64,000 nucleotides of DNA from Curvibacter sp. AEP1-3 (lineage in GTDB: Bacteria > Pseudomonadota > Gammaproteobacteria > Burkholderiales > Burkholderiaceae_C): NCBI RefSeq assembly GCF_002163715.1, contig NZ_CP015698.1, positions 1,984,001 through 2,048,000 of the forward strand, read 5' to 3'. The translations under genes and the position numbers were made by a program. Position 1 is the stretch's first letter. Each line of letters starts with the position of its first letter. The notes beneath the pieces were generated by a model. The model was not told the DNA's origin. It made no database searches and saw nothing but the letters and a program-made list of their open reading frames with translations. This document shows positions 1 to 64,000 of this stretch, piece by piece.

Positions 1-188
1 GCGAGCGCGAGGTGCTGGGCCTGATCGTGTCCGGGCTGACCAACAAGGAAATCGGCCGCGCACTCAACGTGTCGCCCCGCACCATAGAAACCCACCGCGC
101 CAACCTGTTCGCCAAGCTGGAGATTGACGCGCTGGCCAAGCTGGTGCGCCAGTACGCCGCACTGGTGGACGAAGACACCGCCGCTTAA
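1..188 (+). CDS. LuxR-type response regulator, C-terminal fragment
   Basis: The reading frame is open from base 3 to a TAA at 186-188 and gives the last 61 residues of a protein that begins outside the window. It reads as a GerE/LuxR-type DNA-binding domain: the run LTNKEIGRALNVSPRTIETH is the typical helix-turn-helix with its recognition helix, preceded by EREVLGLI. Domains like this usually end NarL/FixJ-type two-component response regulators. The receiver domain and the partner kinase are not visible, so the signal cannot be named. The next gene is on the same strand after about 130 bases and looks independent. Confidence 0.85.
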   Translation, partial: EREVLGLIVSGLTNKEIGRALNVSPRTIETHRANLFAKLEIDALAKLVRQYAALVDEDTAA

Positions 189-318
189 AGCTCTGGGCGC
201 TCCGTAGTTGTACGGAGGAGCGGGCGTAGCGGTACGCATGGGCAAATCGCCCCCGGATTTTTACATTACCTGCACGGTTGATCGAACCGCTTGTACCCCT
301 CAATATCCGGAGCATTCC

Positions 319-807
319 ATGCGTACTTCCCACCTCCTCGCTTTGATTCTTTCCACCGTTGCTGGCGCAGCCAGTGCGCAAGCCGTGCGCACCGAGCGCA
401 ACATGTCGCTGGAACTGGCCAACCAGATTGCCACCGCTACCGTGGCCGCCTGCTCCGCCAACGGCTATGCCGTGACCGCCACCGTGGTGGACCGCGCCGG
501 CAGCGTGCGCGCTGTGCAACGTGCGGACAACGCCGGCCCCCACACTCTGGCCGCCAGCCAGGAAAAAGCCTTTACCTCGGCGTCCGCCAAAAACACCACC
601 CTGGCCATGATGGAAGGCGCCCAAAAGAACCCGGCCGCGGCCAACTTGGTATACATCCCCGGTTTCTTGCTGGTGGGTGGCGGTGTGCCGGTCAAGGTGG
701 GCAACGAAGTCATCGGTGCGGTCGGTGTAGGCGGCGCACCCGGCGGCCACCTGGATGAGCAATGCGCCATGACCGCGCTGGACAAAGTGAAGGATTCTTT
801 GAAGTAA
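319..807 (+). CDS. Secreted GlcG/HbpS (DUF336) family protein
   Basis: A 162-residue protein with an N-terminal signal peptide (MRTSHLLALILSTVAGAASA, probable cleavage at ASA-QA). The rest is a GlcG/HbpS-like domain: MSLELANQIATATVAAC, then VVDRAGSVRAVQRADNAGP, then a glycine-rich end with VGGGVPVKVG and AVGVGGAPGG. Members of this family bind haem or cobalamin, or accompany glycolate utilisation genes; the ligand here is unknown. I chose ATG 319 because it is preceded by CGGAG and gives a clean signal peptide. A longer frame from 208 has no such support. Export to the periplasm is predicted. No functional partner is adjacent. Confidence 0.8.
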   Translation: MRTSHLLALILSTVAGAASAQAVRTERNMSLELANQIATATVAACSANGYAVTATVVDRAGSVRAVQRADNAGPHTLAASQEKAFTSASAKNTTLAMMEGAQKNPAAANLVYIPGFLLVGGGVPVKVGNEVIGAVGVGGAPGGHLDEQCAMTALDKVKDSLK

Positions 808-810
808 ATG

Positions 811-868
811 GGCCTTTAACGCTCGTGGATATTGCGCAAACTGCTCCTGTTTTTATAGCATTTAAAAG
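811..868 (+). repeat. Family A palindromic repeat, copy 1 (intergenic)
   Basis: A diverged copy of the family A element between the GlcG-like gene and the ankyrin gene. It contains AACGCTCGTGGATATTGCGC, then AACTGCTCCTG and TTATAGCATTT. This matches the pattern AGCGCCCGTGGAATATGCGC / GAGCAGCTATCAAA seen elsewhere in the window. Confidence 0.7.
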
Positions 869-878
869 ATAAAGCACC

Positions 879-1583
879 ATGTCAACCCCCGGTAGCACCC
901 GGCTTGTCCGGACCCTTCGATTCGCCCTGCTACTGGCGGGTATGGCATGGCTGCCGCTATCTCAGGCGCAGGTAGCGCCCACGGCCGCCGAGACAGCGGC
1001 CTACCGCGGCCTGCACGCGGCGTCGGCGCGGGGCGATATGGCCACACTCACGCAGCTGCTGAGCGCCAAAGCCGACATCAACCAACGCGATGCCTATGGC
1101 CGCACGCCCTTGCATGTGGCCACCTTTGCCAAACAGCGCGCGGCGGTGCGCGCCTTGATTCAAGCGGGCGCTGACACCGGCGCTTTGGAAAATGACCGGT
1201 ACGACGCTGTCACCATCGCCGCAGTGGCCGATGACGAGGAAACCTTGCGCACCCTGCTGGGCCTGGGCGCCAGCGCCAAGCTGGTGACCAGCCGCTACGA
1301 CGGCACGGCGTTGATTGCGGCCGCTCACCTGGGCCACGACGGCGTGGTGCGCCAGCTGATTGCCGCCGGCGCCCCGCTGGACCATGTAAACAACCTGCAC
1401 TGGACCGCGACCATTGAATCCATCGTGCTGGGCAACGGAGGCGCCCGCCACCAAGCCACACTGAGGGCCTTGGTGGAAGCAGGCGCTAACTTGCAACTCA
1501 CGGACCGCCACGGCAAGACGCCGCTTGATCTGGCGCGCAGTTATGGCTACGCAGAGATGGTGCGTTTGCTGGAGAAGCGCTAG
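879..1583 (+). CDS. Secreted ankyrin-repeat protein
   Basis: A 234-residue protein with a signal peptide (hydrophobic FALLLAGMAWLPLSQAQ) followed by about five ankyrin repeats. Typical repeat signatures are DAYGRTPLHVATFAKQRAAV, ALIQAGAD, GTALIAAAHLGHDGVVRQLI, ALVEAGANLQLTD and HGKTPLDLARSYGYAEMV. Ankyrin repeats mediate protein-protein contacts, so a periplasmic binding or inhibitor role is possible, but nothing in the sequence identifies the partner. The gene follows a family A repeat and ends 8 bases before the convergent end of tyrS. Confidence 0.85.
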   Translation: MSTPGSTRLVRTLRFALLLAGMAWLPLSQAQVAPTAAETAAYRGLHAASARGDMATLTQLLSAKADINQRDAYGRTPLHVATFAKQRAAVRALIQAGADTGALENDRYDAVTIAAVADDEETLRTLLGLGASAKLVTSRYDGTALIAAAHLGHDGVVRQLIAAGAPLDHVNNLHWTATIESIVLGNGGARHQATLRALVEAGANLQLTDRHGKTPLDLARSYGYAEMVRLLEKR

Positions 1584-1591
1584 GCCCGGAC

Positions 1592-2836
1592 TCAGGCCAG
1601 GGTCACGCGGGCAAACTTGCGCTTGCCCACTTGCAGCACGTAGGTACCCGCGCCGAGCTTCAAGCCCTTGTCGCTCACCACATTGCTGTCCACTCGCACA
1701 CCGCCACCGTCAATCAGGCGGTTGCCCTCCCCGCTGGAGGCGGCCAGGTTCGCAGACTTCAACAGCGCGGCAATACCCACCGCTGCGCCACCCTCGCCCA
1801 GTGACAAGGTAATTTCGTCGATCTGGTCCGGGATACCGCCCTTGCTGCGGTTGATGAAGTCCTGCTCTGCCGCATCGGCCGCAGCAGCACTATGGAAGCG
1901 CGCTGTGATTTCTTTGGCAAGCGCCACCTTGGCATCTTTGGGGTTGCGCCCGCCTTCCACCTCGGCCTTGAGCGCTGCAATCTCCGCCTCGCTCTTGAAG
2001 CTGAGCAGCGTGTACCACTTCCACATCAGCACGTCTGAGATGGACAACACCTTGGCGAACATGGTGTTGGGCTCTTCAGAGATGCCGATGTAGTTGTTCT
2101 TGCTCTTGGACATTTTCTCCACGCCGTCCAGCCCTTCGAGCAGCGGCATGGTCAAGATGCACTGAGGCTCCTGGCCGTATTCGGCCTGCAGGGTGCGGCC
2201 CATGAGCAGATTGAACTTCTGATCGGTGCCGCCCAGCTCCAGGTCGCTCTCCAGCGCCACGGAGTCGTAGCCCTGCATCAGCGGGTAGAGGAATTCGTGC
2301 ACCGCAATCGGGGTGCCCGCGTGGAAGCGGTCGTGGAAGTCGTTGCGCTCCATCATGCGGGCCACGGTGTAACGGCTGGCCAACTGAATCATGCCGCGCG
2401 CGCCCAGCGGGTCGCTCCACTCGCTGTTGTAGCGGATCTCGGTTTTGGCCGGGTCCAGCACCAGGCTGGCCTGGCGGTAGTAGGTCTCGGCGTTGACCTT
2501 GATCTGCTCGGCGGTGAGCGGCGGGCGCGTGCTGTTGCGGCCGGATGGGTCGCCAATCATGCTGGTGAAGTCACCGATCAAAAAGATGACCGTGTGGCCC
2601 AGATCTTGCAGCTGGCGCATCTTGTTCAGCACCACGGTGTGGCCGATGTGGATGTCAGGCGCGGTCGGATCCAGCCCCAGCTTGATGCGCAGCGGTTTGC
2701 CGGTGGCCTCGGACTTGGCGAGCTTTTTCACCCATTCGTCTTGCGGGAGCAGTTCTTCCACGCCGCGCAGGGTGACCGCAAGGGCCTCGCGCACACGATC
2801 GCTTACAACTAACTGAGGGCTTAAGGCTTGATTCAT
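1592..2836 (-). CDS. tyrS: Tyrosyl-tRNA synthetase
   Basis: A 414-residue class I aminoacyl-tRNA synthetase that charges tRNA-Tyr in the cytoplasm. The ATP-binding HIGH signature is seen at residues 63-66 ([10 protein letters not shown]) and the KMSKS loop near residue 241 (EKMSKSKNN). An S4-like RNA-binding tail ends the protein ([17 protein letters not shown]). The length and the order of motifs fit the TyrZ-like subgroup. I chose ATG 2836 ([10 protein letters not shown]); a longer frame reaching 2896 adds a non-conserved leader. It is divergent from the M23 peptidase gene. I see no T-box leader. Confidence 0.96.
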
Positions 2837-2958
2837 AAGGGTTTTTCTTGTGGCCAGGATCGAAGCGAAGGCTATACTGCCCGCTCCCTTCAGCAACGCA
2901 AGCGTTGCCAGCGGCTGGATTTTAGTCGGGCCGCATCCCCCATACCGGAGTCTTTGAT

Positions 2959-4317
2959 TTGAAGCATGGACTGAACCAGGCTGTAGAGCAGTGCGTGGCG
3001 CGTGCCACGGCTCTCGTGCAGCAGTATCCCAAGCGGATAACCGCCATCATTGCAGCCCTGCTGGTGGGCGGCACAGGCGCCACCTTTGCCGTGGCCAATT
3101 TCGCACCGGACGCCTCCGATTTGCCCGTGCGCACCGTGGTCGAGACCGTACAAAGCGGTCTGCTCGTCGCGCGCCTTGACGATGTCAGCGAGCTGACGAT
3201 GCGCCTGTATCGCTCAGAAACAACCCGTTCCAGCGACACGGCAGATACCTTGCTCAAACGCCTCGGGGTGATGGACCCGCAAGCAGCCGCATTTCTGCGT
3301 GCTGATGCGCAGGCGCAAGCCGCGCTGCTGGGCCGCGCCGGCCGCACCATCACTGCGGAAGTCAACGAGCGCCAAGAGCTACTGAAACTCAGCGCCCGCT
3401 GGAGCCCCGTGGATGACGGCACCTTCAAACGCCTGACCATTGAAAAGACGGTGAGTGGCTTCCGCTCTCAAGTGGAAACGCTACCTTTGGTAGCCAGCAC
3501 GCGCTTGGCCAGTGGTGTGATCAATAGCTCCCTGTTTGCCGCCACCGACGATGCGCGCCTGCCAGATTCGATTGCAACTCAGGTCGCAGAAATATTTTCG
3601 GGTGACATCGATTTCCACCGCGCCCTGCGCAAAGGCGACCGCTTTTCGGTGGTGTATGAAACCCTGGAAGGTGATGGCGAACCGATGCGCGCGGGGCGGG
3701 TACTCAGCGCCGAGTTCGTGAATGCCGGTAAGCCTTTCCAGGCCATGTGGTTCAAGGACCCGGTGGCTCCCGGCAAAGGCGGTTACTACACCTTGGCCGG
3801 CGAAAGCCTGCGCCGCGCCTTTCTGGCCTCTCCGCTGGAATTCTCCCGCGTTACCAGCGGCTTCAAAATGCGCTTCCACCCCATTTTGCAAACGTGGAGA
3901 GCCCATCTGGGCGTGGACTATGCGGCCGCTACCGGCACACCCGTGCGCAGCGTCGGTGACGGCACCGTGGACTTTGCAGGTGTGCAGGGTGGTTTTGGCA
4001 ATGTAGTGATGGTCAAACACCGGAACAACCAGACCACCGTGTATGCCCACTTGAGCCGCATCAATGTCAAAAAGGGCCAAAACGTTTCGCAAGGCCAGAA
4101 CATCGGTGCAGTGGGCGCAACGGGCTGGGCCACAGGACCCCATTTGCACTTTGAGTTCCGCGTCAATGGCGTGCACCATGATCCGTTGACCATCGCGCGC
4201 CAGAGCGAAGCGGTGCCGGTGTCCACAGCGGCCAAGCCCTTGTTTGACAAGGCTGCACAAAGCGTACGCGCACAGCTGGCCAGTGCTGCCCAGTTGACTC
4301 CAGGCTCGGCTGAGTAA
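2959..4317 (+). CDS. M23 family murein peptidase with membrane anchor
   Basis: A 452-residue envelope protein. A single membrane segment near residues 27-45 ([20 protein letters not shown]) is followed by a long periplasmic region and a C-terminal peptidase M23 (LytM) domain. The zinc ligands are in [20 protein letters not shown] (HxxxxxxxxHxxxD) and [12 protein letters not shown] (HxH). LytM enzymes cleave peptidoglycan cross-links and help cell separation. The start is TTG 2959, eight bases after a GGAG ribosome site; an ATG at 2966 is out of frame. It precedes anmK by 14 bases, so the pair probably forms an operon for wall turnover and recycling. Confidence 0.9.
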
Positions 4318-4331
4318 GCCACGGCCACTCT

Positions 4332-5459
4332 GTGTCAGAGCTTTACATCGGACTGATGTCCGGCACGTCGCTCGATGGCGTGGATGGTGTGCTGGCCGAC
4401 TTTTCCGGCGAGAGAATGCGCGTCCTGGCGCATCAGGCGGCCCCATTTCCCGATGCTTTACGCGCTGAGTTTCTGGCACTTAACGCCTCCGGCAGCGACG
4501 AAATTCATCGTGGCGCATTGGCAGCCAATGGGCTGGCCAGCGTGTATGGCTCGGTGGTTGGCAAGCTGCTGCAAGAGACCGGGCTGCCCCCGTCCGCCGT
4601 TCGTGCCATCGGAGCACATGGCCAGACGGTTCGGCACCGGCCTGGCGAATTCGATGGCACCGGTTACACCACCCAGCTGAATCAACCGGCACTTTTGGCA
4701 GAGCTGTGCGGAGTGGACGTAGTGGCGGACTTTCGCAGTCGGGATGTCGCAGCAGGCGGACAAGGCGCTCCACTGGTGCCACCTTTTCACCAGGCGTTCT
4801 TCAGCCCCCATGGCGAACGATTGGCGGTATTGAACATCGGCGGTATCTCCAACCTGACACTGCTGCACGCGAGCGCGGAGAACCCAGTGCTGGGATTCGA
4901 CTGCGGCCCGGGCAATGCATTGATGGACGGCTGGTGTCACCGCCATACCGGACAGCATTACGACGATGGTGGAGCTTGGGCAGCCTCCGGCACCGTGTTG
5001 CCAGACTTGCTGGACCACATGTTGGCCGAGCCCTTTCTGGATCGCCAGCCGCCCAAGAGCACAGGACGTGACCTATTCAACGCTGCGTGGCTTGAGAACA
5101 TTCTCAAAACCCATGAAGACCGGCATGGCCCTGCATCAGCGGTAGATGTCCAAACCACGCTCACAGAGCTCACAGCACGCGCTTGTGCGGATGCCTTGCG
5201 CCAGAATATGCGCGGATGCGAGTCTTTGGCAGTGTGTGGGGGAGGCGCGTACAACCGGCTTTTGATGCAGCGCATCCAAATGCTGTTGCCCAGCTGCCAA
5301 GTTCAAAGCTCTGATGAACTCGGGCTGCCTCCCTTGCAAGTAGAGGCTACGGCCTTCGCATGGCTGGCACGCCAAGCCATTCTGCGACACACGGCCAACC
5401 TTCCAAAAGTTACGGGCGCCAGAGGCGCCCGCATACTGGGAGCAATCTACCCCGCCTGA
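4332..5459 (+). CDS. anmK: Anhydro-N-acetylmuramic acid kinase
   Basis: A 375-residue AnmK. It opens with YIGLMSGTSLDGVDGVLADF, the family signature, and has GAHGQTVRHRP, NIGGISNLT and FDCGPGNALMDGW, as expected for the ASKHA kinase fold. AnmK phosphorylates and hydrolyses anhMurNAc to MurNAc-6-phosphate during recycling of cell-wall muropeptides. The start is GTG 4332, placing the conserved N-terminus at the first residue. The gene lies directly after an M23 peptidase, which fits a peptidoglycan-turnover pair. It is convergent with erpA. Confidence 0.95.
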   Translation: MSELYIGLMSGTSLDGVDGVLADFSGERMRVLAHQAAPFPDALRAEFLALNASGSDEIHRGALAANGLASVYGSVVGKLLQETGLPPSAVRAIGAHGQTVRHRPGEFDGTGYTTQLNQPALLAELCGVDVVADFRSRDVAAGGQGAPLVPPFHQAFFSPHGERLAVLNIGGISNLTLLHASAENPVLGFDCGPGNALMDGWCHRHTGQHYDDGGAWAASGTVLPDLLDHMLAEPFLDRQPPKSTGRDLFNAAWLENILKTHEDRHGPASAVDVQTTLTELTARACADALRQNMRGCESLAVCGGGAYNRLLMQRIQMLLPSCQVQSSDELGLPPLQVEATAFAWLARQAILRHTANLPKVTGARGARILGAIYPA

Positions 5460-5485
5460 CCCATCTGACGCGGCGGGATGGTGCT

Positions 5486-5851
5486 TCAGGTCGAGAAAGA
5501 AGAGCCGCAACCGCAGGTGGTCGTGGCGTTCGGGTTCTTGATCACAAATTGGGCGCCTTGCAAGTCTTCCTTGTAGTCAATCTCGGCGCCTACCAAGTAT
5601 TGGTAGCTCATGGCGTCAATCAACAAGGACACACCGTTTTTGGTCATGGTGGTGTCGTCTTCGTTGGTGATTTCATCGAAGGTAAAGCCGTATTGGAAGC
5701 CGGAGCAACCACCGCCCTGCACGAATACACGCAGTTTCAAATCAGGGTTGCCTTCTTCGGCAATCAAGTCAGCCACTTTGGCCGCGGCACTGTCGGTAAA
5801 CAGGATCGGGGCGGGCATTTCAGTTTGGATGTTTTCGGCAACAGCGCTCAT
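5486..5851 (-). CDS. erpA: Iron-sulfur cluster insertion protein ErpA
   Basis: A 121-residue A-type Fe-S carrier. The three conserved cysteines are present: one in [11 protein letters not shown] and two in the C-terminal [12 protein letters not shown]-type carriers deliver Fe-S clusters to apoproteins. The N-terminal extension before [15 protein letters not shown] is short. The gene lies downstream of bactofilin on the same strand, with a 60-base gap that may hold its own promoter. Confidence 0.94.
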
Positions 5852-5911
5852 GGCGGCTCCATTCAGATTCAGGAATTGGCAAATAGTACAGGAATTCGCT
5901 CGGGAATTCTC

Positions 5912-6307
5912 TTACTGGTTATTTGCCGCTAATTTCAGTGTGGGTTTTTCTTCGCCGACCAACATGGGGCGCAACTGACCCGCAATGAGGGCACCCTGGT
6001 GCATCTCCAGGGCAGCGTATTCAATGTCACCTTCAATACGGGCCTTGGGCTGGAGTTCCAGCATGCGCCGCGCATGAATAGGACCCTTTACGGTGCCATT
6101 GATGATGATGTGGTCTGCAGTGATTGCGCCGGTAATGCTTGCTGAATCCGAGATCACCAGAATGCTTGCAACTGCTTCTGCGGCCAACACATTCCCAACA
6201 ATGATTCCGTCTACGCGCAAGCCGTCTGAGAAAGACAAATTGCCCTGGATTTCGGTGCCGTCGGCAATCAAGCTTTTGATGGGGGGCTGCTTATTTTTGT
6301 TGAACAT
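5912..6307 (-). CDS. Bactofilin family cytoskeletal protein
   Basis: A 131-residue bactofilin (CcmA family). It has a short disordered N-terminus with the sequence NKNKQPPIKSLIADGTEIQG, then a beta-helical core with periodic Gly and hydrophobic residues (SFSDGLRVDGIIVGNV, ITADHIIINGTVKGPI). Bactofilins polymerise without nucleotide on the inner membrane and shape the cell or recruit peptidoglycan enzymes. It is 18 bases downstream of a membrane-anchored coiled-coil protein, probably in the same operon. Confidence 0.9.
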   Translation of the reverse strand: MFNKNKQPPIKSLIADGTEIQGNLSFSDGLRVDGIIVGNVLAAEAVASILVISDSASITGAITADHIIINGTVKGPIHARRMLELQPKARIEGDIEYAALEMHQGALIAGQLRPMLVGEEKPTLKLAANNQ

Positions 6308-6325
6308 GGCGTACCTCAGAATGAC

Positions 6326-7054
6326 CTAAAGCTTGAGGGTTTGGGTCGCGCGGACCGTCGTACCTTCAAGGACACGTGCTGACACACTTTTCACCACGGT
6401 TTGCGGGGGGATTTGGAACTCCCCTTCAAGACGCCCGTACTGCTTGAGCTTGACGGGCATGGAGCCGTCAGGCAACGAAGCCGTCCAGGTTTTTCCGTTG
6501 GCCGTACCCACCAGAGTTATTTCCAAACGACCTGCAAACTCTTGGGTGTTACGGCCGGCCTGCATGACCAGCGCCTGCCATTTTAGTGTGGTCGGGGAAA
6601 TCAGTTCCGCTTGAAGGCCCCGGATTGCTACGCCTTCGGTGCCACCTGACGGGATCAGTTTCTCAAAAAATCCGAGGTCGTCCCGCAACGTTCGGTTATC
6701 CGCCTCCAATTGCTTGACCTGCGCGATGAGTTTTTCTTGGGAAGCTTTTTCTGCCGTCACCAAGGTATCCGCAGTGTTGGCAATCGATTGGGCTTTGTCC
6801 CGCTCGGCCTTCAAGGCCAGCATTTCCGTTTGCAGAGCGGCTGCGTTCGCCCGCAGCTGCATCAATTCGTCTTTGGAGCCTTTTTCAAGGCCGGCGATAT
6901 CCTTGCCGAATTCAAAGGCCCACAGGCCGATCGCTGCACAAAAGCCCAGAACAATGGCCAGCAAGGCCCAGCGGAATGGCCACGGCAACGCACTGCGCAC
7001 GGCCATGCGGGGGGCACTGATGGTGAGGCGGCGACGTAATAGACGGAATCTCAT
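6326..7054 (-). CDS. Membrane-anchored coiled-coil protein (DUF6776-like)
   Basis: A 242-residue protein. It has a basic cytoplasmic N-terminus (MRFRLLRRRLT), one membrane helix near residues 27-48 (FRWALLAIVLGFCAAIGLWAF), a heptad-like coiled coil (KDELMQLRANAAALQTEM, KLIAQVKQLEADNRTLRDDL) and a C-terminal beta-rich domain. It resembles the DUF6776 family, which in beta-proteobacteria commonly lies beside bactofilin and erpA. The adjacency suggests a structural or scaffolding role with bactofilin, which is inference from context only. Confidence 0.75.
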   Translation of the reverse strand: MRFRLLRRRLTISAPRMAVRSALPWPFRWALLAIVLGFCAAIGLWAFEFGKDIAGLEKGSKDELMQLRANAAALQTEMLALKAERDKAQSIANTADTLVTAEKASQEKLIAQVKQLEADNRTLRDDLGFFEKLIPSGGTEGVAIRGLQAELISPTTLKWQALVMQAGRNTQEFAGRLEITLVGTANGKTWTASLPDGSMPVKLKQYGRLEGEFQIPPQTVVKSVSARVLEGTTVRATQTLKL

Positions 7055-7081
7055 GGAGGGCGAAGTCTATCAGCCAGAACG

Positions 7082-7115
7082 AAAAAAGCCGCCTGAGTTT
7101 GCACTCTGGCGGCTT
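7082..7115 (-). terminator. Rho-independent terminator of rplM-rpsI
   Basis: On the minus strand just after rpsI there is a stem AAGCCGCC / GGCGGCTT (7086-7093 with 7108-7115), extendable by three pairs past one mismatch. It is followed by six T residues. This is a standard intrinsic terminator for the ribosomal-protein operon. Confidence 0.85.
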
Positions 7116-7144
7116 CTGGATTGCAACGTAATGTTGCAGCGTGA

Positions 7145-7537
7145 TTAACGCTTGGAGAACTGCTTACGACGACGTGCGCCGTGGAAGCCGACCTTCTTAC
7201 GTTCAACTTCACGTGCGTCACGAGTTACGAAGCCGGCTTGGCTCAGTGCGGGCTTGAGGCTCGCGTCGTAATCGATCAAAGCACGTGTGATGCCGTGACG
7301 GGTAGCACCCGCTTGGCCGGATTCACCGCCGCCAGCAACGTTGACCATGATGTCAAACGATTCTGCGTGGTTCGTCAACAGCAGGGGTTGCTTGCAGATC
7401 ATGATGGAGGTTTGACGACCGAAAAAGTTTTCGATGTCTTTACCGTTCACGGTGATCTTGCCAGTGCCTTTTTTCAGGAATACGCGGGCGACGCTGGATT
7501 TGCGACGGCCTGTTCCATTGTTCCATTCACCAATCAT
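7145..7537 (-). CDS. rpsI: 30S ribosomal protein S9
   Basis: A 130-residue uS9. It starts [20 protein letters not shown] and ends with the basic tail [17 protein letters not shown], which reaches the ribosomal P site in the family. It is co-transcribed with rplM, 9 bases downstream, and is followed by an intrinsic terminator. Confidence 0.98.
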
Positions 7538-7546
7538 GTGAGCTCC

Positions 7547-7975
7547 TTACAGTTCCAACACTTTGGGTTGCTGGGCAGTGTGGGGGTGCTCAGCACCACC
7601 GTACACCTTGAGCTTCTTGATCATGGCGTAGCCCAGGGGACCCTTGGGCAGCATGCCCTTGACGGCTTTTTCCAGAGCGCGACCGGGATGCTTGGACTGC
7701 ATGTCACGGAAGTTGGTGGCTGTGATACCGCCGGGGTAACCGGAGTGGCGGTAGTACACCTTGTCCAAGGACTTGGTGCCAGTCACTTTGAGTTGGGCTG
7801 CGTTGATAACGACGATGAAATCACCGGTATCGACGTGAGGCGTGTAAATGGCCTTGTGTTTGCCGCGCAAACGGAGAGCAACTTCGCTGGCTACTCGTCC
7901 GAGGACCTTGTCGGTCGCGTCAACCACAAACCACTCGTGCACGACCTCAGCGGGTTTTGCGCTGAATGTAGACAT
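7547..7975 (-). CDS. rplM: 50S ribosomal protein L13
   Basis: A 142-residue uL13 with the family signatures [35 protein letters not shown] and YRHSGYPGG. It is the first gene of the rplM-rpsI operon. A clear sigma70 promoter lies upstream at 8101-8129. Confidence 0.98.
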
Positions 7976-8100
7976 GAGTTTTCTCTTTAAAAAGAAGGTT
8001 TGGGAGGGCTCTTTTCCACGATCGGCGTTCCTCTGATGGGAATCTCTTAGGTGGGTTGAATTCTTCGCCGCGGAGCCACAAAAGCGCTGCGAAGCCTTCC

Positions 8101-8129
8101 ATTATACAAAGAGCTGGCGAATTCACCAA
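8101..8129 (-). promoter_or_regulatory. Sigma70 promoter of rplM-rpsI
   Basis: On the minus strand a -35 TTGGTG (8129-8124) is separated by 17 bases from a consensus -10 TATAAT (8106-8101). It sits about 125 bases upstream of rplM, leaving room for a leader. Confidence 0.75.
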
Positions 8130-8145
8130 ATGCGGCCCGAACTGC

Positions 8146-9855
8146 TCAGTTCCGGGCCTTGTTCTTCTCTTCCCAATGTTTGCGGTCAGCCACACAAACC
8201 GGCAGCTGGTAGAACTCCGGTTTCTGGCACTCCCGGTAAATGCACATGGTCCGGGTCAGGATGCTAGCCTCCGCACAAATCGCAATCGGGTCTCTGGCTG
8301 GAGTGGGTTTGTCGTCCAAAGGCTTGGCGTCTGATCGTGGCTGCGGCTTGGGAGGCGCCACCTTCTCTGTGGCCGCTACAGGCGCCTGCGCCACAGGCTT
8401 TGCAGGCACAACTGCGCGCTGCGAACCAGCAACTGCATCCGCACCGGGTGTCTTGCCACCACTGGTGGCAATCGGCGCAGTCTGCTTGGGATGTGCTGGA
8501 GACTCGGGGGGCGTGGAAGGCACCTCTGCTGGCTCTGTGATGACTGCCGAGGGGGCATCGGCCTGCGTAGGCGGCACGACAGCGGCAGGGATAGTAACGG
8601 GTCGCATCCACCAAGCGATTAGCGCGAGCAGCAACGCAGTCGGCACTAGCCAGAACCACAGAGGTATGCCTTTACTCACCGTCGCAGAGCTTCTGGCAAC
8701 GCGCGGCTTGGCCGCCACGTCGGCTCGGGACAGAGTTTTGACGGTCTTGGAGTGGTCGTAAGTCGTGGGCTGAAAAACAGTATCCGGAAAATCCGATGCC
8801 GGCTGGGTCGTCAACAACTCCGTCGTAATCGGCTCCGGATCTTCGCCCGTCTCTGTCAGAGTCACAGAATCACCCAAAGCTTTGCGCCAATCAAACCGGG
8901 CCAAGTCAGGAGGCGATTTCAAACCTATTTCGCGGGCAAAAGCCTCAACGCTGGCCGTGCGCTCGGTCGGCTCAATGGCTAATGCGTGCGAAATCGCCTG
9001 TACGAAATTGTCAGAGTACGTCTGGTTGAAATGGGTCTGTGCGGTTTGTGTGACCTGCTCAAAGCTCGGCATGCGGTCCCGCACGGCACGGAAGGTGGCG
9101 GGCAAAGGCGGCTCATTGCAAATGCAGCCGTGCATCACGGCAGCAACGGCATACAAGTCTGTCCAAGGGCCTTCCTGCATATCCTTGGCGTCGGCATATT
9201 GCTCAATCGGCGCGTAATTCACCTTGAGCACCGCGGTGTGCTTGTGGCTGGTGTCCAGAATCGCGCGGCGGGCGGCGCCCAGATCCAATAGCACCGGCGG
9301 TCCGACGTTTTGCAAAAAGATGTTGTCAGGCGATATGTCCCTGTGCAGGGTGCTGTTGTCATGCAGAACCTTGAGGCCCGCCAACACTGACCACAACACT
9401 GACTGCAGCCACGCCTGTGGAGGCGGCCCGCTCATGCGGCGCCGCGCTTCTTTGAGCGTGATGCCCTCGTAGAGCGGCATTGCCATATAAGCTGTGTTAT
9501 TCGCCTCCCAGAACCGGTACACCTTCACTAGAGACGGGTGGTCAAACCGTGCCAGCAAACGCGCTTCGGCAATAAATGAGCGCAAGCCGGATTCAAAAGA
9601 GGCGGCATCTACCGCAGATTTCACTGTGACCGAGTGATTGCGATCACGGCCCACCAAGCTGGTGGGCATGTATTCCTTGATGGCGACCGCCCTGTGCAAG
9701 GAGTGGTCGTACCCGCGATAAACCATGCCAAAACCACCGACGCCCAGCAGCCCTTGGACCTCGAACTCAGCCAATCGGGTGCCCGGCGCAAGGGCGTCCA
9801 GGTGCCCGGTCGCCGGAGCTTTGGGTTTACTGGTCGGAGTCGTGATGTCAGCCAT
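8146..9855 (-). CDS. Membrane Ser/Thr protein kinase (Hanks type)
   Basis: A 569-residue kinase. The N-terminal kinase domain has the glycine loop LLGVGGFGMVYRG, the ATP lysine in AVAIKEY, the catalytic loop LHRDISPDNIFL and a metal-binding loop that reads DLG rather than DFG (VLLDLGAARRAI). One membrane helix follows (IPLWFWLVPTALLLALIAWW), then a Pro/Ala-rich periplasmic linker. The C-terminus carries five cysteines (CAEASILTRTMC, YRECQKPEF, PVCVADRK), perhaps a disulfide-stabilised sensor. All catalytic residues except the Phe of DFG look intact, so activity is plausible. It is divergent from rlmJ and I see no cognate phosphatase nearby. Confidence 0.88.
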   Translation of the reverse strand: MADITTPTSKPKAPATGHLDALAPGTRLAEFEVQGLLGVGGFGMVYRGYDHSLHRAVAIKEYMPTSLVGRDRNHSVTVKSAVDAASFESGLRSFIAEARLLARFDHPSLVKVYRFWEANNTAYMAMPLYEGITLKEARRRMSGPPPQAWLQSVLWSVLAGLKVLHDNSTLHRDISPDNIFLQNVGPPVLLDLGAARRAILDTSHKHTAVLKVNYAPIEQYADAKDMQEGPWTDLYAVAAVMHGCICNEPPLPATFRAVRDRMPSFEQVTQTAQTHFNQTYSDNFVQAISHALAIEPTERTASVEAFAREIGLKSPPDLARFDWRKALGDSVTLTETGEDPEPITTELLTTQPASDFPDTVFQPTTYDHSKTVKTLSRADVAAKPRVARSSATVSKGIPLWFWLVPTALLLALIAWWMRPVTIPAAVVPPTQADAPSAVITEPAEVPSTPPESPAHPKQTAPIATSGGKTPGADAVAGSQRAVVPAKPVAQAPVAATEKVAPPKPQPRSDAKPLDDKPTPARDPIAICAEASILTRTMCIYRECQKPEFYQLPVCVADRKHWEEKNKARN

Positions 9856-9960
9856 GAGGTGAGGTGAAATCTGTCTTTTTTATGCCCGCAAGCGCTCGGG
9901 TAAAGCACTGTTCCAATCTGGATGCAACATGGCATCCCGGGTCGCTGGGTATCATAGGGG

Positions 9961-10851
9961 ATGTTTAGTTACCGACACGCCTTCCACGCCGGCAACCATG
10001 CCGACGTGCTGAAACACACCACATTGCTGGCTGTGTTGCGTCACATGACGCAAAAAGAAACCGCCCTCAACGTCTTTGACACCCATGCCGGTGCGGGCTT
10101 GTACCGACTGGATGGCGACTTTGCCAAGACCAGTGAAGAAGCCGCTGAAGGCTTTCTGAAGCTGGTTGCCACCAGGCCTGAAAAGCCGTTTGCCCCCGCG
10201 TTGCAAGACTACATCGACATGGTGGCGGGCTTTAACGCCGGCAACCACTGGTCGGTGTACCCCGGCTCGCCCTTCATCATCCAAAGCCTGCTGAGCGGTC
10301 GCGACAAGCTCAAGCTCTTCGAGCTGCACCCCACCGACACCAAAACACTGATCGCCAACGTGGCCCAACTGGAAGCCGGTCGTCAAGTGACAGTTTTGCG
10401 GGAAGACGGGTTTGAAGGGCTCAAGAAGTTTTTGCCCCCACCGTCACGCCGCGCGCTGGTGCTTTGTGACCCGAGCTACGAAGTCAAAAACGACTACGCC
10501 CGCGTGGTCGGCATGGTGGCAGATGCCATGCAACGCTTTGCGACCGGCACGTATGCGGTGTGGTACCCCATCATCCCTCGCCCGGAAGCCCACGACGTCC
10601 CTAAAAAGCTCAAGACCATGGCGAACAAGGCCGGCAAATCTTGGCTGCACGCTACGCTGACCGTCAAGTCCAGCAAGCTCACGCAAGATGCCGACGGTGA
10701 AGTCGTTCGCCCAGGCTTACCCGCCAGCGGCATGTTTCTGATCAACCCGCCACACACCCTCAAGGCTGCGCTCAAAGATGCGCTGCCCCAGATGGTGGAG
10801 CTGCTGGGTCAGGACACCAACGCGACGTCCACCCTGGACGCCGGCGGCTAA
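9961..10851 (+). CDS. rlmJ: 23S rRNA (adenine-2030-N6)-methyltransferase
   Basis: A 296-residue RlmJ. The N-terminus MFSYRHAFHAGNHADVLKH is the family hallmark. The SAM-binding region includes NVFDTHAGAGLY, and the catalytic motif appears as LCDPSYEVK, matching the DPPY-type motif of N6-adenine methyltransferases. It modifies A2030 of 23S rRNA. It stands alone and converges on metF. Confidence 0.95.
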   Translation: MFSYRHAFHAGNHADVLKHTTLLAVLRHMTQKETALNVFDTHAGAGLYRLDGDFAKTSEEAAEGFLKLVATRPEKPFAPALQDYIDMVAGFNAGNHWSVYPGSPFIIQSLLSGRDKLKLFELHPTDTKTLIANVAQLEAGRQVTVLREDGFEGLKKFLPPPSRRALVLCDPSYEVKNDYARVVGMVADAMQRFATGTYAVWYPIIPRPEAHDVPKKLKTMANKAGKSWLHATLTVKSSKLTQDADGEVVRPGLPASGMFLINPPHTLKAALKDALPQMVELLGQDTNATSTLDAGG

Positions 10852-10863
10852 GGTCCTGGCGCC

Positions 10864-11709
10864 TTAAGCGTCTAGCCCCAAGTTCTTGCACAAAGCCAGA
10901 GTGGGCGCACTCTGGTTCATGGTGTAGAAATGCAGTGCAGGCGCGCCGCCGGCACGCAGCTGTTCGCACAAGTCCGTCACCACCTCCAGACCGAAGGCCT
11001 TGATGGAAGCCACATCATCCCCGTAGCTCTGCAGCCGCAGACGGATCCAACGGGGAATCTCCGCACCACACGCATCCGAGAAGCGCATCAACTGGGTGGA
11101 GCTGGTGATGGGCATGATGCCGGGCACCACAGGCACGGTGATGCCAAGTGCATCCACCTCTTCCTGGAAGCGGAAGTAGGCGTCGGAGTTGTAGAAATAC
11201 TGGGTGATCGCTGAATTGGCGCCCGCTTTCACCTTGGTGGCGAAAGCCTGCAAATCGCTGGCCGGCGACTTGGCCTGCGGGTGCACTTCCGGGTAGGCCG
11301 CCACCTCGATGTGAAAGTCATCACCCGTCTCGGCACGGATAAATGCCACCAGGTCACTGGCGTAATGGAATTCACCACCGGCGCCGTAACCGCTGGGCAA
11401 ATCGCCCCGCAAGGCCATCAATCGCTTTACGCCCATAGCCTTCAAGGTAGCCAATTGCTCGCGCACGGTGGACTTGGTCGCCCCCACACACGAAAAGTGG
11501 GACGCTGCGCTCACGCCTTCCGACAGGATGTCGCGCACGGTGTTGAACGTACCTTCCTGTGTGGAGCCGCCTGCACCGAATGTCACCGAGCAAAACTCAG
11601 GCTTCAGTCCATAAAGCTGCTGGCGCACGGTGCGCAGCTTTTCAGCGCCTTCCGGGGTTTTGGGCGGGAAAAACTCCAGGCTCAGTGGAATCCGTTGGTT
11701 GGTAGACAT
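10864..11709 (-). CDS. metF: Methylenetetrahydrofolate reductase
   Basis: A 281-residue MetF, an FAD enzyme that reduces 5,10-methylene-THF to 5-methyl-THF for methionine synthesis. Signatures are SLEFFPPKTPEG, VTFGAGGST, MALRGDLPSGYG and PGIMPITS. I chose ATG 11709 (MSTNQRIPLS), because a GGAG lies six bases upstream; ATG 11715 is two codons upstream and would overlap that site. It is 41 bases downstream of tlyA and probably belongs to the ahcY-tlyA-metF unit, so that SAH level controls both ends of the methyl cycle. Confidence 0.95.
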   Translation of the reverse strand: MSTNQRIPLSLEFFPPKTPEGAEKLRTVRQQLYGLKPEFCSVTFGAGGSTQEGTFNTVRDILSEGVSAASHFSCVGATKSTVREQLATLKAMGVKRLMALRGDLPSGYGAGGEFHYASDLVAFIRAETGDDFHIEVAAYPEVHPQAKSPASDLQAFATKVKAGANSAITQYFYNSDAYFRFQEEVDALGITVPVVPGIMPITSSTQLMRFSDACGAEIPRWIRLRLQSYGDDVASIKAFGLEVVTDLCEQLRAGGAPALHFYTMNQSAPTLALCKNLGLDA

Positions 11710-11750
11710 AGTCATCTCCGTCTCCCGCGCCTGCATGACAGGCACCGGGT

Positions 11751-12674
11751 TCAGCCCGCCTTGCGGGCACAAATAAAGAATTCGCGGTTCCCGTCTCCGC
11801 CTTCAATGGCGGAGTCGAACCAATGCGTCACGGTCAGCCCCAGATCGGCGCAGGTCCCGCGCAAGCGCTGTTCCACAATGGGGTACATGGCCGGGTCCTT
11901 GACGATACCGCCCTTGCCCACCTGGCCAGGCTGCAATTCAAACTGCGGCTTCACCAAGGTCAGCATGATGCCGCCCTCTTTCAACAAGGGCACTGCAGCA
12001 GGCAATACCAGGGTCTGCGAAATGAAGGACAGGTCAGCGACCAAGAGGTCAAACGGCGGCGCAAACTCAGACGGCAGCTCCACGGCCTCTTCTTCAGCAT
12101 CATCCGACGCATCCACGGGCGGGCGGGAGTCATCTTCGTCGTCGAAGTCATCCCCATCATCCCAGCCGTCATCGCCATCGGGTTCAACATCAAATTGACC
12201 ACCAGCGCCCGTGCTATCTGCGTAAGCAGCTATCAAATCTGCAGCAGACAGGGTGCGGGCATTGACACTCTCGACACACAGCACGCGTGTATCGTCGCGC
12301 AGCGTTGGATGCAACTGGGCACTGCCCACATCCACACCCACCACCGATTGCGCGCCAGCTTGGAGCAGGCAGTCGGTGAAGCCACCGGTGCTCTGCCCCA
12401 CATCCAGACAACGCAAGCCGGTGACAGTCAAGCCTACGTGCTTCAGCGCCGCCTCGAGCTTGAGGCCACCGCGGGACACATAACGCGCTTCGGAATCATC
12501 GAGCAAACGGATCTTGGCGCCATCGGGCACTTCGTCGCCATTTTTGGCCACACGCTTCCAGACTTCGCCCGAAAGCTCCATCTTCAGCCACTCCACGCCA
12601 TCCGCAATCAGGCGCTGAGCCTGCGAGCGGGTGCTGGCCAGCCCGCGCTGCACCAAAAGTTGATCAATTCGCAT
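11751..12674 (-). CDS. tlyA: TlyA-family rRNA 2'-O-methyltransferase with acidic insertion
   Basis: A 307-residue TlyA (S4 domain plus RrmJ/FtsJ methyltransferase). The S4 RNA-binding part is RIDQLLVQRGLASTRSQAQR. The SAM motif is CLDVGQSTGGFTDCLLQ, and DLLVADLSFISQTLVLPA, LVKPQFE and GNREFF follow. TlyA proteins are usually near 245-270 residues. The excess is between residues about 145 and 205: a family A repeat encodes LIAAYADSTGAG, followed by a highly acidic stretch rich in Asp and Glu (GDDGWDDGDDFDDEDD). The insertion lies between two conserved strands and keeps the frame, so the enzyme may still be functional. It lies in the ahcY-metF operon. Confidence 0.9.
   Translation of the reverse strand: MRIDQLLVQRGLASTRSQAQRLIADGVEWLKMELSGEVWKRVAKNGDEVPDGAKIRLLDDSEARYVSRGGLKLEAALKHVGLTVTGLRCLDVGQSTGGFTDCLLQAGAQSVVGVDVGSAQLHPTLRDDTRVLCVESVNARTLSAADLIAAYADSTGAGGQFDVEPDGDDGWDDGDDFDDEDDSRPPVDASDDAEEEAVELPSEFAPPFDLLVADLSFISQTLVLPAAVPLLKEGGIMLTLVKPQFELQPGQVGKGGIVKDPAMYPIVEQRLRGTCADLGLTVTHWFDSAIEGGDGNREFFICARKAG
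12203..12237 (+). repeat. Family A palindromic repeat, copy 2 (in frame in tlyA)
   Basis: CAGCGCCCGTGCTATCTGCG then TAAGCAGCTATCAAAT. The element runs antisense to tlyA and contributes about a dozen codons (roughly residues 146-158) directly before the acidic insertion. Confidence 0.85.
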
Positions 12675-12718
12675 CGTTATCCAAAGTTATCAGCCTCTCA
12701 AAGCCAGAAACACCGCGG

Positions 12719-12786
12719 GACCGGCTTCGCCGGACCGCAGGTGTCGCCCCCTTGAGGGGGAGGCGCCAAAGGCGCCTCGGGGGTGC
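12719..12786. repeat. Triple-hairpin GC-rich intergenic element
   Basis: Three adjacent perfect stem-loops lie between ahcY and tlyA: CCGGC-TTC-GCCGG (12721-12733), CCCCC-TTGA-GGGGG (12747-12760) and AGGCGCC-AAA-GGCGCCT (12761-12777). No T-run follows on the minus strand. It could attenuate or process the ahcY-tlyA-metF transcript, or be a dispersed REP-like element; only one copy is seen here. Confidence 0.6.
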
Positions 12787-12788
12787 TA

Positions 12789-14309
12789 TTAATAGCGGTA
12801 CGTGTCTTTCTTGTACGGACCGGCTTTGCTCACGCCGATGTACGAAGCCTGCTCGTCGGTCAGTTCGGTCAACATGGCGCCGACCTTCTTCAGGTGCAAA
12901 CGTGCCACCTTTTCGTCCAGGTGCTTGGGCAACACATAAACCTTACCGGCCTTGTAATCCTTGGGCTTGGTGAACAGTTCGATCTGGGCGATCGTCTGGT
13001 TCGCAAAGCTGGAAGACATCACAAAGCTAGGGTGGCCGGTACCGCAACCCAGGTTCACCAAGCGGCCCTTGGCCAACAGGATGATGCGCTTGGAAGCCTT
13101 CTTGCCCTTGGCGGGGAAAATCACGTGGTCCACCTGGGGCTTGATCTCTTCCCACTTGCACTTGGACAGGGAAGCCACATCGATTTCATTGTCGAAGTGA
13201 CCGATGTTGCAGACGATGGCCTGGTCCTTCATCGCATCCATGTGCGCGTACGTGATCACGTTCTTGTTGCCAGTGGTGGTCACGAAAATGTCGGCCTTGT
13301 CGGCAGCGTATTCCATGGTCACAACCTTGTAGCCTTCCATGGCGGCTTGCAGGGCGTTGATCGGGTCGATTTCTGTCACCCACACTTGGGCGGACAAAGC
13401 ACGCAGCGCTTGGGCAGAACCCTTGCCCACGTCACCGTAACCCGCCACCACAGCCACCTTGCCGGCGATCATCACGTCAGTCGCACGCTTGATACCGTCG
13501 ACCAGGGATTCGCGGCAACCGTACAGGTTGTCGAACTTGCTCTTGGTCACCGAATCGTTCACGTTGATGGCGCGCAGGGCCAGAGTGCCCTTGGCGGACA
13601 TTTCTTCCAGACGCATCACACCGGTGGTGGTTTCTTCGGTCACGCCGATGATGTTCTTCAGGCGACGGCTGTACCAGGTGGGGTCCACCTTCAGCTTGGC
13701 CTTGATGGCATTGAACAGGCACACTTCTTCTTCGCTACCGGGCTTGGCCAGCACCTTGATGTCTTTCTCAGCGCGAGCGCCCAGGTGCATCAGCAAGGTG
13801 GCATCGCCGCCGTCGTCCAGAATCATGTTCGGGCCTTCGGCCGCAGTGCCCTTCTTGCCACCGAATTCAAAAATGCGGTGGGTGAAGTCCCAGTACTCTT
13901 CCAGCGACTCACCCTTGTGTGCGAACACGGGGGTGCCCTTGGCCACCAGCGCAGCGGCTGCGTGGTCCTGGGTGGAGAAGATGTTGCAAGAAGCCCAACG
14001 CACATCTGCGCCCAAGGCTTGCAGGGTTTCGACCAGCACGCCGGTCTGGATGGTCATGTGCAGGGAACCAGTGATGCGTGCGCCTTTCAGAGGCTGGCTC
14101 TTGGCGAACTCTTCACGGATGGCCATCAGGCCGGGCATTTCGGTTTCGGCGATGGTCAGCTCTTTGCGGCCCCAATCGGCCAGGCTCAGGTCGGCGACTT
14201 TGTAGTCTTCAAATTGGGCCACGACGGCCTTGGCAGCGGAAACCGCTTTGACGGCCTTCACAGCTTTGGGGGTCTTGGCGTTCTTAACCAGTTTCAATAC
14301 AGCGCTCAT
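12789..14309 (-). CDS. ahcY: S-adenosylhomocysteine hydrolase
   Basis: A 506-residue AhcY that splits SAH into adenosine and homocysteine. Visible signatures include [21 protein letters not shown] text (read as [16 protein letters not shown]), the NAD-binding [19 protein letters not shown], and the C-terminal [12 protein letters not shown] with the NAD-contacting Lys and Tyr. The start is ATG 14309, preceded by GGAG. The N-terminus carries a basic extension with a KAVKAVKAV repeat before the conserved [14 protein letters not shown]. Its leader holds an SAH riboswitch, so accumulated SAH is expected to switch the gene on. tlyA and metF follow on the same strand. Confidence 0.97.
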
Positions 14310-14310
14310 G

Positions 14311-14351
14311 GTGTGCTCCAAACGTTGATTTGCATTGCCACTGGCGCACAC
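14311..14351 (-). promoter_or_regulatory. Ribosome-site-sequestering helix of ahcY
   Basis: On the minus strand GTGTGCGCC (14351-14343) can pair with GGAGCACAC (14319-14311), eight pairs out of nine. The second arm contains the ribosome site of ahcY, immediately before ATG 14309. It is the likely expression platform of the adjacent SAH riboswitch. Confidence 0.6.
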
Positions 14352-14388
14352 GGGGGTTTTTGAGGCCACTCACCGCACACATTTCCAG

Positions 14389-14492
14389 TGGGTGAGCGCC
14401 GTTGGGGGACACGATGCAGGGCGCATCGTGGGTTCCGAGCCTCACTCGCGGTGCCGGTATGGGCACTTGGCGGGCTGCAACGCTCCTCGGAA
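14389..14492 (-). ncRNA. SAH riboswitch aptamer
   Basis: Read on the minus strand, the leader of ahcY contains the three conserved blocks of the SAH riboswitch: CCGAGGAGCGTTGCAGCC near 14473-14491, GAGGCTCGG near 14435-14444, and AACGGCGCTCACC near 14391-14404. CCGAGG pairs with the second block (P1) and GAGCGTTG with the third (pseudoknot). The class is known to activate ahcY-type genes when SAH accumulates. The aptamer's CTCACC end can alternatively pair with GGTGAG at 14374-14369, which offers a switching helix. Confidence 0.92.
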
Positions 14493-14565
14493 GCTGCGGA
14501 TTTTAACCTCGTGTCGATTGCCGCACCAAGCCACTAGGTCAAAGTCACCCGACCGCGTCCGGGCT

Positions 14566-15579
14566 TCAGGCTACCGGGCCGGTGCTAGTACCCACCTGCA
14601 ATGCCGGCTGGCGCAGCAGCTGGTAAGGGCCGCCCTCGGAGTCGCGCAGCACCTTCATCACCATCTCGGCCAGCGCAAAACCGGTGGTTTGCGGCGTGGG
14701 CTGGGTCACGGTGGTGACATTCAAGCCGGTAAGCAGAGTGTCCTGCGGAATGTCGCCGTGCACCACCACCGATATGTCCTGCCCCACCCGGAGGTTGGCA
14801 TCCATCAAGCCACGGATCAGGCCCACGCCGCCCAGGTTGTTATCCACCAGCACAGCGGTCGGCCGGGGTGACAAGGCCAAGACCTGCGCCACGGCATTCA
14901 GGCCGCTGCGCCTGTCGTTCACACCGCCTATGCAATAGCCGGGCGGGCACTCCACCCCTGCTGCCTTCAGGGTGCTGATGTAGCCCCGGTGGCGTTGGAA
15001 GGCGAAGTTCAACTCCAGGGGAGCGTGTACATAGGCAATGCGCGTGTGGCCCAAGGCCAGCAAATGCTCTACCGCCAGCTGGCTGCCCAGGTCGTTATCA
15101 AAGTCCAGCCAGGAGTAGTGCGCGCAGTCGGCAGTGCGGCCGTAGCCCACAAAGGGGTAGTTGTTCTCCAGCAGGAAATCCACGCGCGGGTCCTGCACCC
15201 GGGTGTTGGGCACGATGACCGCATCCACCCGGCCGCCCCGGAACAGGCGCTCGTAAATTTCGAGCTCGGTTTCATTTTTGGCCACCGCCAGCAGCAAGTC
15301 CTGGTGCTCGCGCTCCAGGCGCTCGCCCAAACCATCGGCCATGTCCAGAAACTGCGGGTTACCCAGGTTTTCGACCGCGGCGGAATACACAATGCCGATT
15401 GCATCGGTATTGCCGCGCACCAAGCGGCGCGCGCCCGCATCCGGGCGGTAGCCCATGGCGTCTGCCATTTCTTGCACACGGGTGCGGGTCAGGGCATTGA
15501 CGTCGGTGTAACCGTTCAAGGCCCTGCTGACCGTGGAAGTGGACAGACCCAATGCCTGGGCCAACTGCTTGATGCTCAC
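14566..15579 (-). CDS. LacI-family transcriptional regulator
   Basis: A 337-residue LacI-type repressor. The N-terminal helix-turn-helix is textbook (IKQLAQALGLSTSTVSRALNG), followed by the hinge region (AMGYRPDAGARRLVRG) and a periplasmic-binding-like effector domain (DAIGIVYS, VDAVIVPNT, VEHLLALGHTRIAYV). Ligands for the family are usually sugars or related metabolites; the target is not evident because the neighbours are ahcY and prfC. It is divergent from prfC. Confidence 0.9.
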   Translation of the reverse strand: MSIKQLAQALGLSTSTVSRALNGYTDVNALTRTRVQEMADAMGYRPDAGARRLVRGNTDAIGIVYSAAVENLGNPQFLDMADGLGERLEREHQDLLLAVAKNETELEIYERLFRGGRVDAVIVPNTRVQDPRVDFLLENNYPFVGYGRTADCAHYSWLDFDNDLGSQLAVEHLLALGHTRIAYVHAPLELNFAFQRHRGYISTLKAAGVECPPGYCIGGVNDRRSGLNAVAQVLALSPRPTAVLVDNNLGGVGLIRGLMDANLRVGQDISVVVHGDIPQDTLLTGLNVTTVTQPTPQTTGFALAEMVMKVLRDSEGGPYQLLRQPALQVGTSTGPVA

Positions 15580-15723
15580 GCGTGTCTCCGAGATTGCTCG
15601 TTTGTTATGGCGGCGAGTTTAAGGCCTGCCCCGCGCGCGGCTGTCGGGGCAGCTCTGTAAAATACGCCCTCTTCTCCTGCGGCCCGCCTGTGATGCGCGG
15701 CCCACCCGACCCTGGACCCCCCT

Positions 15724-17355
15724 GTGACCTACGCACCCGAGACCAAGCGCCGCCGCACTTTTGCGATCATTTCCCACCCGGACGCCGGCAAGACCACGCT
15801 TACCGAAAAGCTCTTGCTGTTCTCAGGCGCGATCCAGATCGCCGGTTCGGTGAAGGCCCGCAAGGCCAGCCGCCACGCCACCTCCGACTGGATGGAAATC
15901 GAAAAGCAGCGCGGTATCTCTGTCGCATCCTCGGTGATGCAGATGTCCTACCGCGACCACGTGGTCAACCTGCTCGACACCCCCGGCCACAAGGACTTCT
16001 CGGAAGACACTTACCGCGTGCTCACTGCCGTGGACTCGGCACTGATGGTGATTGACGCCGCCAACGGTGTGGAAGCGCAGACCCGCCGCCTGATCGAAGT
16101 GTGCCGCCAGCGCGATACACCCATCATCACCTTCGTGAACAAGATGGACCGCGAAGTGCGCGAGCCCCTGGACATCCTGGACGAAATCGAGCGTGAGCTG
16201 GGCATGCCTTGCGTGCCCATGACCTGGCCCGTGGGCCAAGGCAAGCTGTTCGGCGGCATCATCAACCTGCGCACCCAGGCCATGACCGTGTTTGAGTCCG
16301 GCAGCGAGCGCCGTCCTCAAGATTTCGACACCATGCCCCTGAGCGACCCTGCTGCCCTGCAAGCCCGCTTCGGCCACGAGTGGGACACGGCGGTGGAGAG
16401 CATGGAGCTCGCCACTGGCGCCTCCCCTGCCTGGGACCACGAAGCCTTTTTAGCTGGCAAGCAAACACCCGTGTTCTTCGGCTCCGGGGTGAACAATTTC
16501 GGTGTGATGGAAGTGCTGGACGCGCTGGTCGACCTCGCGCCCGCACCCCAGAAGCGCATTAGCACTACGCTGGTGAACCGCCAGCCCGTGGTCAAAGAGA
16601 TTCAGCCCGAAGACGAATCCTTCAGCGGCGTGGTCTTCAAGGTGCAGGCCAATATGGACGCCAACCACCGCGACCGCATCGCCTTCGTGCGCATGGCCAG
16701 CGGCAAGTACACACCGGGAATGAAGCTCAAAGTCATGCGCACCGCCAAAGAGCTGCGCCCCACCTCGGTGGTGACCTTCATGAGCCAGCGCCGCGAGGCG
16801 GTGGAAGAGGCCTACGCCGGCGACATCGTGGGCTTTACCACCCACGGCGGCGTGCAGCTGGGCGACACCATCACCGATGGCAGCGTCAACCTCATGTACA
16901 CCGGCCTGCCCTTCTTTGCGCCCGAAATGTTCATGACCGTGGTGCTCAAAAACCCCTTGCGCACCAAGCAGCTGCAGCAGGGCCTGGCCCAGCTGGGCGA
17001 GGAAGGTGCCATCCAGGTGTTCAAGCCAGAAATGGGCGGCAACATGCTGCTGGGCGCAGTGGGCCAGCTGCAATTTGAAGTGGTGCAGCACCGCCTGAAG
17101 GGCGAGTACGACGCCGACATCCGGCTGGAGAGCAGCCAGTACACCGGCGCCCGCTGGATCACTGCCGATAGCCCGAAGGAACTGCAGGAGTTTGTGAACG
17201 CTTACCCCATGCGCATGGCCAAGGACGCGGCCGATACGTTGGCCTACCTGTGCACCAGCCCCTACGACGTGCGTCTGGCCCAAGAGCGCTTCCCCAAAAT
17301 TCACTTCCACCCGCTGCGCGAACATGCAGGCTTGGCACTGCAAACAGCAGGCTAA
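15724..17355 (+). CDS. prfC: Peptide chain release factor 3
   Basis: A 543-residue translational GTPase RF3, which recycles RF1 and RF2 after termination. The G motifs are visible: SHPDAGKTTLTEKLL (P loop), DTPGHKDFSEDTYR (G3) and FVNKMDRE (G4). The start is GTG 15724, matching the family N-terminus TYAPETKRRRTFAIISHPD. A HAD phosphatase gene begins 15 bases after its stop and an MFS transporter follows, so the three may be co-transcribed. Confidence 0.97.
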   Translation: MTYAPETKRRRTFAIISHPDAGKTTLTEKLLLFSGAIQIAGSVKARKASRHATSDWMEIEKQRGISVASSVMQMSYRDHVVNLLDTPGHKDFSEDTYRVLTAVDSALMVIDAANGVEAQTRRLIEVCRQRDTPIITFVNKMDREVREPLDILDEIERELGMPCVPMTWPVGQGKLFGGIINLRTQAMTVFESGSERRPQDFDTMPLSDPAALQARFGHEWDTAVESMELATGASPAWDHEAFLAGKQTPVFFGSGVNNFGVMEVLDALVDLAPAPQKRISTTLVNRQPVVKEIQPEDESFSGVVFKVQANMDANHRDRIAFVRMASGKYTPGMKLKVMRTAKELRPTSVVTFMSQRREAVEEAYAGDIVGFTTHGGVQLGDTITDGSVNLMYTGLPFFAPEMFMTVVLKNPLRTKQLQQGLAQLGEEGAIQVFKPEMGGNMLLGAVGQLQFEVVQHRLKGEYDADIRLESSQYTGARWITADSPKELQEFVNAYPMRMAKDAADTLAYLCTSPYDVRLAQERFPKIHFHPLREHAGLALQTAG

Positions 17356-17370
17356 ACAAGAGGCTCCCAC

Positions 17371-18231
17371 GTGAAACCCCTGGCGCAATGGCCGGTGGAC
17401 AGCCGCCGTGCCATCCGCGGGGTGTTCACCGATATCGACGACACCCTCACCCACGACGGCCACATTGCACGCGCGGCGCTGCAGGCGCTAGGGGACCTGA
17501 AGGCGGCCGGGCTGACGGTGATCCCCATCACCGGGCGGCCCATCGGCTGGTGCGAGCCCTTCATGGCGGTCACCAACGGCCCGGCCTGGCCGGTGGATGC
17601 CATGGTGGCGGAGAACGGGGCCGTGGCTTTTGTACCCGGCCCTGCCTACGCGGTTACTAGCCAAATTGACCTCCAGCGCCCGTCGGATATGCGCGGGGCG
17701 CTATCAAAACGATATCAACAAAGTGCTGAAGTGCGCACCGCCAACAGGCTGCGCATGGACTCCATTGCCGCCCAAGTCTGCGCCGAAGTGCCGGGCATGG
17801 AGCTCAGCCGCGACAGCGCGGGCCGCGAAACCGACCTCGCGTTCGACTACGCCGAATTTGCCCATCACTCGCCCGAAACGGTGCAACGCGTGCTGGCCCT
17901 GCTGCAAAGCCACGGCATGCAAACCACGGTGAGTAGCATCCACATTCACGGCTGCTTCGGGGACTTCAACAAATGGACCGGCGCCTGCTGGATCGTCCGC
18001 GAGTTGTTGGATCGTGACCTGAGCACCGAGTTGGACCAGTGGGTGTTTGTGGGCGACTCGGGCAACGACCAAGCCATGTTCCAGCACTTCACCCACAGCG
18101 CGGGCGTGGCCAACATAGCGCGCTTTGTGCCACAGCTCAGCCACCTGCCGACCTACCTCACGCCTTCTGCGCGAGGCGCAGGTTTTGCCGAGGTGGCCCG
18201 CGCCATTCTGGAAGCACGTTCTCTTGCATAA
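17371..18231 (+). CDS. HAD-superfamily phosphatase (Cof/MPGP-like)
   Basis: A 286-residue HAD hydrolase. Motif I is FTDIDDTLTHDG (nucleophile Asp in DxDDT), motif II is PITGRPIG, and motif IV is VFVGDSGNDQAMF. The cap resembles the C2 type of Cof, sucrose-phosphate and mannosyl-3-phosphoglycerate phosphatases; the substrate is unknown. The start is GTG 17371. A family A repeat at 17667-17716 lies in frame and encodes about residues 99-116 (LQRPSDMRGALSKRY), probably an added loop in the cap domain. The downstream MFS gene overlaps its end. Confidence 0.85.
   Translation: MKPLAQWPVDSRRAIRGVFTDIDDTLTHDGHIARAALQALGDLKAAGLTVIPITGRPIGWCEPFMAVTNGPAWPVDAMVAENGAVAFVPGPAYAVTSQIDLQRPSDMRGALSKRYQQSAEVRTANRLRMDSIAAQVCAEVPGMELSRDSAGRETDLAFDYAEFAHHSPETVQRVLALLQSHGMQTTVSSIHIHGCFGDFNKWTGACWIVRELLDRDLSTELDQWVFVGDSGNDQAMFQHFTHSAGVANIARFVPQLSHLPTYLTPSARGAGFAEVARAILEARSLA
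17667..17716 (+). repeat. Family A palindromic repeat, copy 3 (in frame in HAD gene)
   Basis: CCAGCGCCCGTCGGATATGC followed by GCGGGGCGCTATCAAAAC. The element is in the same orientation as the gene and its whole length is translated without a stop. Confidence 0.8.
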
Positions 18232-19420
18232 CGAACCCACCACCGGCGCCACTGCGCACCCCGGCTCCCGCACGGGCTTGCTGGCCGTGTTCGGCTCCAC
18301 GCTGTTTCAGCTCTCGGGCGTCTTTATGTTGTCGCCGCTGATGCTGGTGCTGCTCACAGAGCGGGAGGTGTCTACCACCATCGCCGGCCTGTTTGCGGCG
18401 ACCACCTGGCTAGGCATATTTATCGTGACGCCCTTTGCATCAGCGCTCACTCGACGATGGGGCCGCCGGCGCGCCATGTGGTTTGCCTCCGGCGTGCCGC
18501 TGGCAGCGGCAGTGGGCTTTTTGAGTACCGACTCCATAGCGGTGTGGTTTGTGTTGGAGCTTCTGGCGGGCATTGCAGGCGGCATGCGCTGGGTGCTGGC
18601 CGAGGCCTTGATTGCCGAGTTTTCGCCGCCCGAGCGCCTGGGGCGCACCATGGGCATGTACGCCACCATGGTGGGCGCGACCTTCATCATCGGCCCCAGC
18701 CTCTTGGCCTGGGCCGGCAGCACGGGGCATGTGGCACTGGGTCTGGTGATCGCGCTGCTGACCCTGGGCCTGGTGTGGACGATGTTCATACCGCCCATCC
18801 TCACCCCTGCAGAGGCCGGCAACACCAGCGTCGGACCGCGCGGCCTGTGGCAGGCGGTGCAGCAGCACCCTATCCTGATGCTGGCCGGGTTTATCGGCGG
18901 CTTCTTTGAGCTGGGCCTGGCCTCCATCCTGCCGCTCTACGGCCTGAGCATGGGTCTGGGCGCCAGTGCAGCCGCGTTGTTGATTTCTGTGAGCGGTCTG
19001 GGCAGCACGCTGGCAGCCATTCCGGTGGGGATGGCGGCAGACCGGTTTGCCGACCCGGTGCGAGGCCGCCGCAGCCTGATGGTGGCCGTAGCTGCCGTCG
19101 CCTTAGTGTGTGCTGCAGCCCTGCCTTTGGTGGAGCACGCCATCTGGGTCGCGTGGCCGGTGGTGTTTTTGCTCGGCGCCGCCGGCAGCAGCCTCTACAC
19201 CCTGTGCATGACCGACATTGGCGCGCGCGAAAAAGGCATTGCCCTGGTCAACTGCACCGCGGTGCTGGTGCTGAACTACACCTTGGGCGGGCTGGTGGCC
19301 TCCGGCATCAGCGGCGCGCTGATTGACTGGTCGGCCACGGTGGCTTTTCCGGCGGTGTTGATCTTGGTGGCGGCCGTGGGTCTGGCCGCCCTGCTGCGCG
19401 CCCGCCGCAACCCGGCCTGA
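18224..19420 (+). CDS. MFS transporter
   Basis: A major facilitator with about twelve hydrophobic helices, 398 residues from TTG 18224. The loop signature between helices 2 and 3 is visible as ALTRRWGRRRAM, and a second related motif is MAADRFADPVRGRR. The family exports or imports small molecules; the substrate is not evident. The start is uncertain: the open frame extends to 18125 inside the HAD gene, but TTG 18224 puts the first helix (GLLAVFGSTLFQLSGVFML) at a normal distance and gives an 8-base overlap with the HAD stop, consistent with translational coupling. Confidence 0.8.
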   Translation: MHNEPTTGATAHPGSRTGLLAVFGSTLFQLSGVFMLSPLMLVLLTEREVSTTIAGLFAATTWLGIFIVTPFASALTRRWGRRRAMWFASGVPLAAAVGFLSTDSIAVWFVLELLAGIAGGMRWVLAEALIAEFSPPERLGRTMGMYATMVGATFIIGPSLLAWAGSTGHVALGLVIALLTLGLVWTMFIPPILTPAEAGNTSVGPRGLWQAVQQHPILMLAGFIGGFFELGLASILPLYGLSMGLGASAAALLISVSGLGSTLAAIPVGMAADRFADPVRGRRSLMVAVAAVALVCAAALPLVEHAIWVAWPVVFLLGAAGSSLYTLCMTDIGAREKGIALVNCTAVLVLNYTLGGLVASGISGALIDWSATVAFPAVLILVAAVGLAALLRARRNPA

Positions 19421-19453
19421 TCCACCGCCACGCGGCCTTGCGGCCCGAAACGC

Positions 19454-20158
19454 CTATTTGCCCGAGGTCGCTTTTTTGACGACTTTGGCCGCTGGCTTGG
19501 CAGACTTGGCTACCGGTTTTTTAGCGGAAGACTTGATCTTGCTTTTAGACGATGCTTTTGCAGGCGCTTTGCTCTTGGCACCCGCTTTGGCTTTGCCCTT
19601 GGCGGCCGACTGCTTGGCGCTCTTTACCGTCACGGCCTTGCCCGGCGGGGGCAGCAAATCTTCAGTGGTCAGGCCATAGCGCTCGGCCATGTTGGCCCAG
19701 CCGGTGCCCCTTGCCTTTTGGGGCAAGACCCCATCCATCACCTGTTCGCCCTGCGGAGTGCGCAACACACCGCCATGCAGCGCCGCCTGCAGCTGATCCG
19801 GATTGGGGTAGGCCACGCCCTGCTGCGCCAGTGCGCCTTGCGCGAGCTTGAGCGCCAGGCGTACTTCGCCGTAACCCAATGGTCCGGTGGCTGGTTCTTT
19901 GCTGGCCGCACCTTCGGTAGCCGTCGGGCGGCCGCTGCGCAAGGTGGTGACCAGCTGATCCGCATCGTGGCGGTTGCCGATCCAGCCGCCGAACTCGGAG
20001 ATCAGCCGCTCTGTGGAAGCTGCGTTGTCGAGGGTGGCTGTCACGCCCTGGGCCAGCACCAGTGCGGGGGTAGCCACGGCACAAGCCATGGCTACAACGG
20101 TGGCGCGCACACCGCGCCGCAGCCACACGGGGCTGCAGATTTGAAAAATCGAAGTCAT
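19454..20158 (-). CDS. Secreted protein with Lys/Ala-rich histone-like tail
   Basis: A 234-residue protein of unknown function. The N-terminus is a signal peptide (VRATVVAMACAVATPALVLAQG). The middle part (LISEFGGWIGNRHDADQLVT, GYGEVRLALKLAQGALAQQG) is ordered and shows no domain I recognise. The last 60 or so residues are a low-complexity Lys/Ala/Ser tail (SAKQSAAKGKAKAGAKSKAP, KKPVAKSAKPAAKVVKKA) like histone H1 C-termini. Such a tail on an exported protein is unusual; it may bind an anionic partner such as nucleic acid, LPS or teichoic-like polymers. Confidence 0.7.
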   Translation of the reverse strand: MTSIFQICSPVWLRRGVRATVVAMACAVATPALVLAQGVTATLDNAASTERLISEFGGWIGNRHDADQLVTTLRSGRPTATEGAASKEPATGPLGYGEVRLALKLAQGALAQQGVAYPNPDQLQAALHGGVLRTPQGEQVMDGVLPQKARGTGWANMAERYGLTTEDLLPPPGKAVTVKSAKQSAAKGKAKAGAKSKAPAKASSKSKIKSSAKKPVAKSAKPAAKVVKKATSGK

Positions 20159-20179
20159 AAACGCAAGCTTAGCCGCTCC

Positions 20180-20196
20180 GGGCGGGCTGCCCGCCC
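20180..20196. other. GC-rich perfect palindrome downstream of the APAH gene
   Basis: GGGCGGGC and GCCCGCCC flank a single base. It lies between the end of the acetylpolyamine amidohydrolase gene and the start of the secreted-protein gene. It may act as a transcript 3' end, but there is no T-run. Confidence 0.35.
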
Positions 20197-20205
20197 CGGC
20201 GCGTG

Positions 20206-21246
20206 TTACGGATTGGTAAAGCCCTGCAACACATTCACCGCATTCACCCCCACCTCTTCCACGGCGTAACCGCCTTCAAAGATGAACACGGTGGGCAAGC
20301 CGGCTTTCGCCAGGCGCTCGCCGATGCGCAGGTAGTCGTCCGTCCTAAGCTTGAAGCCCGAAATCGGGTCGCCCTCAAAGGTATCCATGCCCAGCGACAC
20401 CACCAATGCGTCCGCACCAAAGCGTGCAATGCCCGCCAAGGCAGTCTCCAGGGCCTGAGCCCAGGTGGCGTAGTCGGTACCGCGAGGCAGCGGCAGGTTG
20501 AGGTTGGCCCCCAATCCAGCGCCGGAGCCGGTTTCATCCGCATGGCCCAGATAGAACGGGTACTCGGTGCGCGGGTCGCCGTGAATGCTGGCGAAGTACA
20601 CATCGGGCCGGTCGTAAAAGATGGCCTGGGTGCCGTTGCCGTGGTGGTAGTCCACATCCAGCACCGCCACCTTCTTCATGCCGGCATTGCGCAGGTGCTG
20701 TGCCGCCAAGGCTGCGTTGTTCAAGAAGCAGTAGCCGCCAAAAAAGTCGGCCCCTGCATGGTGGCCGGGCGGGCGGCTCAGGGCGAAGGCGGCGCGGTCG
20801 CCGGCCAGCAAGGCTTGCGCGGCGCTCAAGGCGCATTGCGCTCCGGCGCGGGCGGCCACCCAAGTGCCGCTGGTGAAGGGCGTGCCCGCGTCGTACGAAT
20901 ACAGCCCCACCTTGGCGGCAAAGTTGTCAGGTTCAATGTCGGTGCGGAAGGTGCGCGTGGGCCAGACGGAGGGCAGGATGTCTTTGTCCGCATTGGCTGC
21001 GTCCAGCGCCACCCACTGGTCCCAAGCCGTTGCTAGAAAGCGCAGGTAGCGCGGGCTGTGGATGGCGGTGAGCGCCGCCTCGTCAAAGGCTTGCGGCTCC
21101 AGCACCGCGCCCAGCTGACGGCGTTGCAGCTCGGCCAGCACATGGTCGGCACGGGCCGGCACCTCAAAGCACGGCACCAGCGCGCCACGGAACATTTCGA
21201 CTTTGCCCTGGTGCTGGGCGTGGAGGTGGTTGTAAAAGGTTTTCAT
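20206..21246 (-). CDS. Acetylpolyamine amidohydrolase (HDAC family)
   Basis: A 346-residue zinc-dependent deacetylase of the histone deacetylase/acetoin-utilisation family. The N-terminus (VEMFRGALVPCFEVPARADH) resembles acetylpolyamine amidohydrolases. Catalytic motifs are SRPPGHHAGADFFGGYC (tandem His), LDVDYHHGNGTQ (zinc ligands), VYFASIHGDP and VSLGMDTFEGDP. It probably deacetylates acetylated polyamines or a similar N-acetyl-amine in the cytoplasm. The gene is flanked by family A repeats and followed by a short GC palindrome. Confidence 0.88.
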   Translation of the reverse strand: MKTFYNHLHAQHQGKVEMFRGALVPCFEVPARADHVLAELQRRQLGAVLEPQAFDEAALTAIHSPRYLRFLATAWDQWVALDAANADKDILPSVWPTRTFRTDIEPDNFAAKVGLYSYDAGTPFTSGTWVAARAGAQCALSAAQALLAGDRAAFALSRPPGHHAGADFFGGYCFLNNAALAAQHLRNAGMKKVAVLDVDYHHGNGTQAIFYDRPDVYFASIHGDPRTEYPFYLGHADETGSGAGLGANLNLPLPRGTDYATWAQALETALAGIARFGADALVVSLGMDTFEGDPISGFKLRTDDYLRIGERLAKAGLPTVFIFEGGYAVEEVGVNAVNVLQGFTNP

Positions 21247-21267
21247 GATGGCTGAAGAAACAAATGA

Positions 21268-21320
21268 GCCACTAGCGCACGTGGAATATGCGCAAGCAGC
21301 TATCTAATAAATAGCAAATC
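21268..21320 (+). repeat. Family A palindromic repeat, copy 4 (intergenic)
   Basis: CACTAGCGCACGTGGAATAT then GCGCAAGCAGCTATC and AATAAATAGCAAA. It lies between the APAH gene and the PPC/DUF296 gene. Confidence 0.85.
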
Positions 21321-21732
21321 AGTTCCGGGGACGGATCACCAGTTCATCGTATCCGGTGAGCGAATCCGGCTCGCGGGTGAACTGCCAGTCGGGCAGCAGG
21401 GCCAGCAGCACCTCGGCCGTGGTGAGCACGATGCAGCCCGGCGCCACATGCCCGCCCAGCACCTGCCCCTTGGCCGTAGAAATAGCCATGTGCATATGCG
21501 AGCCCGTCTTGTCGCCACCGGCGGCCACCGTGCCCGAGAGGGTGAGGATCTCCATGCTTTCGGTCAGCCGCGTGGGTTGCGCCGCGCCTGCCAGGCGGAT
21601 GCCCGCCGTGGACAGGCTGCCGATGCCGGACAACACGAACGCTGCGCGGCAGTTTTGGGCGAGAACCGCGGCTTCCAGCGCGGCGCGCAGGTCTTGGCCG
21701 GGGGTGAGACGAACAGGAAATGGCTTCATCAA
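21319..21732 (-). CDS. PPC/DUF296 domain protein
   Basis: A 137-residue single-domain protein of the PPC (plants and prokaryotes conserved, DUF296) family. It has the order FPVRLTPGQDLRAALEAAV, FVLSGIGSLSTAGIRLAG, GSHMHMAIS and VLGGHVAPGCIVLTTAEV; the HMH and GGH histidines form the usual metal-site pattern. In plants the domain accompanies AT-hook proteins; in bacteria the role is unknown. It begins with two adjacent Met codons and I kept the first. Family A repeats lie at both ends. Confidence 0.88.
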   Translation of the reverse strand: MMKPFPVRLTPGQDLRAALEAAVLAQNCRAAFVLSGIGSLSTAGIRLAGAAQPTRLTESMEILTLSGTVAAGGDKTGSHMHMAISTAKGQVLGGHVAPGCIVLTTAEVLLALLPDWQFTREPDSLTGYDELVIRPRN

Positions 21733-21748
21733 ATCCCTCTCAAATCAG

Positions 21749-21800
21749 CCACCAGCGCCCATGAAATATGCGCGAGCAGCTCTTTTATTGATAGCAAACA
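21749..21800 (+). repeat. Family A palindromic repeat, copy 5 (intergenic)
   Basis: CACCAGCGCCCATGAAATAT, GCGCGAGCAGCTC and TTGATAGCAAA. It lies between the PPC/DUF296 gene and murA. Confidence 0.85.
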
Positions 21801-21818
21801 CGCTTTCGCGTGCTGCCT

Positions 21819-23099
21819 TCAGTGGGGCTTGTGGGTGATGCGTGCGCCCAGGGCGAGCAGCTTTTCGTCCAGCTTTTCGTAGCCGCGCTGGATCATGTTG
21901 GCGTTCTGCACCGTGGACTTGCCGCTGGCGCACAAGGCAGCGCCCAAGAGGGCCATGCCGGCGCGGATGTCGGGGCTTGGCAAGGTGGTGCCGCGCAGGC
22001 GGCTCTTGCCGCTGATGACCACGCGGTGCGGGTCGCACACCACGGCGGCGGCGCCCATGCCGATGAGCTTGTCCACAAAGTACAGGCGCGACTCAAACAT
22101 CTTCTCGAAGAACAGCACATTGCCTTCCACCTGCGTGGCCAGGGTGATCATGCAGCTCATCTGGTCGGTGGCGAACTGGGGCCAGGGGCCGTCGCCGATG
22201 ACAGGCATGGCGCCGTCAAAATCGCGGGTGACTTGCATGCGCTGATTGGCGGACAGGAAGATGTGCTTGTCGTGCAAATCAATCTTCACGCCCAGCGTCT
22301 CGAACACGCGGTGGCACATGCCGTAGGCGTGCTTGTCGGTGCCCTCGACCGTGATTTCGCCACCGGTGGCCGCAGCCAGCGCCAGGTAAGACGCGGCCTC
22401 GATGTGGTCGTGGCACACGGTGTAGGTGGTGCCGTGCAGCGAGTCCACGCCTTCCACGCTGAGCTGGTTGGTGCCGATGCCGCTGATCTTGGCGCCCATG
22501 GCGTTGAGCAGATGAGCAAGGTCTTGCACATGCGGCTCGCAAGCAGCGTTGCGGATCAGGGTGTGGCCACGGCTCACCGCTGCAGCCATGAGGATGTGCT
22601 CGGTGCCAGTGACCGACGGCTCGTCAAAAAACAACTCAGCGCCCGTCAGCGGGCCGGGCATGGTGAAGTCGTACACGCCATTGATGCTGACCTTGGCGCC
22701 CAGCTTTTGCAGGCCATAAAAGTGCGTGTCCAAGCGGCGGCGGCCGATGACGTCGCCTCCCGGGGGGAACAAGCGAGCGGAGCCGGTGCGGTGCAAAAGG
22801 CCGGCCACACACAGGATGGAGGTGCGGACCTTGTTGCACAAAGCCTGGCCGATTTCGCTGGTGCGCACGCTGGCAACATGGATGCTGACACGCTCGCCGC
22901 TGCGTTCGACCTTGCCGCCGATTTCGACGATCACGTCCAGCATGTGGCGCACGTCGATGATGTCGGGCACGTTGTCGAGGATGACTTCCTGGTCCGTCAG
23001 GATGCAGGCCGCAATCATGGGCAGGATGGCGTTTTTGTTGCCGGAAGCGCGAATGGTGCCTCGCAGGGGCACGCCGCCTTCAATTTCAAATGTCGACAT
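21819..23099 (-). CDS. murA: UDP-GlcNAc 1-carboxyvinyltransferase, Asp variant
   Basis: A 426-residue MurA-family enolpyruvyl transferase, the first committed enzyme of peptidoglycan synthesis. It has SGNKNAIL (substrate Lys), FATDQMSCM (catalytic Asp) and the C-terminal NANMIQRGYEKLDEKLLALG. The active-site loop reads PPGGDVIGRRRLDTHF, where most enzymes have PGGC: the cysteine that fosfomycin alkylates is replaced by Asp116. Asp at this site is known from naturally fosfomycin-resistant MurA proteins. The gene stands alone and not in a his/mur operon, so it could be a second copy. Confidence 0.92.
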   Translation of the reverse strand: MSTFEIEGGVPLRGTIRASGNKNAILPMIAACILTDQEVILDNVPDIIDVRHMLDVIVEIGGKVERSGERVSIHVASVRTSEIGQALCNKVRTSILCVAGLLHRTGSARLFPPGGDVIGRRRLDTHFYGLQKLGAKVSINGVYDFTMPGPLTGAELFFDEPSVTGTEHILMAAAVSRGHTLIRNAACEPHVQDLAHLLNAMGAKISGIGTNQLSVEGVDSLHGTTYTVCHDHIEAASYLALAAATGGEITVEGTDKHAYGMCHRVFETLGVKIDLHDKHIFLSANQRMQVTRDFDGAMPVIGDGPWPQFATDQMSCMITLATQVEGNVLFFEKMFESRLYFVDKLIGMGAAAVVCDPHRVVISGKSRLRGTTLPSPDIRAGMALLGAALCASGKSTVQNANMIQRGYEKLDEKLLALGARITHKPH

Positions 23100-23223
23100 G
23101 GTGAGATTCAGTGTTGGGAGGCCGGGGTTTTCCGGCCGAGGGGGAGATTGTTACCGCTCCGGGCCCGATTCTTGTAACTTTGTGCTGTAACGGTTACAGG
23201 AACAGCGACGAAGTTGGCACTTT

Positions 23224-23940
23224 TCAGGCGGCCAGCCAGCGGGCGAAGGCGGCGTTGACGGCGTCGGGCTGCTCCATCGTGCTCATATGGCCGCAGTCTT
23301 CCAGCACCACCAGCTCCGCGCGCACGGCGTGCATGGCGTCCACCATGGCCTGGTGCTGCTCGGGCGGGCTCCAGGCGTCTTGCCGGCCGGTGAGCACCAG
23401 CGTCGGGCAGGTGATGCCGGCAAGCACCGGTGCGGCATCGGGCCGGGTGAGTAGCGCATTGATTTGCGCGGCAAACTGGGCAGGACTGCTGCGCTCCAGC
23501 ATGGCCAGCACTTGCTCGAACACCGGGCCACCCACCACGGCGGGGTGCACCATGGGGCGTACCCACATGGCGCCCATGGCCCGCATGCCGGCGCGCTGTG
23601 CGTGCGACAGCAGGGCCATGCGGCCGGCTTTTTCTTTGGCGCCGGCTTTGCCCTCTGCCAAGGGGTGCACGCCGGTGTCCAGCAAGGCCAGGCGCTCTAC
23701 CCGCCCGGGGGCCAGGCGCATCAACTCCAGGGCCACGCGCCCGCCCATGCTGTGGCCGGCCAGGGCAAAGGTGGCAGGGGCGGCGGCCAGCACCTGCTGC
23801 GCCATGGCGGTGAGCGAGTCGGTCAGGCCCCAGTCCATCACCATGCAGTGGTGGCTGGCGGACAAGGCCTGCACCTGCGGTGCCCAGACGGCGGCATCGC
23901 ACATCAGGCCGGGGAGTAATACGAGGTTTTTGGTAGTCAA
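23224..23940 (-). CDS. Alpha/beta hydrolase
   Basis: A 238-residue alpha/beta hydrolase. The nucleophile elbow is ALAGHSMGGRVALEL (GxSxG), the acidic residue is probably in PTLVLTGRQDAWSPP and the His in EDCGHMSTMEQPDAV, as in MhpC/BioH-like enzymes. It begins MTTKNLVLLPGLMCDAAVW. The substrate is unknown. It lies between murA and the LysR gene on the same strand, separated from the latter by a family A repeat, and no pathway link is evident. Confidence 0.88.
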   Translation of the reverse strand: MTTKNLVLLPGLMCDAAVWAPQVQALSASHHCMVMDWGLTDSLTAMAQQVLAAAPATFALAGHSMGGRVALELMRLAPGRVERLALLDTGVHPLAEGKAGAKEKAGRMALLSHAQRAGMRAMGAMWVRPMVHPAVVGGPVFEQVLAMLERSSPAQFAAQINALLTRPDAAPVLAGITCPTLVLTGRQDAWSPPEQHQAMVDAMHAVRAELVVLEDCGHMSTMEQPDAVNAAFARWLAA

Positions 23941-23942
23941 AT

Positions 23943-23990
23943 CAGGCTCCAGCGCTCGCAGAATATGCGCGAGCAGCTATCAAAAAAGTA
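23943..23990 (+). repeat. Family A palindromic repeat, copy 6 (intergenic)
   Basis: CTCCAGCGCTCGCAGAATAT then GCGCGAGCAGCTATCAAAAA. It lies between the alpha/beta hydrolase gene and the LysR gene and is among the closest copies to the consensus. Confidence 0.88.
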
Positions 23991-24056
23991 GTGAATCAAT
24001 TGGTGCGCCAGAGCAAAACTTGCCTGCCCGGCGCTGCAGCTCACACTGTAGCGGCA

Positions 24057-24980
24057 TCACCTGCCATGGCGTTTGCGCTGCGGCTTCTTCAGGGCCGCCA
24101 CCAGATATTCTGCAAAGCCGGTGGTGGCGGGCGACGGCGTGCGGTGCGCAGACTGGTAGAGGCAGACCTGCCGGACCACCTCCGGGTCCACGATGCGCCG
24201 CATCACCAAACCCTGCCGTTTGGCCCAGGTCTGCACATAAGCCGGCGATACCGTGGCCGCCAACCCCGCCGCCGCAATGCCGAATGCGGTGGAGATGTGA
24301 TCCACCACTTCGCGTGGGCGGATGCGCTCGGCCTCGGGCAAGGCCACCCCCATTTGCGCCACGCTGATTTCATGGTCGCGCCCCGCCGTCACCAGCGTGT
24401 GGGCGCGCACATCAGCCCATTGCACTTCCGGCCTGGTGGCCAAGGGGTGCCCGGGCGCGCACCACAGCACCCAGGGGCTACTGAACAGGGGGGTGTGATG
24501 CACCGCATCGCTGCCGGGCCGGTCGGGGCCTATGGCCAGATCGACCTCGCCACTGGCCACCACATCGGTGAGCTGTTCGACGGCGGCGTCGCGGATGCGC
24601 ACCACGATTTTGGGCCGGTCCAGGTTGTAGTCGCGGATCAGCAGCGGCAGGATGGTGCTGGCAATCACCATGGGCGCCGCAATGCGGACCAGCCCGCTGG
24701 CACGGTTGCGCAAATCGGTGGCGGCCACCTCGGCCAAATGCAGGTGCTTGAGCACCGTTTGTGCGGAGGCATAAAACTCTTTGCCCTCGGCCGACAGGCT
24801 GACTTTGCGCGTGCTGCGCACAAACAATTTGAAGCCCAGGCTGGACTCCAACTCGACTACCAGCTGACTCACCGCCGAGGGGCTGAGCGCGAGCCGGTCT
24901 GCCGCGCTGGTAAAGCTGAGCAGCTCGGCAGCGGTCACAAAAGCTTCGAGTTGGCGAAGGGTATAGCGGCTGGATGACAT
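24057..24980 (-). CDS. LysR-type regulator of the meta-cleavage cluster
   Basis: A 307-residue LysR-type regulator starting at ATG 24980. The winged helix is at the N-terminus (TLRQLEAFVTAAELLSFTSA, ALSPSAVSQLVVELE), followed by the effector-binding domain (SGLVRIAAPMVIASTILPLL). It is divergently transcribed from the aromatic-degradation genes that start 110 bases away, the normal arrangement for a LysR regulator and its target. The inducer is probably a pathway intermediate. A longer frame reaching 25151 overlaps the divergent gene and is unlikely. Confidence 0.9.
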   Translation of the reverse strand: MSSSRYTLRQLEAFVTAAELLSFTSAADRLALSPSAVSQLVVELESSLGFKLFVRSTRKVSLSAEGKEFYASAQTVLKHLHLAEVAATDLRNRASGLVRIAAPMVIASTILPLLIRDYNLDRPKIVVRIRDAAVEQLTDVVASGEVDLAIGPDRPGSDAVHHTPLFSSPWVLWCAPGHPLATRPEVQWADVRAHTLVTAGRDHEISVAQMGVALPEAERIRPREVVDHISTAFGIAAAGLAATVSPAYVQTWAKRQGLVMRRIVDPEVVRQVCLYQSAHRTPSPATTGFAEYLVAALKKPQRKRHGR

Positions 24981-24987
24981 GGGTCTA

Positions 24988-25007
24988 TTGTGAAGCTCGT
25001 CTAACAA
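24988..25007. promoter_or_regulatory. Possible LysR operator
   Basis: TTGT and ACAA, separated by 12 bases, form a short imperfect dyad within the 110-base divergent region between the LysR gene and hpaH. The shape is similar to the T-N11-A class of LysR sites, but the match is weak. Confidence 0.3.
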
Positions 25008-25090
25008 ATTGCCCAGAATAAATCGTTTGTCGTGCAGCGACGCCCTCTGCACACTCGCGCTCCAAATACAAGGTTCGAGGAGACATTCAC

Positions 25091-25894
25091 TTGCTGGCAC
25101 CCGACATCCACATCGCCCTGGCGCGCGAGCTCCATGAAGCGGAGAAGACACGCATTCAGGTAGAACATTTCTCCAAACGCTTTCCGACCATGGAGATGGC
25201 CGACAGCTACGCCATCCAGCGCGCCTGGGTGCAGATCAAGCTGGATGAGGGCCGCAAAATTTTGGGGCACAAGATCGGCCTGACCTCGCGTGCGATGCAG
25301 ATTTCGTCGCAGATCACCGAGCCCGATTACGGCGCCATGACGGACGACATGCTGTTCCCCGAGGGGGGCGACATTCCCGTGCAGCGCTTCATCCTGCCCC
25401 GCGTGGAGGTGGAGCTGGCCTTCATTTTGGGCAAGCCCTTGCGCGGCCCCAACGTGACCATTTTTGAGGTGCTGGCCGCCACCGATTACGTGGTCCCGGC
25501 GCTGGAGATCATTGACGCCCGCATCGAGCAGTTCGACCGCGTGACCAAAGCCCCGCGCAAAGTGCTGGACACGATTGCCGACAACGCAGCCAACGCCGGC
25601 ATCGTGATGGGCGGGCGCCCCGTCAAACCCGATGCGCTGGATTTGCGCTGGTGCGGCGCCCTGCTCTACAAGAACGGGGTGATTGAGGAGTCAGGCCTCG
25701 CAGCCGCTGTACTCAACCACCCTGCCCACGGCGTGGCCTGGCTGGCCAACAAGCTGGCACCGTACAACGAAGGCCTGGCCGCTGGCGAGGTGGTGCTGGG
25801 CGGCTCCTTCACCCGACCGGTGGCTGGCGCGGCAGGAGACACTTTCCATGCGGACTACGGCCCGCTGGGCGCGATCTCATTCCGCTTCATGTGA
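25091..25894 (+). CDS. hpaH: 2-oxo-hept-3-ene-1,7-dioate hydratase
   Basis: A 267-residue hydratase of the MhpD/HpaH type, which adds water to 2-oxo-hept-3-ene-1,7-dioate in the homoprotocatechuate pathway. Signatures are [38 protein letters not shown] and the C-terminal [12 protein letters not shown]. The start TTG 25091 is placed nine bases after GGAG. It is the first gene of a seven-step cluster and its stop lies 11 bases before the aldolase. Confidence 0.9.
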
Positions 25895-25905
25895 GCGCCG
25901 GGGCC

Positions 25906-26706
25906 ATGCAAACACCCGTGAACCCCTTCAAGCAAGCGCTGGCCCGTGGCGAGGTGCAAATCGGACTGTGGCAGGCGCTGGCAGACCCCTATGCCGCCGA
26001 GATTTGCGCCGGCAGCGGCTTTGACTGGTTGCTACTGGATGGCGAACACGCCCCCAACGACTTGCGCAGCCTGCTGGGCGCGCTGCAAAGTGTGGCGCCC
26101 TACCCCACGCACCCCGTCGTGCGGGTGCCGCACGGGGATGCAGCCTTGATCAAGCAGGTGCTGGACATCGGCGCCACCACGCTGCTTGTGCCCATGGTGG
26201 AGTCGGCAGACCAGGCCAGCGCGCTGGTTCGCGCCATGCGCTATCCGCCCCAGGGCATGCGCGGGGTGGGCAGCGCGATTGCGCGCTCGGCCCGGTGGTC
26301 GCGCTACCCGAACTATTTGCACGAAGCCAATGAGCAGGTGTGTCTTCTGGTGCAAGTGGAATCGCAGGTTGCCCTGCAACATATAGATGCCATTGCTGCG
26401 GTGGAAGGGGTGGATGGCGTGTTCATCGGCCCGGCGGACCTGTCCGCCTCCATGGGCTACCTCGGGCAACCTACCCACACGGAGGTTCTGGCCGCGATAG
26501 AGGACGCCATCACCCGCATACGCCGCGCCGGAAAGGCAGCGGGCATCTTGTGCGCGGACGAGCGTCTGGCCCGGCGCTACCTGTCACTGGGCGCCTGTTT
26601 TGTGGCGGTGGGTGTGGACACCACCCTGCTGGTACGCGCCACCACCTCGCTGGCAGCGCAGTACAAAGCCGCCGTCACCGCCGCGCAGAGCACAGGAGCT
26701 TACTGA
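25906..26706 (+). CDS. hpaI: 4-hydroxy-2-oxoheptanedioate aldolase
   Basis: A 266-residue class II aldolase of the HpcH/HpaI family. It cleaves 4-hydroxy-2-oxoheptanedioate to pyruvate and succinate semialdehyde. The family text is clear: [62 protein letters not shown] at 25891 overlapping the hpaH stop is an alternative start; I prefer ATG 25906. The next gene starts 2 bases after its stop. Confidence 0.93.
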
Positions 26707-26707
26707 C

Positions 26708-28138
26708 GTGTCGCTGGAATCTCTACGCCAAGCCTTCAGCGGCAAACTGCTGAGCGGCGCCGATGCAGCCCCGTTTCTGACCGACTACCGTGGCAAATGG
26801 ACCGGCCAGGCGCTGGCCGTGGCGCAACCGGACAGTGCCGAGGACGTGGCCAAAGTCATTGCCTGGTGCCACGCACACGGCACGCCTGTGGTGCCCCAAG
26901 GCGGCAACACCGGCCTCTCAGGCGGCTCGGTGCCCGAGGCCACCCCTGCCAAGTTGCCGGTGGTGCTGTCCCTGCTGCGCCTGAACCGGGTGCGCGCCGT
27001 GGACCCGCTCAACAACACCCTGACGGTGGAAGCCGGTGTCACGCTCTTGCAGGTGCAAGAGGCCGCCAAAGCCGCCAAGCGCCTGTTCCCGCTGAGCCTG
27101 GCGGCTGAAGGCACTTGCACCATAGGCGGCAACCTCGCCAGCAATGCAGGGGGCGTGCAGGTGCTGCGCTACGGCAATGCCCGTGAACTTTGCCTGGGCC
27201 TGGAAGTGGTGACTGCAGAGGGCCAGCTGTGGGATGGCTTACGCACCCTGCGCAAAGACAACACCGGCTACGACCTGCGGGACCTGTACATCGGCTCCGA
27301 GGGCACGCTGGGCGTCATCACCGCCGCGGTGCTGAAGCTGTTTCCCTTGCCTACGGCACAGGTGGTCACCTTGGTGGCCGTGCCAACGCCGCAACAGGCG
27401 CTAGAGCTGCTGTCCCTGGCGCAGGAGCGGCTGGGTGCGCAATTGACCGCGTTTGAGCTACTGAGCGACACCTGTGTGGATCTGGTGTTGCGCCACATAC
27501 CCGGCACGCGCCGGCCCTTGGGAGAGGCGTCAGACTGGTATGTGCTGATGGAGCTGTCAGCCACGGGCGACGAGGCGCAAGCCGCGCAGTCCATGGAGAG
27601 CCTGCTGGAAACCGCCATGGAAAACGGCTGGGTGACCGACGCCGCGCTGGCCAGCACGCTGGCGCAATCGGAAGCACTGTGGGCCTTGCGTGAAAACATC
27701 TCGGAAGCCCAGGGCGCCGAGGGCAAGACCATCAAGCACGATATTTCTCTGCCGATCTCCCGCATCCCCGACTTCATCGCCAATACCGACGCGCTGATTG
27801 CCACCCGATTCCCTCAGGTCCGGCAGGTGACCTTCGGCCACTTGGGCGATGGCAACCTGCACTACAACGCCTCGCCACTTCCGGGCAGCGGGCCCGACGA
27901 CATGGCGGCGTTCCAGGCGCTCGAAGGCCCGCTCAACCAGTTGGTGCACGACGCGGTGCACGCCCACCAGGGCTCGATATCCGCCGAACACGGCCTGGGC
28001 GTGCTGCGCCGCGACGAGTCGGCCCGCCACAAGTCGCCGCTGGAGCTGCAGCTGATGCAACGCATCAAGCAAGCCCTGGACCCACAGGGCTTGATGAACC
28101 CGCACAAGCTGCTGGATATGAGCCAAATCACTCTCTAG
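26708..28138 (+). CDS. FAD-linked 2-hydroxyacid oxidase/dehydrogenase (GlcD-like)
   Basis: A 476-residue FAD enzyme of the GlcD/D-2-hydroxyglutarate dehydrogenase type. The FAD-binding PCMH domain has VVPQGGNTGLSGGSVP and GGNLASNAGGVQVLRYGN. The C-terminal FAD-oxidase domain has VTFGHLGDGNLHYN and SAEHGLGVLRRDE, with the usual metal-binding His residues. It should oxidise a D-2-hydroxy acid; in this cluster the substrate could be an aromatic hydroxy acid feeding the ring-cleavage substrate, or a pathway product. The start GTG 26708 has AGGAG nine bases upstream. The stop codon lies inside a family A repeat. Confidence 0.88.
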   Translation: MSLESLRQAFSGKLLSGADAAPFLTDYRGKWTGQALAVAQPDSAEDVAKVIAWCHAHGTPVVPQGGNTGLSGGSVPEATPAKLPVVLSLLRLNRVRAVDPLNNTLTVEAGVTLLQVQEAAKAAKRLFPLSLAAEGTCTIGGNLASNAGGVQVLRYGNARELCLGLEVVTAEGQLWDGLRTLRKDNTGYDLRDLYIGSEGTLGVITAAVLKLFPLPTAQVVTLVAVPTPQQALELLSLAQERLGAQLTAFELLSDTCVDLVLRHIPGTRRPLGEASDWYVLMELSATGDEAQAAQSMESLLETAMENGWVTDAALASTLAQSEALWALRENISEAQGAEGKTIKHDISLPISRIPDFIANTDALIATRFPQVRQVTFGHLGDGNLHYNASPLPGSGPDDMAAFQALEGPLNQLVHDAVHAHQGSISAEHGLGVLRRDESARHKSPLELQLMQRIKQALDPQGLMNPHKLLDMSQITL

Positions 28139-28172
28139 CGCACATAGAGCATGCGCTAACAGCTATCAATTC
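28133..28172 (+). repeat. Family A palindromic repeat, copy 7 (spans a stop codon)
   Basis: CTCTAGCGCACATAGAGCAT then GCGCTAACAGCTATCAATTC. The TAG stop of the upstream FAD oxidase is part of the element, and the ribosome site of the next gene (AGGAG) begins at its right edge. Confidence 0.82.
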
Positions 28173-28182
28173 AGGAGCAATC

Positions 28183-29658
28183 ATGTCCCAAGAGACTCTT
28201 TCCATCGCCGGCTTTAACGTATCGCCGCACCACTACATCGGCGGGCAACGGGTGGCATCCGGCGAGTTGTTTGACTTGCATTGCCCGATTGACCAAAGCC
28301 TGCTGGGCCGCATTAGCGAGGGCACACCGGCCCATGTGGATGCCGCCATCTTGGCTGCGCAAGCGGCCTACCCGGCCTGGAGCGCCCTGACCGCGGCAGA
28401 GCGCAAACCCTATCTGGATCGCTTTGCCGCAGAGATCGGCAAACGCGCGGACGCCTTCTGCCAGCTGGAGTCGAATGACGCGGGCATCTTGCTGTCGCGC
28501 ATGAAGCATGGCGTGATTCCGCGTGCCATGCTCAACATCACCTGGTTTGCCGAACATGCGCTCAGCCTGCAGGACCGCCCGCTGGAAACCGAGCAGGCCA
28601 CGCACATCGTGCGTCACGACCCGGCAGGGGTGGTCGTCATCATCACGCCGTGGAACTCGCCATTGATGCTAGCCACCTGGAAGCTCGGCCCCGCCCTCGC
28701 AGCCGGCAACACGGTGATCATCAAGCCGCCGGAGTGGGCGCCGCTCACCAGCAGCTTGCTGGCCGACTGCGCGCACGCGGCCGGCTTGCCCGCCGGGGTG
28801 CTGAACATTGTCCAGGGCAGCGGCGCCGGCACGGGTGCGCGCCTGGTCTCCGACCCGCGCCTGGCCCGCATTTCGTTCACCGGCTCGGTACCTACCGCCA
28901 AGTGGATTGCCCAAGCCGCCGGCGCCAACCTGGTGCCCTGCAGCCTGGAGCTGGGGGGTAAGTCGCCCTTCATCGTGCTGGAAGACGCCGACATCGACAA
29001 CGCAGCCGCCACAGGCGCGCTGATGTACCGCAACGCGGGCCAGGTGTGTCTGGCCGGCACCCGCTTTCTGGTGCACAGCGACATCCGCGACCACTTTGTC
29101 GCCGCCATGCGCGCCTATGTGGAGAAGCTCAACATCGGCGATCCACGGGACATAGCAGTCGAGATCGGGCCCATCATCCACCCGCGCCAGGTGGAGCGGG
29201 TCAAGGGCTTTGTGGAACGCGCGCTGGCCGATGGCGCAGAACTGTTGTGGGGCGGCAAGCCGCACCCCTTCGGCGCCCAGTACTTCGAGCCGACCATGCT
29301 GACCAACCTCCGTCAAGACAGCGAGATCGTGCAGAACGAGGTCTTCGGCCCGGTGCTGACTCTGCAGACCTTTGACAGCGATGCCCAAGCCATCGCCATG
29401 GCCAATGGCACCGACTACGGCCTGGGCGGTGTGTGCTACGGCGAGACCGCCCATGCCACCGCGATTGCCGAGCAGGTGCGCACCGGATTCATCTGGGTCA
29501 ACAGCTTCGGCATTCGCGATCTGGCGGCTCCGTTCGGCGGCATCAAGCGCTCGGGCATTGGACGCGAAGGGGGCGACTGGAGCTTCGAATTCTTCTGCGA
29601 TGTGAAGGACGTGGTGCTTCCCAAAAAGCCGTTCCGCGCGAGCTTCAGCCATCGCTAA
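28183..29658 (+). CDS. Aldehyde dehydrogenase (HpaE-like)
   Basis: A 491-residue NAD(P)-dependent aldehyde dehydrogenase. The cofactor motif is ITPWNSPLMLATWKLGPALA, the general-base Glu is in LELGGKSPFIVLED and the catalytic Cys in NAGQVCLAGTRF. In the homoprotocatechuate pathway this position is filled by HpaE, which oxidises 5-carboxymethyl-2-hydroxymuconate semialdehyde. It is directly followed by the ring-cleavage dioxygenase. Start ATG 28183 has a strong AGGAG site. Confidence 0.9.
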   Translation: MSQETLSIAGFNVSPHHYIGGQRVASGELFDLHCPIDQSLLGRISEGTPAHVDAAILAAQAAYPAWSALTAAERKPYLDRFAAEIGKRADAFCQLESNDAGILLSRMKHGVIPRAMLNITWFAEHALSLQDRPLETEQATHIVRHDPAGVVVIITPWNSPLMLATWKLGPALAAGNTVIIKPPEWAPLTSSLLADCAHAAGLPAGVLNIVQGSGAGTGARLVSDPRLARISFTGSVPTAKWIAQAAGANLVPCSLELGGKSPFIVLEDADIDNAAATGALMYRNAGQVCLAGTRFLVHSDIRDHFVAAMRAYVEKLNIGDPRDIAVEIGPIIHPRQVERVKGFVERALADGAELLWGGKPHPFGAQYFEPTMLTNLRQDSEIVQNEVFGPVLTLQTFDSDAQAIAMANGTDYGLGGVCYGETAHATAIAEQVRTGFIWVNSFGIRDLAAPFGGIKRSGIGREGGDWSFEFFCDVKDVVLPKKPFRASFSHR

Positions 29659-29682
29659 TCAACCATTCAAAAGGAATCCACC

Positions 29683-30570
29683 ATGGGAAAAGTCGTAGGC
29701 GCAGCGTTGGTGTCGCATCATCCGGGGCTCATGCAGTGCGAAGAGTTCCGCCGCCTCATGGGCAATGGCGAAGACTCTGACCTGATCGCCGGCTATGCGC
29801 GCTTGCGCAACAAAATCAACGCTGCCCGGCCGGATGTGGTCATCATCTTTGACAGCCACTGGTTCACCACGGGCTACCACCTGGTGGACGGTGCCGCGCG
29901 CTACGAGGGCCACTACATCTCTGACGAAATGCCGTGGTACCTGCATGGCGTCCCTTACGCCTACCGCGGGCACCCGGAGCTGGCCATTGCCATTGAAGAA
30001 GCATCGCGCGCACAGGGTGGCTACAACCGGGTCATCAACAACCCGCACCTGGGTAAGCAGTACGCCACGATCAACCTGGTCAAGCACTTGCGGCTGGAAC
30101 AGACGGATACGCCGGTGTTGACCGTGAGCTCCTGCCAGAACTGCGATTGGCCGCACTTTGTGCGCTCCGGCGAGGCGATTGCCCAGGCCATTCAGGCCAG
30201 CGGTCTGCGCGTGGTGGTGCTGGCTTCCGGCGCCCTGAGCCACAAGTTCAACGACATCACCTGGACGCCCAAGCACCCGCGGATTTTTCATGAGAGCAAT
30301 GTGTCCCGTCCGGAGAACATCGCCAGCGACAAGGCCGCCATCGCACTCATGGAGCAAGGCCGCCACGACACGGTGCTGGAGCGCTGGGACGACGACTACC
30401 GCAAAAAACCGTGGGAGGCCTTTGGTGCCCATTACCTGCAGATGCTGGGTGCCATGGGCGGCAAAGACTGTCGCGCCCGCGGAGAGGCTTTGTCAGCCTA
30501 CGAAAACGCCCGGGGCACCGGAAACATCCACATGTGGTTCGCCACCGAATCCGAGCTGGAGGCTGCATGA
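29683..30570 (+). CDS. Extradiol (LigB-type) dioxygenase, HpaD/HpcB-like
   Basis: A 295-residue class III extradiol dioxygenase. It has the family pattern MGKVVGAALVSHHPGLM (metal-ligand His), VVIIFDSHWFTTGYH and VVVLASGALSHKF, with a conserved Glu expected as the third ligand. The closest known role is 3,4-dihydroxyphenylacetate 2,3-dioxygenase, which opens the ring at the meta position with Fe(II). The context with HpaH, HpaI and HpaE homologues supports a homoprotocatechuate-like substrate, but the exact catechol is inferred. The next gene overlaps its stop by 4 bases. Confidence 0.88.
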   Translation: MGKVVGAALVSHHPGLMQCEEFRRLMGNGEDSDLIAGYARLRNKINAARPDVVIIFDSHWFTTGYHLVDGAARYEGHYISDEMPWYLHGVPYAYRGHPELAIAIEEASRAQGGYNRVINNPHLGKQYATINLVKHLRLEQTDTPVLTVSSCQNCDWPHFVRSGEAIAQAIQASGLRVVVLASGALSHKFNDITWTPKHPRIFHESNVSRPENIASDKAAIALMEQGRHDTVLERWDDDYRKKPWEAFGAHYLQMLGAMGGKDCRARGEALSAYENARGTGNIHMWFATESELEAA

Positions 30571-31517
30571 ACTTTGAATTCCCAATCCAAGAGCTACCCG
30601 CCGTGATGCGCGGGCCGCGCGTCGAGCGGCGGCGCGTCCTGGTGGGTGGCAGCGCCTGCTGGGGCACCATCGAAGAGACCGGCAGCACCCAAGGCCAGCT
30701 CCGCCTGGACGACGGGCGCCTGGTAGACCCAGCCACCGTGCAGCACCTGCCCCCGGTGTCGCCCAGCAAGATCATTGCGGTGCATATCTCGTACAGCTCC
30801 CGCAGCTTTGAGACCCGCAACCAGCCCAAGCCCACCGAAACCCCGACCTACTTCACCAAACCGCCAACCTCCCTCAACGGTCACCAGTGTGAAATCCACA
30901 AACCTGCGGACAGCCTCTACCTCAACTACGAGGGGGAGTACGCCGTGGTCATCGGCAAGACCTGCCGCAATGTGCTGCCCGATGAGGCCTGGGACTACAT
31001 CGAAGGCTTCTGCCCCGCGCTGGATATGGGCTTGCAGAACTACCGCGACACCGACCAAGGCAGCATGCTGCGCGTCAAGGGCGCAGACACCTTGCTGCCC
31101 ATCGGGCCCGGCATCGTGCGGGGCGTCAATTTGTTTGAGCAGACCCTGCGCACTTACCGCAATGGGCTGGTGGTGCAAGAGGCCCATATCGGCGACGAAA
31201 CGATTTGGGGCCCGCATTATGTGATTGCCGACATCGCGCGGCACATCACTCTGGTTCCCGGTGATGTGATCCTGATGGGCACCCCCTGCCATTCGCGCTC
31301 AGTCGATCCGGGTGACTTGGTGGAGTGCGAGATTACCGGCCTGGGCCGGCTGGCCGGCACGGTCGTGGCCATTCCTCCGCCCCGCGCATCTGCACTGGGC
31401 GTCGGGCATCAACCGACCGACAGCCCGGAGGTCCGTCGCGTTGCCTTCGGCTTTGACGAACGGGTCCCGGAGCGCTTCAAGGCCAATTACCGGACGGCCG
31501 CCAAAGCAGCCACGTAA
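30567..31517 (+). CDS. Fumarylacetoacetase-family decarboxylase/isomerase (HpaG-like)
   Basis: A 316-residue FAH-family protein. The core has PTYFTKPPTSLNG, LNYEGEYAVVIGK (metal-binding Glu residues), ALDMGLQNYRD and VILMGTPCHSRSVDPGDLVE. In the pathway, HpaG is both decarboxylase of 5-oxopent-3-ene-1,2,5-tricarboxylate and isomerase, using two FAH domains in enteric bacteria; only one FAH domain is present here, with about 55 extra N-terminal residues. ATG 30567 overlaps the dioxygenase stop as ATGA. Whether this single domain covers both steps is open. Confidence 0.88.
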   Translation: MNFEFPIQELPAVMRGPRVERRRVLVGGSACWGTIEETGSTQGQLRLDDGRLVDPATVQHLPPVSPSKIIAVHISYSSRSFETRNQPKPTETPTYFTKPPTSLNGHQCEIHKPADSLYLNYEGEYAVVIGKTCRNVLPDEAWDYIEGFCPALDMGLQNYRDTDQGSMLRVKGADTLLPIGPGIVRGVNLFEQTLRTYRNGLVVQEAHIGDETIWGPHYVIADIARHITLVPGDVILMGTPCHSRSVDPGDLVECEITGLGRLAGTVVAIPPPRASALGVGHQPTDSPEVRRVAFGFDERVPERFKANYRTAAKAAT

Positions 31518-31550
31518 GCGAGTTTTTTCACCACAACAAGGAGACATTTC

Positions 31551-32534
31551 ATGACAAACAATCGCCGCCAAATTTTGCAGTTGGCTCTCACCGGTCTGGC
31601 CGCAGGCATGCCCCTGATCGGACGGGCTCAAAGCATTGAAAACCTCAAAATCATCTCGGGCTTTGCCGCCGGCGGTACCGTGGACACCCTGGCCCGCCGC
31701 CTTGCGACTCACCTTGCCGGCCCCTACGCCAAGTCCGCCATCGTGGATACCCGTGCCGGCGCAGGAGGCCAGATCGCCATTTCCGCACTCAAGACCTCGG
31801 TGCCCGACGGCGGCAGCTTGTTGGTCACGCCCATGTCCATGCTCGGCATTTACCCGCACACCTACAAAAAGCTGCCTTACGACCCGCTGACCGACCTCAC
31901 CCCTGTGTCTTTGGGCGTGGTGTTCGACATGGGGTTTGCCGTGGGCCCCATGGTGCCCGCAACTGTCAAAACCGTGCCTGAATTTTTGGAGTGGTGCAAG
32001 GCCAACCCCAACAACGCCAACTTCGGCTCGCCCGCACCCGGCTCCGTGCCGCACTTCGTCGGCGAGCTGATCGGCAGGGCGGGCAAGGTCGATATGCGCC
32101 ACGTGGGTTTCCGCGGGTCGCAACCTGCCATTCTAGATTTGATCGGTGGCCAGATTGCTGCCGTTTCGGCACCCGTGGGCGAATTTCTTCAGCACCTGAG
32201 CGGCGGCAAAGTCCGCTTGCTTGCGACGACAGGTACTACACGGAACAAGTTCGTACCCGGCACCGGTACCCTGATCGAGCAGGGTATGAAAGACATGGTG
32301 TTCGGCGAATGGTTCGGCTTTTACCTCCCCGGAAAAGCCAGTGCTGATGTGGTGGCCAAAGCCAATGCTGCGATCCGCGCAGCGCTGGCCGACAAGGATG
32401 TGGTCAGCGGCCTCGCAGCCATGGGACTGGAAGCCAAGTCATCGAGCCCGGCGGAGCTCGCGGCGATTCTCAAAACGGATACCGAAAAGTGGGGCCCCAT
32501 CGTGAAGGCCATCGGATTCACTGCTGAATCCTGA
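31551..32534 (+). CDS. Bug/TctC-type periplasmic binding protein
   Basis: A 327-residue extracytoplasmic solute receptor of the Bug (TctC) family, which is greatly expanded in Burkholderiales. It has a signal peptide (ILQLALTGLAAGMPLIGRAQ), then the family texts GFAAGGTVDTLARRLA, VDTRAGAGGQIAI and LLVTPMSMLGIYPHT. Bug proteins bind carboxylates or aromatic acids for tripartite transporters; the TctAB partners are not in this window, which is common for Bug genes. Its place in the cluster suggests it binds the pathway substrate. Confidence 0.88.
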   Translation: MTNNRRQILQLALTGLAAGMPLIGRAQSIENLKIISGFAAGGTVDTLARRLATHLAGPYAKSAIVDTRAGAGGQIAISALKTSVPDGGSLLVTPMSMLGIYPHTYKKLPYDPLTDLTPVSLGVVFDMGFAVGPMVPATVKTVPEFLEWCKANPNNANFGSPAPGSVPHFVGELIGRAGKVDMRHVGFRGSQPAILDLIGGQIAAVSAPVGEFLQHLSGGKVRLLATTGTTRNKFVPGTGTLIEQGMKDMVFGEWFGFYLPGKASADVVAKANAAIRAALADKDVVSGLAAMGLEAKSSSPAELAAILKTDTEKWGPIVKAIGFTAES

Positions 32535-32538
32535 TCCC

Positions 32539-33513
32539 ATGCGCATTTGTATTTTCGGTGCTGGCGCCATCGGCGGCTGGCTGGGTGCACACCTTGCCAG
32601 CCAGGGCCAGCACGTCAGTGTGATCGCGCGCGGTCAGACCTTGGATGCACTACAAGCCCATGGCTTGCGCTTGCAGCAGGCATCGGGCCTGTTGCAAGTG
32701 CCGGTGCAAGCGGCCGAACATGCGACCGAGTTGGGGGTGCAAGACCTGGTCATCGTCGCGGTCAAAGCACCTGCGATGGAAGCTGTTGCCCGCGGAATCG
32801 GCCCCCTTCTGGGGACCGACACGATGGTGCTCACGGCGATGAACGGCGTTCCGTGGTGGTTTCTGCAAGGCTTGGGGGTCCCCTTTGCGGCAACCACACT
32901 GAAGTCGGTAGACGCGTCGGGAAGCATCGCGACTGCCATTCCTGCGCGGCACATCATCGGTGGAGTGGTGCACGCCAGTTGCTCGTTGCTGTCGCCGGGC
33001 TTTGTGCAGCACCACTTCGGCAACCGGCTGATTCTGGGGGAGCCCTCCGGGGGGAGCAGTCAGCGGGTGCAGGAACTCGCAGCTTTGCTCCATAGCGCAG
33101 GGGTGGGGGCGGAGGTGTCTGCCCATATACAGCGGGACACCTGGTTCAAGCTATGGGGCAATATGACGGTCAATCCGATCAGTGCCCTCACGGGCGCGAC
33201 GACGGACCTGATTCTTGGGGATCCGCTGGTGCGTGACTTCGTTTCACGTGTGATGCTGGAAGCCAAAGAAATCGGGGCGAGGCTGGGTCTGCCCATCGAC
33301 CAGCAACCGGAAGACCGACACGCCATGACCCTCAAGCTTGGCGCGTTCAAGACCTCCATGCTGCAAGACGTTGAAGCGGGCAAGCCGATAGAGCTGGATG
33401 CCTTGGTGAGCGCCGTTCAGGAGCTGGGCGTCTTGACCCATGTGCCTACGCCGTTCACGGACGGGCTTCTGGGGCTCACCCGACTGCATGCCCGGATGCG
33501 CGGCCTCTACTGA
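32539..33513 (+). CDS. 2-dehydropantoate 2-reductase family protein
   Basis: A 324-residue member of the PanE/ApbA family of NADPH-dependent ketoacid reductases. The cofactor motif is at the N-terminus (CIFGAGAIGGWLGAHLASQG) and the catalytic Lys region is FKLWGNMTVNPISALTGAT. Genuine pantothenate synthesis is one option, but many paralogues sit in catabolic clusters and reduce other 2-keto acids. It is the last gene of the cluster, 4 bases after the Bug gene, and so probably acts on a pathway-related keto acid or beta-hydroxy acid. Confidence 0.85.
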   Translation: MRICIFGAGAIGGWLGAHLASQGQHVSVIARGQTLDALQAHGLRLQQASGLLQVPVQAAEHATELGVQDLVIVAVKAPAMEAVARGIGPLLGTDTMVLTAMNGVPWWFLQGLGVPFAATTLKSVDASGSIATAIPARHIIGGVVHASCSLLSPGFVQHHFGNRLILGEPSGGSSQRVQELAALLHSAGVGAEVSAHIQRDTWFKLWGNMTVNPISALTGATTDLILGDPLVRDFVSRVMLEAKEIGARLGLPIDQQPEDRHAMTLKLGAFKTSMLQDVEAGKPIELDALVSAVQELGVLTHVPTPFTDGLLGLTRLHARMRGLY

Positions 33514-33519
33514 CGACGT

Positions 33520-34926
33520 TTATTGCGCAGGCGTCACCGGCAAGGCGATTTCAATCGCCAAGCCCGGCTGGGCATTGCGCACCGCAAAGCTGCCGCCATG
33601 CGCCTGCGCCACCAAGCGGCACAGGTACAAGCCAAGCCCCACGCCACCGCCTTCGCGGGTACGGGCGGCATCAGGCCGGAAGAAGGGCTGACCCAGGTTG
33701 GGCAGCTGGTTTTCCTCCACACCAGTGCCGAAATCGCGCACGGCGATCGACAACTGCCCGTCCGTCCAATGCACGGTGATTTGCGGTGCCGCGGATGCGC
33801 CGGCGCTGTGGCGCAAGGCGTTGTCCAGCAGGTTGCGCACCAGCAGGCGGATGCGGGTCGGGTCCAGCTGCAGACGGGGCAAGGCGGGGGGCACATGCAT
33901 GTCGATGGCAGGGCCGGCATCAGCTTCCGCGGAGTGGGCGGTTTGCAGCTCGCAGACCACGTCTTCCACCAATGCGCGCAGGTCTACCGCCTCGCGGTGG
34001 AGCGAGGCATGCGGGCTGGCCAGGCGCTCGCTTTCCAGCAAATCGGTGACCAGGTCGCGCATGAGGGCCAGATCGCGCAGAAGTGCATCGCGGCTGGGCT
34101 GCACCTCGGCCGTTTCGGGCAGCAGCTCGGTGTTCAGCCGGGCGCGGGTGAGCGGGCTGCGCAGCTCGTGACTGATGGCCAGCAACAAGGTGCGCTTGGC
34201 CTCCAGCATCTGGTGGATGTCGGCGCCCATGGTGTTGATGGTGGCGGCCAGCTCACCCAGCTCGTCCGGGTGGTGGGAGCGGCGCACGGGAATGGCCTGT
34301 GCAAAGTCACCCGCGCCAAAACGCAAGGCGCCGGCGCGGATGTCGTCCAGCGGGCGCAGCATGCGGCGTACCCGCACATAGGCCAGCGTGGTGAGCACCA
34401 ACAGGCTGAACAGCGTGACCCAGCCGATAAAGCGGGGGCGGTCGTGCCAGGCCTGTACGCTCACCCCGAACTGGATGCGGTGGCCATCGGCGGTGGTGCG
34501 CACATAGAAGCGGGGGCTATCGGGGTCCGCGGGTTTGTCGTCCATCCAGTCGTGCTGGTTGCCGGATTGCTCAGCGTTGCTGCGCCAGTTGATCTGCGGG
34601 CCGCTGATGCGCACACTCAAGGGCAATCGCTGGGTGATGGCGCGCGCGCGCTCAATGTCGGGCGGGTCACCGATCTCGGTGGCCAGTTTGTCGATGTAGT
34701 CGGCCACCAAGGGCTTGGCCGCATCGCGCCAGCCGATGCTGAGCGCCGCCTGCATGCCGAACATGAAAGTAGTTGCCATGGCCAGCGCCAACAGCAGAAA
34801 CATGGCAATCAGCCGCACGCGCAGCGAGTGCACCAAGGCGTGTTTGGCCTGGCGCTGGGCCCTGATACAGGCCTTGAACGCCGGCCAGCCTTGGCAGGTG
34901 CGCCACCAATCCGCCCACATGCTCAT
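33520..34926 (-). CDS. Sensor histidine kinase
   Basis: A 468-residue membrane histidine kinase. Two membrane helices (LIAMFLLLALAMATTFMFGM and FIGWVTLFSLLVLTTLAYV) flank a periplasmic sensor of about 100 residues. A HAMP domain follows, then the H-box AISHELRSPLTRARLN, the N-box LLVRNLLDNALRHS and the G-box GGVGLGLYLCRLVAQAHGG. Gene order with a Spy-like protein suggests an envelope-stress system analogous to Cpx. It overlaps the regulator gene by 4 bases (ATGA), so the two are translationally coupled. Confidence 0.93.
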   Translation of the reverse strand: MSMWADWWRTCQGWPAFKACIRAQRQAKHALVHSLRVRLIAMFLLLALAMATTFMFGMQAALSIGWRDAAKPLVADYIDKLATEIGDPPDIERARAITQRLPLSVRISGPQINWRSNAEQSGNQHDWMDDKPADPDSPRFYVRTTADGHRIQFGVSVQAWHDRPRFIGWVTLFSLLVLTTLAYVRVRRMLRPLDDIRAGALRFGAGDFAQAIPVRRSHHPDELGELAATINTMGADIHQMLEAKRTLLLAISHELRSPLTRARLNTELLPETAEVQPSRDALLRDLALMRDLVTDLLESERLASPHASLHREAVDLRALVEDVVCELQTAHSAEADAGPAIDMHVPPALPRLQLDPTRIRLLVRNLLDNALRHSAGASAAPQITVHWTDGQLSIAVRDFGTGVEENQLPNLGQPFFRPDAARTREGGGVGLGLYLCRLVAQAHGGSFAVRNAQPGLAIEIALPVTPAQ

Positions 34927-35636
34927 GCGGCAGTTCCTGCGGGGGTGGCCAATGGGGCCAGCGCCAGGGTGTAGCCGGCATTGCGCAAGGTTTTGATGCA
35001 GTCCAGCGGCTCCAGCTTTTTGCGCAGGCGGCTGACCACAATGTCCACCGCGCGGGTGTAGAGCTCGGCCTCATGACCGCGCAGCTGGTTGAGGATGTCG
35101 TCACGGCTGAACACCTTGCCCGGCGCCCGGGCCAGCAGGAGCAGCAAATCGAACTCGGTCCCCGTAAGGTCCACCGCTTCGCCGTTACGCAGCACCGTGC
35201 GGGTAGCCACGTCGATACGCAGGCCCTGAAAGCACAGGTGGTTGGGGTCGGCCGCAGCGGCCTTGGGCGCAGCGGGTGCGCGGCGGCGCAACACAGTTTG
35301 CACGCGGGCTACCAGCTCGCGTGGCTCGAAAGGTTTGGGCACATAGTCGTCCGCACCCAGTTCCAGGCCCACCACCCGGTCCATCACCTCGCCACGTGCA
35401 GTGAGCATGACGATGGGCAGGTCGCTGTCTTTGCGGATGGCGCGGCACAGGGCAAAGCCATCCATCTCGGGCAGCATCACATCCAGAATGGCCGCATCGA
35501 TGCCGCCCTGCGCCAAGCGCGCCAGACCGTCGCTGGGGCGCAGGCAATGTTCCAGCGCCATGTCGAAGCGCGCAAAGTAAGCGGCCAAGGGGCCGCCGAG
35601 CTGGGTGTCGTCATCGATGAGCAAAATGCGGTGCAT
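34923..35636 (-). CDS. OmpR-family response regulator
   Basis: A 237-residue response regulator. The receiver has the acidic pocket LLIDDD, the phosphoacceptor in DAAILDVMLPEMDGF and the conserved Lys in DYVPKPFEPRELVARV. The C-terminus is a winged-helix OmpR domain (LDLTGTEFDLLLLLARAPG-like text; DLTGTEFDLLLLLA is visible). It is paired with the downstream kinase and probably regulates the Spy-like gene upstream. Confidence 0.94.
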   Translation of the reverse strand: MHRILLIDDDTQLGGPLAAYFARFDMALEHCLRPSDGLARLAQGGIDAAILDVMLPEMDGFALCRAIRKDSDLPIVMLTARGEVMDRVVGLELGADDYVPKPFEPRELVARVQTVLRRRAPAAPKAAAADPNHLCFQGLRIDVATRTVLRNGEAVDLTGTEFDLLLLLARAPGKVFSRDDILNQLRGHEAELYTRAVDIVVSRLRKKLEPLDCIKTLRNAGYTLALAPLATPAGTAA

Positions 35637-35641
35637 AGGCG

Positions 35642-35950
35642 TCAGTGGGTTGCGGGCCTATTGTCACACCCGGACAGCAAGCTGCGGTGGCGCTGGATCA
35701 GGCTGCGCAGGCGGTCGCGCTCGGCATCGGCCATCCGGTCAAACAGGTCAGCCGCCTTTTGCACATCGTGCAGCACCTGGGGCACGTAACCGGGGCGGCG
35801 CTCCAGCAGGCGCAGGGCGTGCTCCCGGTCAAAGCGCGGGCCCCACACCAGGGCCATGACTTCGGCGTGAGGTTCTTCATAGCCCTCCAGCACCACGGCC
35901 CCGTAGGCGCGCAAGGGTGCTGCAATGGCGCTCAGGGTTGCGGGCGCCAT
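35642..35950 (-). CDS. Small protein of unknown function in the two-component operon
   Basis: A 102-residue protein (from ATG 35950; an in-frame TTG at 35959 would add three residues and overlap the Spy-like stop). It has no signal peptide. The C-terminal half is a charged, probably helical segment (AEVMALVWGPRFDREHALRL, ADLFDRMADAERDRLRSLIQ). I do not recognise the family. Its position between the Spy-like gene and the response regulator, with almost no spacing, suggests a part in the same envelope response. Confidence 0.6.
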   Translation of the reverse strand: MAPATLSAIAAPLRAYGAVVLEGYEEPHAEVMALVWGPRFDREHALRLLERRPGYVPQVLHDVQKAADLFDRMADAERDRLRSLIQRHRSLLSGCDNRPATH

Positions 35951-35955
35951 GACGA

Positions 35956-36444
35956 TCAACCCCGGCTGAACCAGTGACCGCGACCGTCCATGTAGTCGCG
36001 CACCTTCTGCTGTTGGGCCGGGTTCAGGCTGTTGTAGAAGTTTGCCATGGCAGCAATGACTTCGGGGCTCTTGGTCTGGATAGCGGCGGTTTTGTCGTTG
36101 ATCAGGGTCTGGGCGCGGGTGGCGTCAAATTTGTCGCCGGCCACAAGTGCCTTCACTTCAGCGCGCGGGTCCTTGGTCTGGCCTATCAGGGCCGCACGCT
36201 GCTCGAACATCTTGTCACCCACGACGGCCAGCAGCTTCTTCTGGTCAGCGTTCAGGTCGAGTTTGCCGCCCACTTTGTCGACCATCTTGTCGCGTTGGGT
36301 GGCGTATTGCTCGGCACTCATGTTGGCACCGAAATCATGCGGGCGGTGGCCGCAGGCTGCGAGGCCACCGACCAGCACCAGGGCGGTCACGGCACCGATG
36401 AGCGTACGTTTGGCATGGCTACGAAGGAAGAAGTTGGTCATCAC
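35956..36444 (-). CDS. Spy/CpxP-like periplasmic protein
   Basis: A 162-residue exported protein. The N-terminus is a lipoprotein-like signal (TALVLVGGLAACGHRPHD, lipobox LAAC). The mature part is helical and has LTADQ-type motifs in diverged form (KLDLNADQKKLLAVVGDKM and SLNPAQQQKVRDYMD), the mark of Spy/CpxP envelope chaperones. Such proteins bind unfolded substrates or quench the sensor kinase. It heads the operon of the two-component system downstream, as cpxP does next to cpxRA. Confidence 0.78.
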   Translation of the reverse strand: MMTNFFLRSHAKRTLIGAVTALVLVGGLAACGHRPHDFGANMSAEQYATQRDKMVDKVGGKLDLNADQKKLLAVVGDKMFEQRAALIGQTKDPRAEVKALVAGDKFDATRAQTLINDKTAAIQTKSPEVIAAMANFYNSLNPAQQQKVRDYMDGRGHWFSRG

Positions 36445-36500
36445 GGTCTTTCTGAACCCAGTCGGGTAGTTGGAATATGACCGTGATGGTGCCGAAGTGC

Positions 36501-36521
36501 CCCTGACACAGGGTGTCAGGG
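36501..36521. promoter_or_regulatory. Perfect 9-bp inverted repeat upstream of the Spy-like gene
   Basis: CCCTGACAC and GTGTCAGGG flank three bases. It is 57 bases upstream of the Spy-like start and about 70 bases beyond the SDR stop. It may be an operator or the 3' end of the liv-SDR transcript. No T-run is adjacent. Confidence 0.45.
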
Positions 36522-36527
36522 CGGTTG

Positions 36528-36543
36528 CGGTTTGTTTCGGTTT
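36528..36543. promoter_or_regulatory. CGGTTT direct repeats, possible OmpR-family site
   Basis: Two CGGTTT hexamers (36528-36533 and 36538-36543) are spaced exactly 10 bp apart, preceded by a partial third (CGGTTG). Direct repeats on one helix face are the usual binding layout of OmpR-type regulators such as the one encoded in this operon. Confidence 0.45.
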
Positions 36544-36592
36544 ATTTCATAGGCGCGGGACCGGTCGCAGAATGCCGGTCCACGCCATCCGG

Positions 36593-37357
36593 TCAGAGGT
36601 AGGTCGATGCCAGGCCACCATCGACTGGCAAGTTGATCCCGCTGACCCAGCGGGATGCGTCACTGCACATGAATGCGATGACAGAAGCCACTTCGTCGCT
36701 GAAGGCGGGGCGCTTCATGCGGTGGGCATCTTTCTCCACCCGCTCGTTGCCCAGCATTTGCACAAAGTCGCCCAGGATGGGAGTGAACACCGGGCCGGGC
36801 GCAACACAGTTCATCCGGACGTTGCGCTCCAGGAACAGCTTTTGAGACTGGGTGTACGTCCAGACAATCAGTGCCTCTTTGAAGTACTGGTAGCAGGTCT
36901 CTTGCGCAACGGGGTTTTTGGCAAGCCAGGCCTGCCCTTCAGCGAAAGAGCTGGTCTGGCCCAGCGTGCGGTGCAGCTCCAGGCGGGCTGCCCACTCGGC
37001 GCCCAAAATGGAAGAAATGTTCACCACGCTGCCGCCGGTCATGCGGTCCAGCAGACCCAGCGTCAGATGCCGCAGGCCGAGGTAATTGACCTTGGCCACC
37101 AGATCCACTGGCGAAGTACCGGGTACACCGGCGATGTTGCACAGCGCATCAATGCGCGCCGGCAACTGGGTAATGGCCGCGTCAATGGCGGCGGGAGTGG
37201 ACAAGTCCGCCTTGACGAAGCCGTCCAGCGTCAGCGTCGGGTCGTTGCGGTCCACGCCGATGACGCGTGCGCCCTGAAGGCGCAACAGCTTGGCGGTGTC
37301 GCTGCCGATGCCGGAGCTGACGCCGGTAATGACAATGGTTTTTCCTTGAAAGCTCAT
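36593..37357 (-). CDS. SDR dehydrogenase, coniferyl-alcohol dehydrogenase-like
   Basis: A 254-residue short-chain dehydrogenase. It has the cofactor motif ITGVSSGIGSDTAKLL, VIGVDRNDPTLTLDGFVKAD and NIAGVPG, and ends with WVSGINLPVDGGLAST. The text GVDRN.P.LTLD.F and the overall length recall CalA (coniferyl alcohol dehydrogenase) and 3-alpha-hydroxysteroid dehydrogenases. The active-site Tyr and Lys are in CYQYFKEALIVWT (YxxxK), shifted to an alpha-HSD-like pattern. ATG 37357 overlaps the livM stop by 4 bases, so it is the last gene of the transporter operon and probably oxidises the imported aromatic alcohol. Confidence 0.85.
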   Translation of the reverse strand: MSFQGKTIVITGVSSGIGSDTAKLLRLQGARVIGVDRNDPTLTLDGFVKADLSTPAAIDAAITQLPARIDALCNIAGVPGTSPVDLVAKVNYLGLRHLTLGLLDRMTGGSVVNISSILGAEWAARLELHRTLGQTSSFAEGQAWLAKNPVAQETCYQYFKEALIVWTYTQSQKLFLERNVRMNCVAPGPVFTPILGDFVQMLGNERVEKDAHRMKRPAFSDEVASVIAFMCSDASRWVSGINLPVDGGLASTYL

Positions 37358-38355
37358 GATGCAGATTTCCTTTGAAGAGTGAGGGGAGAAACAGTTGAAG
37401 CCGGGGCGGCAGGCCCCGGAGCGGGCGTGGTGCCCAGAGCGCGGCGGGCCTGCCAGTCGTCCCACAGTCCGGCCAGGCCGCGTGGCAACCACAAGGCAAA
37501 AACTATGGCGACAACACCCAGCCCGGCGAGATACCAGGGGCCGAGGTGGCCCAGGCTTTCCTGCAGGATGAACAAAAGCAGAGCGCCCACCAGCGGACCC
37601 CACTGGCTGCGCAGCCCGCCCACCAGGGCCATGAACAGCATCAACACAGACCACTGAACGCCGAAGTTGGTGCGGGGCAGAAAAGTGATGGCGGTTGCCA
37701 ACCAGGCAACACCGGCTAAGGCCGCCCCCAGTGAAGCCAGCACGAACACCCAGCGTTGTGTGGTCATGACGCGAACGCCCAGAGAAGCGGCGGCCTCATC
37801 GTCTTCCCCGATGGCACGGGTGGCAGTACCGACCGCACTGCGCATCATCCAGATGGTGACACCCAGCATGAATGCCAGCGAGCCCAGCGCCATCCAGAAA
37901 CCGATGTTGCGGCGCAGCTCTGGCTCGACCCCATTGAGGGCCAGCAAAGACGTGCCGGTTTCGCCCTGCACCATCGGGTCGAGCATTACCAGAATGCGGA
38001 TGACCTCGGCAATCACCCAGGTCGCGATGGCAAACTCGCCCTCTTTCAGCCGCAGCACAAAGAACGACAACACCCAAGCCGCCACCGCCGCACCTACCGC
38101 ACCCGCGAAAAGCGCCGGGTAGGCACTCCAGCCACCGCCAACCAGGCGCAGGGCAAAGTAGGCCCCCAATCCGAAAAACGCCTGCTGGCCGACCGACACC
38201 AAGCCTGCCTGTCCGGCCAGAAGACCCCAGGTGGAGGCCAGCAACATGAATACAAACAGGGTAGTGAGCTTGTCGATTGCATTCGCCCCCAGCAGCAGGG
38301 GCAAAGCAGCCAGGGCCACAGCGGCAACCGTCATCCAGGAAATAGGGTGTTTCAT
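37354..38355 (-). CDS. livM: Branched-chain-type ABC transporter permease LivM
   Basis: A 333-residue membrane permease with about nine hydrophobic helices and the family signature GLVSVGQQAFFGLGAYFALRL near the N-terminus and EDDEAAASLGVRV in the cytoplasmic EAA-like loop. Together with LivH it forms the channel of a HAAT-type importer. It overlaps livH and the SDR gene by 4 bases each. Confidence 0.93.
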   Translation of the reverse strand: MKHPISWMTVAAVALAALPLLLGANAIDKLTTLFVFMLLASTWGLLAGQAGLVSVGQQAFFGLGAYFALRLVGGGWSAYPALFAGAVGAAVAAWVLSFFVLRLKEGEFAIATWVIAEVIRILVMLDPMVQGETGTSLLALNGVEPELRRNIGFWMALGSLAFMLGVTIWMMRSAVGTATRAIGEDDEAAASLGVRVMTTQRWVFVLASLGAALAGVAWLATAITFLPRTNFGVQWSVLMLFMALVGGLRSQWGPLVGALLLFILQESLGHLGPWYLAGLGVVAIVFALWLPRGLAGLWDDWQARRALGTTPAPGPAAPASTVSPLTLQRKSAS

Positions 38356-39287
38356 GGCTGCGCCTCCAGCGTCTTGTGCGCAGATATGGACGACGCTTTA
38401 CCCCCGGGTACCGGCCAGATGGAGAGGCCCAGTCCGTCCCGGTATTGCTTCCAGAGACGTCCGCCCAGCACCACCAGGAACAAGAGGTGTCCCCCGAGCT
38501 GGAACCCTTGAGGCGACACCAATGCGCCAAAGCTTTGCGCCAGGCCCAGCAGGATGCCACCCAGCAAGGTACCCCACAGCGAGCCGATGCCCCCGATGAC
38601 CACCGCCTCAAAGGCCATGATCAACAGCAAGGGGCCGCCGTAGGGCTCTATCGTGGCGCGTGTGGCCAGCATGGCGCCCGCCAAAGCGGCCAAACCCACC
38701 GAAATGGCCGCAGCGGCGCGGTGTACCCGCCCGGCGTCCACACCGCAGAGTGCGGCGGCCTCCGGGTCGGACGAGGCTGCACGGATGGAGCGGCCCAGCC
38801 GGGTCCAGCTCAGCAGGGCTTGCAAGGCAGCCAGCACAGCCACCCCCAGCACCAGCGTCAACACAGAAAGTTGGCCCACGATGATGTCGCCTGGCAAAGT
38901 CCAGCTCGCCCAAGAAAGCTCGCCCAGTGCGTCTGCCAGTGAACGTGCCTCGGAGCCGAATACACCGTACAGCGCGTTCTGGATCAATGCGCCCAGCCCC
39001 ATGGTGACCAGCAAAGGCAGCAGCACCCCCGACCGCAGCGTGCGTGCCAGCACCCAATGCTGCAAGAGCATGCCCACCACCCCCATGGCCGGGACCGTGG
39101 CCAGCACGGCCAGCCAGGGCGACCAGCCCAGGCCCACCAACCACAACACCACGAAAGCGCCGAGCATGGCGAGATCGCCGTGTGCCAGGTTGATGATGCG
39201 CATGACGCCGAACATCAGCGACAGCCCGGCCGCCAGCACGGCGTAATAGCCCCCCAGCAGGGTGCCTTGAATCAGTGCATCCATCAT
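38352..39287 (-). CDS. livH: Branched-chain-type ABC transporter permease LivH
   Basis: A 311-residue permease with eight or so hydrophobic helices. The LivH hallmark is at the N-terminus (GTLLGGYYAVLAAGLSLMFG followed by INLAHGDLAMLGAF), and the cytoplasmic loop reads SIRAASSDPEAAALCGVD. It pairs with LivM. ATG 39287 overlaps the livF stop. Confidence 0.94.
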   Translation of the reverse strand: MMDALIQGTLLGGYYAVLAAGLSLMFGVMRIINLAHGDLAMLGAFVVLWLVGLGWSPWLAVLATVPAMGVVGMLLQHWVLARTLRSGVLLPLLVTMGLGALIQNALYGVFGSEARSLADALGELSWASWTLPGDIIVGQLSVLTLVLGVAVLAALQALLSWTRLGRSIRAASSDPEAAALCGVDAGRVHRAAAAISVGLAALAGAMLATRATIEPYGGPLLLIMAFEAVVIGGIGSLWGTLLGGILLGLAQSFGALVSPQGFQLGGHLLFLVVLGGRLWKQYRDGLGLSIWPVPGGKASSISAHKTLEAQP

Positions 39288-40033
39288 GCGGTGTGCTCCA
39301 CACCGAAGTAGGCTTCGGTAACAAGATTGCGGTCCAGCCCGGCCGCGGCTGCGGCAAGCACAATGCGGCCCTCGCGCAGGCAGAGCACCCGGTCGGCGAA
39401 CGCCATGGCGCGCCCCAGGTCCTGCTCCACCAACAGCAAGGTGGTGCCGGCCTCACGGCGCAGCTCTTCCAGGTGCCGGTACACCTCGTCCACCGCACGC
39501 GGCGACAGGCCCAAGGACACCTCATCGATCAGCAGCACGGTGGGGTTGGTCATCAGCGCACGGGCGATGGCCGCCGCTTGCCGCTGACCGCCTGACAGCG
39601 CCCCTGCGGGCCGGTGCATCAGCGGCTTGAGCGCAGGCAAGGCCTGCACCACACGCTCGATCGACCAGCTGGCATCGCCATCCCGCTGGCGGCCCCGGTG
39701 CTCTTGTGCGAGCAACAGGTTTTCGCGCACCGTCATGTCGGCGAACAGTCGTCGCCCCTCTGGCACCAAGGCCAGACCTTGCTGCACCCGGCGATGCGCA
39801 GGCTGGGCGCTCAATTCGGTCCCGCCCAGCCAGATACTGCCGGCTTGCGTGGGGTGTACGCCCGCCAGGGTGCGCAACAAGGTGGTTTTGCCCGCTCCGT
39901 TGGAGCCCACCAGCGCCACGGTTTCCCCGGGTTTGAGTTCCAGCGAAACGTCCCGCACCGCCACCAGTTGCCCGTGGCTGGCGCGCAGCTCGCGGGCTTC
40001 AAGAATAGGATTCATCGAACCATGCTGAGTCAT
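39284..40033 (-). CDS. livF: ABC transporter ATP-binding protein LivF
   Basis: A 249-residue ABC ATPase. Walker A is GSNGAGKTT, the signature is LSGGQRQAAAIARAL and Walker B is VLLIDEVSLGLSP. Position and size fit LivF. The start at 40033 overlaps the livG stop; an internal Met at 40015 (MNPILEAREL) is an alternative. Confidence 0.94.
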   Translation of the reverse strand: MTQHGSMNPILEARELRASHGQLVAVRDVSLELKPGETVALVGSNGAGKTTLLRTLAGVHPTQAGSIWLGGTELSAQPAHRRVQQGLALVPEGRRLFADMTVRENLLLAQEHRGRQRDGDASWSIERVVQALPALKPLMHRPAGALSGGQRQAAAIARALMTNPTVLLIDEVSLGLSPRAVDEVYRHLEELRREAGTTLLLVEQDLGRAMAFADRVLCLREGRIVLAAAAAGLDRNLVTEAYFGVEHTA

Positions 40034-40761
40034 GCAGGCACCCCGCCCAGATAGGCCTCGACCACCTGCGGATCATTCATCACCGTGTGCGGATCGCCCT
40101 GCGCCAGCACGGTGCCGGCGTCCATACAGACCAGCCGGTCCACGACCTTGAGCAGCGCGTGGAGCACGTGCTCGATCCATACCACCGTCAAACCTTCATC
40201 CCGCAAAGAGGCCACCAGACCCGAGAGGTGAATCAGCTCGGCTTCCGTCAGGCCACCGCCGATTTCGTCCAGCAACAGCACCCGGGGCCCGGTCGCCAGC
40301 GCGCGTGCGAGTTCGAGCCGCTTGCGGTCCATCAGACCCAAACTGGCTGCGGGACGCTGTGCCATGGCGGTGAGTCCGCAGCGCTCCAGACTGTCCAACA
40401 CCGCGCGCTCTGCCTGCGGCCCGCGCAGTCCGGCGCCATGCTGGGCGGCGACCAGCGTGTTGTCGAACACACTCAGATTAAGAAAGGGCCGGGGCACTTG
40501 GTGGGTGCGGGCAATGCCCGCACGGCAGCGACGGGCTGCGTCCCAGGTGTCGATGGGCTTGCCATCGAACCGGACGCTGCCGCTGCTGGCAGGCACCGTA
40601 CCCGCCAGCACGCTGAATAGCGTGGTCTTGCCGGCACCGTTGGGGCCCACAACCCCGAGCGCCTCGCCTTGGCGCAGACTCACATCCACACCGTGCAAGA
40701 CCTGCAGACGGCCAAAGTGCTTGCACACGCCCCCGGCCTCCAGGATGAATTGTTCAGACAT
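40030..40761 (-). CDS. livG: ABC transporter ATP-binding protein LivG
   Basis: A 243-residue ABC ATPase. Walker A is GPNGAGKTT and Walker B is VLLLDEIGGGLTEAE. The signature segment reads SLGLMDRKRLELARAL, lacking the usual LSGGQ but matching the variant seen in many LivG proteins. It lies 28 bases downstream of the binding-protein gene and is coupled to livF. Confidence 0.93.
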   Translation of the reverse strand: MSEQFILEAGGVCKHFGRLQVLHGVDVSLRQGEALGVVGPNGAGKTTLFSVLAGTVPASSGSVRFDGKPIDTWDAARRCRAGIARTHQVPRPFLNLSVFDNTLVAAQHGAGLRGPQAERAVLDSLERCGLTAMAQRPAASLGLMDRKRLELARALATGPRVLLLDEIGGGLTEAELIHLSGLVASLRDEGLTVVWIEHVLHALLKVVDRLVCMDAGTVLAQGDPHTVMNDPQVVEAYLGGVPA

Positions 40762-40789
40762 CGATGGTCGTCTCTATGCGTGCGCGGGC

Positions 40790-42094
40790 TCAGCCCAGGC
40801 GGTAAGGCTTCATCGCAGCGGTCAGCGGAACTTTCGGGTTGTCCGCGTTGGAGACGATTTCCAGGCCGAACTTGTTCGCGCCGCCCTTGCCGCGCACCCA
40901 CTGCACCCCGACCAGGCCGGTCGTGGCACAGTTCGCGACCGGTCCGGTGGTGAAATCCACCTGGCCCACAGCGGTCTCGGTTTTCAAACGGGACATCGCC
41001 TGCGCCAGCGAGGCACGGTCTTTGGGGTCTGCTGCGCTGCGCACGGTCGCTATGGCCGCATCAAACAGGGATGCGGTTGCACCGATCTGCTGGTTCCAGG
41101 TCTTGCCGCTGGCTTTTTCGTATCCGTCGGCCAACTGCATGCTGGTCATGCCGGTAGCGGGTGAGGAAAACGGGAAGCTGCGGTGCCAGTACGCGCCGGC
41201 ATGCAGGCCGTCGCCCAACTGGCCCATGGCCTCCAGCTCGGCCGGGAACAGGCCGGCCTTGGCCAGTTGCACGATCTTGACCTGCTTAGCCAGGCCCCGC
41301 TGAGCCGCCTGGCGCCAGAACACCGCGAAGTCGGGTGGGAAGGGGAAGGTGTTAAAGATCTCGATGCCTTCTTTGCGGAACAGCGCGATCTGCGCAGAAA
41401 AGTCGGTCAATCCGTTTTGGTAAGGCCCGGCATCCACCACCGTGAAACCGGCCTTCTGCAAGGAGGGAATCAACATGGCGCGGATAGCGTTTCCGTCGGC
41501 ATCGGCGGGTAGCAGCATGCCCACCTTTTTATTGGTGGGGACCTTGCTCCACTGGTCGGTATAGAGTTTGGCAAAGTTGCCCACGCCGAAACAGAAGTGG
41601 TACGTCCATTTGAAGGGCGAGGGCTCGCCAGGCTTGGCGCCGCGCCCGAAATAGAACGCCTCCCATGGGCTGGTCGTGGAAAGTGCCGGGACCCCGGCGG
41701 CTTCGCACGCATCGGCCACCGGATTCACGGTTTCGGGGGTGGAGGTGGAGAGCACGAAATCCACCTTGTCGGAGTTGATCAACTCCTTGGCCATGGCCGC
41801 TGCGCGCACCGGGTTGCTCTGGGTGTCTTTGGCGATGAACTCGATGTTGTAGCGTTTGCCGCCCGACTCGACGCCACCCGCCCATTGTTTGCGCACCTGG
41901 TCGAGCACGAACCCGTCACCCTCGCCGAACAGCGCCAAGGGACCGGAACGCGGACTGACAACGCCAATGCGCAGGGTCTGGGTTTGCGGGCGTGCGATCA
42001 CCGGAAAGGCGCCGATTCCGGCCACGGCCAGCCCGGCAGATAGCGCGCGGCGGCGGGAAACTCCGGTACCGGAGGATGTTTTTTTTTGTGTCAT
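40790..42094 (-). CDS. ABC transporter substrate-binding protein (LivK-type)
   Basis: A 434-residue periplasmic binding protein, fold type I. The N-terminus is a Tat-like signal with twin arginines (SRRRALSAGLAVAGIGAFPV). The mature protein has LRIGVVSPRSGPLALFGEGD, FVLSTSTPETVNPVADACEA and a hinge typical of LivK. It is longer than amino-acid-binding LivK proteins, and many such homologues bind aromatic compounds. It follows the aldehyde dehydrogenase by 88 bases. The start is ATG 42094, with GGAGAC upstream. Confidence 0.9.
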   Translation of the reverse strand: MTQKKTSSGTGVSRRRALSAGLAVAGIGAFPVIARPQTQTLRIGVVSPRSGPLALFGEGDGFVLDQVRKQWAGGVESGGKRYNIEFIAKDTQSNPVRAAAMAKELINSDKVDFVLSTSTPETVNPVADACEAAGVPALSTTSPWEAFYFGRGAKPGEPSPFKWTYHFCFGVGNFAKLYTDQWSKVPTNKKVGMLLPADADGNAIRAMLIPSLQKAGFTVVDAGPYQNGLTDFSAQIALFRKEGIEIFNTFPFPPDFAVFWRQAAQRGLAKQVKIVQLAKAGLFPAELEAMGQLGDGLHAGAYWHRSFPFSSPATGMTSMQLADGYEKASGKTWNQQIGATASLFDAAIATVRSAADPKDRASLAQAMSRLKTETAVGQVDFTTGPVANCATTGLVGVQWVRGKGGANKFGLEIVSNADNPKVPLTAAMKPYRLG

Positions 42095-42182
42095 GTCTGT
42101 CTCCTGACCGGAGTCTTTGCTCCGGTTCTTGTCTGGAAAGGAAGTCCCCGCCGCAGGCGGGGAAAGGCGTTGAATCAGTGGG

Positions 42183-43658
42183 TCAGAAGGGGAACTGCGG
42201 CACCGAGGCTTTGACAGTGATCCACTTCCAACGTGTGTATTCATCGACATCGGCAGGGCCACCGACCGCGCTGCCGTTGCCGCCCAGGCCTGGTCCGCCG
42301 AAGGGGTTGGTGCAGTCGTCGTTCACGGTCTGGTCGTTGATGTGGACCATGCCGGCGTTGATGCGCTCACCAATGGCCATGGCACGACCGACATCACGGC
42401 TGATGACTGCGGCCGACAGCCCGCCCTGGCTGGTATTGGCCAATGCGATGGCTTCTTCATCGGAGCTAAATGTGACGAGGTTGACCAGCGGCCCGAAGGG
42501 CTCGTCATCAAAACTGCGCATACCCGGCTTCACCCCGGACAGCACCGTGGGTTTGTAGCAAAGGCCGTCAAAGGTGCCACCGGCTTCCAGCTTGGCGCCC
42601 TGGCGGACGGTTTCTTGCACCACGGCGTCGAAACGTGCCAACTGTTTGGCATCAATCATCGGCCCGAGTGCGACCTGGCCGCTGGCTCCATCGCCCACCG
42701 GCAGGTGGGTGGCCTTGCCAACGAGCCGTGCCTTCAGGCCTTCGGCGATGGCGCTGTGCACCAGCACACGGTTGCTGGCCATGCAGATCTGACCCTGGTG
42801 GAACCAGGCACCGAACGCGGCGGCACTGGCCGCGGCATCAAGGTCCGCATCTTCCAGAATGATGAGGTTGTTCGCACCACCCAATTCCAGGGACACCTTT
42901 TTGAGATGCTTGCCGGCCAACTCGCCGATGCGGCGCCCCACTGCGGGCGAACCTGTGAAGGCGATCATGGGCACGCGGGGGTCAGTGACCAAGGCTTCTC
43001 CGGCCTCGGCATTGCCGGGCAGCACCTGCAAGACGCCAGGAGGAAGCCCGGCTTCCTCAAACACCTTCGCGAGAATAAAGCCGCCGCTGGCCGGTGTGCG
43101 CACGTCCGGTTTCAGAACCACCGCATTGCCCAGCGCCAGCGCTGGAGCCACAGAACGCAGACTCAAAATCAGGGGGAAGTTGAACGGGGAAATCACGCCC
43201 ACCACGCCGTGTGGAACCCGGCGCGCTATGGACAGGCGCCCCGGCGTGCTCGGCAACACCTGGCCTTGCGACTGCATCGGCATAGCCGCAGCGAGGCGGC
43301 ACAACACCACCGCCTCGCGGACCTCGTGCTGGCCCTTGGCAATGATGCCGCCGGTCTCACGGGCAATCAGCAAGGCCAGTTCATCGAAGTGGAGTTCAAA
43401 GAGGGCGGCGGCCTTCAGCAGGATGGCAGCGCGGTCACGAGGGGGCACGTCGGCCCATGCTGCCTGGGTCGCATGCGCCCGTGCGATGCCCGCAGTCATG
43501 TTGGCGGCACTTGCCACGCCGACACGCCACAGCGGCTTGCCGGTTGCGGGCTCCAGCACGTCCTGACTGTCGGCCAGCCGTGTGTGCCATCCACCGTCAA
43601 AGGCTGTGCCGTTCCAGCATGCCGTATCGACCCAATTGAAGTGTTGTGCTAAGCCCAT
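42183..43658 (-). CDS. Aromatic-aldehyde dehydrogenase
   Basis: A 491-residue NAD(P)-dependent aldehyde dehydrogenase similar to benzaldehyde, vanillin and salicylaldehyde dehydrogenases. It has VISPFNFPLILSLRSVAPAL, SLELGGANNLIILEDADLD (Glu) and FHQGQICMASNRVLVH (catalytic Cys). The start ATG 43658 is preceded by AAGGAGATAG; a longer frame up to 43868 runs through the promoter region and is rejected. It is the first gene of the transporter-SDR operon, with a sigma54-type promoter 60-75 bases upstream, so it is probably induced by the aromatic ligand of the divergent activator. Confidence 0.92.
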   Translation of the reverse strand: MGLAQHFNWVDTACWNGTAFDGGWHTRLADSQDVLEPATGKPLWRVGVASAANMTAGIARAHATQAAWADVPPRDRAAILLKAAALFELHFDELALLIARETGGIIAKGQHEVREAVVLCRLAAAMPMQSQGQVLPSTPGRLSIARRVPHGVVGVISPFNFPLILSLRSVAPALALGNAVVLKPDVRTPASGGFILAKVFEEAGLPPGVLQVLPGNAEAGEALVTDPRVPMIAFTGSPAVGRRIGELAGKHLKKVSLELGGANNLIILEDADLDAAASAAAFGAWFHQGQICMASNRVLVHSAIAEGLKARLVGKATHLPVGDGASGQVALGPMIDAKQLARFDAVVQETVRQGAKLEAGGTFDGLCYKPTVLSGVKPGMRSFDDEPFGPLVNLVTFSSDEEAIALANTSQGGLSAAVISRDVGRAMAIGERINAGMVHINDQTVNDDCTNPFGGPGLGGNGSAVGGPADVDEYTRWKWITVKASVPQFPF

Positions 43659-43718
43659 GTCTATCTCCTTGTGGTTGAGGTTGTGTGGCCGGACGGACCA
43701 AGCCATGTGCACTACTTC

Positions 43719-43733
43719 GCAATGGGCATACCA
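43719..43733 (-). promoter_or_regulatory. Sigma54 (-24/-12) promoter of the aldehyde dehydrogenase operon
   Basis: On the minus strand TGGTATGCCCATTGC has GG and GC separated by exactly ten bases, with a TTGC at the -12 element as in the consensus TGGCACG-N4-TTGC. It is 60 bases upstream of the dehydrogenase start and about 115 bases from the upstream palindrome, a normal enhancer distance. Confidence 0.75.
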
Positions 43734-43846
43734 AGTCCCCGGCACCACGCACCCCAAGGGGCCACGGCAAGGGGGACTTTCAGAGTGAAAACTCCGGACA
43801 AACCCTGAGCGGCTTTCAAGACCCCGAAACTGCCGTTTTCGAGGGT

Positions 43847-43905
43847 AAATATGAATGTATAGATACATTTTTGACTGTCAAAATTGAATCTATACATTCA
43901 TATTT
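43847..43905. promoter_or_regulatory. 59-bp palindrome, probable enhancer/operator of the sigma54 activator
   Basis: Perfect 18-bp arms (43847-43864 and 43888-43905, beginning AAATATGAATGTATAGAT) flank a core TTTGAC-T-GTCAAA with the same centre at 43876. Only two of the 29 base pairs are mismatched. Both strands carry TTGAC(T/A) with TACATT 16 bases on, giving symmetric divergent sigma70-like promoters inside the palindrome. It abuts the regulator start. Confidence 0.85.
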
Positions 43906-43914
43906 GGTGCATTT

Positions 43915-45729
43915 ATGCCTGGCTCCCGCATCTCTCTGGCGCAACTCATGCAGGTCACCGGCGTCTCGCCGTCCACCCCGCCGGTAGACGCCCGCTTTCC
44001 CGGCCAACGGGGGTTCGAGCTGAACCAAGTCGACGGCAGCAGCCATCCGACCCTGGCCGATCTGAGCGAATGCCTGTTCTTTTCGCCGGGTGACGGACGC
44101 ATCTGGTTGCAGGATCAACGCATGGTGCTGATGCACGCCGAAGCCATGGGAAGCTTGCGCCGCGAACTGATCGAAAGCATGGGCCTGGACAAGGCCCGCG
44201 GCCTTTTGACCCGCATGGGCTACATGAGTGGGGCGCGCGATGCGGAGCTGATAAGGCGCCAATGGCCGGATGCCGAGCCGTCAGTAGCCGCCATGGCAGG
44301 TACCCGGCTGCACGCCCTGGAAGGCCAAGTCAAAGTGGAAGTAGTGCGGGTGCGCTTTGACGCCGCCAGCGGCGAGTACCAGGGGGAATTCATCTGGCAC
44401 AACTCCAGCGAAGACGACGAGCACATTGCCGTCTATGGTGTGGGCGGTTCACCCGCCTGCTGGATGCAGACCGGCTATGCCACCGGCTATGTGAGCACGC
44501 TGTTCGGCCGCTTGATCCTGTTCCGTGAAGTGGCGTGCCGTTCTGCGGGCGACGCGCAATGTCGCGTGATCGGACGCTCGGTGGAACTATGGGAAGACCC
44601 GCAGGAAGACTTGCGCCACCTCCAGCTGGGTGACCGGGGCCCGAATGCAGAGCCTGTGGCTGCGACTGCAGAAGCGCTTGGCGAACACAGTCCCACCAGT
44701 GGCCAGGACCCGACCCTGGTCGGCGCGTCTTCTGCCTTCAATGCGGCTTTTCATATGGTGCGCCGTGTTGCCCCTACACCGGCGACCGTGTTGTTCACCG
44801 GGGAATCCGGCGTGGGCAAAGAGATGTTCGCGCGCAGCCTGCACCGCAACAGTGACCGTGCGGCCAGGCCTTTTGTGGCGATCAACTGCGCGGCCATTCC
44901 GGAGACACTGATCGAGTCCGAACTCTTCGGCGTGGAGCGCGGCGCGTTCACCGGGGCTGGCGCCTCCCGGCCGGGGCGCTTTGAGCGTGCCGACGGTGGC
45001 ACCTTGTTTCTGGACGAAATCGGCACGCTCAGCCTGGTAGCCCAAGGCAAACTTCTGCGGGCCTTGCAAGAAGGCGAGATCGAGCGGGTGGGCGGGACCA
45101 AAACGGTGAAGGTCAACGTGCGTGTGGTGGCCGCGACCAACGAACACCTGCGCGAGGCCGTTCGCAAAGGCAGCTTCCGTGAAGACCTGTTTTACCGGCT
45201 CAATGTGTTCCCGATCCACCTGCCGCCGCTGCGCGAGCGGAGCGACGACATTCCGCTGCTGATGCAGCACTTCCTGAACCACTACCGTGAGCGCTACCAG
45301 CGCGAGGTACCCGGCTTCAGCCAGCGGGCAGTGAAAGCCCTGTTCAACTACGGTTTCCCCGGCAATATCCGGGAGCTGCAAAACCTGATCGAGCGCGCGG
45401 TGATCATGGTCAACGACGGCGAGCTGATCGATGTGCACCAGCTGTTCCGGGGCGGCGAGGAGCTGAGCGAAGGCGTACTCTCGCTCCCCGCTTCAGCTGC
45501 GGGCGATGCAGGCGGCCGCTTGGTGGGCGGCACAGAGTCCTCCTCATCCCACGTCAGTCTCACTCCGGGCCAGACCCTGGGCGGCGCCGAACAGGAATGG
45601 ATTGCCGCCGCACTCCGCCGCAGCGCAGGCAACATCGCCGCTGCCGCCCGGCAACTGGGCATCACCCGGGCCACCCTGCTGTACCGGGCAAAGCAACACG
45701 GCATCGAAGTCGGTCGAATCCGCCGTTAG
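43915..45729 (+). CDS. Sigma54-dependent activator, XylR/DmpR family
   Basis: A 604-residue enhancer-binding protein. An XylR_N sensor domain (about residues 20-115, with [20 protein letters not shown]) is followed by a V4R domain (about 140-220, with [23 protein letters not shown]). The AAA+ domain has GESGVGKE at 296-303 and GAFTGA at about 343, the sigma54-contacting loop. A Fis-type helix-turn-helix ends the protein ([20 protein letters not shown]). Relatives bind phenols or other aromatics directly. It is divergent from the aldehyde dehydrogenase operon. The start ATG 43915 lies only 10 bases after the palindrome and lacks a good ribosome site, so the mRNA may be nearly leaderless. Confidence 0.93.
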
Positions 45730-45748
45730 TGATCACGTCGCGATCGCC

Positions 45749-48700
45749 TCAAACCCGCGACAATACCCCCGCCAGCGCCACGCCCGTGTGGGTACCTAAC
45801 TTGACCACGTCTTCCGGCGTAGTGGCCGCCACCACGCGGCCACCGCCGTTGCCACCTTCTGGGCCAAGGTCCAGCACCCAGTCGGCTTCGGCGATCACAT
45901 CGAGGTCGTGCTCAATGACCACCACGCTGTGGCCGCCGTTGACCAAGCGGTGCAGTACATGGATGAGCTTTTCCACATCGGCCATGTGCAGGCCCACGGT
46001 AGGTTCGTCCAGCACGTAGAGCGTGTGCGGCACCTTGTTGCCGCGCTTGCCCACGTCGTCGCGCACCTTGCTGAGTTCGGTGACCAGCTTGATGCGCTGT
46101 GCCTCGCCGCCACTCAATGTGGGTGACGGCTGTCCCAGCGTGAGGTAGCCCAGGCCCACGTCTTTGAGCAGCTGCAGAGGGTGGGCAATGACTGGCATGG
46201 CCGCGAAGAAATCGACCGCTTCATCGACTTCCATCTGCAGCACGTCGCCGATGTTTTTGCCGCGCCAGGTGACTGCCAGCGTTTCTGGGTTGAAGCGCGC
46301 ACCCTTGCAGGTTTCGCACACCACTTTGACATCCGGCAGGAAGCTCATGCCGATGGTGCGCATGCCCTGCCCTTCGCAGCTCGGGCAGCGACCTTCGCCG
46401 GTGTTGAAGCTGAAGCGGTTGGCCGCATAGCCGCGCGCCTTGGCTTCCAGCGTGTCGGCAAACAGTTTGCGGATGGTGTCCCAGAAGCCGATATAGGTGG
46501 CCGGGCAGGAGCGTGGTGTTTTGCCGATGGGCGTTTGGTCCACTTCGAGCACGCGGTCTATGGACTCATAGCCGGTCACGCCTTCGCAGCCGAGCCAGTC
46601 GATTTTTTCACCGGCCTCCAAGGCATCGCGACCGGCTTTGGTGCTGCGCTTTTGCACGGCGGTTTGCACGTTGGCCAGCAACACGTCACGCGCCAGGGTG
46701 GATTTGCCGGAACCGCTAACGCCGGTGATCGCCACCAGGCGTTTAAGCGGGACATGGGCGGTCACGCCTTGCAGGTTGTGCATGGTGGCGTTGTGGACGG
46801 TGAGCCAGTCGATTTTTGGTTTGTACGTTGCGGCTGTAGTTGCTGAACCCGCCATGGGTAGCCCGGCACCGGGCTCCTCAACCACTCGCTTTGCGAGCTC
46901 CAAATCGTCACCCACCCCGGGGCTACCCGCTGCTGCGACGGACATCTGGGCAGTGCGGCGGTCGGCTAACGCGGCGTATTCGGCAGCAACTTTGGTGCGT
47001 TCTGCTAGCTCCGTATTGGCGGCTGCGCTGTCGAGGATGCGCGCCGCCTCCACTGCTGCTTTCTGTGCTTTGGCACTGAGCTTTTTCGCAGGCTTACCGG
47101 CACCCGCGGTGGAGGTGCTTACGCCGGAAGCCGATTTCGAGCTCGCATCGCGAGCGTATGAGGCACCCGGCGTAAGCGCCTCCGCCGCGTCCAGCGCCAA
47201 TGTCTCACTAAACGAAACCATTCCTCGCCGCACAGCCAAGGGATGCTTCATGGCATGTAAGAGATACCGCCCGGTCTGAGACTCAGGAGCGTTCTGCACA
47301 TCGGCAATCGACCCCTGCGCCACCAAGCGCCCACCGCGTTTGCCGGCACTTGGCCCAATGTCGATGATGTGGTCCGCATGGCGGATGGTGTCTTCGTCGT
47401 GTTCCACCACGACCAGCGTGTTGCCCTTGTCACTCAAGCTCTGCAAGGCGCCTAGCAGAATCTTGTTATCGCGGGCATGCAGACCGATGGTCGGCTCGTC
47501 GAGTACGTAGCACACGCCTTGCAGGTTGCTGCCCAACTGCGCCGCCAGGCGGATACGCTGCGCCTCGCCACCACTGAGGGTCGGCGCCCCCCGGTCCAGC
47601 GTGAGGTAGCCCAGACCCACTTCTTCCAGAAACTCCAGGCGACTGCGAATTTCGGGCACCAGATCGCGGGCGATGTCGCCCTCGCGGGTCGTCATGCCGC
47701 CGGCCACTTGCAGGGTCTGCACCCACTGGCGCACATCAGTCACGGAGAGGCGTGCAATGTCGGTAATGCCCACACCCGCAAACTTCACGTTGCGCGCCGT
47801 GGCATTCAAGCGCGTGCCACTGCAGGTGGGACAGGCCTTGTCGTGCAGGTCTTCAATGTCGGCCTCGGCAAAGGTCTGCTCACGGCCTTTGTTGTCGTCG
47901 TCTTTCACCGAATCATCAAACACCTTGCGCTGCTCTTTGGTGAGCGCCACGCCGGTGCCTACGCAGTCGGGGCACCAGCCGTGTTTGCTGTTGTACGAGA
48001 ACAAGCGTGGGTCCAGCTCGGCATACGACGTCGCGCACACCGGGCAAGCGCGCTTGGTAGAAAACACCTGCACCTTGCCTACGCCTGCAGCCGACTCACC
48101 GGCCGCCATCACCTCCCGCAAGCTGCCAATGTCGCTCAGCACATAGACCACGCCCTTGCCATGGGTTAGCGCGTCGGCCAGCGCAGTGCGCAGGGCAGAC
48201 TCGTTGGAAGGGGTCACGTCCAGGCTGGCTACTGGCAACTCAATGTTGTGTTCCTTGAAACGGTCAATCCGCGGGAAGCCACTAGTGGGCAAAAAGTTAC
48301 CGTCCACCCGCAGGTGTGTGAAACCCTTGGGACGCGCCCAGTCGGCCAACTCGGTGTACACGCCCTTGCGCCCCTGCACCAGTGGTGCCAGCAGTCCAAT
48401 GTGCTGGCCGCGGTAGTTCTTGAGCAACTGGGCGGCAATGCTCTCGGCCGACTGCGGCTCCACGGCCGCACCGTCTTTGAAGCAATGCTGGGTGCCCAGC
48501 TTCACGTACAACAAGCGCAGGAAGTGCCACACCTCGGTGGTCGTACCCACCGTAGACTTGCGTCCGCCGCGCGAGAGCCGCTGCTCGATCGCCACCGTGG
48601 GCGGAATGCCATATACCGCATCCACCTCGGGGCGACCTGCAGGTTGCACGATGGAGCGGGCATAGGCATTCAAGGATTCGAGGTAACGCCGCTGCCCTTC

Positions 48701-51700
48701 GTTGAACAGGATGTCAAACGCCAGCGTCGACTTGCCGGAACCGGACACACCGGTCACCACGCTGAACTTGCCGCGTGGAATATCCACCGACAAAGACTTG
48801 AGGTTGTGCTCCTTTGCATTGACGATACGAATGGAATTCGACGTGTCGACCACGCCCGCCCCGGAGGCGGATGGGCTTGCGCCGGAAGCCGATTTCGAGC
48901 TCGCAGCGCGAGCGTATGAGGCGCCCGGCGTGAGCCCGTCCGCCGCAGCAACAGAAGTAAACGTAGCCGACGACTCCGCCACCTCATGCACCACTCCCAT
49001 CGCAGCCGCGTATTCCCGCAACGCCTTACCCGTGTGCGACGTGGCATGCAACAACAGGTCCTCCGGCGTGCCATACGCCACCACCTGCCCGCCCGCATCC
49101 CCGCCCTCGGGGCCGAGATCGATCAACCAGTCGGACGCACGAATCACATCGAGGTTGTGCTCAATCACCACCAGCGAATGGCCGGCGTCCAGCAACTTGC
49201 GCAGCGCGCGCATCAGCTTGGCGATGTCTTCAAAGTGCAGACCCGTAGTCGGCTCGTCCAACATGAACAGCGAGCCCTTGCGCGCCAGCAACTGCTTGCT
49301 CGCACTGGAGCTCTTGGCCGCTTCGGCCAGAAAGCCTGCGAGTTTGAGACGTTGCGCCTCACCACCCGACAGCGTGGGCACCGGTTGGCCCAACTTCACA
49401 TATTCCAAGCCCACATCCACGATGGGTTGCAGCACGCGAATGACCTCACGGTCCGCACTGAACAAGTCCGCCGCTTCGCTCACTGTGAGTTCCAGCACAT
49501 CAGCCACATTCACATGGCGGCCCTTGCGCTCAATCGTCACTTCCAGAATCTCGGGGCGGTAACGCTTGCCATCGCAGTCAGGGCAACGCAAATACACATC
49601 ACTCAGGAACTGCATTTCCACATGCTCAAAGCCCGAGCCACCGCAGGTAGGGCAACGACCATCGCCACTGTTGAAGCTGAATTTGGCGGCGGTGTAGCTG
49701 CGTTCCCTCGACAAGGCGGCGCCCGCGAACAACTCGCGGATCGCGTCCCACGCGCCGACGTAGCTCACCGGGTTGGATCGCGCCGTTTTGCCGATGGGCG
49801 ACTGGTCCACAAACACAATGTCGCTGAGCTGCTCCGCACCCAGCAGGCTGGTGTGGGCGCCCGGTGTTTCGGTGGCTTTGCCGAAGTGACGCAACAAGGC
49901 GGGGGCCAGCACATCCTGAATCAGCGTGGACTTGCCGGAACCGGACACACCTGTCACGCAGACCAAACGCTGCAGCGGAATTTCCACCGACACATTCTTG
50001 AGGTTGTGCTCGGTCACGCCCTCCAGAATCAGGCGCGGGTTGTTCGGCGCGACCATGCGCTTGAAGCCCATGCCCACCTGCTTGCGACCGCCCAGGTAGG
50101 CGCCGGTCATGGTGTTTGCCCCCTTGAGGGCCTCGGTGGTACCGTCAAATACGATCTGACCGCCCTTCTCACCCGGACCGGGTCCCATGTCGATCATGCG
50201 GTCGGCAGCCAGCATTACGGCCGGGTCATGCTCCACCACCACCAGCGTATTGCCTGCATCGCGCAAGCGCTGCATGGCCACGATGATGCGGTTCATGTCG
50301 CGCGGGTGCAGGCCGATGCTGGGCTCGTCCAGCACAAACAGTGTATTGACCAGCGAGGTGCCCAACGCGGTGGTGAGGTTGATGCGCTGCACCTCGCCGC
50401 CACTCAGCGTGCGGCTCTGACGGTCCAGAGTGAGGTAGCCAATACCCACATCGCACAGGTATTTGAGGCGGGTACCCACCTCTTCGAACAGCAGCTTGAG
50501 GGTTTTGTGCTCGGCCTCGGAGGCGGTAGGCGCAGTTTTCTCCGGAGCCACATCTTCCGAACGCGCAGCGGAGTCCGGAGTGCCGGAAGGGGCCGATTTG
50601 CTACTCGCGAAGCGAGTTGATGAGGCCACTGCCGACACGCCGGGCTCCGCCCCCCCAAAGACGCCAAGATCACTTTGCAGCGCATCAAAAAACCGCTTGA
50701 GTCGATCCAAAGGCATCAGCATCAAATCGTGTAGCGACAAGCCGGGCAGCGCTTCCAGTTGCTCACGAGACCACTTCACGCCCTTGGGCATGAAACGCTT
50801 GGCCGGGTCCAGCGCCATGTCGGCCTGGTCCTTGGTGCCTATGCGCCAAAGCAGGCTCTCCGTCTTCAAGCGCGAGCCACTGCAGGTCGGGCAAGTCGTG
50901 TAACTGCGGTACTTGGACAAGAGCACACGGATGTGCATCTTGTAAGCCTTGGTCTCCAGGTATTCAAAGAAGCGGTCCACGCCGAACCAGTGCTGGTTCC
51001 ACTTGCCGTTCCAGTTCGGTGAGCCCTTGAGCACCCAGTGCTTTTGTTCTGCAGTCAACTTGTACCAAGGCGTATCACGCGGGATACCGCTGGCCTCGGC
51101 GTGGCGCATCAGGTCGTCCTGGCATTCCTGCCAAGCCGGCGTCTGCATGGGCTTGACTGCGCCGGCGCGCAGGGTGAGTTTGTCATTGGGGATGACCAAC
51201 CCATAGTCCACCCCGACCACGCGCCCGAAGCCGCGGCAGGCGTCGCAAGCGCCCACCGCCGAATTGAAGCTGAACATCGACGCAATCGGGTCGGTATAGC
51301 GGATATCGCTCTGAGGGCAGTGCAGGCCGGTCGAAAAGCGCCAGATCTCAGGCGCTGCGTTTGCTATGGTTTCAGGAGCTACTAGCGCACTATCCACGGG
51401 CGCCAGAGCCTCTTTCAGCACATAAGCATTCAATCGCCCGCTGCCGCGCTTGAGGGAGGTCTCGATAGCCTCCAGAACGCGTGCTTTTTCCACACCGTCG
51501 ATGCGGAAGCGGTCCGCCACGACGTCCAGCACTTTGCGCACGCCATTGACGGTAGATACCTCCCGCTCGGCCTGCACACGGGTGAAGCCGCTGGCGCTCA
51601 GCCACTGGGTTACTTCGTCAGGGGTGGCGTTGCCAGGCAGCTCTACTGGAAAGGTCAGCACCAAGCGGGGATTACCTTCGGCAGCGGCGCGCTGCAGCAG

Positions 51701-52120
51701 CGTGGTGTAAATCGTCTCGGGGGTGTCGTGCTGCACCGGCAAGGCGGTGTCTTTGTCAAACAGGCTACCCGCGCGGGAAAACAGGAGCTTGAGGTGGTCG
51801 TTGAGCTCCGTCATCGTGCCCACGGTGGAGCGGCTGGAGCGCACCGGATTGGTCTGGTCAATCGCAATCGCAGGCGGGACACCTTCTACCTTGTCAACGG
51901 CGGGCTTGTCCATGCGGTCCAGAAACTGGCGCGCATAGGCGCTGAAGGTTTCCACATAGCGGCGCTGACCCTCGGCGTACAGCGTGTCGAACACCAGGCT
52001 GGACTTTCCCGAACCGCTGGGGCCGGTGACCACGGTCAGCTCACCCGTGCGGATGTCCAGATCGAGGTTCTTGAGATTGTGCTGTCGCGCCCCGCGAATG
52101 CGGATGGTGCCCTGGGTCAT
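45749..52120 (-). CDS. uvrA: Double-length UvrA (four ATPase modules)
   Basis: A 2123-residue protein equal to two UvrA chains in tandem. UvrA recognises DNA damage as a dimer and loads UvrB. Four Walker A motifs (GPSGSGKSS, then GVSGSGKST three times), four LSGGE signatures and four sets of zinc-finger cysteines (CDACRGFG/CPTCSGSR, CPTCGGSG/CPDCDGKR, CPDCVGTG/CPTCSGTR, CPSCEGQG/CETCKGAR) are visible. The result is a covalent pseudo-dimer. I chose ATG 52120 (MTQGTIRIRGARQHNLKNLD). Five short repeats are inserted in frame at residues about 237-254 (family A), 491-518, 1059-1085, 1646-1670 and 1731-1755 (family B), all in linkers. Double-length UvrA is known in Burkholderiales, usually beside a normal uvrA elsewhere. 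Confidence 0.95.
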   Translation of the reverse strand: MTQGTIRIRGARQHNLKNLDLDIRTGELTVVTGPSGSGKSSLVFDTLYAEGQRRYVETFSAYARQFLDRMDKPAVDKVEGVPPAIAIDQTNPVRSSRSTVGTMTELNDHLKLLFSRAGSLFDKDTALPVQHDTPETIYTTLLQRAAAEGNPRLVLTFPVELPGNATPDEVTQWLSASGFTRVQAEREVSTVNGVRKVLDVVADRFRIDGVEKARVLEAIETSLKRGSGRLNAYVLKEALAPVDSALVAPETIANAAPEIWRFSTGLHCPQSDIRYTDPIASMFSFNSAVGACDACRGFGRVVGVDYGLVIPNDKLTLRAGAVKPMQTPAWQECQDDLMRHAEASGIPRDTPWYKLTAEQKHWVLKGSPNWNGKWNQHWFGVDRFFEYLETKAYKMHIRVLLSKYRSYTTCPTCSGSRLKTESLLWRIGTKDQADMALDPAKRFMPKGVKWSREQLEALPGLSLHDLMLMPLDRLKRFFDALQSDLGVFGGAEPGVSAVASSTRFASSKSAPSGTPDSAARSEDVAPEKTAPTASEAEHKTLKLLFEEVGTRLKYLCDVGIGYLTLDRQSRTLSGGEVQRINLTTALGTSLVNTLFVLDEPSIGLHPRDMNRIIVAMQRLRDAGNTLVVVEHDPAVMLAADRMIDMGPGPGEKGGQIVFDGTTEALKGANTMTGAYLGGRKQVGMGFKRMVAPNNPRLILEGVTEHNLKNVSVEIPLQRLVCVTGVSGSGKSTLIQDVLAPALLRHFGKATETPGAHTSLLGAEQLSDIVFVDQSPIGKTARSNPVSYVGAWDAIRELFAGAALSRERSYTAAKFSFNSGDGRCPTCGGSGFEHVEMQFLSDVYLRCPDCDGKRYRPEILEVTIERKGRHVNVADVLELTVSEAADLFSADREVIRVLQPIVDVGLEYVKLGQPVPTLSGGEAQRLKLAGFLAEAAKSSSASKQLLARKGSLFMLDEPTTGLHFEDIAKLMRALRKLLDAGHSLVVIEHNLDVIRASDWLIDLGPEGGDAGGQVVAYGTPEDLLLHATSHTGKALREYAAAMGVVHEVAESSATFTSVAAADGLTPGASYARAASSKSASGASPSASGAGVVDTSNSIRIVNAKEHNLKSLSVDIPRGKFSVVTGVSGSGKSTLAFDILFNEGQRRYLESLNAYARSIVQPAGRPEVDAVYGIPPTVAIEQRLSRGGRKSTVGTTTEVWHFLRLLYVKLGTQHCFKDGAAVEPQSAESIAAQLLKNYRGQHIGLLAPLVQGRKGVYTELADWARPKGFTHLRVDGNFLPTSGFPRIDRFKEHNIELPVASLDVTPSNESALRTALADALTHGKGVVYVLSDIGSLREVMAAGESAAGVGKVQVFSTKRACPVCATSYAELDPRLFSYNSKHGWCPDCVGTGVALTKEQRKVFDDSVKDDDNKGREQTFAEADIEDLHDKACPTCSGTRLNATARNVKFAGVGITDIARLSVTDVRQWVQTLQVAGGMTTREGDIARDLVPEIRSRLEFLEEVGLGYLTLDRGAPTLSGGEAQRIRLAAQLGSNLQGVCYVLDEPTIGLHARDNKILLGALQSLSDKGNTLVVVEHDEDTIRHADHIIDIGPSAGKRGGRLVAQGSIADVQNAPESQTGRYLLHAMKHPLAVRRGMVSFSETLALDAAEALTPGASYARDASSKSASGVSTSTAGAGKPAKKLSAKAQKAAVEAARILDSAAANTELAERTKVAAEYAALADRRTAQMSVAAAGSPGVGDDLELAKRVVEEPGAGLPMAGSATTAATYKPKIDWLTVHNATMHNLQGVTAHVPLKRLVAITGVSGSGKSTLARDVLLANVQTAVQKRSTKAGRDALEAGEKIDWLGCEGVTGYESIDRVLEVDQTPIGKTPRSCPATYIGFWDTIRKLFADTLEAKARGYAANRFSFNTGEGRCPSCEGQGMRTIGMSFLPDVKVVCETCKGARFNPETLAVTWRGKNIGDVLQMEVDEAVDFFAAMPVIAHPLQLLKDVGLGYLTLGQPSPTLSGGEAQRIKLVTELSKVRDDVGKRGNKVPHTLYVLDEPTVGLHMADVEKLIHVLHRLVNGGHSVVVIEHDLDVIAEADWVLDLGPEGGNGGGRVVAATTPEDVVKLGTHTGVALAGVLSRV
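46856..46928 (-). repeat. Family B element, copy 1 (in frame in uvrA)
   Basis: Terminal inverted repeats GGGTAGCCCGG and CCGGGGCTACCC flank a core with ACTCGCTTTGCGAGCTCC, a short stem-loop. It runs opposite to copies 2-4. Its translation in uvrA includes GDDLELAKRVVEEPGAG. Confidence 0.85.
47111..47183 (+). repeat. Family B element, copy 2 (in frame in uvrA)
   Basis: Terminal arms GCTTACGCCGG and CCGGCGTAAGC are perfect over 11 bases and extend to 17 with one mismatch. The core is GATTTCGAGCTCGCATCGCG followed by AGCGTATGAGG. It encodes LTPGASYARDASSKSASG in uvrA. Confidence 0.88.
48866..48944 (+). repeat. Family B element, copy 3 (in frame in uvrA)
   Basis: Imperfect arms CGGATGGGCTTGCGCCGG and CCGGCGTGAGCCCGTCCG (15 of 18 pairs) flank a core almost identical to copy 2. 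It encodes LTPGASYARAASSKSASG. Confidence 0.88.
50568..50650 (+). repeat. Family B element, copy 4 (in frame in uvrA)
   Basis: Arms GCGGAGTCCGGAGTGCCGG and CCGACACGCCGGGCTCCGC (16 of 19 pairs) flank the core GATTTGCTACTCGCGAAGCG. It encodes AVASSTRFASSKSAPSG in the first-half linker of uvrA. Confidence 0.82.
51361..51412 (-). repeat. Family A palindromic repeat, copy 8 (in frame in uvrA)
   Basis: Read on the minus strand: CTCTGGCGCCCGTGGATAGT then GCGCTAGTAGCTCCTG and ACCATAGCAAA. It is in the same orientation as uvrA and encodes EALAPVDSALVAPETIANA, in the variable region of the first module. Confidence 0.85.
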
Positions 52121-52242
52121 GGTGAATGCTCTCTGCGGTGGGGAGAGACATTCTAGGCAGCCAGTGCAAGGATGGGTACCTATGTGGACAATTTTGCGCC
52201 GGGCCGTCCCGGGCTTCACGCAATGCGGCGAAAGCGAGGGGT

Positions 52243-52752
52243 TCAGCCCTTCAGTGCGCGCTCCAATTCGCGGCAGGCTTTGGTGCCCACGGCGTCCTGG
52301 ATTTTGGGCAAAAGGGCCAGAAGGTCGTCGAAACCGGCAGCGGACTCGACAGACAAGTTCAGCATGAATCCCCGCAACCCAAGGCCGGCGGTGAGCTTGG
52401 TGGCAATGGGTTTGGCGTCGCTGTAGCGTTCCTGGGGCGTGCGGTCACTCACCGGCGGTGCAGGGCTGGCTGTCTCTTCAGCCAGTTCTACGGCATCTGC
52501 AGACGCTACAGCGGCCACGGGTGCCGGCGCGCTCACCTGGCCGGCACCGGGCGCCAGAAAGCCCTGTTCCACCATGTAATCCACATCGGCCTGGGTCATG
52601 CCCATACCGGCCGTAGCTGTCAGCACCTGTTCCGCCGTCTTTTGGCCGTCAAACAGAATGAACGCAGAGCGTTGGCGGGCCGAAAACAGGGGCGACCGCT
52701 CTTTGAACGCTTTTTGTCCAGCTTCCGTTTTTGTGAATTTCATGAGTGGCAT
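52243..52752 (-). CDS. Conserved hypothetical protein
   Basis: A 169-residue cytoplasmic protein I cannot assign. The N-terminal half (MKFTKTEAGQKAFKERSPLF, RQRSAFILFDGQKTAEQVL) looks like a small helical domain for regulatory or binding use, a Pro/Ala-rich linker follows, and the C-terminal part is helical (LNLSVESAAGFDDLLALLPK). The FDG...TAEQVL text resembles proteins that monitor a threshold. Start is ATG 52752 or three codons later at 52743; upstream codons to 52794 look unlikely. It lies downstream of the small membrane protein on the same strand. Confidence 0.6.
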   Translation of the reverse strand: MPLMKFTKTEAGQKAFKERSPLFSARQRSAFILFDGQKTAEQVLTATAGMGMTQADVDYMVEQGFLAPGAGQVSAPAPVAAVASADAVELAEETASPAPPVSDRTPQERYSDAKPIATKLTAGLGLRGFMLNLSVESAAGFDDLLALLPKIQDAVGTKACRELERALKG

Positions 52753-52827
52753 TTTAGGACTGCAGGTCTGCTCCACTCGAACGAAAGGGGCCATCAGGCC
52801 CCCTCGTTTACCCTATCCGGGAGACGC

Positions 52828-53025
52828 TTATTTGGCTTCGCTGGCAGCAGGCGCAGCAGGCGCAGCAGGTGCAGCTGCAGGTGCAGAGACCGTGGCAGCA
52901 GGGGCTTCACTGTGCGTCGCGTCAGCGCCGTGCTTCTCACCACTCATATCAATATCTCCACCCTTGCTAAGGATGTACAAAGCCAGGCCGGCAAACAACG
53001 CAAAACCCACAGCAATTTTCCACAT
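52828..53025 (-). CDS. Small single-pass membrane protein, Ala/Pro-rich
   Basis: A 65-residue protein. One membrane helix opens it (MWKIAVGFALFAGLALYILS), followed by a short polar segment with DIDMSGEKHGADATHSEAP and an Ala/Pro-rich C-terminus. The composition resembles small envelope tethers. No function can be given. It follows the terminator of the MHS transporter, so it has its own promoter or little expression. Confidence 0.6.
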   Translation of the reverse strand: MWKIAVGFALFAGLALYILSKGGDIDMSGEKHGADATHSEAPAATVSAPAAAPAAPAAPAASEAK

Positions 53026-53037
53026 ACCACTTCCTTC

Positions 53038-53065
53038 AAAAAAAAAGCTCTCCGGAGCGGAGAGC
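53038..53065 (-). terminator. Intrinsic terminator of the MHS transporter gene
   Basis: On the minus strand GCTCTCC pairs with GGAGAGC (53059-53065 with 53047-53053) over a 5-base loop, followed by nine T residues. A second stem (GCCCCGG / CCGGGGC, about 53075-53096) precedes it. Confidence 0.9.
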
Positions 53066-53120
53066 CTGAAAATTGCCCCGGCTTGGAGACCGGGGCGTTA
53101 ACTCACTTCACTCGCAAAAA

Positions 53121-54881
53121 TCAGTCGTTGGCGTAGATGTCAACGTCTTTGGTTTCCTTGATGAACAAGCCACCGATCACCACGGTTGCACCCGCAATGA
53201 TGATGGGGTACCACAAGCCGTTATACATGTTACCGGTCTGCGCAACGATAGCGAAGGCAGTCGTAGGCAGCAAGCCACCGAACCAGCCGTTACCGATGTG
53301 GTAGGGCAAGCTCATGGAGGTGTAACGGATGCGGGTCGGGAACATTTCCACCAACATGGCGGCAATAGGGCCGTACACCATGGTCACCAACAACACCAGG
53401 TAGGTGAGGATCACCACAACCTTGACCTTGTCGAACTTGGCCATGTCAGCCTTGGCGGGGTAGCCGGCAGCCTTCAAAGCAGCGCCCAGGTTGGAGCCCA
53501 ACAGGGTACCGGCGGCGGTCTTCTCGTTGCTCAGGTCAGCCACAGACTTCTTGGCAGCAGCCACGGCTTTTTCGTCCACGGGGTTGGCAGCAGACAGCTC
53601 AGCCAGCTTGGCTTCGGCTTTGGCTTTGGCCGCAGCAACGTCTTCAGGGCTGTACTTCACGTTCACCACAGTCTCGCCGACCTTGATGACAGCGGGTGTA
53701 CCGGCAGGAGCCGCCACGTTCTCATAAGACACGGAAGCACCGGCCAGACGCTGCTTGGCAATGTCGCAGCTGGAAGTGAACTTCTTGGTACCAGTGGGGT
53801 TGAACTGGAACGAGCACTCTGCGGGGTCAGCAGTCACAGTCACCTTCGCGGTCTGTTGTGCGGCGTACAAATCAGGGTTAGCTGCTTTGGTCAGCGCTTC
53901 AAACACGGGGAAGTACGTCAGGGCACCCAACAAGCAGCCAGCCAGGATGATGGGCTTGCGGCCGATCTTGTCAGACAAAGAACCGAACACAATGAAGAAC
54001 GGTGTGCCGATGATCAGGGAGATCGCCACCATGATGTTGGCGGTAGGACCGTCCACCTTCAGCGCCTGGGTCAGGAAGAACAAGGCATAGAACTGGCCGG
54101 AGTACCAGATCACCGCTTGACCGGCAGTCAATCCGATCAGGGCCAAGATAACGATCTTCAGGTTTTTCCACTGGCCGAAAGATTCAGACAGAGGTGCCTT
54201 GGAAGTTTTGCCCTCTGCCTTCATTTTGGTGAAAGCGGGGGATTCGTTCATGCTCAAGCGAATGTAGACAGAAATGCCCAAGAGAAGAATGGACACGAGG
54301 AACGGAACGCGCCAGCCCCAATCCGCGAAGGCATCTTCACCGATAGCGGTACGTGTACCCAGAATCACCATCAGGGACAGGAACAAGCCCAGTGTCGCTG
54401 TAGTCTGGATCCAAGCGGTGTAAGCACCACGCTTGCCCTGAGGAGCGTGCTCAGCCACGTAGGTAGCAGCACCACCGTACTCACCGCCCAAAGCCAAGCC
54501 TTGCAGCAAACGCAGGCCGATCAGGATAACGGGAGCAGCCACGCCGATAGAGGCGTAGTTAGGCAGGATACCCACGATGAAAGTGGACAAGCCCATGATC
54601 AGGATGGTCACCAGGAAGGTGTACTTGCGGCCGATCATGTCGCCCAAGCGGCCGAACACCAGCGCGCCGAAGGGACGCACGATGAAGCCGGCGGCAAACG
54701 CCAACAACGCAAAAATGAAGGCAGAACCTTCGTCCAGACCGCTGAAGAACTGCTTGGCAATGATGGCTGCCAAAGAACCGTACAGGTAAAAGTCGTACCA
54801 CTCGAAAACAGTGCCGAGCGAGGAAGCGAAGATAACTTTCTTCTCTTCCGCAGACATCGGCCGTGGGGCTGCGTTTGCCAT
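53121..54881 (-). CDS. MHS-family MFS transporter with inserted domain
   Basis: A 586-residue symporter of the metabolite:H+ symporter family. The N-terminus has SSLGTVFEWYDFYLYGSLAA and the first loop GRLGDMIGRKYTF, both family hallmarks. Substrates of this family include dicarboxylates, alpha-ketoglutarate, proline/betaine and shikimate. Between helices (residues about 330-482) there is an extra hydrophilic stretch of about 150 residues with two Cys (ECSFQF and SSCDIA) and an Ala/Lys-rich helix. MHS proteins are usually 420-450 residues, so the insertion accounts for the extra length. The start is ATG 54881, with GGAGAG upstream. A strong terminator follows the gene. Confidence 0.9.
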   Translation of the reverse strand: MANAAPRPMSAEEKKVIFASSLGTVFEWYDFYLYGSLAAIIAKQFFSGLDEGSAFIFALLAFAAGFIVRPFGALVFGRLGDMIGRKYTFLVTILIMGLSTFIVGILPNYASIGVAAPVILIGLRLLQGLALGGEYGGAATYVAEHAPQGKRGAYTAWIQTTATLGLFLSLMVILGTRTAIGEDAFADWGWRVPFLVSILLLGISVYIRLSMNESPAFTKMKAEGKTSKAPLSESFGQWKNLKIVILALIGLTAGQAVIWYSGQFYALFFLTQALKVDGPTANIMVAISLIIGTPFFIVFGSLSDKIGRKPIILAGCLLGALTYFPVFEALTKAANPDLYAAQQTAKVTVTADPAECSFQFNPTGTKKFTSSCDIAKQRLAGASVSYENVAAPAGTPAVIKVGETVVNVKYSPEDVAAAKAKAEAKLAELSAANPVDEKAVAAAKKSVADLSNEKTAAGTLLGSNLGAALKAAGYPAKADMAKFDKVKVVVILTYLVLLVTMVYGPIAAMLVEMFPTRIRYTSMSLPYHIGNGWFGGLLPTTAFAIVAQTGNMYNGLWYPIIIAGATVVIGGLFIKETKDVDIYAND

Positions 54882-55050
54882 GTTGTCTCTCCAATCATTA
54901 TGTTCAGCCCTCGACATGAGGGCTTGGGCGTATTCTTGGAGTACCCACTGACCCTGCTCTGACGCCAAACCAACGCTGGCTTGCGCGAAACTGACGCCCC
55001 TCTGACAAAATAGGGCTTAACCCTGCAGGGGCTTTTCACATAACGGCAAA

Positions 55051-55707
55051 TCAGGCAGTGCGCGAGGGTATACCCGAGGGAATGGCTTGCACGGCATTCC
55101 AGCGTTTGTCAGCGTCGTTGTCAGCAAACCAGGCGTCGCCTTCAAGGTAGGCGCGCAGCATGGGCAAGGCATCCAATCCCCAGAATACTTTGCCGTCCAC
55201 TTCGAAACTGGGCACGCCGAATACACCCTGCGCAATCGCCTCATCACTATGGGCTTTGAGCTGCGCTTTCACGCTGTCGTCACCCGGTTCGCGCCCGGGA
55301 GCCAACTGTGCGGTCACGGCCTGAAGCCGCGCGGCATCCGCCGCATCGGCACCACCTGTCCACACATGTTTGAACAAGGTCTCGCACACATAGCGATTGG
55401 GCAAGCCCTGTGCCTGTGTGGCAATGGCCAGCCGCAGCAAACCCAGCGGATTGAAAGGATGCATGGCGGGAAAAGCCAGTTCCACACCTTGCCGCTGCGC
55501 CAACCACTGCACATGACGGTAAATCCAGTTGCGCTTGGGCGGCACCTCAGCCGGGCCCAGCACCGCGTTGTGCTTGAGCAAGCCGCCCAGAAACACGGGC
55601 TTGTAGCGCACGCTGTAGCTCAGCCCCATAAGCGCTACTGGCAACTCCTCAAACGCGAGGTAAGCGTAGGGAGAAATGAAATCCAGATAAAACGTGATTT
55701 GCTTCAT
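55051..55707 (-). CDS. DsbA-family 2-hydroxychromene-2-carboxylate isomerase
   Basis: A 218-residue protein of the HCCA isomerase/DsbA fold. The N-terminus KQITFYLDFISPYAYLAFEE has FxSPY in the place of the thioredoxin CxxC, as in GSH-dependent isomerases; further family texts are KRNWIYRHVQWLA and GVFGVPSFEVDGKVFWG. The family isomerises chromene-type intermediates in naphthalene-like degradation or acts on other glutathione-linked substrates. No naphthalene genes are near, so the true substrate is unknown. Confidence 0.85.
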   Translation of the reverse strand: MKQITFYLDFISPYAYLAFEELPVALMGLSYSVRYKPVFLGGLLKHNAVLGPAEVPPKRNWIYRHVQWLAQRQGVELAFPAMHPFNPLGLLRLAIATQAQGLPNRYVCETLFKHVWTGGADAADAARLQAVTAQLAPGREPGDDSVKAQLKAHSDEAIAQGVFGVPSFEVDGKVFWGLDALPMLRAYLEGDAWFADNDADKRWNAVQAIPSGIPSRTA

Positions 55708-55757
55708 GCGGGCTCCGGGTGCGGGTGGTTTGTCAGGCTTGCGCGTGTTGGGTAGGC

Positions 55758-56525
55758 TTAAACAAAGGCTTCCGGGTGCGTTTGGCGCAGACGCTCAGTG
55801 ATCTGGCCCCACATCACCTTCTTGGCGGTATCGTCACTGCGGCCCCATTCGCGAATGTCTTCGATAGTGCGGAAGCACCCTTCGCACAAGCCACTACCCG
55901 TGTCCATGCGGCACACATTCACACAGGGACTCGGGATATTTTCGGCCATGGCGCCCACCGATACTGCGCGAGCAGCTAGCGTTTTGATAGCATTTTCGCG
56001 CGCCAGGGTATCCAGCACGTTTTCTTCATCCGGTGCTTCCACCACATCAGCCACAGGGGCACCTGTCAGCGCTACCAGATCCTGCGGATGCAACTGGAAC
56101 ACCCCGTGCGGGTGACCGGCTGCGGCCCACACTTGTTCAAAGCGGAATAGCTCGCGGTCAATCAAGGTGACACCGGGCATGGCATGCGCCACCGGGCTCA
56201 CCCCGCCAATGGAGAAGCCGGTGCGCTCCTTCACAAACGCTGCATTTGCACGCGCCAGCGGCCCCACCAGCGCGGCCACCTTGGCTTCGTCCACACGACG
56301 GTCACCAGAGGTCACTACCAGCACAGCCGCCTCATCAGCAACCCGCTTGAAGATGATGCTCTTGGCAATCTGGCCCACCGCCACGCCCAGCGCGTCTGCG
56401 GCCTGCTGAGCGGTGCGCGCAGCACCATCCAACATCACAGGGCCATGGGGATGATTTTTTTCTTGCAATGCAGCCGCTACGCGCTGCACGCCTTCAGGTA
56501 ATTCAGTCAATTCAGCTTCACACAT
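55758..56525 (-). CDS. YbaK/ProX aminoacyl-tRNA deacylase fused to DUF1289
   Basis: A 255-residue fusion. Residues 1 to about 165 are a YbaK-type editing domain (GQIAKSIIFKRV, FSIGGVSPVAHA, VFQLHPQDLVALTG), which hydrolyses mischarged tRNA. Residues 193-255 are a DUF1289 protein (MAENIPSPCVNVCRMDTGSG, LCEGCFRTIEDIREW), whose cysteine pattern suggests metal or Fe-S binding. The linker, about residues 177-192 (IKTLAARAVSVGA), is encoded by a family A repeat whose edge abuts the DUF1289 Met codon. The two domains are separate genes in most bacteria I know of. An internal start at 55949 is possible but has no ribosome site. Confidence 0.87.
   Translation of the reverse strand: MCEAELTELPEGVQRVAAALQEKNHPHGPVMLDGAARTAQQAADALGVAVGQIAKSIIFKRVADEAAVLVVTSGDRRVDEAKVAALVGPLARANAAFVKERTGFSIGGVSPVAHAMPGVTLIDRELFRFEQVWAAAGHPHGVFQLHPQDLVALTGAPVADVVEAPDEENVLDTLARENAIKTLAARAVSVGAMAENIPSPCVNVCRMDTGSGLCEGCFRTIEDIREWGRSDDTAKKVMWGQITERLRQTHPEAFV
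55951..55995 (+). repeat. Family A palindromic repeat, copy 9 (gene-fusion linker)
   Basis: GCGCCCACCGATACTGCGCG then AGCAGCTAGC and TTGATAGCATTTT. It lies antisense within the fusion gene, exactly between the YbaK and DUF1289 parts. Confidence 0.85.
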
Positions 56526-56534
56526 ACTTTGTAG

Positions 56535-57443
56535 TTAGCCCAGACGCTTGGTAAGCAGCGCATTGGCAGCACGCGAATGCGGCTTGCGGCCCAGAAAATC
56601 ACTGATGAATTTGCCCGCGTCAATCAGCTTGTCGAGGTCGATGCCGGTCTCTATACCCATGCCTTGCAACATGTAAACCACGTCTTCGGTAGCCACATTG
56701 CCGGTGGCTCCCTTGGCATAGGGGCAGCCGCCCAATCCGGCCACCGAGGTATCAAAGTGCAAGATACCCAGTTCCAGTGACGCCAGCGTGTTGGCCAGCG
56801 CCATGCCATAGGTGTCGTGGAAATGGCCGGAAACCTGGTCCACGGTGTAGTACTGCAATGTGGCTTCCAAGGCGCGCTGCACCTTGACCGGAGTACCCAC
56901 GCCAATGGTGTCGGCCACGCCCACGTGCTCCACACCGATGTCGCGCATCAGCTTGGCTACCAGCGCCACACGTTCGGGAGCGATGTCGCCTTCATACGGG
57001 CAACCCACCGCGCAGGAGATGGCGCCGCGCACAGCGATGCCGGCTTCTTTGGCGGCTTGGGCCACCGGGCGGAAGCGCTCAATGCTTTCCTCGATCGAGC
57101 AGTTGATGTTTTTCTGGCTGAAGGCTTCGCTCGCAGCGCCAAACACCACGATTTCGTCGGGTTGGGACAGCACCGCAGCTTCATAGCCCTTCATGTTGGG
57201 CGTGAGCACTGAGTAACGCACGCCATCGCGGCGTTGCACACCCGCCATCACCTCAGCGTTATCGCCCATTTGCGGCACCCATTTCGGGCTCACGAAACTG
57301 GTGACTTCAATTTCCTTGAGGCCGGCATCCTGCAAGCGGTGCACCAGCTCGACCTTGATGGCGGCGGGCACCGGTTGCTTTTCGTTTTGCAGCCCGTCGC
57401 GCGGGCCGACGTCGATGATCTTTACGCGGGAGGGAGTGTTCAT
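56535..57443 (-). CDS. mvaB: Hydroxymethylglutaryl-CoA lyase
   Basis: A 302-residue HMG-CoA lyase, the last step of leucine degradation, giving acetyl-CoA and acetoacetate. It has VGPRDGLQNEKQ (metal site), EVTSFVSPKWVPQ, SGHFHDTYGMALANT (HxH metal ligands) and the Cys loop VAGLGGCPYAKGATGN. It is 9 bases upstream of the YbaK-DUF1289 gene. The carboxylase alpha subunit at the right end of the window could be a methylcrotonyl-CoA carboxylase of the same pathway, though other genes intervene. Confidence 0.94.
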   Translation of the reverse strand: MNTPSRVKIIDVGPRDGLQNEKQPVPAAIKVELVHRLQDAGLKEIEVTSFVSPKWVPQMGDNAEVMAGVQRRDGVRYSVLTPNMKGYEAAVLSQPDEIVVFGAASEAFSQKNINCSIEESIERFRPVAQAAKEAGIAVRGAISCAVGCPYEGDIAPERVALVAKLMRDIGVEHVGVADTIGVGTPVKVQRALEATLQYYTVDQVSGHFHDTYGMALANTLASLELGILHFDTSVAGLGGCPYAKGATGNVATEDVVYMLQGMGIETGIDLDKLIDAGKFISDFLGRKPHSRAANALLTKRLG

Positions 57444-57586
57444 GGGGCGTACTCAGAGTTTCAAACGCGAAGCTTCGTATTAAACCGCGAACCCGCAAGC
57501 CACCCCGGAGGACCTGGGTAGAGGCATTGTTATAGTGGCAGGCTTTTCCCGGAGCACTCATCCGGAGCACTTAAGAGGCGCCCGTT

Positions 57587-58294
57587 TTGCTAAGCATCTC
57601 CAACGCCGTCCTGACGCGGGGAATCACCCCGGTGTTCAACGGCCTGACCCTGCAACTGAATGAGCCCCGCATCGGGCTCATCGGCGACAACGGCGCCGGC
57701 AAAAGCAGCCTGTTCCGCATGGCCTGCGGACTGGAGGCGCCGCAAAGTGGCAGCGTCACCGTGCAGGGTTTGCAAGCATTCCGCATCAACGCCCAGCGTC
57801 CCAACCTCGTGGGCATGATGTTCCAGAACCCGGACGACCAGATCGTCTTTCCCACGGTGCAAGAAGAGCTGGCGCTGGGTCTGACGGCCACCGGCTTGCC
57901 GCGGCGCGACGCCATCACCCGAGCCCGCGCTTTCCTTGCCACCCGCGGACTGGAAGCCTGGGCCGAACGTGCCATCAGCAGCCTGAGCCAGGGGCAGCGC
58001 CAGCATGTCTGCTGGCTGGCGATCCTGCTGTGCCAACCCGCATTGATCCTGCTGGACGAACCCTTTGCCAGCCTGGACCTGCCGGGCCAGGCCTTGCTGC
58101 ACGACGACATGGCGCGGGCATCACAGCAGATCATCGTCTCCACCCACGTGCTGGAGCATTTGCGCAACTTTGATCGCGTCATCTGGCTGGACTCTGGCCG
58201 GGTGCGTGCCGACGGCGATGCTGAGACGGTGTGCGCGCAATACCGCGCGGATGTCGCCGCCCGGATTGCCGCCCGCACTGCCGTGACGCGCTGA
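57587..58294 (+). CDS. bioM: Biotin ECF-type transporter ATPase BioM
   Basis: A 235-residue ABC ATPase of the CbiO/BioM type. Walker A is IGDNGAGKSSLF, the Q-loop GMMFQNPDDQIVFPTVQEEL is typical of ECF ATPases, the signature is SSLSQGQRQHVCWLA and Walker B LILLDEPFASLDLPG. It energises biotin uptake with BioN and BioY, which follow. TTG 57587 is the start. Confidence 0.93.
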   Translation: MLSISNAVLTRGITPVFNGLTLQLNEPRIGLIGDNGAGKSSLFRMACGLEAPQSGSVTVQGLQAFRINAQRPNLVGMMFQNPDDQIVFPTVQEELALGLTATGLPRRDAITRARAFLATRGLEAWAERAISSLSQGQRQHVCWLAILLCQPALILLDEPFASLDLPGQALLHDDMARASQQIIVSTHVLEHLRNFDRVIWLDSGRVRADGDAETVCAQYRADVAARIAARTAVTR

Positions 58295-58297
58295 ATC

Positions 58298-58915
58298 ATG
58301 GGCAGCCTTTACAGCGAACACCGCACTTGGCTGCACGCCGTGCCCGCCGGTTGGAAGCTGGGCCTGCTGGTGGTCTTGAGCACGGGCATTTTCTGGATCC
58401 AGTCGCCCGGATTGCTGGGTTTGGCGTGCGCACTTTGCCTGTGTCTGTACCTCTCGCTGGGTAAAGCCATGGCCCAGGGGCAGAGATTGCTGCGGGCGCT
58501 ACTCATCGCCGCCACATTGGTGCTGGTATTCCATGCTGTTTTGGGGCAACCCATGGTGGGCGTAGTGAGTGTGCTGCGCATGGCAGGGGCCTCGCTGCTT
58601 AGCATCGCCCTGACCCTGACCACCCGCAGCGGCGAACTGCAAGACGTGCTGGAACGCCTGCTGACGCCCCTGCAACGCTTCGGCATACGGGCAGACCGGT
58701 TTGCCCTGCAGCTGGCACTGATGCTGCGCTTTATCGAACACTTTTTTGCGGTGTGGACGCGCCTCGACGATTCGCACCGGTTGCGCACCGGCAAGGGTGG
58801 TGGCCTGCGACTGCTGGCGCCACTGACCATCCAGATGCTGCAAACCGCGCGCCGGGTGGCCGACACGCTCGATGTTCGCTTGGGCGAACCGCCGAGCCCA
58901 AAAGCACGACAATAG
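58298..58915 (+). CDS. bioN: Biotin ECF-type transporter permease BioN
   Basis: A 205-residue CbiQ-like membrane protein with about five helices and the coupling-helix text LTLTTRSGELQDVLERLLTP and RFALQLALMLRFIEHFF. It is the T component that links BioM to BioY. It begins 3 bases after the bioM stop. Its end is Pro/Lys-rich and short. Confidence 0.9.
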   Translation: MGSLYSEHRTWLHAVPAGWKLGLLVVLSTGIFWIQSPGLLGLACALCLCLYLSLGKAMAQGQRLLRALLIAATLVLVFHAVLGQPMVGVVSVLRMAGASLLSIALTLTTRSGELQDVLERLLTPLQRFGIRADRFALQLALMLRFIEHFFAVWTRLDDSHRLRTGKGGGLRLLAPLTIQMLQTARRVADTLDVRLGEPPSPKARQ

Positions 58916-58920
58916 ACCCC

Positions 58921-59487
58921 ATGCAACGTAACCATTCCATCGCTCTCGTTGCCCTGTTTGCCGCCCTCATGGCGGTACTGGGCTTGATCCCCAAAATCGA
59001 CTTGCCCTTTGGCGTGCCCATCACCTTGCAAACCTTGGGCGTCATGCTCGCCGGCTGCCTGTTGGGCCCCCGCCTCGCGTTACGGGCACTGGTGTTGTTC
59101 CTGGTGGCCGTGGCCATTGGCCTGCCCTTGCTCTCCGGCGGCCGTGGCGGCTTTGGCGTTTTCACGACTCCTGCTGCGGGCTACCTGTTGGCTTGGCCCT
59201 TGGGGGCCTTCGTCGCAGGACTGGTGATGCGCACGCTGCCCGCCAGCTCGCCACGCCGTGTTGCCTTGAGTGCCTTTGTGGCCTCGGCCATCGGCGGCCT
59301 CTTGGTCATCCACGCGAGCGGCGTGGTCGGCCTGATGAAAATCGCCGGCATGGACTTCACCCAAGCTTTGATCGCCACCAGCGCGTTCGTGCCCGGTGAC
59401 CTGATCAAGTGCGTGCTCACCGCCGTGGTGTGCCACACCGTGGCCCGCGGCTTGCCCGACTGGAAATTCGGCAAACAAGGCGCCTGA
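58921..59487 (+). CDS. bioY: Biotin transporter substrate-binding subunit BioY
   Basis: A 188-residue membrane protein, the S component of biotin uptake. Family signatures are IDLPFGVPITLQTLGVMLAG, GRGGFGVFTTPAAGYLLAWP and VPGDLIKCVLTAVV. Six helices are expected. The start is ATG 58921, 5 bases after bioN. Its TGA overlaps the next ATG by one base. Confidence 0.95.
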   Translation: MQRNHSIALVALFAALMAVLGLIPKIDLPFGVPITLQTLGVMLAGCLLGPRLALRALVLFLVAVAIGLPLLSGGRGGFGVFTTPAAGYLLAWPLGAFVAGLVMRTLPASSPRRVALSAFVASAIGGLLVIHASGVVGLMKIAGMDFTQALIATSAFVPGDLIKCVLTAVVCHTVARGLPDWKFGKQGA

Positions 59488-60902
59488 TGCCTGAGACCCC
59501 GGAGTTGGTGCACAGCCGGCTGTCCCGCTGGGCCCGGGACCGGGGAACGGCACTCGCCATCCAGAGCGAAGCCGGAAACATCACTTTCGCGGAGTTGGCT
59601 CAGCAAGTACAAGCCCATGCGGAGGCTTTGTCTCGCTCATGCGCACCAGCCACTGTGTTGCAAGACAGCGGCCTGCCGCTGCTGCAACGCTTGACCGCTT
59701 TCTTGGGCACCATCGCCAGCGGCCGTTGTGCTGCCGTGAGCGACCCGGCCTGGCCCGAGGTAGTGCTGACTGCCGTGCGTGCCAATCTGCCTGATACGCC
59801 CTGCGACAGTGCCGCACCTATCCCGCTGAGTCCGTTCTACACCGGCTTCACCTCCGGCAGCACCGGCCTGCCCAAAGGCTTCCGGCGTCATCACCGTTCC
59901 TGGACGGAAAGCTTCGCGCTGTGCCTGAGCACCTTTGGCGACGCTGCCTCCACCCGCATACTCGCACCGGGTCGGGATTCACATTCGCTGTTTCTCTTCG
60001 GCATGTTGCTGGGCTTGTGGACGGGCGCAGGCGTGGTGGTGCAAGAGCAGTTTTCGGCTTCTGCAGCGCTGGCCACTTTGACCACGGGGCAAACACCTTG
60101 CCTGGTGGCGGTGCCCAGCCAGTTGCTGCTGATGCTGGAGTTGGCCGCCCACCGGCAACTGCCTCCCGTGCGTGGCGTGCGGCTCATTTTGATCAGCGGC
60201 GCGCGCTGGACGCGCAGCCGCACTCCGGATTTGCAAGCTTTGTTTCCGGAGGCGCGCATCATCGAGTTTTATGGTGCCTCCGAGACCAGCTTTATCGCCT
60301 GGACCGAGTCCCACCCCGACCTGCCCGACCCCATCGTAGGTCGACCGTTTGATAACGTGGAGCTGGATGTGCGTGGCGCCACGCCGGACAGCCCGGACGG
60401 TCTGATTTACGTGCGCAGCCCGATGGTCTTTATGGATTACGTAGGCGCGTCTCACGACCACACCGCCGCCCTGCGCGATGGCGACTGGGTCTGCGTGCGC
60501 GACCTGGGGCACCTAGACGCGCAAGGCCGCTTGTGGGTGGCCGGACGCGAAAGCCGCATGCTGGTCACCATGGCCAAAAAACTGTTCCCTGAAGAACTGG
60601 AAGCCGTGCTGGAAGCCCACCCCGCCGTGGCCCGCGCATCGGTGCATGGGCTGCCGGATGCCCAGCGCGGTGTGCAGATCGTGGCGATCATCCAGTGGGC
60701 AACGGGCAGTGAACGAGCCGACCTGCATGCGCTGCAAAGCTGGTGTCGCAGCCGGCTCGAAGCCTTCAAGGTACCTCGCCAACTTTGGGTGCACGCTGAT
60801 TGGGCCTTCACGGCCAGCGGCAAGACGGACCACCCGACACTGAGCCGCAACCTGCCCTCTCACCTGCACGAGGCCGCGCCATGCCTGACACCGCTGCGTT
60901 GA
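59487..60902 (+). CDS. Acyl-CoA synthetase (AMP-forming), YhfT-like
   Basis: A 471-residue ANL-superfamily ligase. It has the P-loop FYTGFTSGSTGLPKGFRR, IEFYGASETSFIAW and DLGHLDAQGRLWVAGRESRM, and the C-terminal catalytic Lys in TASGKTDHPTL. It activates a carboxylic acid to acyl-CoA. Position directly after bioY and before a thiolase mirrors the B. subtilis yhfU-yhfT-yhfS group. By that analogy it may act on a pimelate-related or fatty acyl precursor of biotin. It overlaps bioY by one base and the thiolase by 22. Confidence 0.88.
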   Translation: MPETPELVHSRLSRWARDRGTALAIQSEAGNITFAELAQQVQAHAEALSRSCAPATVLQDSGLPLLQRLTAFLGTIASGRCAAVSDPAWPEVVLTAVRANLPDTPCDSAAPIPLSPFYTGFTSGSTGLPKGFRRHHRSWTESFALCLSTFGDAASTRILAPGRDSHSLFLFGMLLGLWTGAGVVVQEQFSASAALATLTTGQTPCLVAVPSQLLLMLELAAHRQLPPVRGVRLILISGARWTRSRTPDLQALFPEARIIEFYGASETSFIAWTESHPDLPDPIVGRPFDNVELDVRGATPDSPDGLIYVRSPMVFMDYVGASHDHTAALRDGDWVCVRDLGHLDAQGRLWVAGRESRMLVTMAKKLFPEELEAVLEAHPAVARASVHGLPDAQRGVQIVAIIQWATGSERADLHALQSWCRSRLEAFKVPRQLWVHADWAFTASGKTDHPTLSRNLPSHLHEAAPCLTPLR

Positions 60903-62065
60903 TCGCTGCGTGGGCCCGCAGCGCGGTCGCGCCGCACGGAGGCGCGTTCCGTCATTTGCATGCCCATGAGATCGGCGCCCCAGTGCTGCAAGCGCTGCTG
61001 GAGCGCGCTGGCATACCGGCCAGTGCGGTGGACGCAGTCGTCATGGGCAACGCCCTAGGCGCAGGCGGCAACCCGGCACGCATGGTGGCACTGGCTGCCG
61101 GACTACTTGACCGCTGCGCTGCGTTTTCTGTTGACACCCAATGCTGCGCCGGGCTGGATGCCGTGGCTGTTGCCGCCGGGCTGCTCGCCAGCGGCCAAGC
61201 CGAGGTCGTGGTGGCAGGGGGCGTCGAGGCCTGGAGCCGCGCGCCCATAAGGCAGCATCGCCCCCTGGTGGCCGGCGAACCCGCCACATCCTACGAGCGT
61301 CCCGCTTTTGCCCCCGAACCGGCGCGCGACCCCGACTTGCTGCAAGCGGCTGCGGACTTTGCAGCGACCCACCACATCAGCCGGGCCCAGCAAGACGCCT
61401 ACGCCTTGCACAGCCACGAGCGGGCTTTGGCGCGCCGCGAGCTGCTAGCAGGTGAGATTGTTACCGTGGGTGGACTGCAATCGGATGCCTACCCGCGGGC
61501 CATACGTCCTGCTGCGGCTGCCCGGCTGCCGGTGCAAGCAGTGGGCGCTCAGACAGATGCAGGCACCGCCCCCATGGACTGCGCCGTCAGCACCCTGGCC
61601 ATTTCCACCCGCGCCGATGGTGCGGCCATGGTGCTGCTGATGACGGAAGCCGCTGCCCGCAAACATGGCGTACGGCCTGCTGCCCAATTGCGCGCCAGCG
61701 CGTCTGTGGGTCAGGACCCCGCCATGCCGCTCTTGGCAGCCGAAGCGGCCACGCGGGCGGTGCTGCAACGTGCGACCCTGCAAAACGCCAGTGACTGCGA
61801 GGTGATCGAACTGCACGATGCATTTGCCGTGCAAGGTATCTCGTATTGCTCGGCCTTGGGGCTGCGCCCGGACTCCATCAACCGGCTGGGCGGAGGCATC
61901 GCGCGGGGCCACCCTATTGGCGCGTCAGGCGCAATTGCCTTGGTGCGCGTGTTGGCGGATTTGCAGCGTTTGGGCCGACCGGGTGCGTTGGGCTTGGCGG
62001 CGGTGGCTGGCGCAGGCGGCATTGGCGCCGCTACGTTAGTAGAGTGGCTAGGCGAAACGGCTTAG
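60881..62065 (+). CDS. Thiolase-family protein, YhfS-like, with altered active site
   Basis: A 394-residue thiolase. The nucleophilic Cys is present (SVDTQCCAGLDAV, Cys88 or Cys89), as is the GHP loop (GGGIARGHPIGASGA). The usual NEAF motif reads HDAF (IELHDAFAVQG), and the C-terminal CxG Cys is replaced (LAAVAGAGGIGAA). Both changes occur in diverged or SCP2-like thiolases, so ordinary acetoacetyl-CoA cleavage is doubtful. It closes the bio operon and overlaps the convergent nitroreductase gene by 4 bases. Confidence 0.87.
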   Translation: MPDTAALIAAWARSAVAPHGGAFRHLHAHEIGAPVLQALLERAGIPASAVDAVVMGNALGAGGNPARMVALAAGLLDRCAAFSVDTQCCAGLDAVAVAAGLLASGQAEVVVAGGVEAWSRAPIRQHRPLVAGEPATSYERPAFAPEPARDPDLLQAAADFAATHHISRAQQDAYALHSHERALARRELLAGEIVTVGGLQSDAYPRAIRPAAAARLPVQAVGAQTDAGTAPMDCAVSTLAISTRADGAAMVLLMTEAAARKHGVRPAAQLRASASVGQDPAMPLLAAEAATRAVLQRATLQNASDCEVIELHDAFAVQGISYCSALGLRPDSINRLGGGIARGHPIGASGAIALVRVLADLQRLGRPGALGLAAVAGAGGIGAATLVEWLGETA

Positions 62066-62739
62066 CCGACCACTTTGTAAAAGCTGTCCACGTCAATGCG
62101 GCTGGTCCGCGTACGGTTGACCGGAGCCGCCTCATCAGCGTACCCTAGGGCCACGCCACACACGATGTGGCTCTCCGGCCCCAGTCCCAAGTGCTCGCGC
62201 ACCAGACCGGGGTACGATGCCAGCGCGCCAATGGCACAGCTAGCCAGCCCACGGGACTGCGCCGCCAACAACAGGCCGTACAGCGCCATGCCCAAATCCA
62301 TGAAGCTGCCGCTGCCCAAGCCCCGCTCGATGGTCACGACCAACGCCACCGGCGCATCAAAGAAACGGAAGTTGCGCTCAAACTGCTGGTCGCGCCCGGC
62401 GCGGTCCTCGCGGGCAATGCCTATGCTGTCGTAGAGCGCACGGGCCGCGGCCACCTGCCGGCGGCGCAAATGTCCGGGCATGGGGTCGGGGAAGTAGCTG
62501 TAGTCCTCGGCCTCGGCGCTGCCTTCGCGGTAAGCACCAGACATGGCCTGCGACAAGGCCTCGCGCACCGCGCCACGCACCTGAATGAAACTGCCCGGCT
62601 GCAGGTTGGCACCACTGGGCGCCAAACGCGCATTGATGAGCACATCGTGCAACAGGGAATCAGGCACCGGCTGGCCCGTAAAGCCGCGCACCGAAGTGCG
62701 GGCGCGCGCCAAAGCGGTGAAGGCGTCGACCTCCGACAT
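62062..62739 (-). CDS. Nitroreductase family protein
   Basis: A 225-residue FMN-dependent oxidoreductase. It begins ALARARTSVRGFTGQPVPDS and has RLAPSGANLQPGSFIQV, GSFMDLGMALYGLLLAAQ and HIVCGVALGYADEAAPVNRT, the normal order for the family. It reduces nitroaromatics, quinones or related compounds with NAD(P)H. It is 5 bases downstream of the GhrA-like gene and probably co-transcribed. Confidence 0.9.
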   Translation of the reverse strand: MSEVDAFTALARARTSVRGFTGQPVPDSLLHDVLINARLAPSGANLQPGSFIQVRGAVREALSQAMSGAYREGSAEAEDYSYFPDPMPGHLRRRQVAAARALYDSIGIAREDRAGRDQQFERNFRFFDAPVALVVTIERGLGSGSFMDLGMALYGLLLAAQSRGLASCAIGALASYPGLVREHLGLGPESHIVCGVALGYADEAAPVNRTRTSRIDVDSFYKVVG

Positions 62740-62744
62740 GCCGC

Positions 62745-63674
62745 TCAGTAGCCCCGCCCAGCATCCACCAACCCTGCCACCGACTGCCCGCTTTGCAGCG
62801 CTGCAATCTTGCGGGCGATCTGGGCAATGCTTTCCGAACGCAGGGTGCGCGCCGAGGTGTGCGGTGTGACCGTGATCTTGGGGTGCGCCCAGAACGCATG
62901 GCCTTTGGGTAGCGGCTCCACACGAAATACGTCCAGCGTGGCACCTGCAAGATGGCCACTATCGATGGCGGCGAGCAAATCAGCATCCACCACATGGGCA
63001 CCACGGGCTACGTTGATCACATAACCACCGGGGCGGATATGGGCCAGTGTGCGGGCATTGAGAATGCTTTCAGTCTCGGGCGTCAGAGGCAGCAGGCACA
63101 CCACGATGCGACTGGCCGCCAGAAAGTCCTTCAGCTGCGCTTCCCCATGGAAGCACTGCACGCCATCCAGATTTTTGGGTGAACGGCTCCAGCCATTCAC
63201 CGGAAAATCGAACTGCGCCACGGCTTTGGCCACGCGCTCGCCCAAGACCCCAAGCCCCAGCACGCCCACAGGGTAGTCCACCCGGCTGCGCGGCTTGCGG
63301 AAGGACCACTTGCCGTTGGCCATGTCGGCCTCGTAGCCATCGAACTCACGGAAGTGGCGGATCACAGCGTGGCACACATACTCCGCCATTTGCACCGACA
63401 TGCCGGCATCGTCCAAGCGGATGACGGGCACACCGGCCGGCAGGTTCAGCTTCATCAAGGCGTCTACACCGGCACCGGTGTTGAAGATGGCCTTCAAACC
63501 CCGTTGCTCGTCCAGCATCTGCTGCGGGGGTTTCCACACCACCGCGTAGTCCGCCGCCGGTGCGCCGGGTTGCCAGAGGCTGACCTCGGCGCCGGGAATG
63601 GCAGCTTGTAGGCCGGGGATCCAGGTGGCCTCGTCGAAATCGGCCGAATAGTAGGTAATGCGCAAAGAACTCAT
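62745..63674 (-). CDS. ghrA: Glyoxylate/hydroxypyruvate reductase A
   Basis: A 309-residue D-2-hydroxyacid dehydrogenase of the GhrA type, reducing glyoxylate or hydroxypyruvate with NAD(P)H. The cofactor fold shows GVLGLGVLGERVAKAVAQF. The catalytic residues are Arg in NVARGAHVVD, Glu in DVFRVEPLPKGH and His in VTPHTSARTL. The start is ATG 63674 (MSSLRITYYSADF); the frame can extend to 63713 but the added residues are not conserved-looking. Confidence 0.92.
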   Translation of the reverse strand: MSSLRITYYSADFDEATWIPGLQAAIPGAEVSLWQPGAPAADYAVVWKPPQQMLDEQRGLKAIFNTGAGVDALMKLNLPAGVPVIRLDDAGMSVQMAEYVCHAVIRHFREFDGYEADMANGKWSFRKPRSRVDYPVGVLGLGVLGERVAKAVAQFDFPVNGWSRSPKNLDGVQCFHGEAQLKDFLAASRIVVCLLPLTPETESILNARTLAHIRPGGYVINVARGAHVVDADLLAAIDSGHLAGATLDVFRVEPLPKGHAFWAHPKITVTPHTSARTLRSESIAQIARKIAALQSGQSVAGLVDAGRGY

Positions 63675-63709
63675 ATCCGCATTTTCACCGCAGCGCGGGC
63701 TGCCTTCCT

Positions 63710-64000
63710 TCAAGCGGAGACAGCCATGCGCAGAAGTTCGCTGCCCTCGGTTACCTGGTCGCCCGGCGCGAAAAGCAGTTCGCCCACGGTGCCGTCGGCC
63801 GGCGCGGCAATGGTGTGCTCCATCTTCATGGCCTCCATCACGGCGAGGGCCTGACCTTTCTTGACGGCATCGCCCGCCTTCACCGCAAACGACACCACTT
63901 TGCCGGGCATGGGCGCGGTCAGGCGGCCGCCTTCAGACTGGGCGTCGCCGGCATGGGCCAGGGCATCAATTGCTATGATTTGTGTAGCACCTCGCGCAGT
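63710..64000 (-). CDS. Acyl-CoA carboxylase alpha subunit, C-terminal biotinyl domain (partial)
   Basis: The 3' end of a gene that enters from the right edge; the frame is open to base 64000. The last part is a biotinyl domain: APMPGKVVSFAVKAGDAVKK, then VMEAMKMEHTIAAPADG with the biotinylated Lys, and LFAPGDQVTEGSELL. It belongs to a biotin-dependent acetyl-, propionyl- or 3-methylcrotonyl-CoA carboxylase. HMG-CoA lyase in the window makes methylcrotonyl-CoA a fair guess. A family A repeat encodes ARGATQIIAIDA just before the domain. Confidence 0.9.
   Translation of the reverse strand, partial: TARGATQIIAIDALAHAGDAQSEGGRLTAPMPGKVVSFAVKAGDAVKKGQALAVMEAMKMEHTIAAPADGTVGELLFAPGDQVTEGSELLRMAVSA
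63969..64000 (-). repeat. Family A palindromic repeat, copy 10 (cut by the window edge)
   Basis: On the minus strand ACTGCGCGAGGTGCTACACA then ATCATAGCAATT. It is in frame in the carboxylase gene, in the linker before the biotinyl domain. The left half of the element is beyond the window. Confidence 0.75.

Follow-up and report, generated by a model that had tools for sequence, protein, structure and literature searches.

A REP-like repeat family dispersed within and between the genes of Curvibacter sp. AEP1-3 and its relatives, with a probable link to a RAYT transposase

Among described bacterial repeats, the GTAG REPs (Nunvar 2010, PMC2817692; Di Nocera 2013, PMC3733652) are the closest to the family described here. 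In these two reports, REPs are short, high-copy, hairpin-bearing and scattered, avoid divergent spacers, and include some copies in ORFs and a copy adjoining a single-copy Y1 transposase gene, all as in the present family. Intragenic REPs, those in uvrA included, were already published in 2013 (PMC3733652), and the present family is probably a variant of REP-type elements. By the descriptions in PMC2817692 and PMC3733652, the two differ in several features. The present unit is 60-70 bp long and a second inverted tag follows; GTAG terminates more than 90% of REP units, with GYAG/GTRG-type variants, whereas the present tag is mostly ATAG; the REP-associated tyrosine transposase (RAYT) gene lies between two inverted REP copies, whereas here it usually has one 3' copy; and, unlike in GTAG REPs as described there, predicted genes contain 45% of the copies sampled. 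TIRYTs carry GGGGWSAS terminal repeats (PMC3733652), and the transposase gene found here bears a terminal motif of that type, as in a TIRtron. For subclass 2.1 RAYT genes, REP-like sequences were not found nearby according to PMC6006769; here, where membership in that subclass is presumed, a repeat separates the gene from its terminal motif, and there are hundreds of other, dispersed copies.

Two further systems invite comparison. The first-pass annotation named the rickettsial palindromic elements (RPE) as precedent, which is fair in that both are palindromic repeats read in frame within unrelated genes, but the REP/RAYT elements are closer, and intragenic copies, in uvrA among other genes, are published for them (PMC3733652). 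According to that paper, RPEs terminate in a CGTC tag and repeats of the CGTC type lack a dedicated transposase; a tag of this type was rejected for the present family, since terminal CGTC is absent from the consensus (70 copies out of 96 references). BRE (PMC3110155) also occurs in Comamonadaceae with some copies in coding sequence; as described there, it is about 90 bp long, 69% GC in Bordetella, partly tandem, and numbers no more than 29 copies under the criteria applied in that paper. Unlike BRE so described, the present repeat has a GC content of about 50%, and its copies, about 500 in all, are dispersed. In the literature searched (subscription papers and preprints lay outside its scope), no description of this Comamonadaceae repeat was found.

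The window, a stretch of 64,000 nucleotides of the Curvibacter sp. AEP1-3 chromosome (NZ_CP015698.1, positions 1,984,001 to 2,048,000), carries ten copies (Table 1), and all ten positions reported at first pass proved correct by nhmmer and a covariance model. A self-trained nhmmer profile run over the whole window recovered 10/10 with E values from 1.8e-20 to 3.9e-6, the next-best match having an E value of 0.52. With a covariance model made from the nine complete copies, these scored 56-75 bits (E <=4.1e-14), and the strongest non-copy stretch reached 11.5 bits. Copy 10, partial in the window, scored 7.8 bits in one covariance scan and 23 bits in another, and 40.8 bits when complete in the genome. 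Scanning reversed related stretches with the repeat model gave 0 matches, and an Rfam scan of the window gave a SAH riboswitch as sole match and none to the repeat. The reported division into five in-gene and five other copies likewise held, as did the occurrence of both orientations and of in-frame reading inside several genes; of the five others, four are intergenic and one overlaps a gene by its final 2 bases and extends over the start region of the next gene. The GGAG tag of copy 7 apparently serves as Shine-Dalgarno sequence for the gene with ATG at 28183.

Table 1. Repeat copies in the window and the genes that contain them (window coordinates; genes called with a simple purpose-written script)
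Feature	Position	Strand	Context or evidence
Copy 1	795..866	+	intergenic; same site in G007 and G001
Copy 2	12181..12252	+	within tlyA, antisense to gene; reading there LSAADLIAAYADSTGAGGQFD
tlyA (rRNA 2'-O-methyltransferase), host of copy 2	11751..12674	-	TIGR00478 165.3 bits (under the family cut-off of 185.8); PF01728 127.4 bits
Copy 3	17652..17723	+	within HAD-IIB hydrolase gene, sense
HAD-IIB hydrolase, host of copy 3	17371..18231	+	TIGR01484 60.7 bits (cut-off 41.8)
Copy 4	21251..21322	+	intergenic
Copy 5	21731..21802	+	intergenic
Copy 6	23928..23999	+	intergenic
Copy 7	28114..28185	+	between two genes
Copy 8	51356..51427	-	within uvrA, sense; reading there LKEALAPVDSALVAPETIANA
uvrA, long (2123 aa), host of copy 8	45749..52120	-	NF001503 1924 bits
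Copy 9	55927..55998	+	within YbaK-DUF1289 fusion gene, antisense, between domains
YbaK-DUF1289 fusion, host of copy 9	55758..56525	-	PF04073, PF06945; YbaK (tRNA_edit) aa 35-152, DUF1289 aa 199-245
Copy 10	63965..64000	-	within biotin-carboxyl-carrier-type gene (PF00364), at its end; ends at window edge

Across 60 columns the alignment of the nine complete copies is free of gaps, and conservation reaches about 9 bases beyond its left edge. The unit is 60-70 bp long and has the consensus CAAATnnGCCTCTAGCGCCCGTGGAATATGCGCGAGCAGCTATnAAATnnATAGCAAA. Each unit contains one GC-rich hairpin, GCGC-N11-GCGC, whose pairs are each formed in 64-70 of 70 copies; the outer pairs around this stem covary no more than in shuffles. 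Adjoining the hairpin are two inverted REP-type tags, CTAT...ATAG, each mainly ATAG, GTAG or GGAG. Among 90 of the 111 copies sampled from the genome, the left-arm dinucleotides were AT 46, CC 19 and AC 13 (on the other strand ATAG, GGAG and GTAG) and the right-arm dinucleotides AT 59, GT 14 and GG 6; the prevalence of ATAG over the canonical GTAG is a point against the REP-like assignment. In the palindrome proposed at first pass the GCGC stem was thus retained, and the outer arms GCTAT...ATAGC were not: complementary arms occur in 25/90 copies against 33.7 expected, the arms do not covary, and a two-hairpin structure was rejected as the second stem pairs worse than shuffles (496/500 shuffles reach it). 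The second "palindrome" is two inverted ATAG/GTAG/GGAG tags, not a conserved stem.

A genome scan with counts of in-gene and intergenic copies, proposed at first pass, revealed a large family: 111 copies were found in a sampled 976 kb (22% of the genome), or about 500 by extrapolation. Fifty lie inside predicted genes, 41 are intergenic and 20 run across a gene end. Noncoding copies are scarce in divergent spacers (8/61, against 35% of intergenic bases), and zero copies occur in a 200-kb low-GC stretch. Replication-strand bias was rejected (64 leading against 86 lagging among the best 150 matches, p 0.086, with a guess at origin and terminus based on GC skew in 20 stretches). Among the matches listed, the family is nearly limited to the bacterial family of the window. 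Copy numbers from the genome searches are lower bounds, at most 150, 133, 18 and 13 candidates per genome having been scored in four such searches, one match set resting on 46/57 matches; the searches over more than 40 genomes used stricter filters that lose weak matches.

The Rhodoferax-like genome of the window (G000) has a single PF01797 match, in a 240-aa ORF that scores 42.9 bits against NF047646 'REP-associated tyrosine transposase', under the cut-off of 80. Read by eye, the RAYT genes have an HUH motif and TIRYT-type terminal motifs of the GGGGWSAS type (TGTCCC..., TCTGACCCC); the gene's own terminal repeats are GGGGTCAG. The catalytic tyrosine is replaced by phenylalanine in G000 and G007. 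In element-rich genomes the RAYT stop codon is typically followed by one repeat copy and then by the downstream terminal motif. By a motif rule set after the data were seen, a repeat-like motif stands 3' of the gene at 23/27 element-rich loci (absent from the other 4/27) against 1/18 element-poor loci (p 1.6e-7, kinship ignored). The repeat model R1, which predates the first look at any RAYT, matches directly 3' of the gene at 8/27 rich loci (G009, G015, G111, G160, G161, G269, G282 and G294, several of them weak matches with E 0.01-0.02) against 0/18 poor loci, where roughly 0.5 such matches are expected by chance (150 bases x 27 loci at the G000 density). In G000 itself the 3' copy was seen by nhmmer only (23.1 bits). 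R1 matches on both sides of the gene, in direct orientation, were found in G015 and more loosely in G269, and further upstream matches in G050 and G322. A match anywhere within the 3-kb locus was rejected as evidence, as 10/27 is about the genome-wide density and only position is telling. These counts leave aside G003 and loci lacking a RAYT-like ORF (L239-L241, L249, L284), and include both RAYT loci of G015. RAYT genes were also found in most element-poor genomes; this and the post hoc character of the motif rule speak against the link, as does the usual single 3' copy in place of two inverted REPs, with 4/27 rich loci lacking even that one by the rule.

Comparison with close relatives showed some sites to differ between species, a point against the REP-like reading. 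Of the G000 copies with both flanks placed, 5/33 were without detectable counterpart in G001 and 1/31 in G007; copy length was constant between the compared species. At the site of copy 4 the repeat is present in G007, and about 1.1 kb of other sequence stands there in G001; at that of copy 5, G007 holds about 3.6 kb flanked by two repeat copies. The copy 3 site is also occupied in G015 (L112:11898, 32.7 bits). Among the three species compared no empty site with target duplication was found, and neither transposition nor a duplication-flanked empty site was seen, which counts against former mobility. One presence/absence case (case A) has no duplication and may be either a gain or a loss; a 44-bp difference between TAAAAACA repeats was rejected as an empty site, as it looks like a deletion in G000. 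The MITE type was also set aside, terminal inverted repeats being absent from the consensus and no such empty site having been seen.

The in-gene copies are old, and by alignment of UvrA and TlyA they occupy length-variable linkers or protein ends, in agreement with the linkers and loops proposed at first pass. The tlyA site is occupied in nine other Rhodoferax (21-55 bits). The first-pass annotation held that the same peptide in distant genera without DNA similarity to the repeat would mark ordinary protein sequence, and the outcome at tlyA is mixed: five element-poor Rhodoferax (G004, G006, G014, G018, G021) keep the peptide segment without the DNA repeat, and three other genera match at the DNA level (G055, G063, G111; L157, L158, L161). 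The UvrA segment, in a linker of variable length, is missing from G018, G004, G125, G058 and others; most element-free homologues are shorter by roughly the expected length, and G036 has an element-free linker of similar length. Using 25 of the 30 listed ybaK-DUF1289 loci, the spacers of G047, G051 and G053 were also shorter by roughly the expected length, and those of G041, G045 and G058 were element-free and of similar length. Insertion at uvrA and DUF1289 is supported but not proven, and both linkers vary in length anyway. The two genes are separate at 16/24 loci examined. In ten relatives the repeat is found where a stand-alone DUF1289 gene begins, and the YbaK-DUF1289 copy became an inter-domain linker upon gene fusion; simple insertion into a pre-existing ORF, as first claimed, therefore does not describe every in-gene copy.

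The consensus bases change slowly, clearly so outside genes and less surely within them. Using only copies with a flank gap of exactly 72 (26/36 for G007; 24/36 plus 13 more for G001), consensus columns differed between G000 and G007 at 39/780 positions against 112/1092 in other columns, and noncoding copies differed between G000 and G001 at 26/291 positions against 79/392 in flanks. Synonymous in-gene differences between G000 and G001 were 39/229, against 285/824 in flanking codons and 71/245 in other repeat columns; consensus-column differences in this pair lean 26:6 towards the consensus base being in G000. Ascertainment therefore matters, and the harshest correction (26 doubled) gives 59/229. 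Between G000 and G007, which show no such lean, the counts were 16/163 against 80/567 (p 0.19), and when only the G007 branch was counted, consensus columns within genes (8/378) were not below flanks (35/1410). A strong claim of synonymous constraint is weakened by these three observations, and constraint on the in-gene copies is suggestive.

We consider it probable (about 0.7) that the repeat is REP-like, restricted to one bacterial family and tied to a TIRYT-type RAYT, an element formerly mobile and now apparently fixed. Mobilisation by this RAYT, like whatever maintains the consensus, is what we infer. A single-copy RAYT/TIRYT single-strand transposase would have spread the copies in the past, and insertions would have been kept where harmless, in tandem or convergent spacers and in length-tolerant protein linkers and termini, surviving in the latter since each strand often leaves one frame open. 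In the window lineage the catalytic tyrosine is lost and active insertion is not seen, so that the copies look fixed. At the DNA level noncoding copies are still held near the consensus, as are, with less certainty, the in-gene ones. It is doubtful that the tyrosine-less RAYT, its gene still open, has instead been domesticated as a sequence-specific DNA-binding protein, with the approximately 500 repeats, in-gene synonymous codons included, selected as its binding sites.

Somewhat less doubtful, though still unlikely, is that the repeats were never mobile and form a motif, genome-wide and either DNA-binding or chromosome-organising, that arises on existing spacer and coding sequence and is kept there by selection. 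The constant length, the lack of a clean duplication-flanked empty site among three species, the slower consensus columns and the similar-length element-free linkers of G036 UvrA and of the G041, G045 and G058 spacers agree with such a motif, as do the rare ATA/CTA codons read by eye at the tag in 16/16 YbaK-DUF1289 loci with an R1 match (R1 detection favours the tag), where xTA makes up 5.65% of Ile, Leu(CTN) and Val codons. Against it, most element-free UvrA homologues are shorter, as are the ybaK-DUF1289 spacers of G047, G051 and G053, the RAYT-adjoining copy tracks abundance, the consensus is a specific 60-mer rather than a short motif, and the low-GC stretch is empty. Selection of the translated segments as protein spacers is very unlikely: the in-gene copies use mainly two frames (24/50 and 16/50) and the YbaK-DUF1289 segment does separate its two domains, but two unrelated peptides are used, the same frames are open in 21/61 and 33/61 noncoding copies, and non-consensus columns changed faster than flanking codons when codon positions 1+2 were compared (121/751 against 202/2042). 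The use as spacers suggested at first pass is therefore unsupported, the conserved thing being the nucleotide consensus and not the non-consensus codons. That in-gene matches are ordinary protein sequence resembling the repeat by chance is scarcely credible; the weakest of them (e.g. L057:5315 in mutL, 23.9 bits) do fall on conserved protein motifs and may be due to chance, but reversed-sequence controls gave no match, and of the five in-gene copies in the window four reach 56-63 bits, the fifth being partial at the window end.

If the element was formerly mobile, as we prefer, a large Comamonadaceae repeat family would be linked to a transposase type reported without REP-like partners, and the UvrA linker, the DUF1289 start and the YbaK-DUF1289 linker would offer cases, datable by comparison, of mobile DNA turned protein. 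The family raises the testable question of what holds hundreds of REP copies near the consensus with the transposase apparently dead. Should the tag prove to be retained down to synonymous codon positions, DNA sites within genes must be reckoned with when genes are annotated and codons analysed in this bacterial family.

The ten copies of a short palindromic repeat proposed by the first-pass annotation are real, and the nine complete ones align without gaps across 60 columns. Conserved sequence begins about nine bases to the left of CAAAT and ends just beyond ATAGCAAA, and its GCGC-N11-GCGC stem is nearly invariant. Read outward, the arms carry two inverted tags, mostly ATAG; the next most frequent forms are GGAG, then GTAG, in one arm and GTAG, then GGAG, in the other. 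These tags recall the REP head motif in a degenerate form. A second stem made of the GCTAT/ATAGC arms was rejected, pairing being rarer than in shuffled arms.

A model derived from the nine complete copies (R1) detected at least 150 copies in the whole Curvibacter genome (G000), while a profile found 111 in a 976 kb sample, or about 500 by extrapolation to 4.38 Mb, and gave no match in reversed stretches used as control. One 200 kb stretch of lower GC content (0.539) contained zero copies by the profile and is perhaps acquired DNA. R1 matches were present in at least 16 of 41 relatives and in at least 111 of 299 family genomes (at least 60 of 141 genera); an order-level search gave matches in at least 13 of 399 genomes, including four genomes from other families, which had one or two matches apiece. 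Among 25 genomes of the same genus, to which G001 belongs, ten carried at least 119 copies, one carried 13 and the remainder 0-3. Named records bearing the repeat were mostly Rhodoferax and other Comamonadaceae. No description of it was found in the open-access articles searched; REPs within ORFs (uvrA included), RPEs and TIRYTs are already published (PMC3733652).

With genes predicted by a simple purpose-written caller, 50 of the 111 sampled copies lie within genes, 41 are intergenic and 20 cross a gene end. Of the 57 copies in a previous set, 25 fell within genes, versus 82% expected at random. Divergent spacers were avoided (8 of 61 noncoding copies versus 35% of intergenic bases). On either strand, in-gene copies are read mainly in a single frame: 24 resemble DFESNRPLAPVEYARAAIKLIANK, 16 resemble LFAINLIAARAYSTGARGRFDSK and 10 fit neither. 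Of 110 copies, 61 have the first of these frames open and 71 the second. The host genes include TlyA, UvrA, MutL, MiaA, HemD and deoxyinosine glycosylase. One mutL gene has a 34-bit copy in an apparent inter-domain linker, and a second, doubtful 24-bit match falls on a conserved motif. In window copy 7 and a copy in locus L059 (AGGAGCAATCATG, AGGAGTAATCATG), the right tag has its GGAG form and stands just 5' of an ATG, so that the repeat seems, from its sequence, to provide a ribosome-binding site there.

Coordinates of repeat copies and associated features
Feature	Location	Strand	Remark
Copy 4	window 21251-21322		
Copy 5	window 21731-21802		
Copy 6	window 23928-23999		
Copy 7	window 28114-28185		GGAG tag before ATG
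Copy in L059	L059:2991-3062		GGAG tag before ATG
Segment of ~9.5 kb	window about 24055-33539		shortly after copy 6
SAH riboswitch RF01057	window 14387-14494	-	48.4 bits (Rfam); just upstream of gene at 12789-14369
Y1 transposase	G000 C1:3624709-3625431		
Repeat-free stretch	G000 C1:1684001-1884000		
Paired copies of G007	L103 7478-11111		
mutL	L057:4990-7005		

We consider the repeat to be a REP-like element tied to a RAYT (REP-associated tyrosine transposase) of TIRYT type, with a probability of about 0.70. G000 contains one Y1 transposase match, named by NCBIfam as REP-associated tyrosine transposase at a score below its cut-off, and after its stop codon a repeat-like copy runs into a TGTCCC terminal motif. 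By a rule framed post hoc, after the sequences had been viewed, such a copy stands 3' of the RAYT in 23 of 27 loci from element-rich genomes versus 1 of 18 from element-poor ones. R1, made before any RAYT gene was looked at, matched the sequence adjoining the 3' end of the gene in 8 of the 27 and none of the 18. The repeats might instead never have been mobile, forming a genome-wide DNA-binding or chromosome-organising motif held by selection. Our confidence in the REP-like element is slightly lowered, and that in a non-mobile motif raised, because R1 matches elsewhere in the RAYT loci are at background level and the DUF1289 spacers described below are mixed. According to PMC6006769, which also gives the signature Y---NP, no REP-like sequences were found beside subclass 2.1 genes.

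At the signature position G000 and its relative G007 have FMDLHP, and their enzyme is probably dead, judging from this sequence; G001 and G020 retain the Tyr and not the NP. Among the rich loci 25 of 27 retain the Tyr, as do 12 of the 18 poor ones; those that have lost it include the element-poor Rhodoferax G018, G006 and G014. Both flanks of 36 G000 copies were placed in G007 for 31, with a counterpart in 30 (26 of exactly equal length), and in G001 for 33, with a counterpart in 28 (24 of equal length); the five lacking one in G001 include copy 4, whose place is taken there by about 1.1 kb of other sequence. Of 26 copies in a second set, 10 had a same-length counterpart containing a match, 3 had a same-length stretch containing none, 9 had other gaps and 4 lacked flanks. 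No empty site with target duplication was found in these comparisons. In G000 and G007, the lack of visible movement accompanies the dead-looking RAYT, a correlation rather than proof. At the site of copy 5, G007 has two copies around about 3.6 kb and G000 and G001 have one, which suggests that recombination or insertion took place at repeats. The ~9.5 kb segment of G000 is missing at the same place in G007 and G001.

Sequence constraint was measured in 26 G000-G007 copies, a set leaning neither way (53:65): differences fell at 39/780 sites in consensus columns, 112/1092 in other columns and 265/3120 in the flanks. In noncoding copies, 0/168 consensus-column sites versus 14/204 in other columns changed on the G007 branch, and 5/173 versus 18/208 on the G000 branch; in-gene copies on the G007 branch gave 8/378 versus 16/475. 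For G000-G001, a pair that leans by ascertainment, noncoding consensus columns and flanks differed at 26/291 versus 79/392, and synonymous sites in genes went in the same direction (39/229 versus 285/824); the G000-G007 synonymous-site comparison was not significant. The tag codon, judged by eye, is ATA or CTA in 16 of 16 YbaK-DUF1289 loci with an R1 match, R1 detection itself favouring the tag; among Ile, Leu(CTN) and Val codons, xTA accounts for 5.65%. In TlyA, 8 of 10 aligned loci with a copy have ATA or GTA as the tag codon, as against 0 of 3 element-poor Rhodoferax (GTC, ATT, CTG).

The history of in-gene copies differs among hosts. The UvrA linker has a segment of about 20 residues in G000, G001, G007 and G015 and is shorter in G018, G004, G125, G058 and most other homologues; its length is generally variable, G036 and G055 also being long, the latter with a weak repeat copy (L128, 24 bits). 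The TlyA segment occurs in all 18 Rhodoferax aligned, the element-poor ones having lost the repeat at the DNA level while retaining the peptide. DNA-level matches were found at this site in G055 (L161), G063 (L157) and G111 (L158), and the linker is short in six element-free genera.

YbaK and DUF1289 are fused in 8 and separate in 16 of 24 loci with both parts. R1 matches at the DUF1289 gene start in ten separate loci (G063, G044, G326, G043, G111, G079, G125, G055, G042 and G050), with 74-107 bases between the two protein matches. Of the six separate loci lacking an R1 match, three have shorter spacers (20, 35 and 59 bases) and three do not (73, 125 and 132), and with such mixed lengths an insertion of the repeat appears likely from the sequences, short of proof. 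In the element-poor Rhodoferax G018 and G006 (L298, L299) the parts are also fused, with no R1 match at the junction and an unrelated linker; either the repeat was lost or the fusion was separate. R1 matches at the junction in the six other fused loci, and it is clear that, through the YbaK-DUF1289 fusion, a repeat copy that had marked a gene start was turned into an inter-domain linker.
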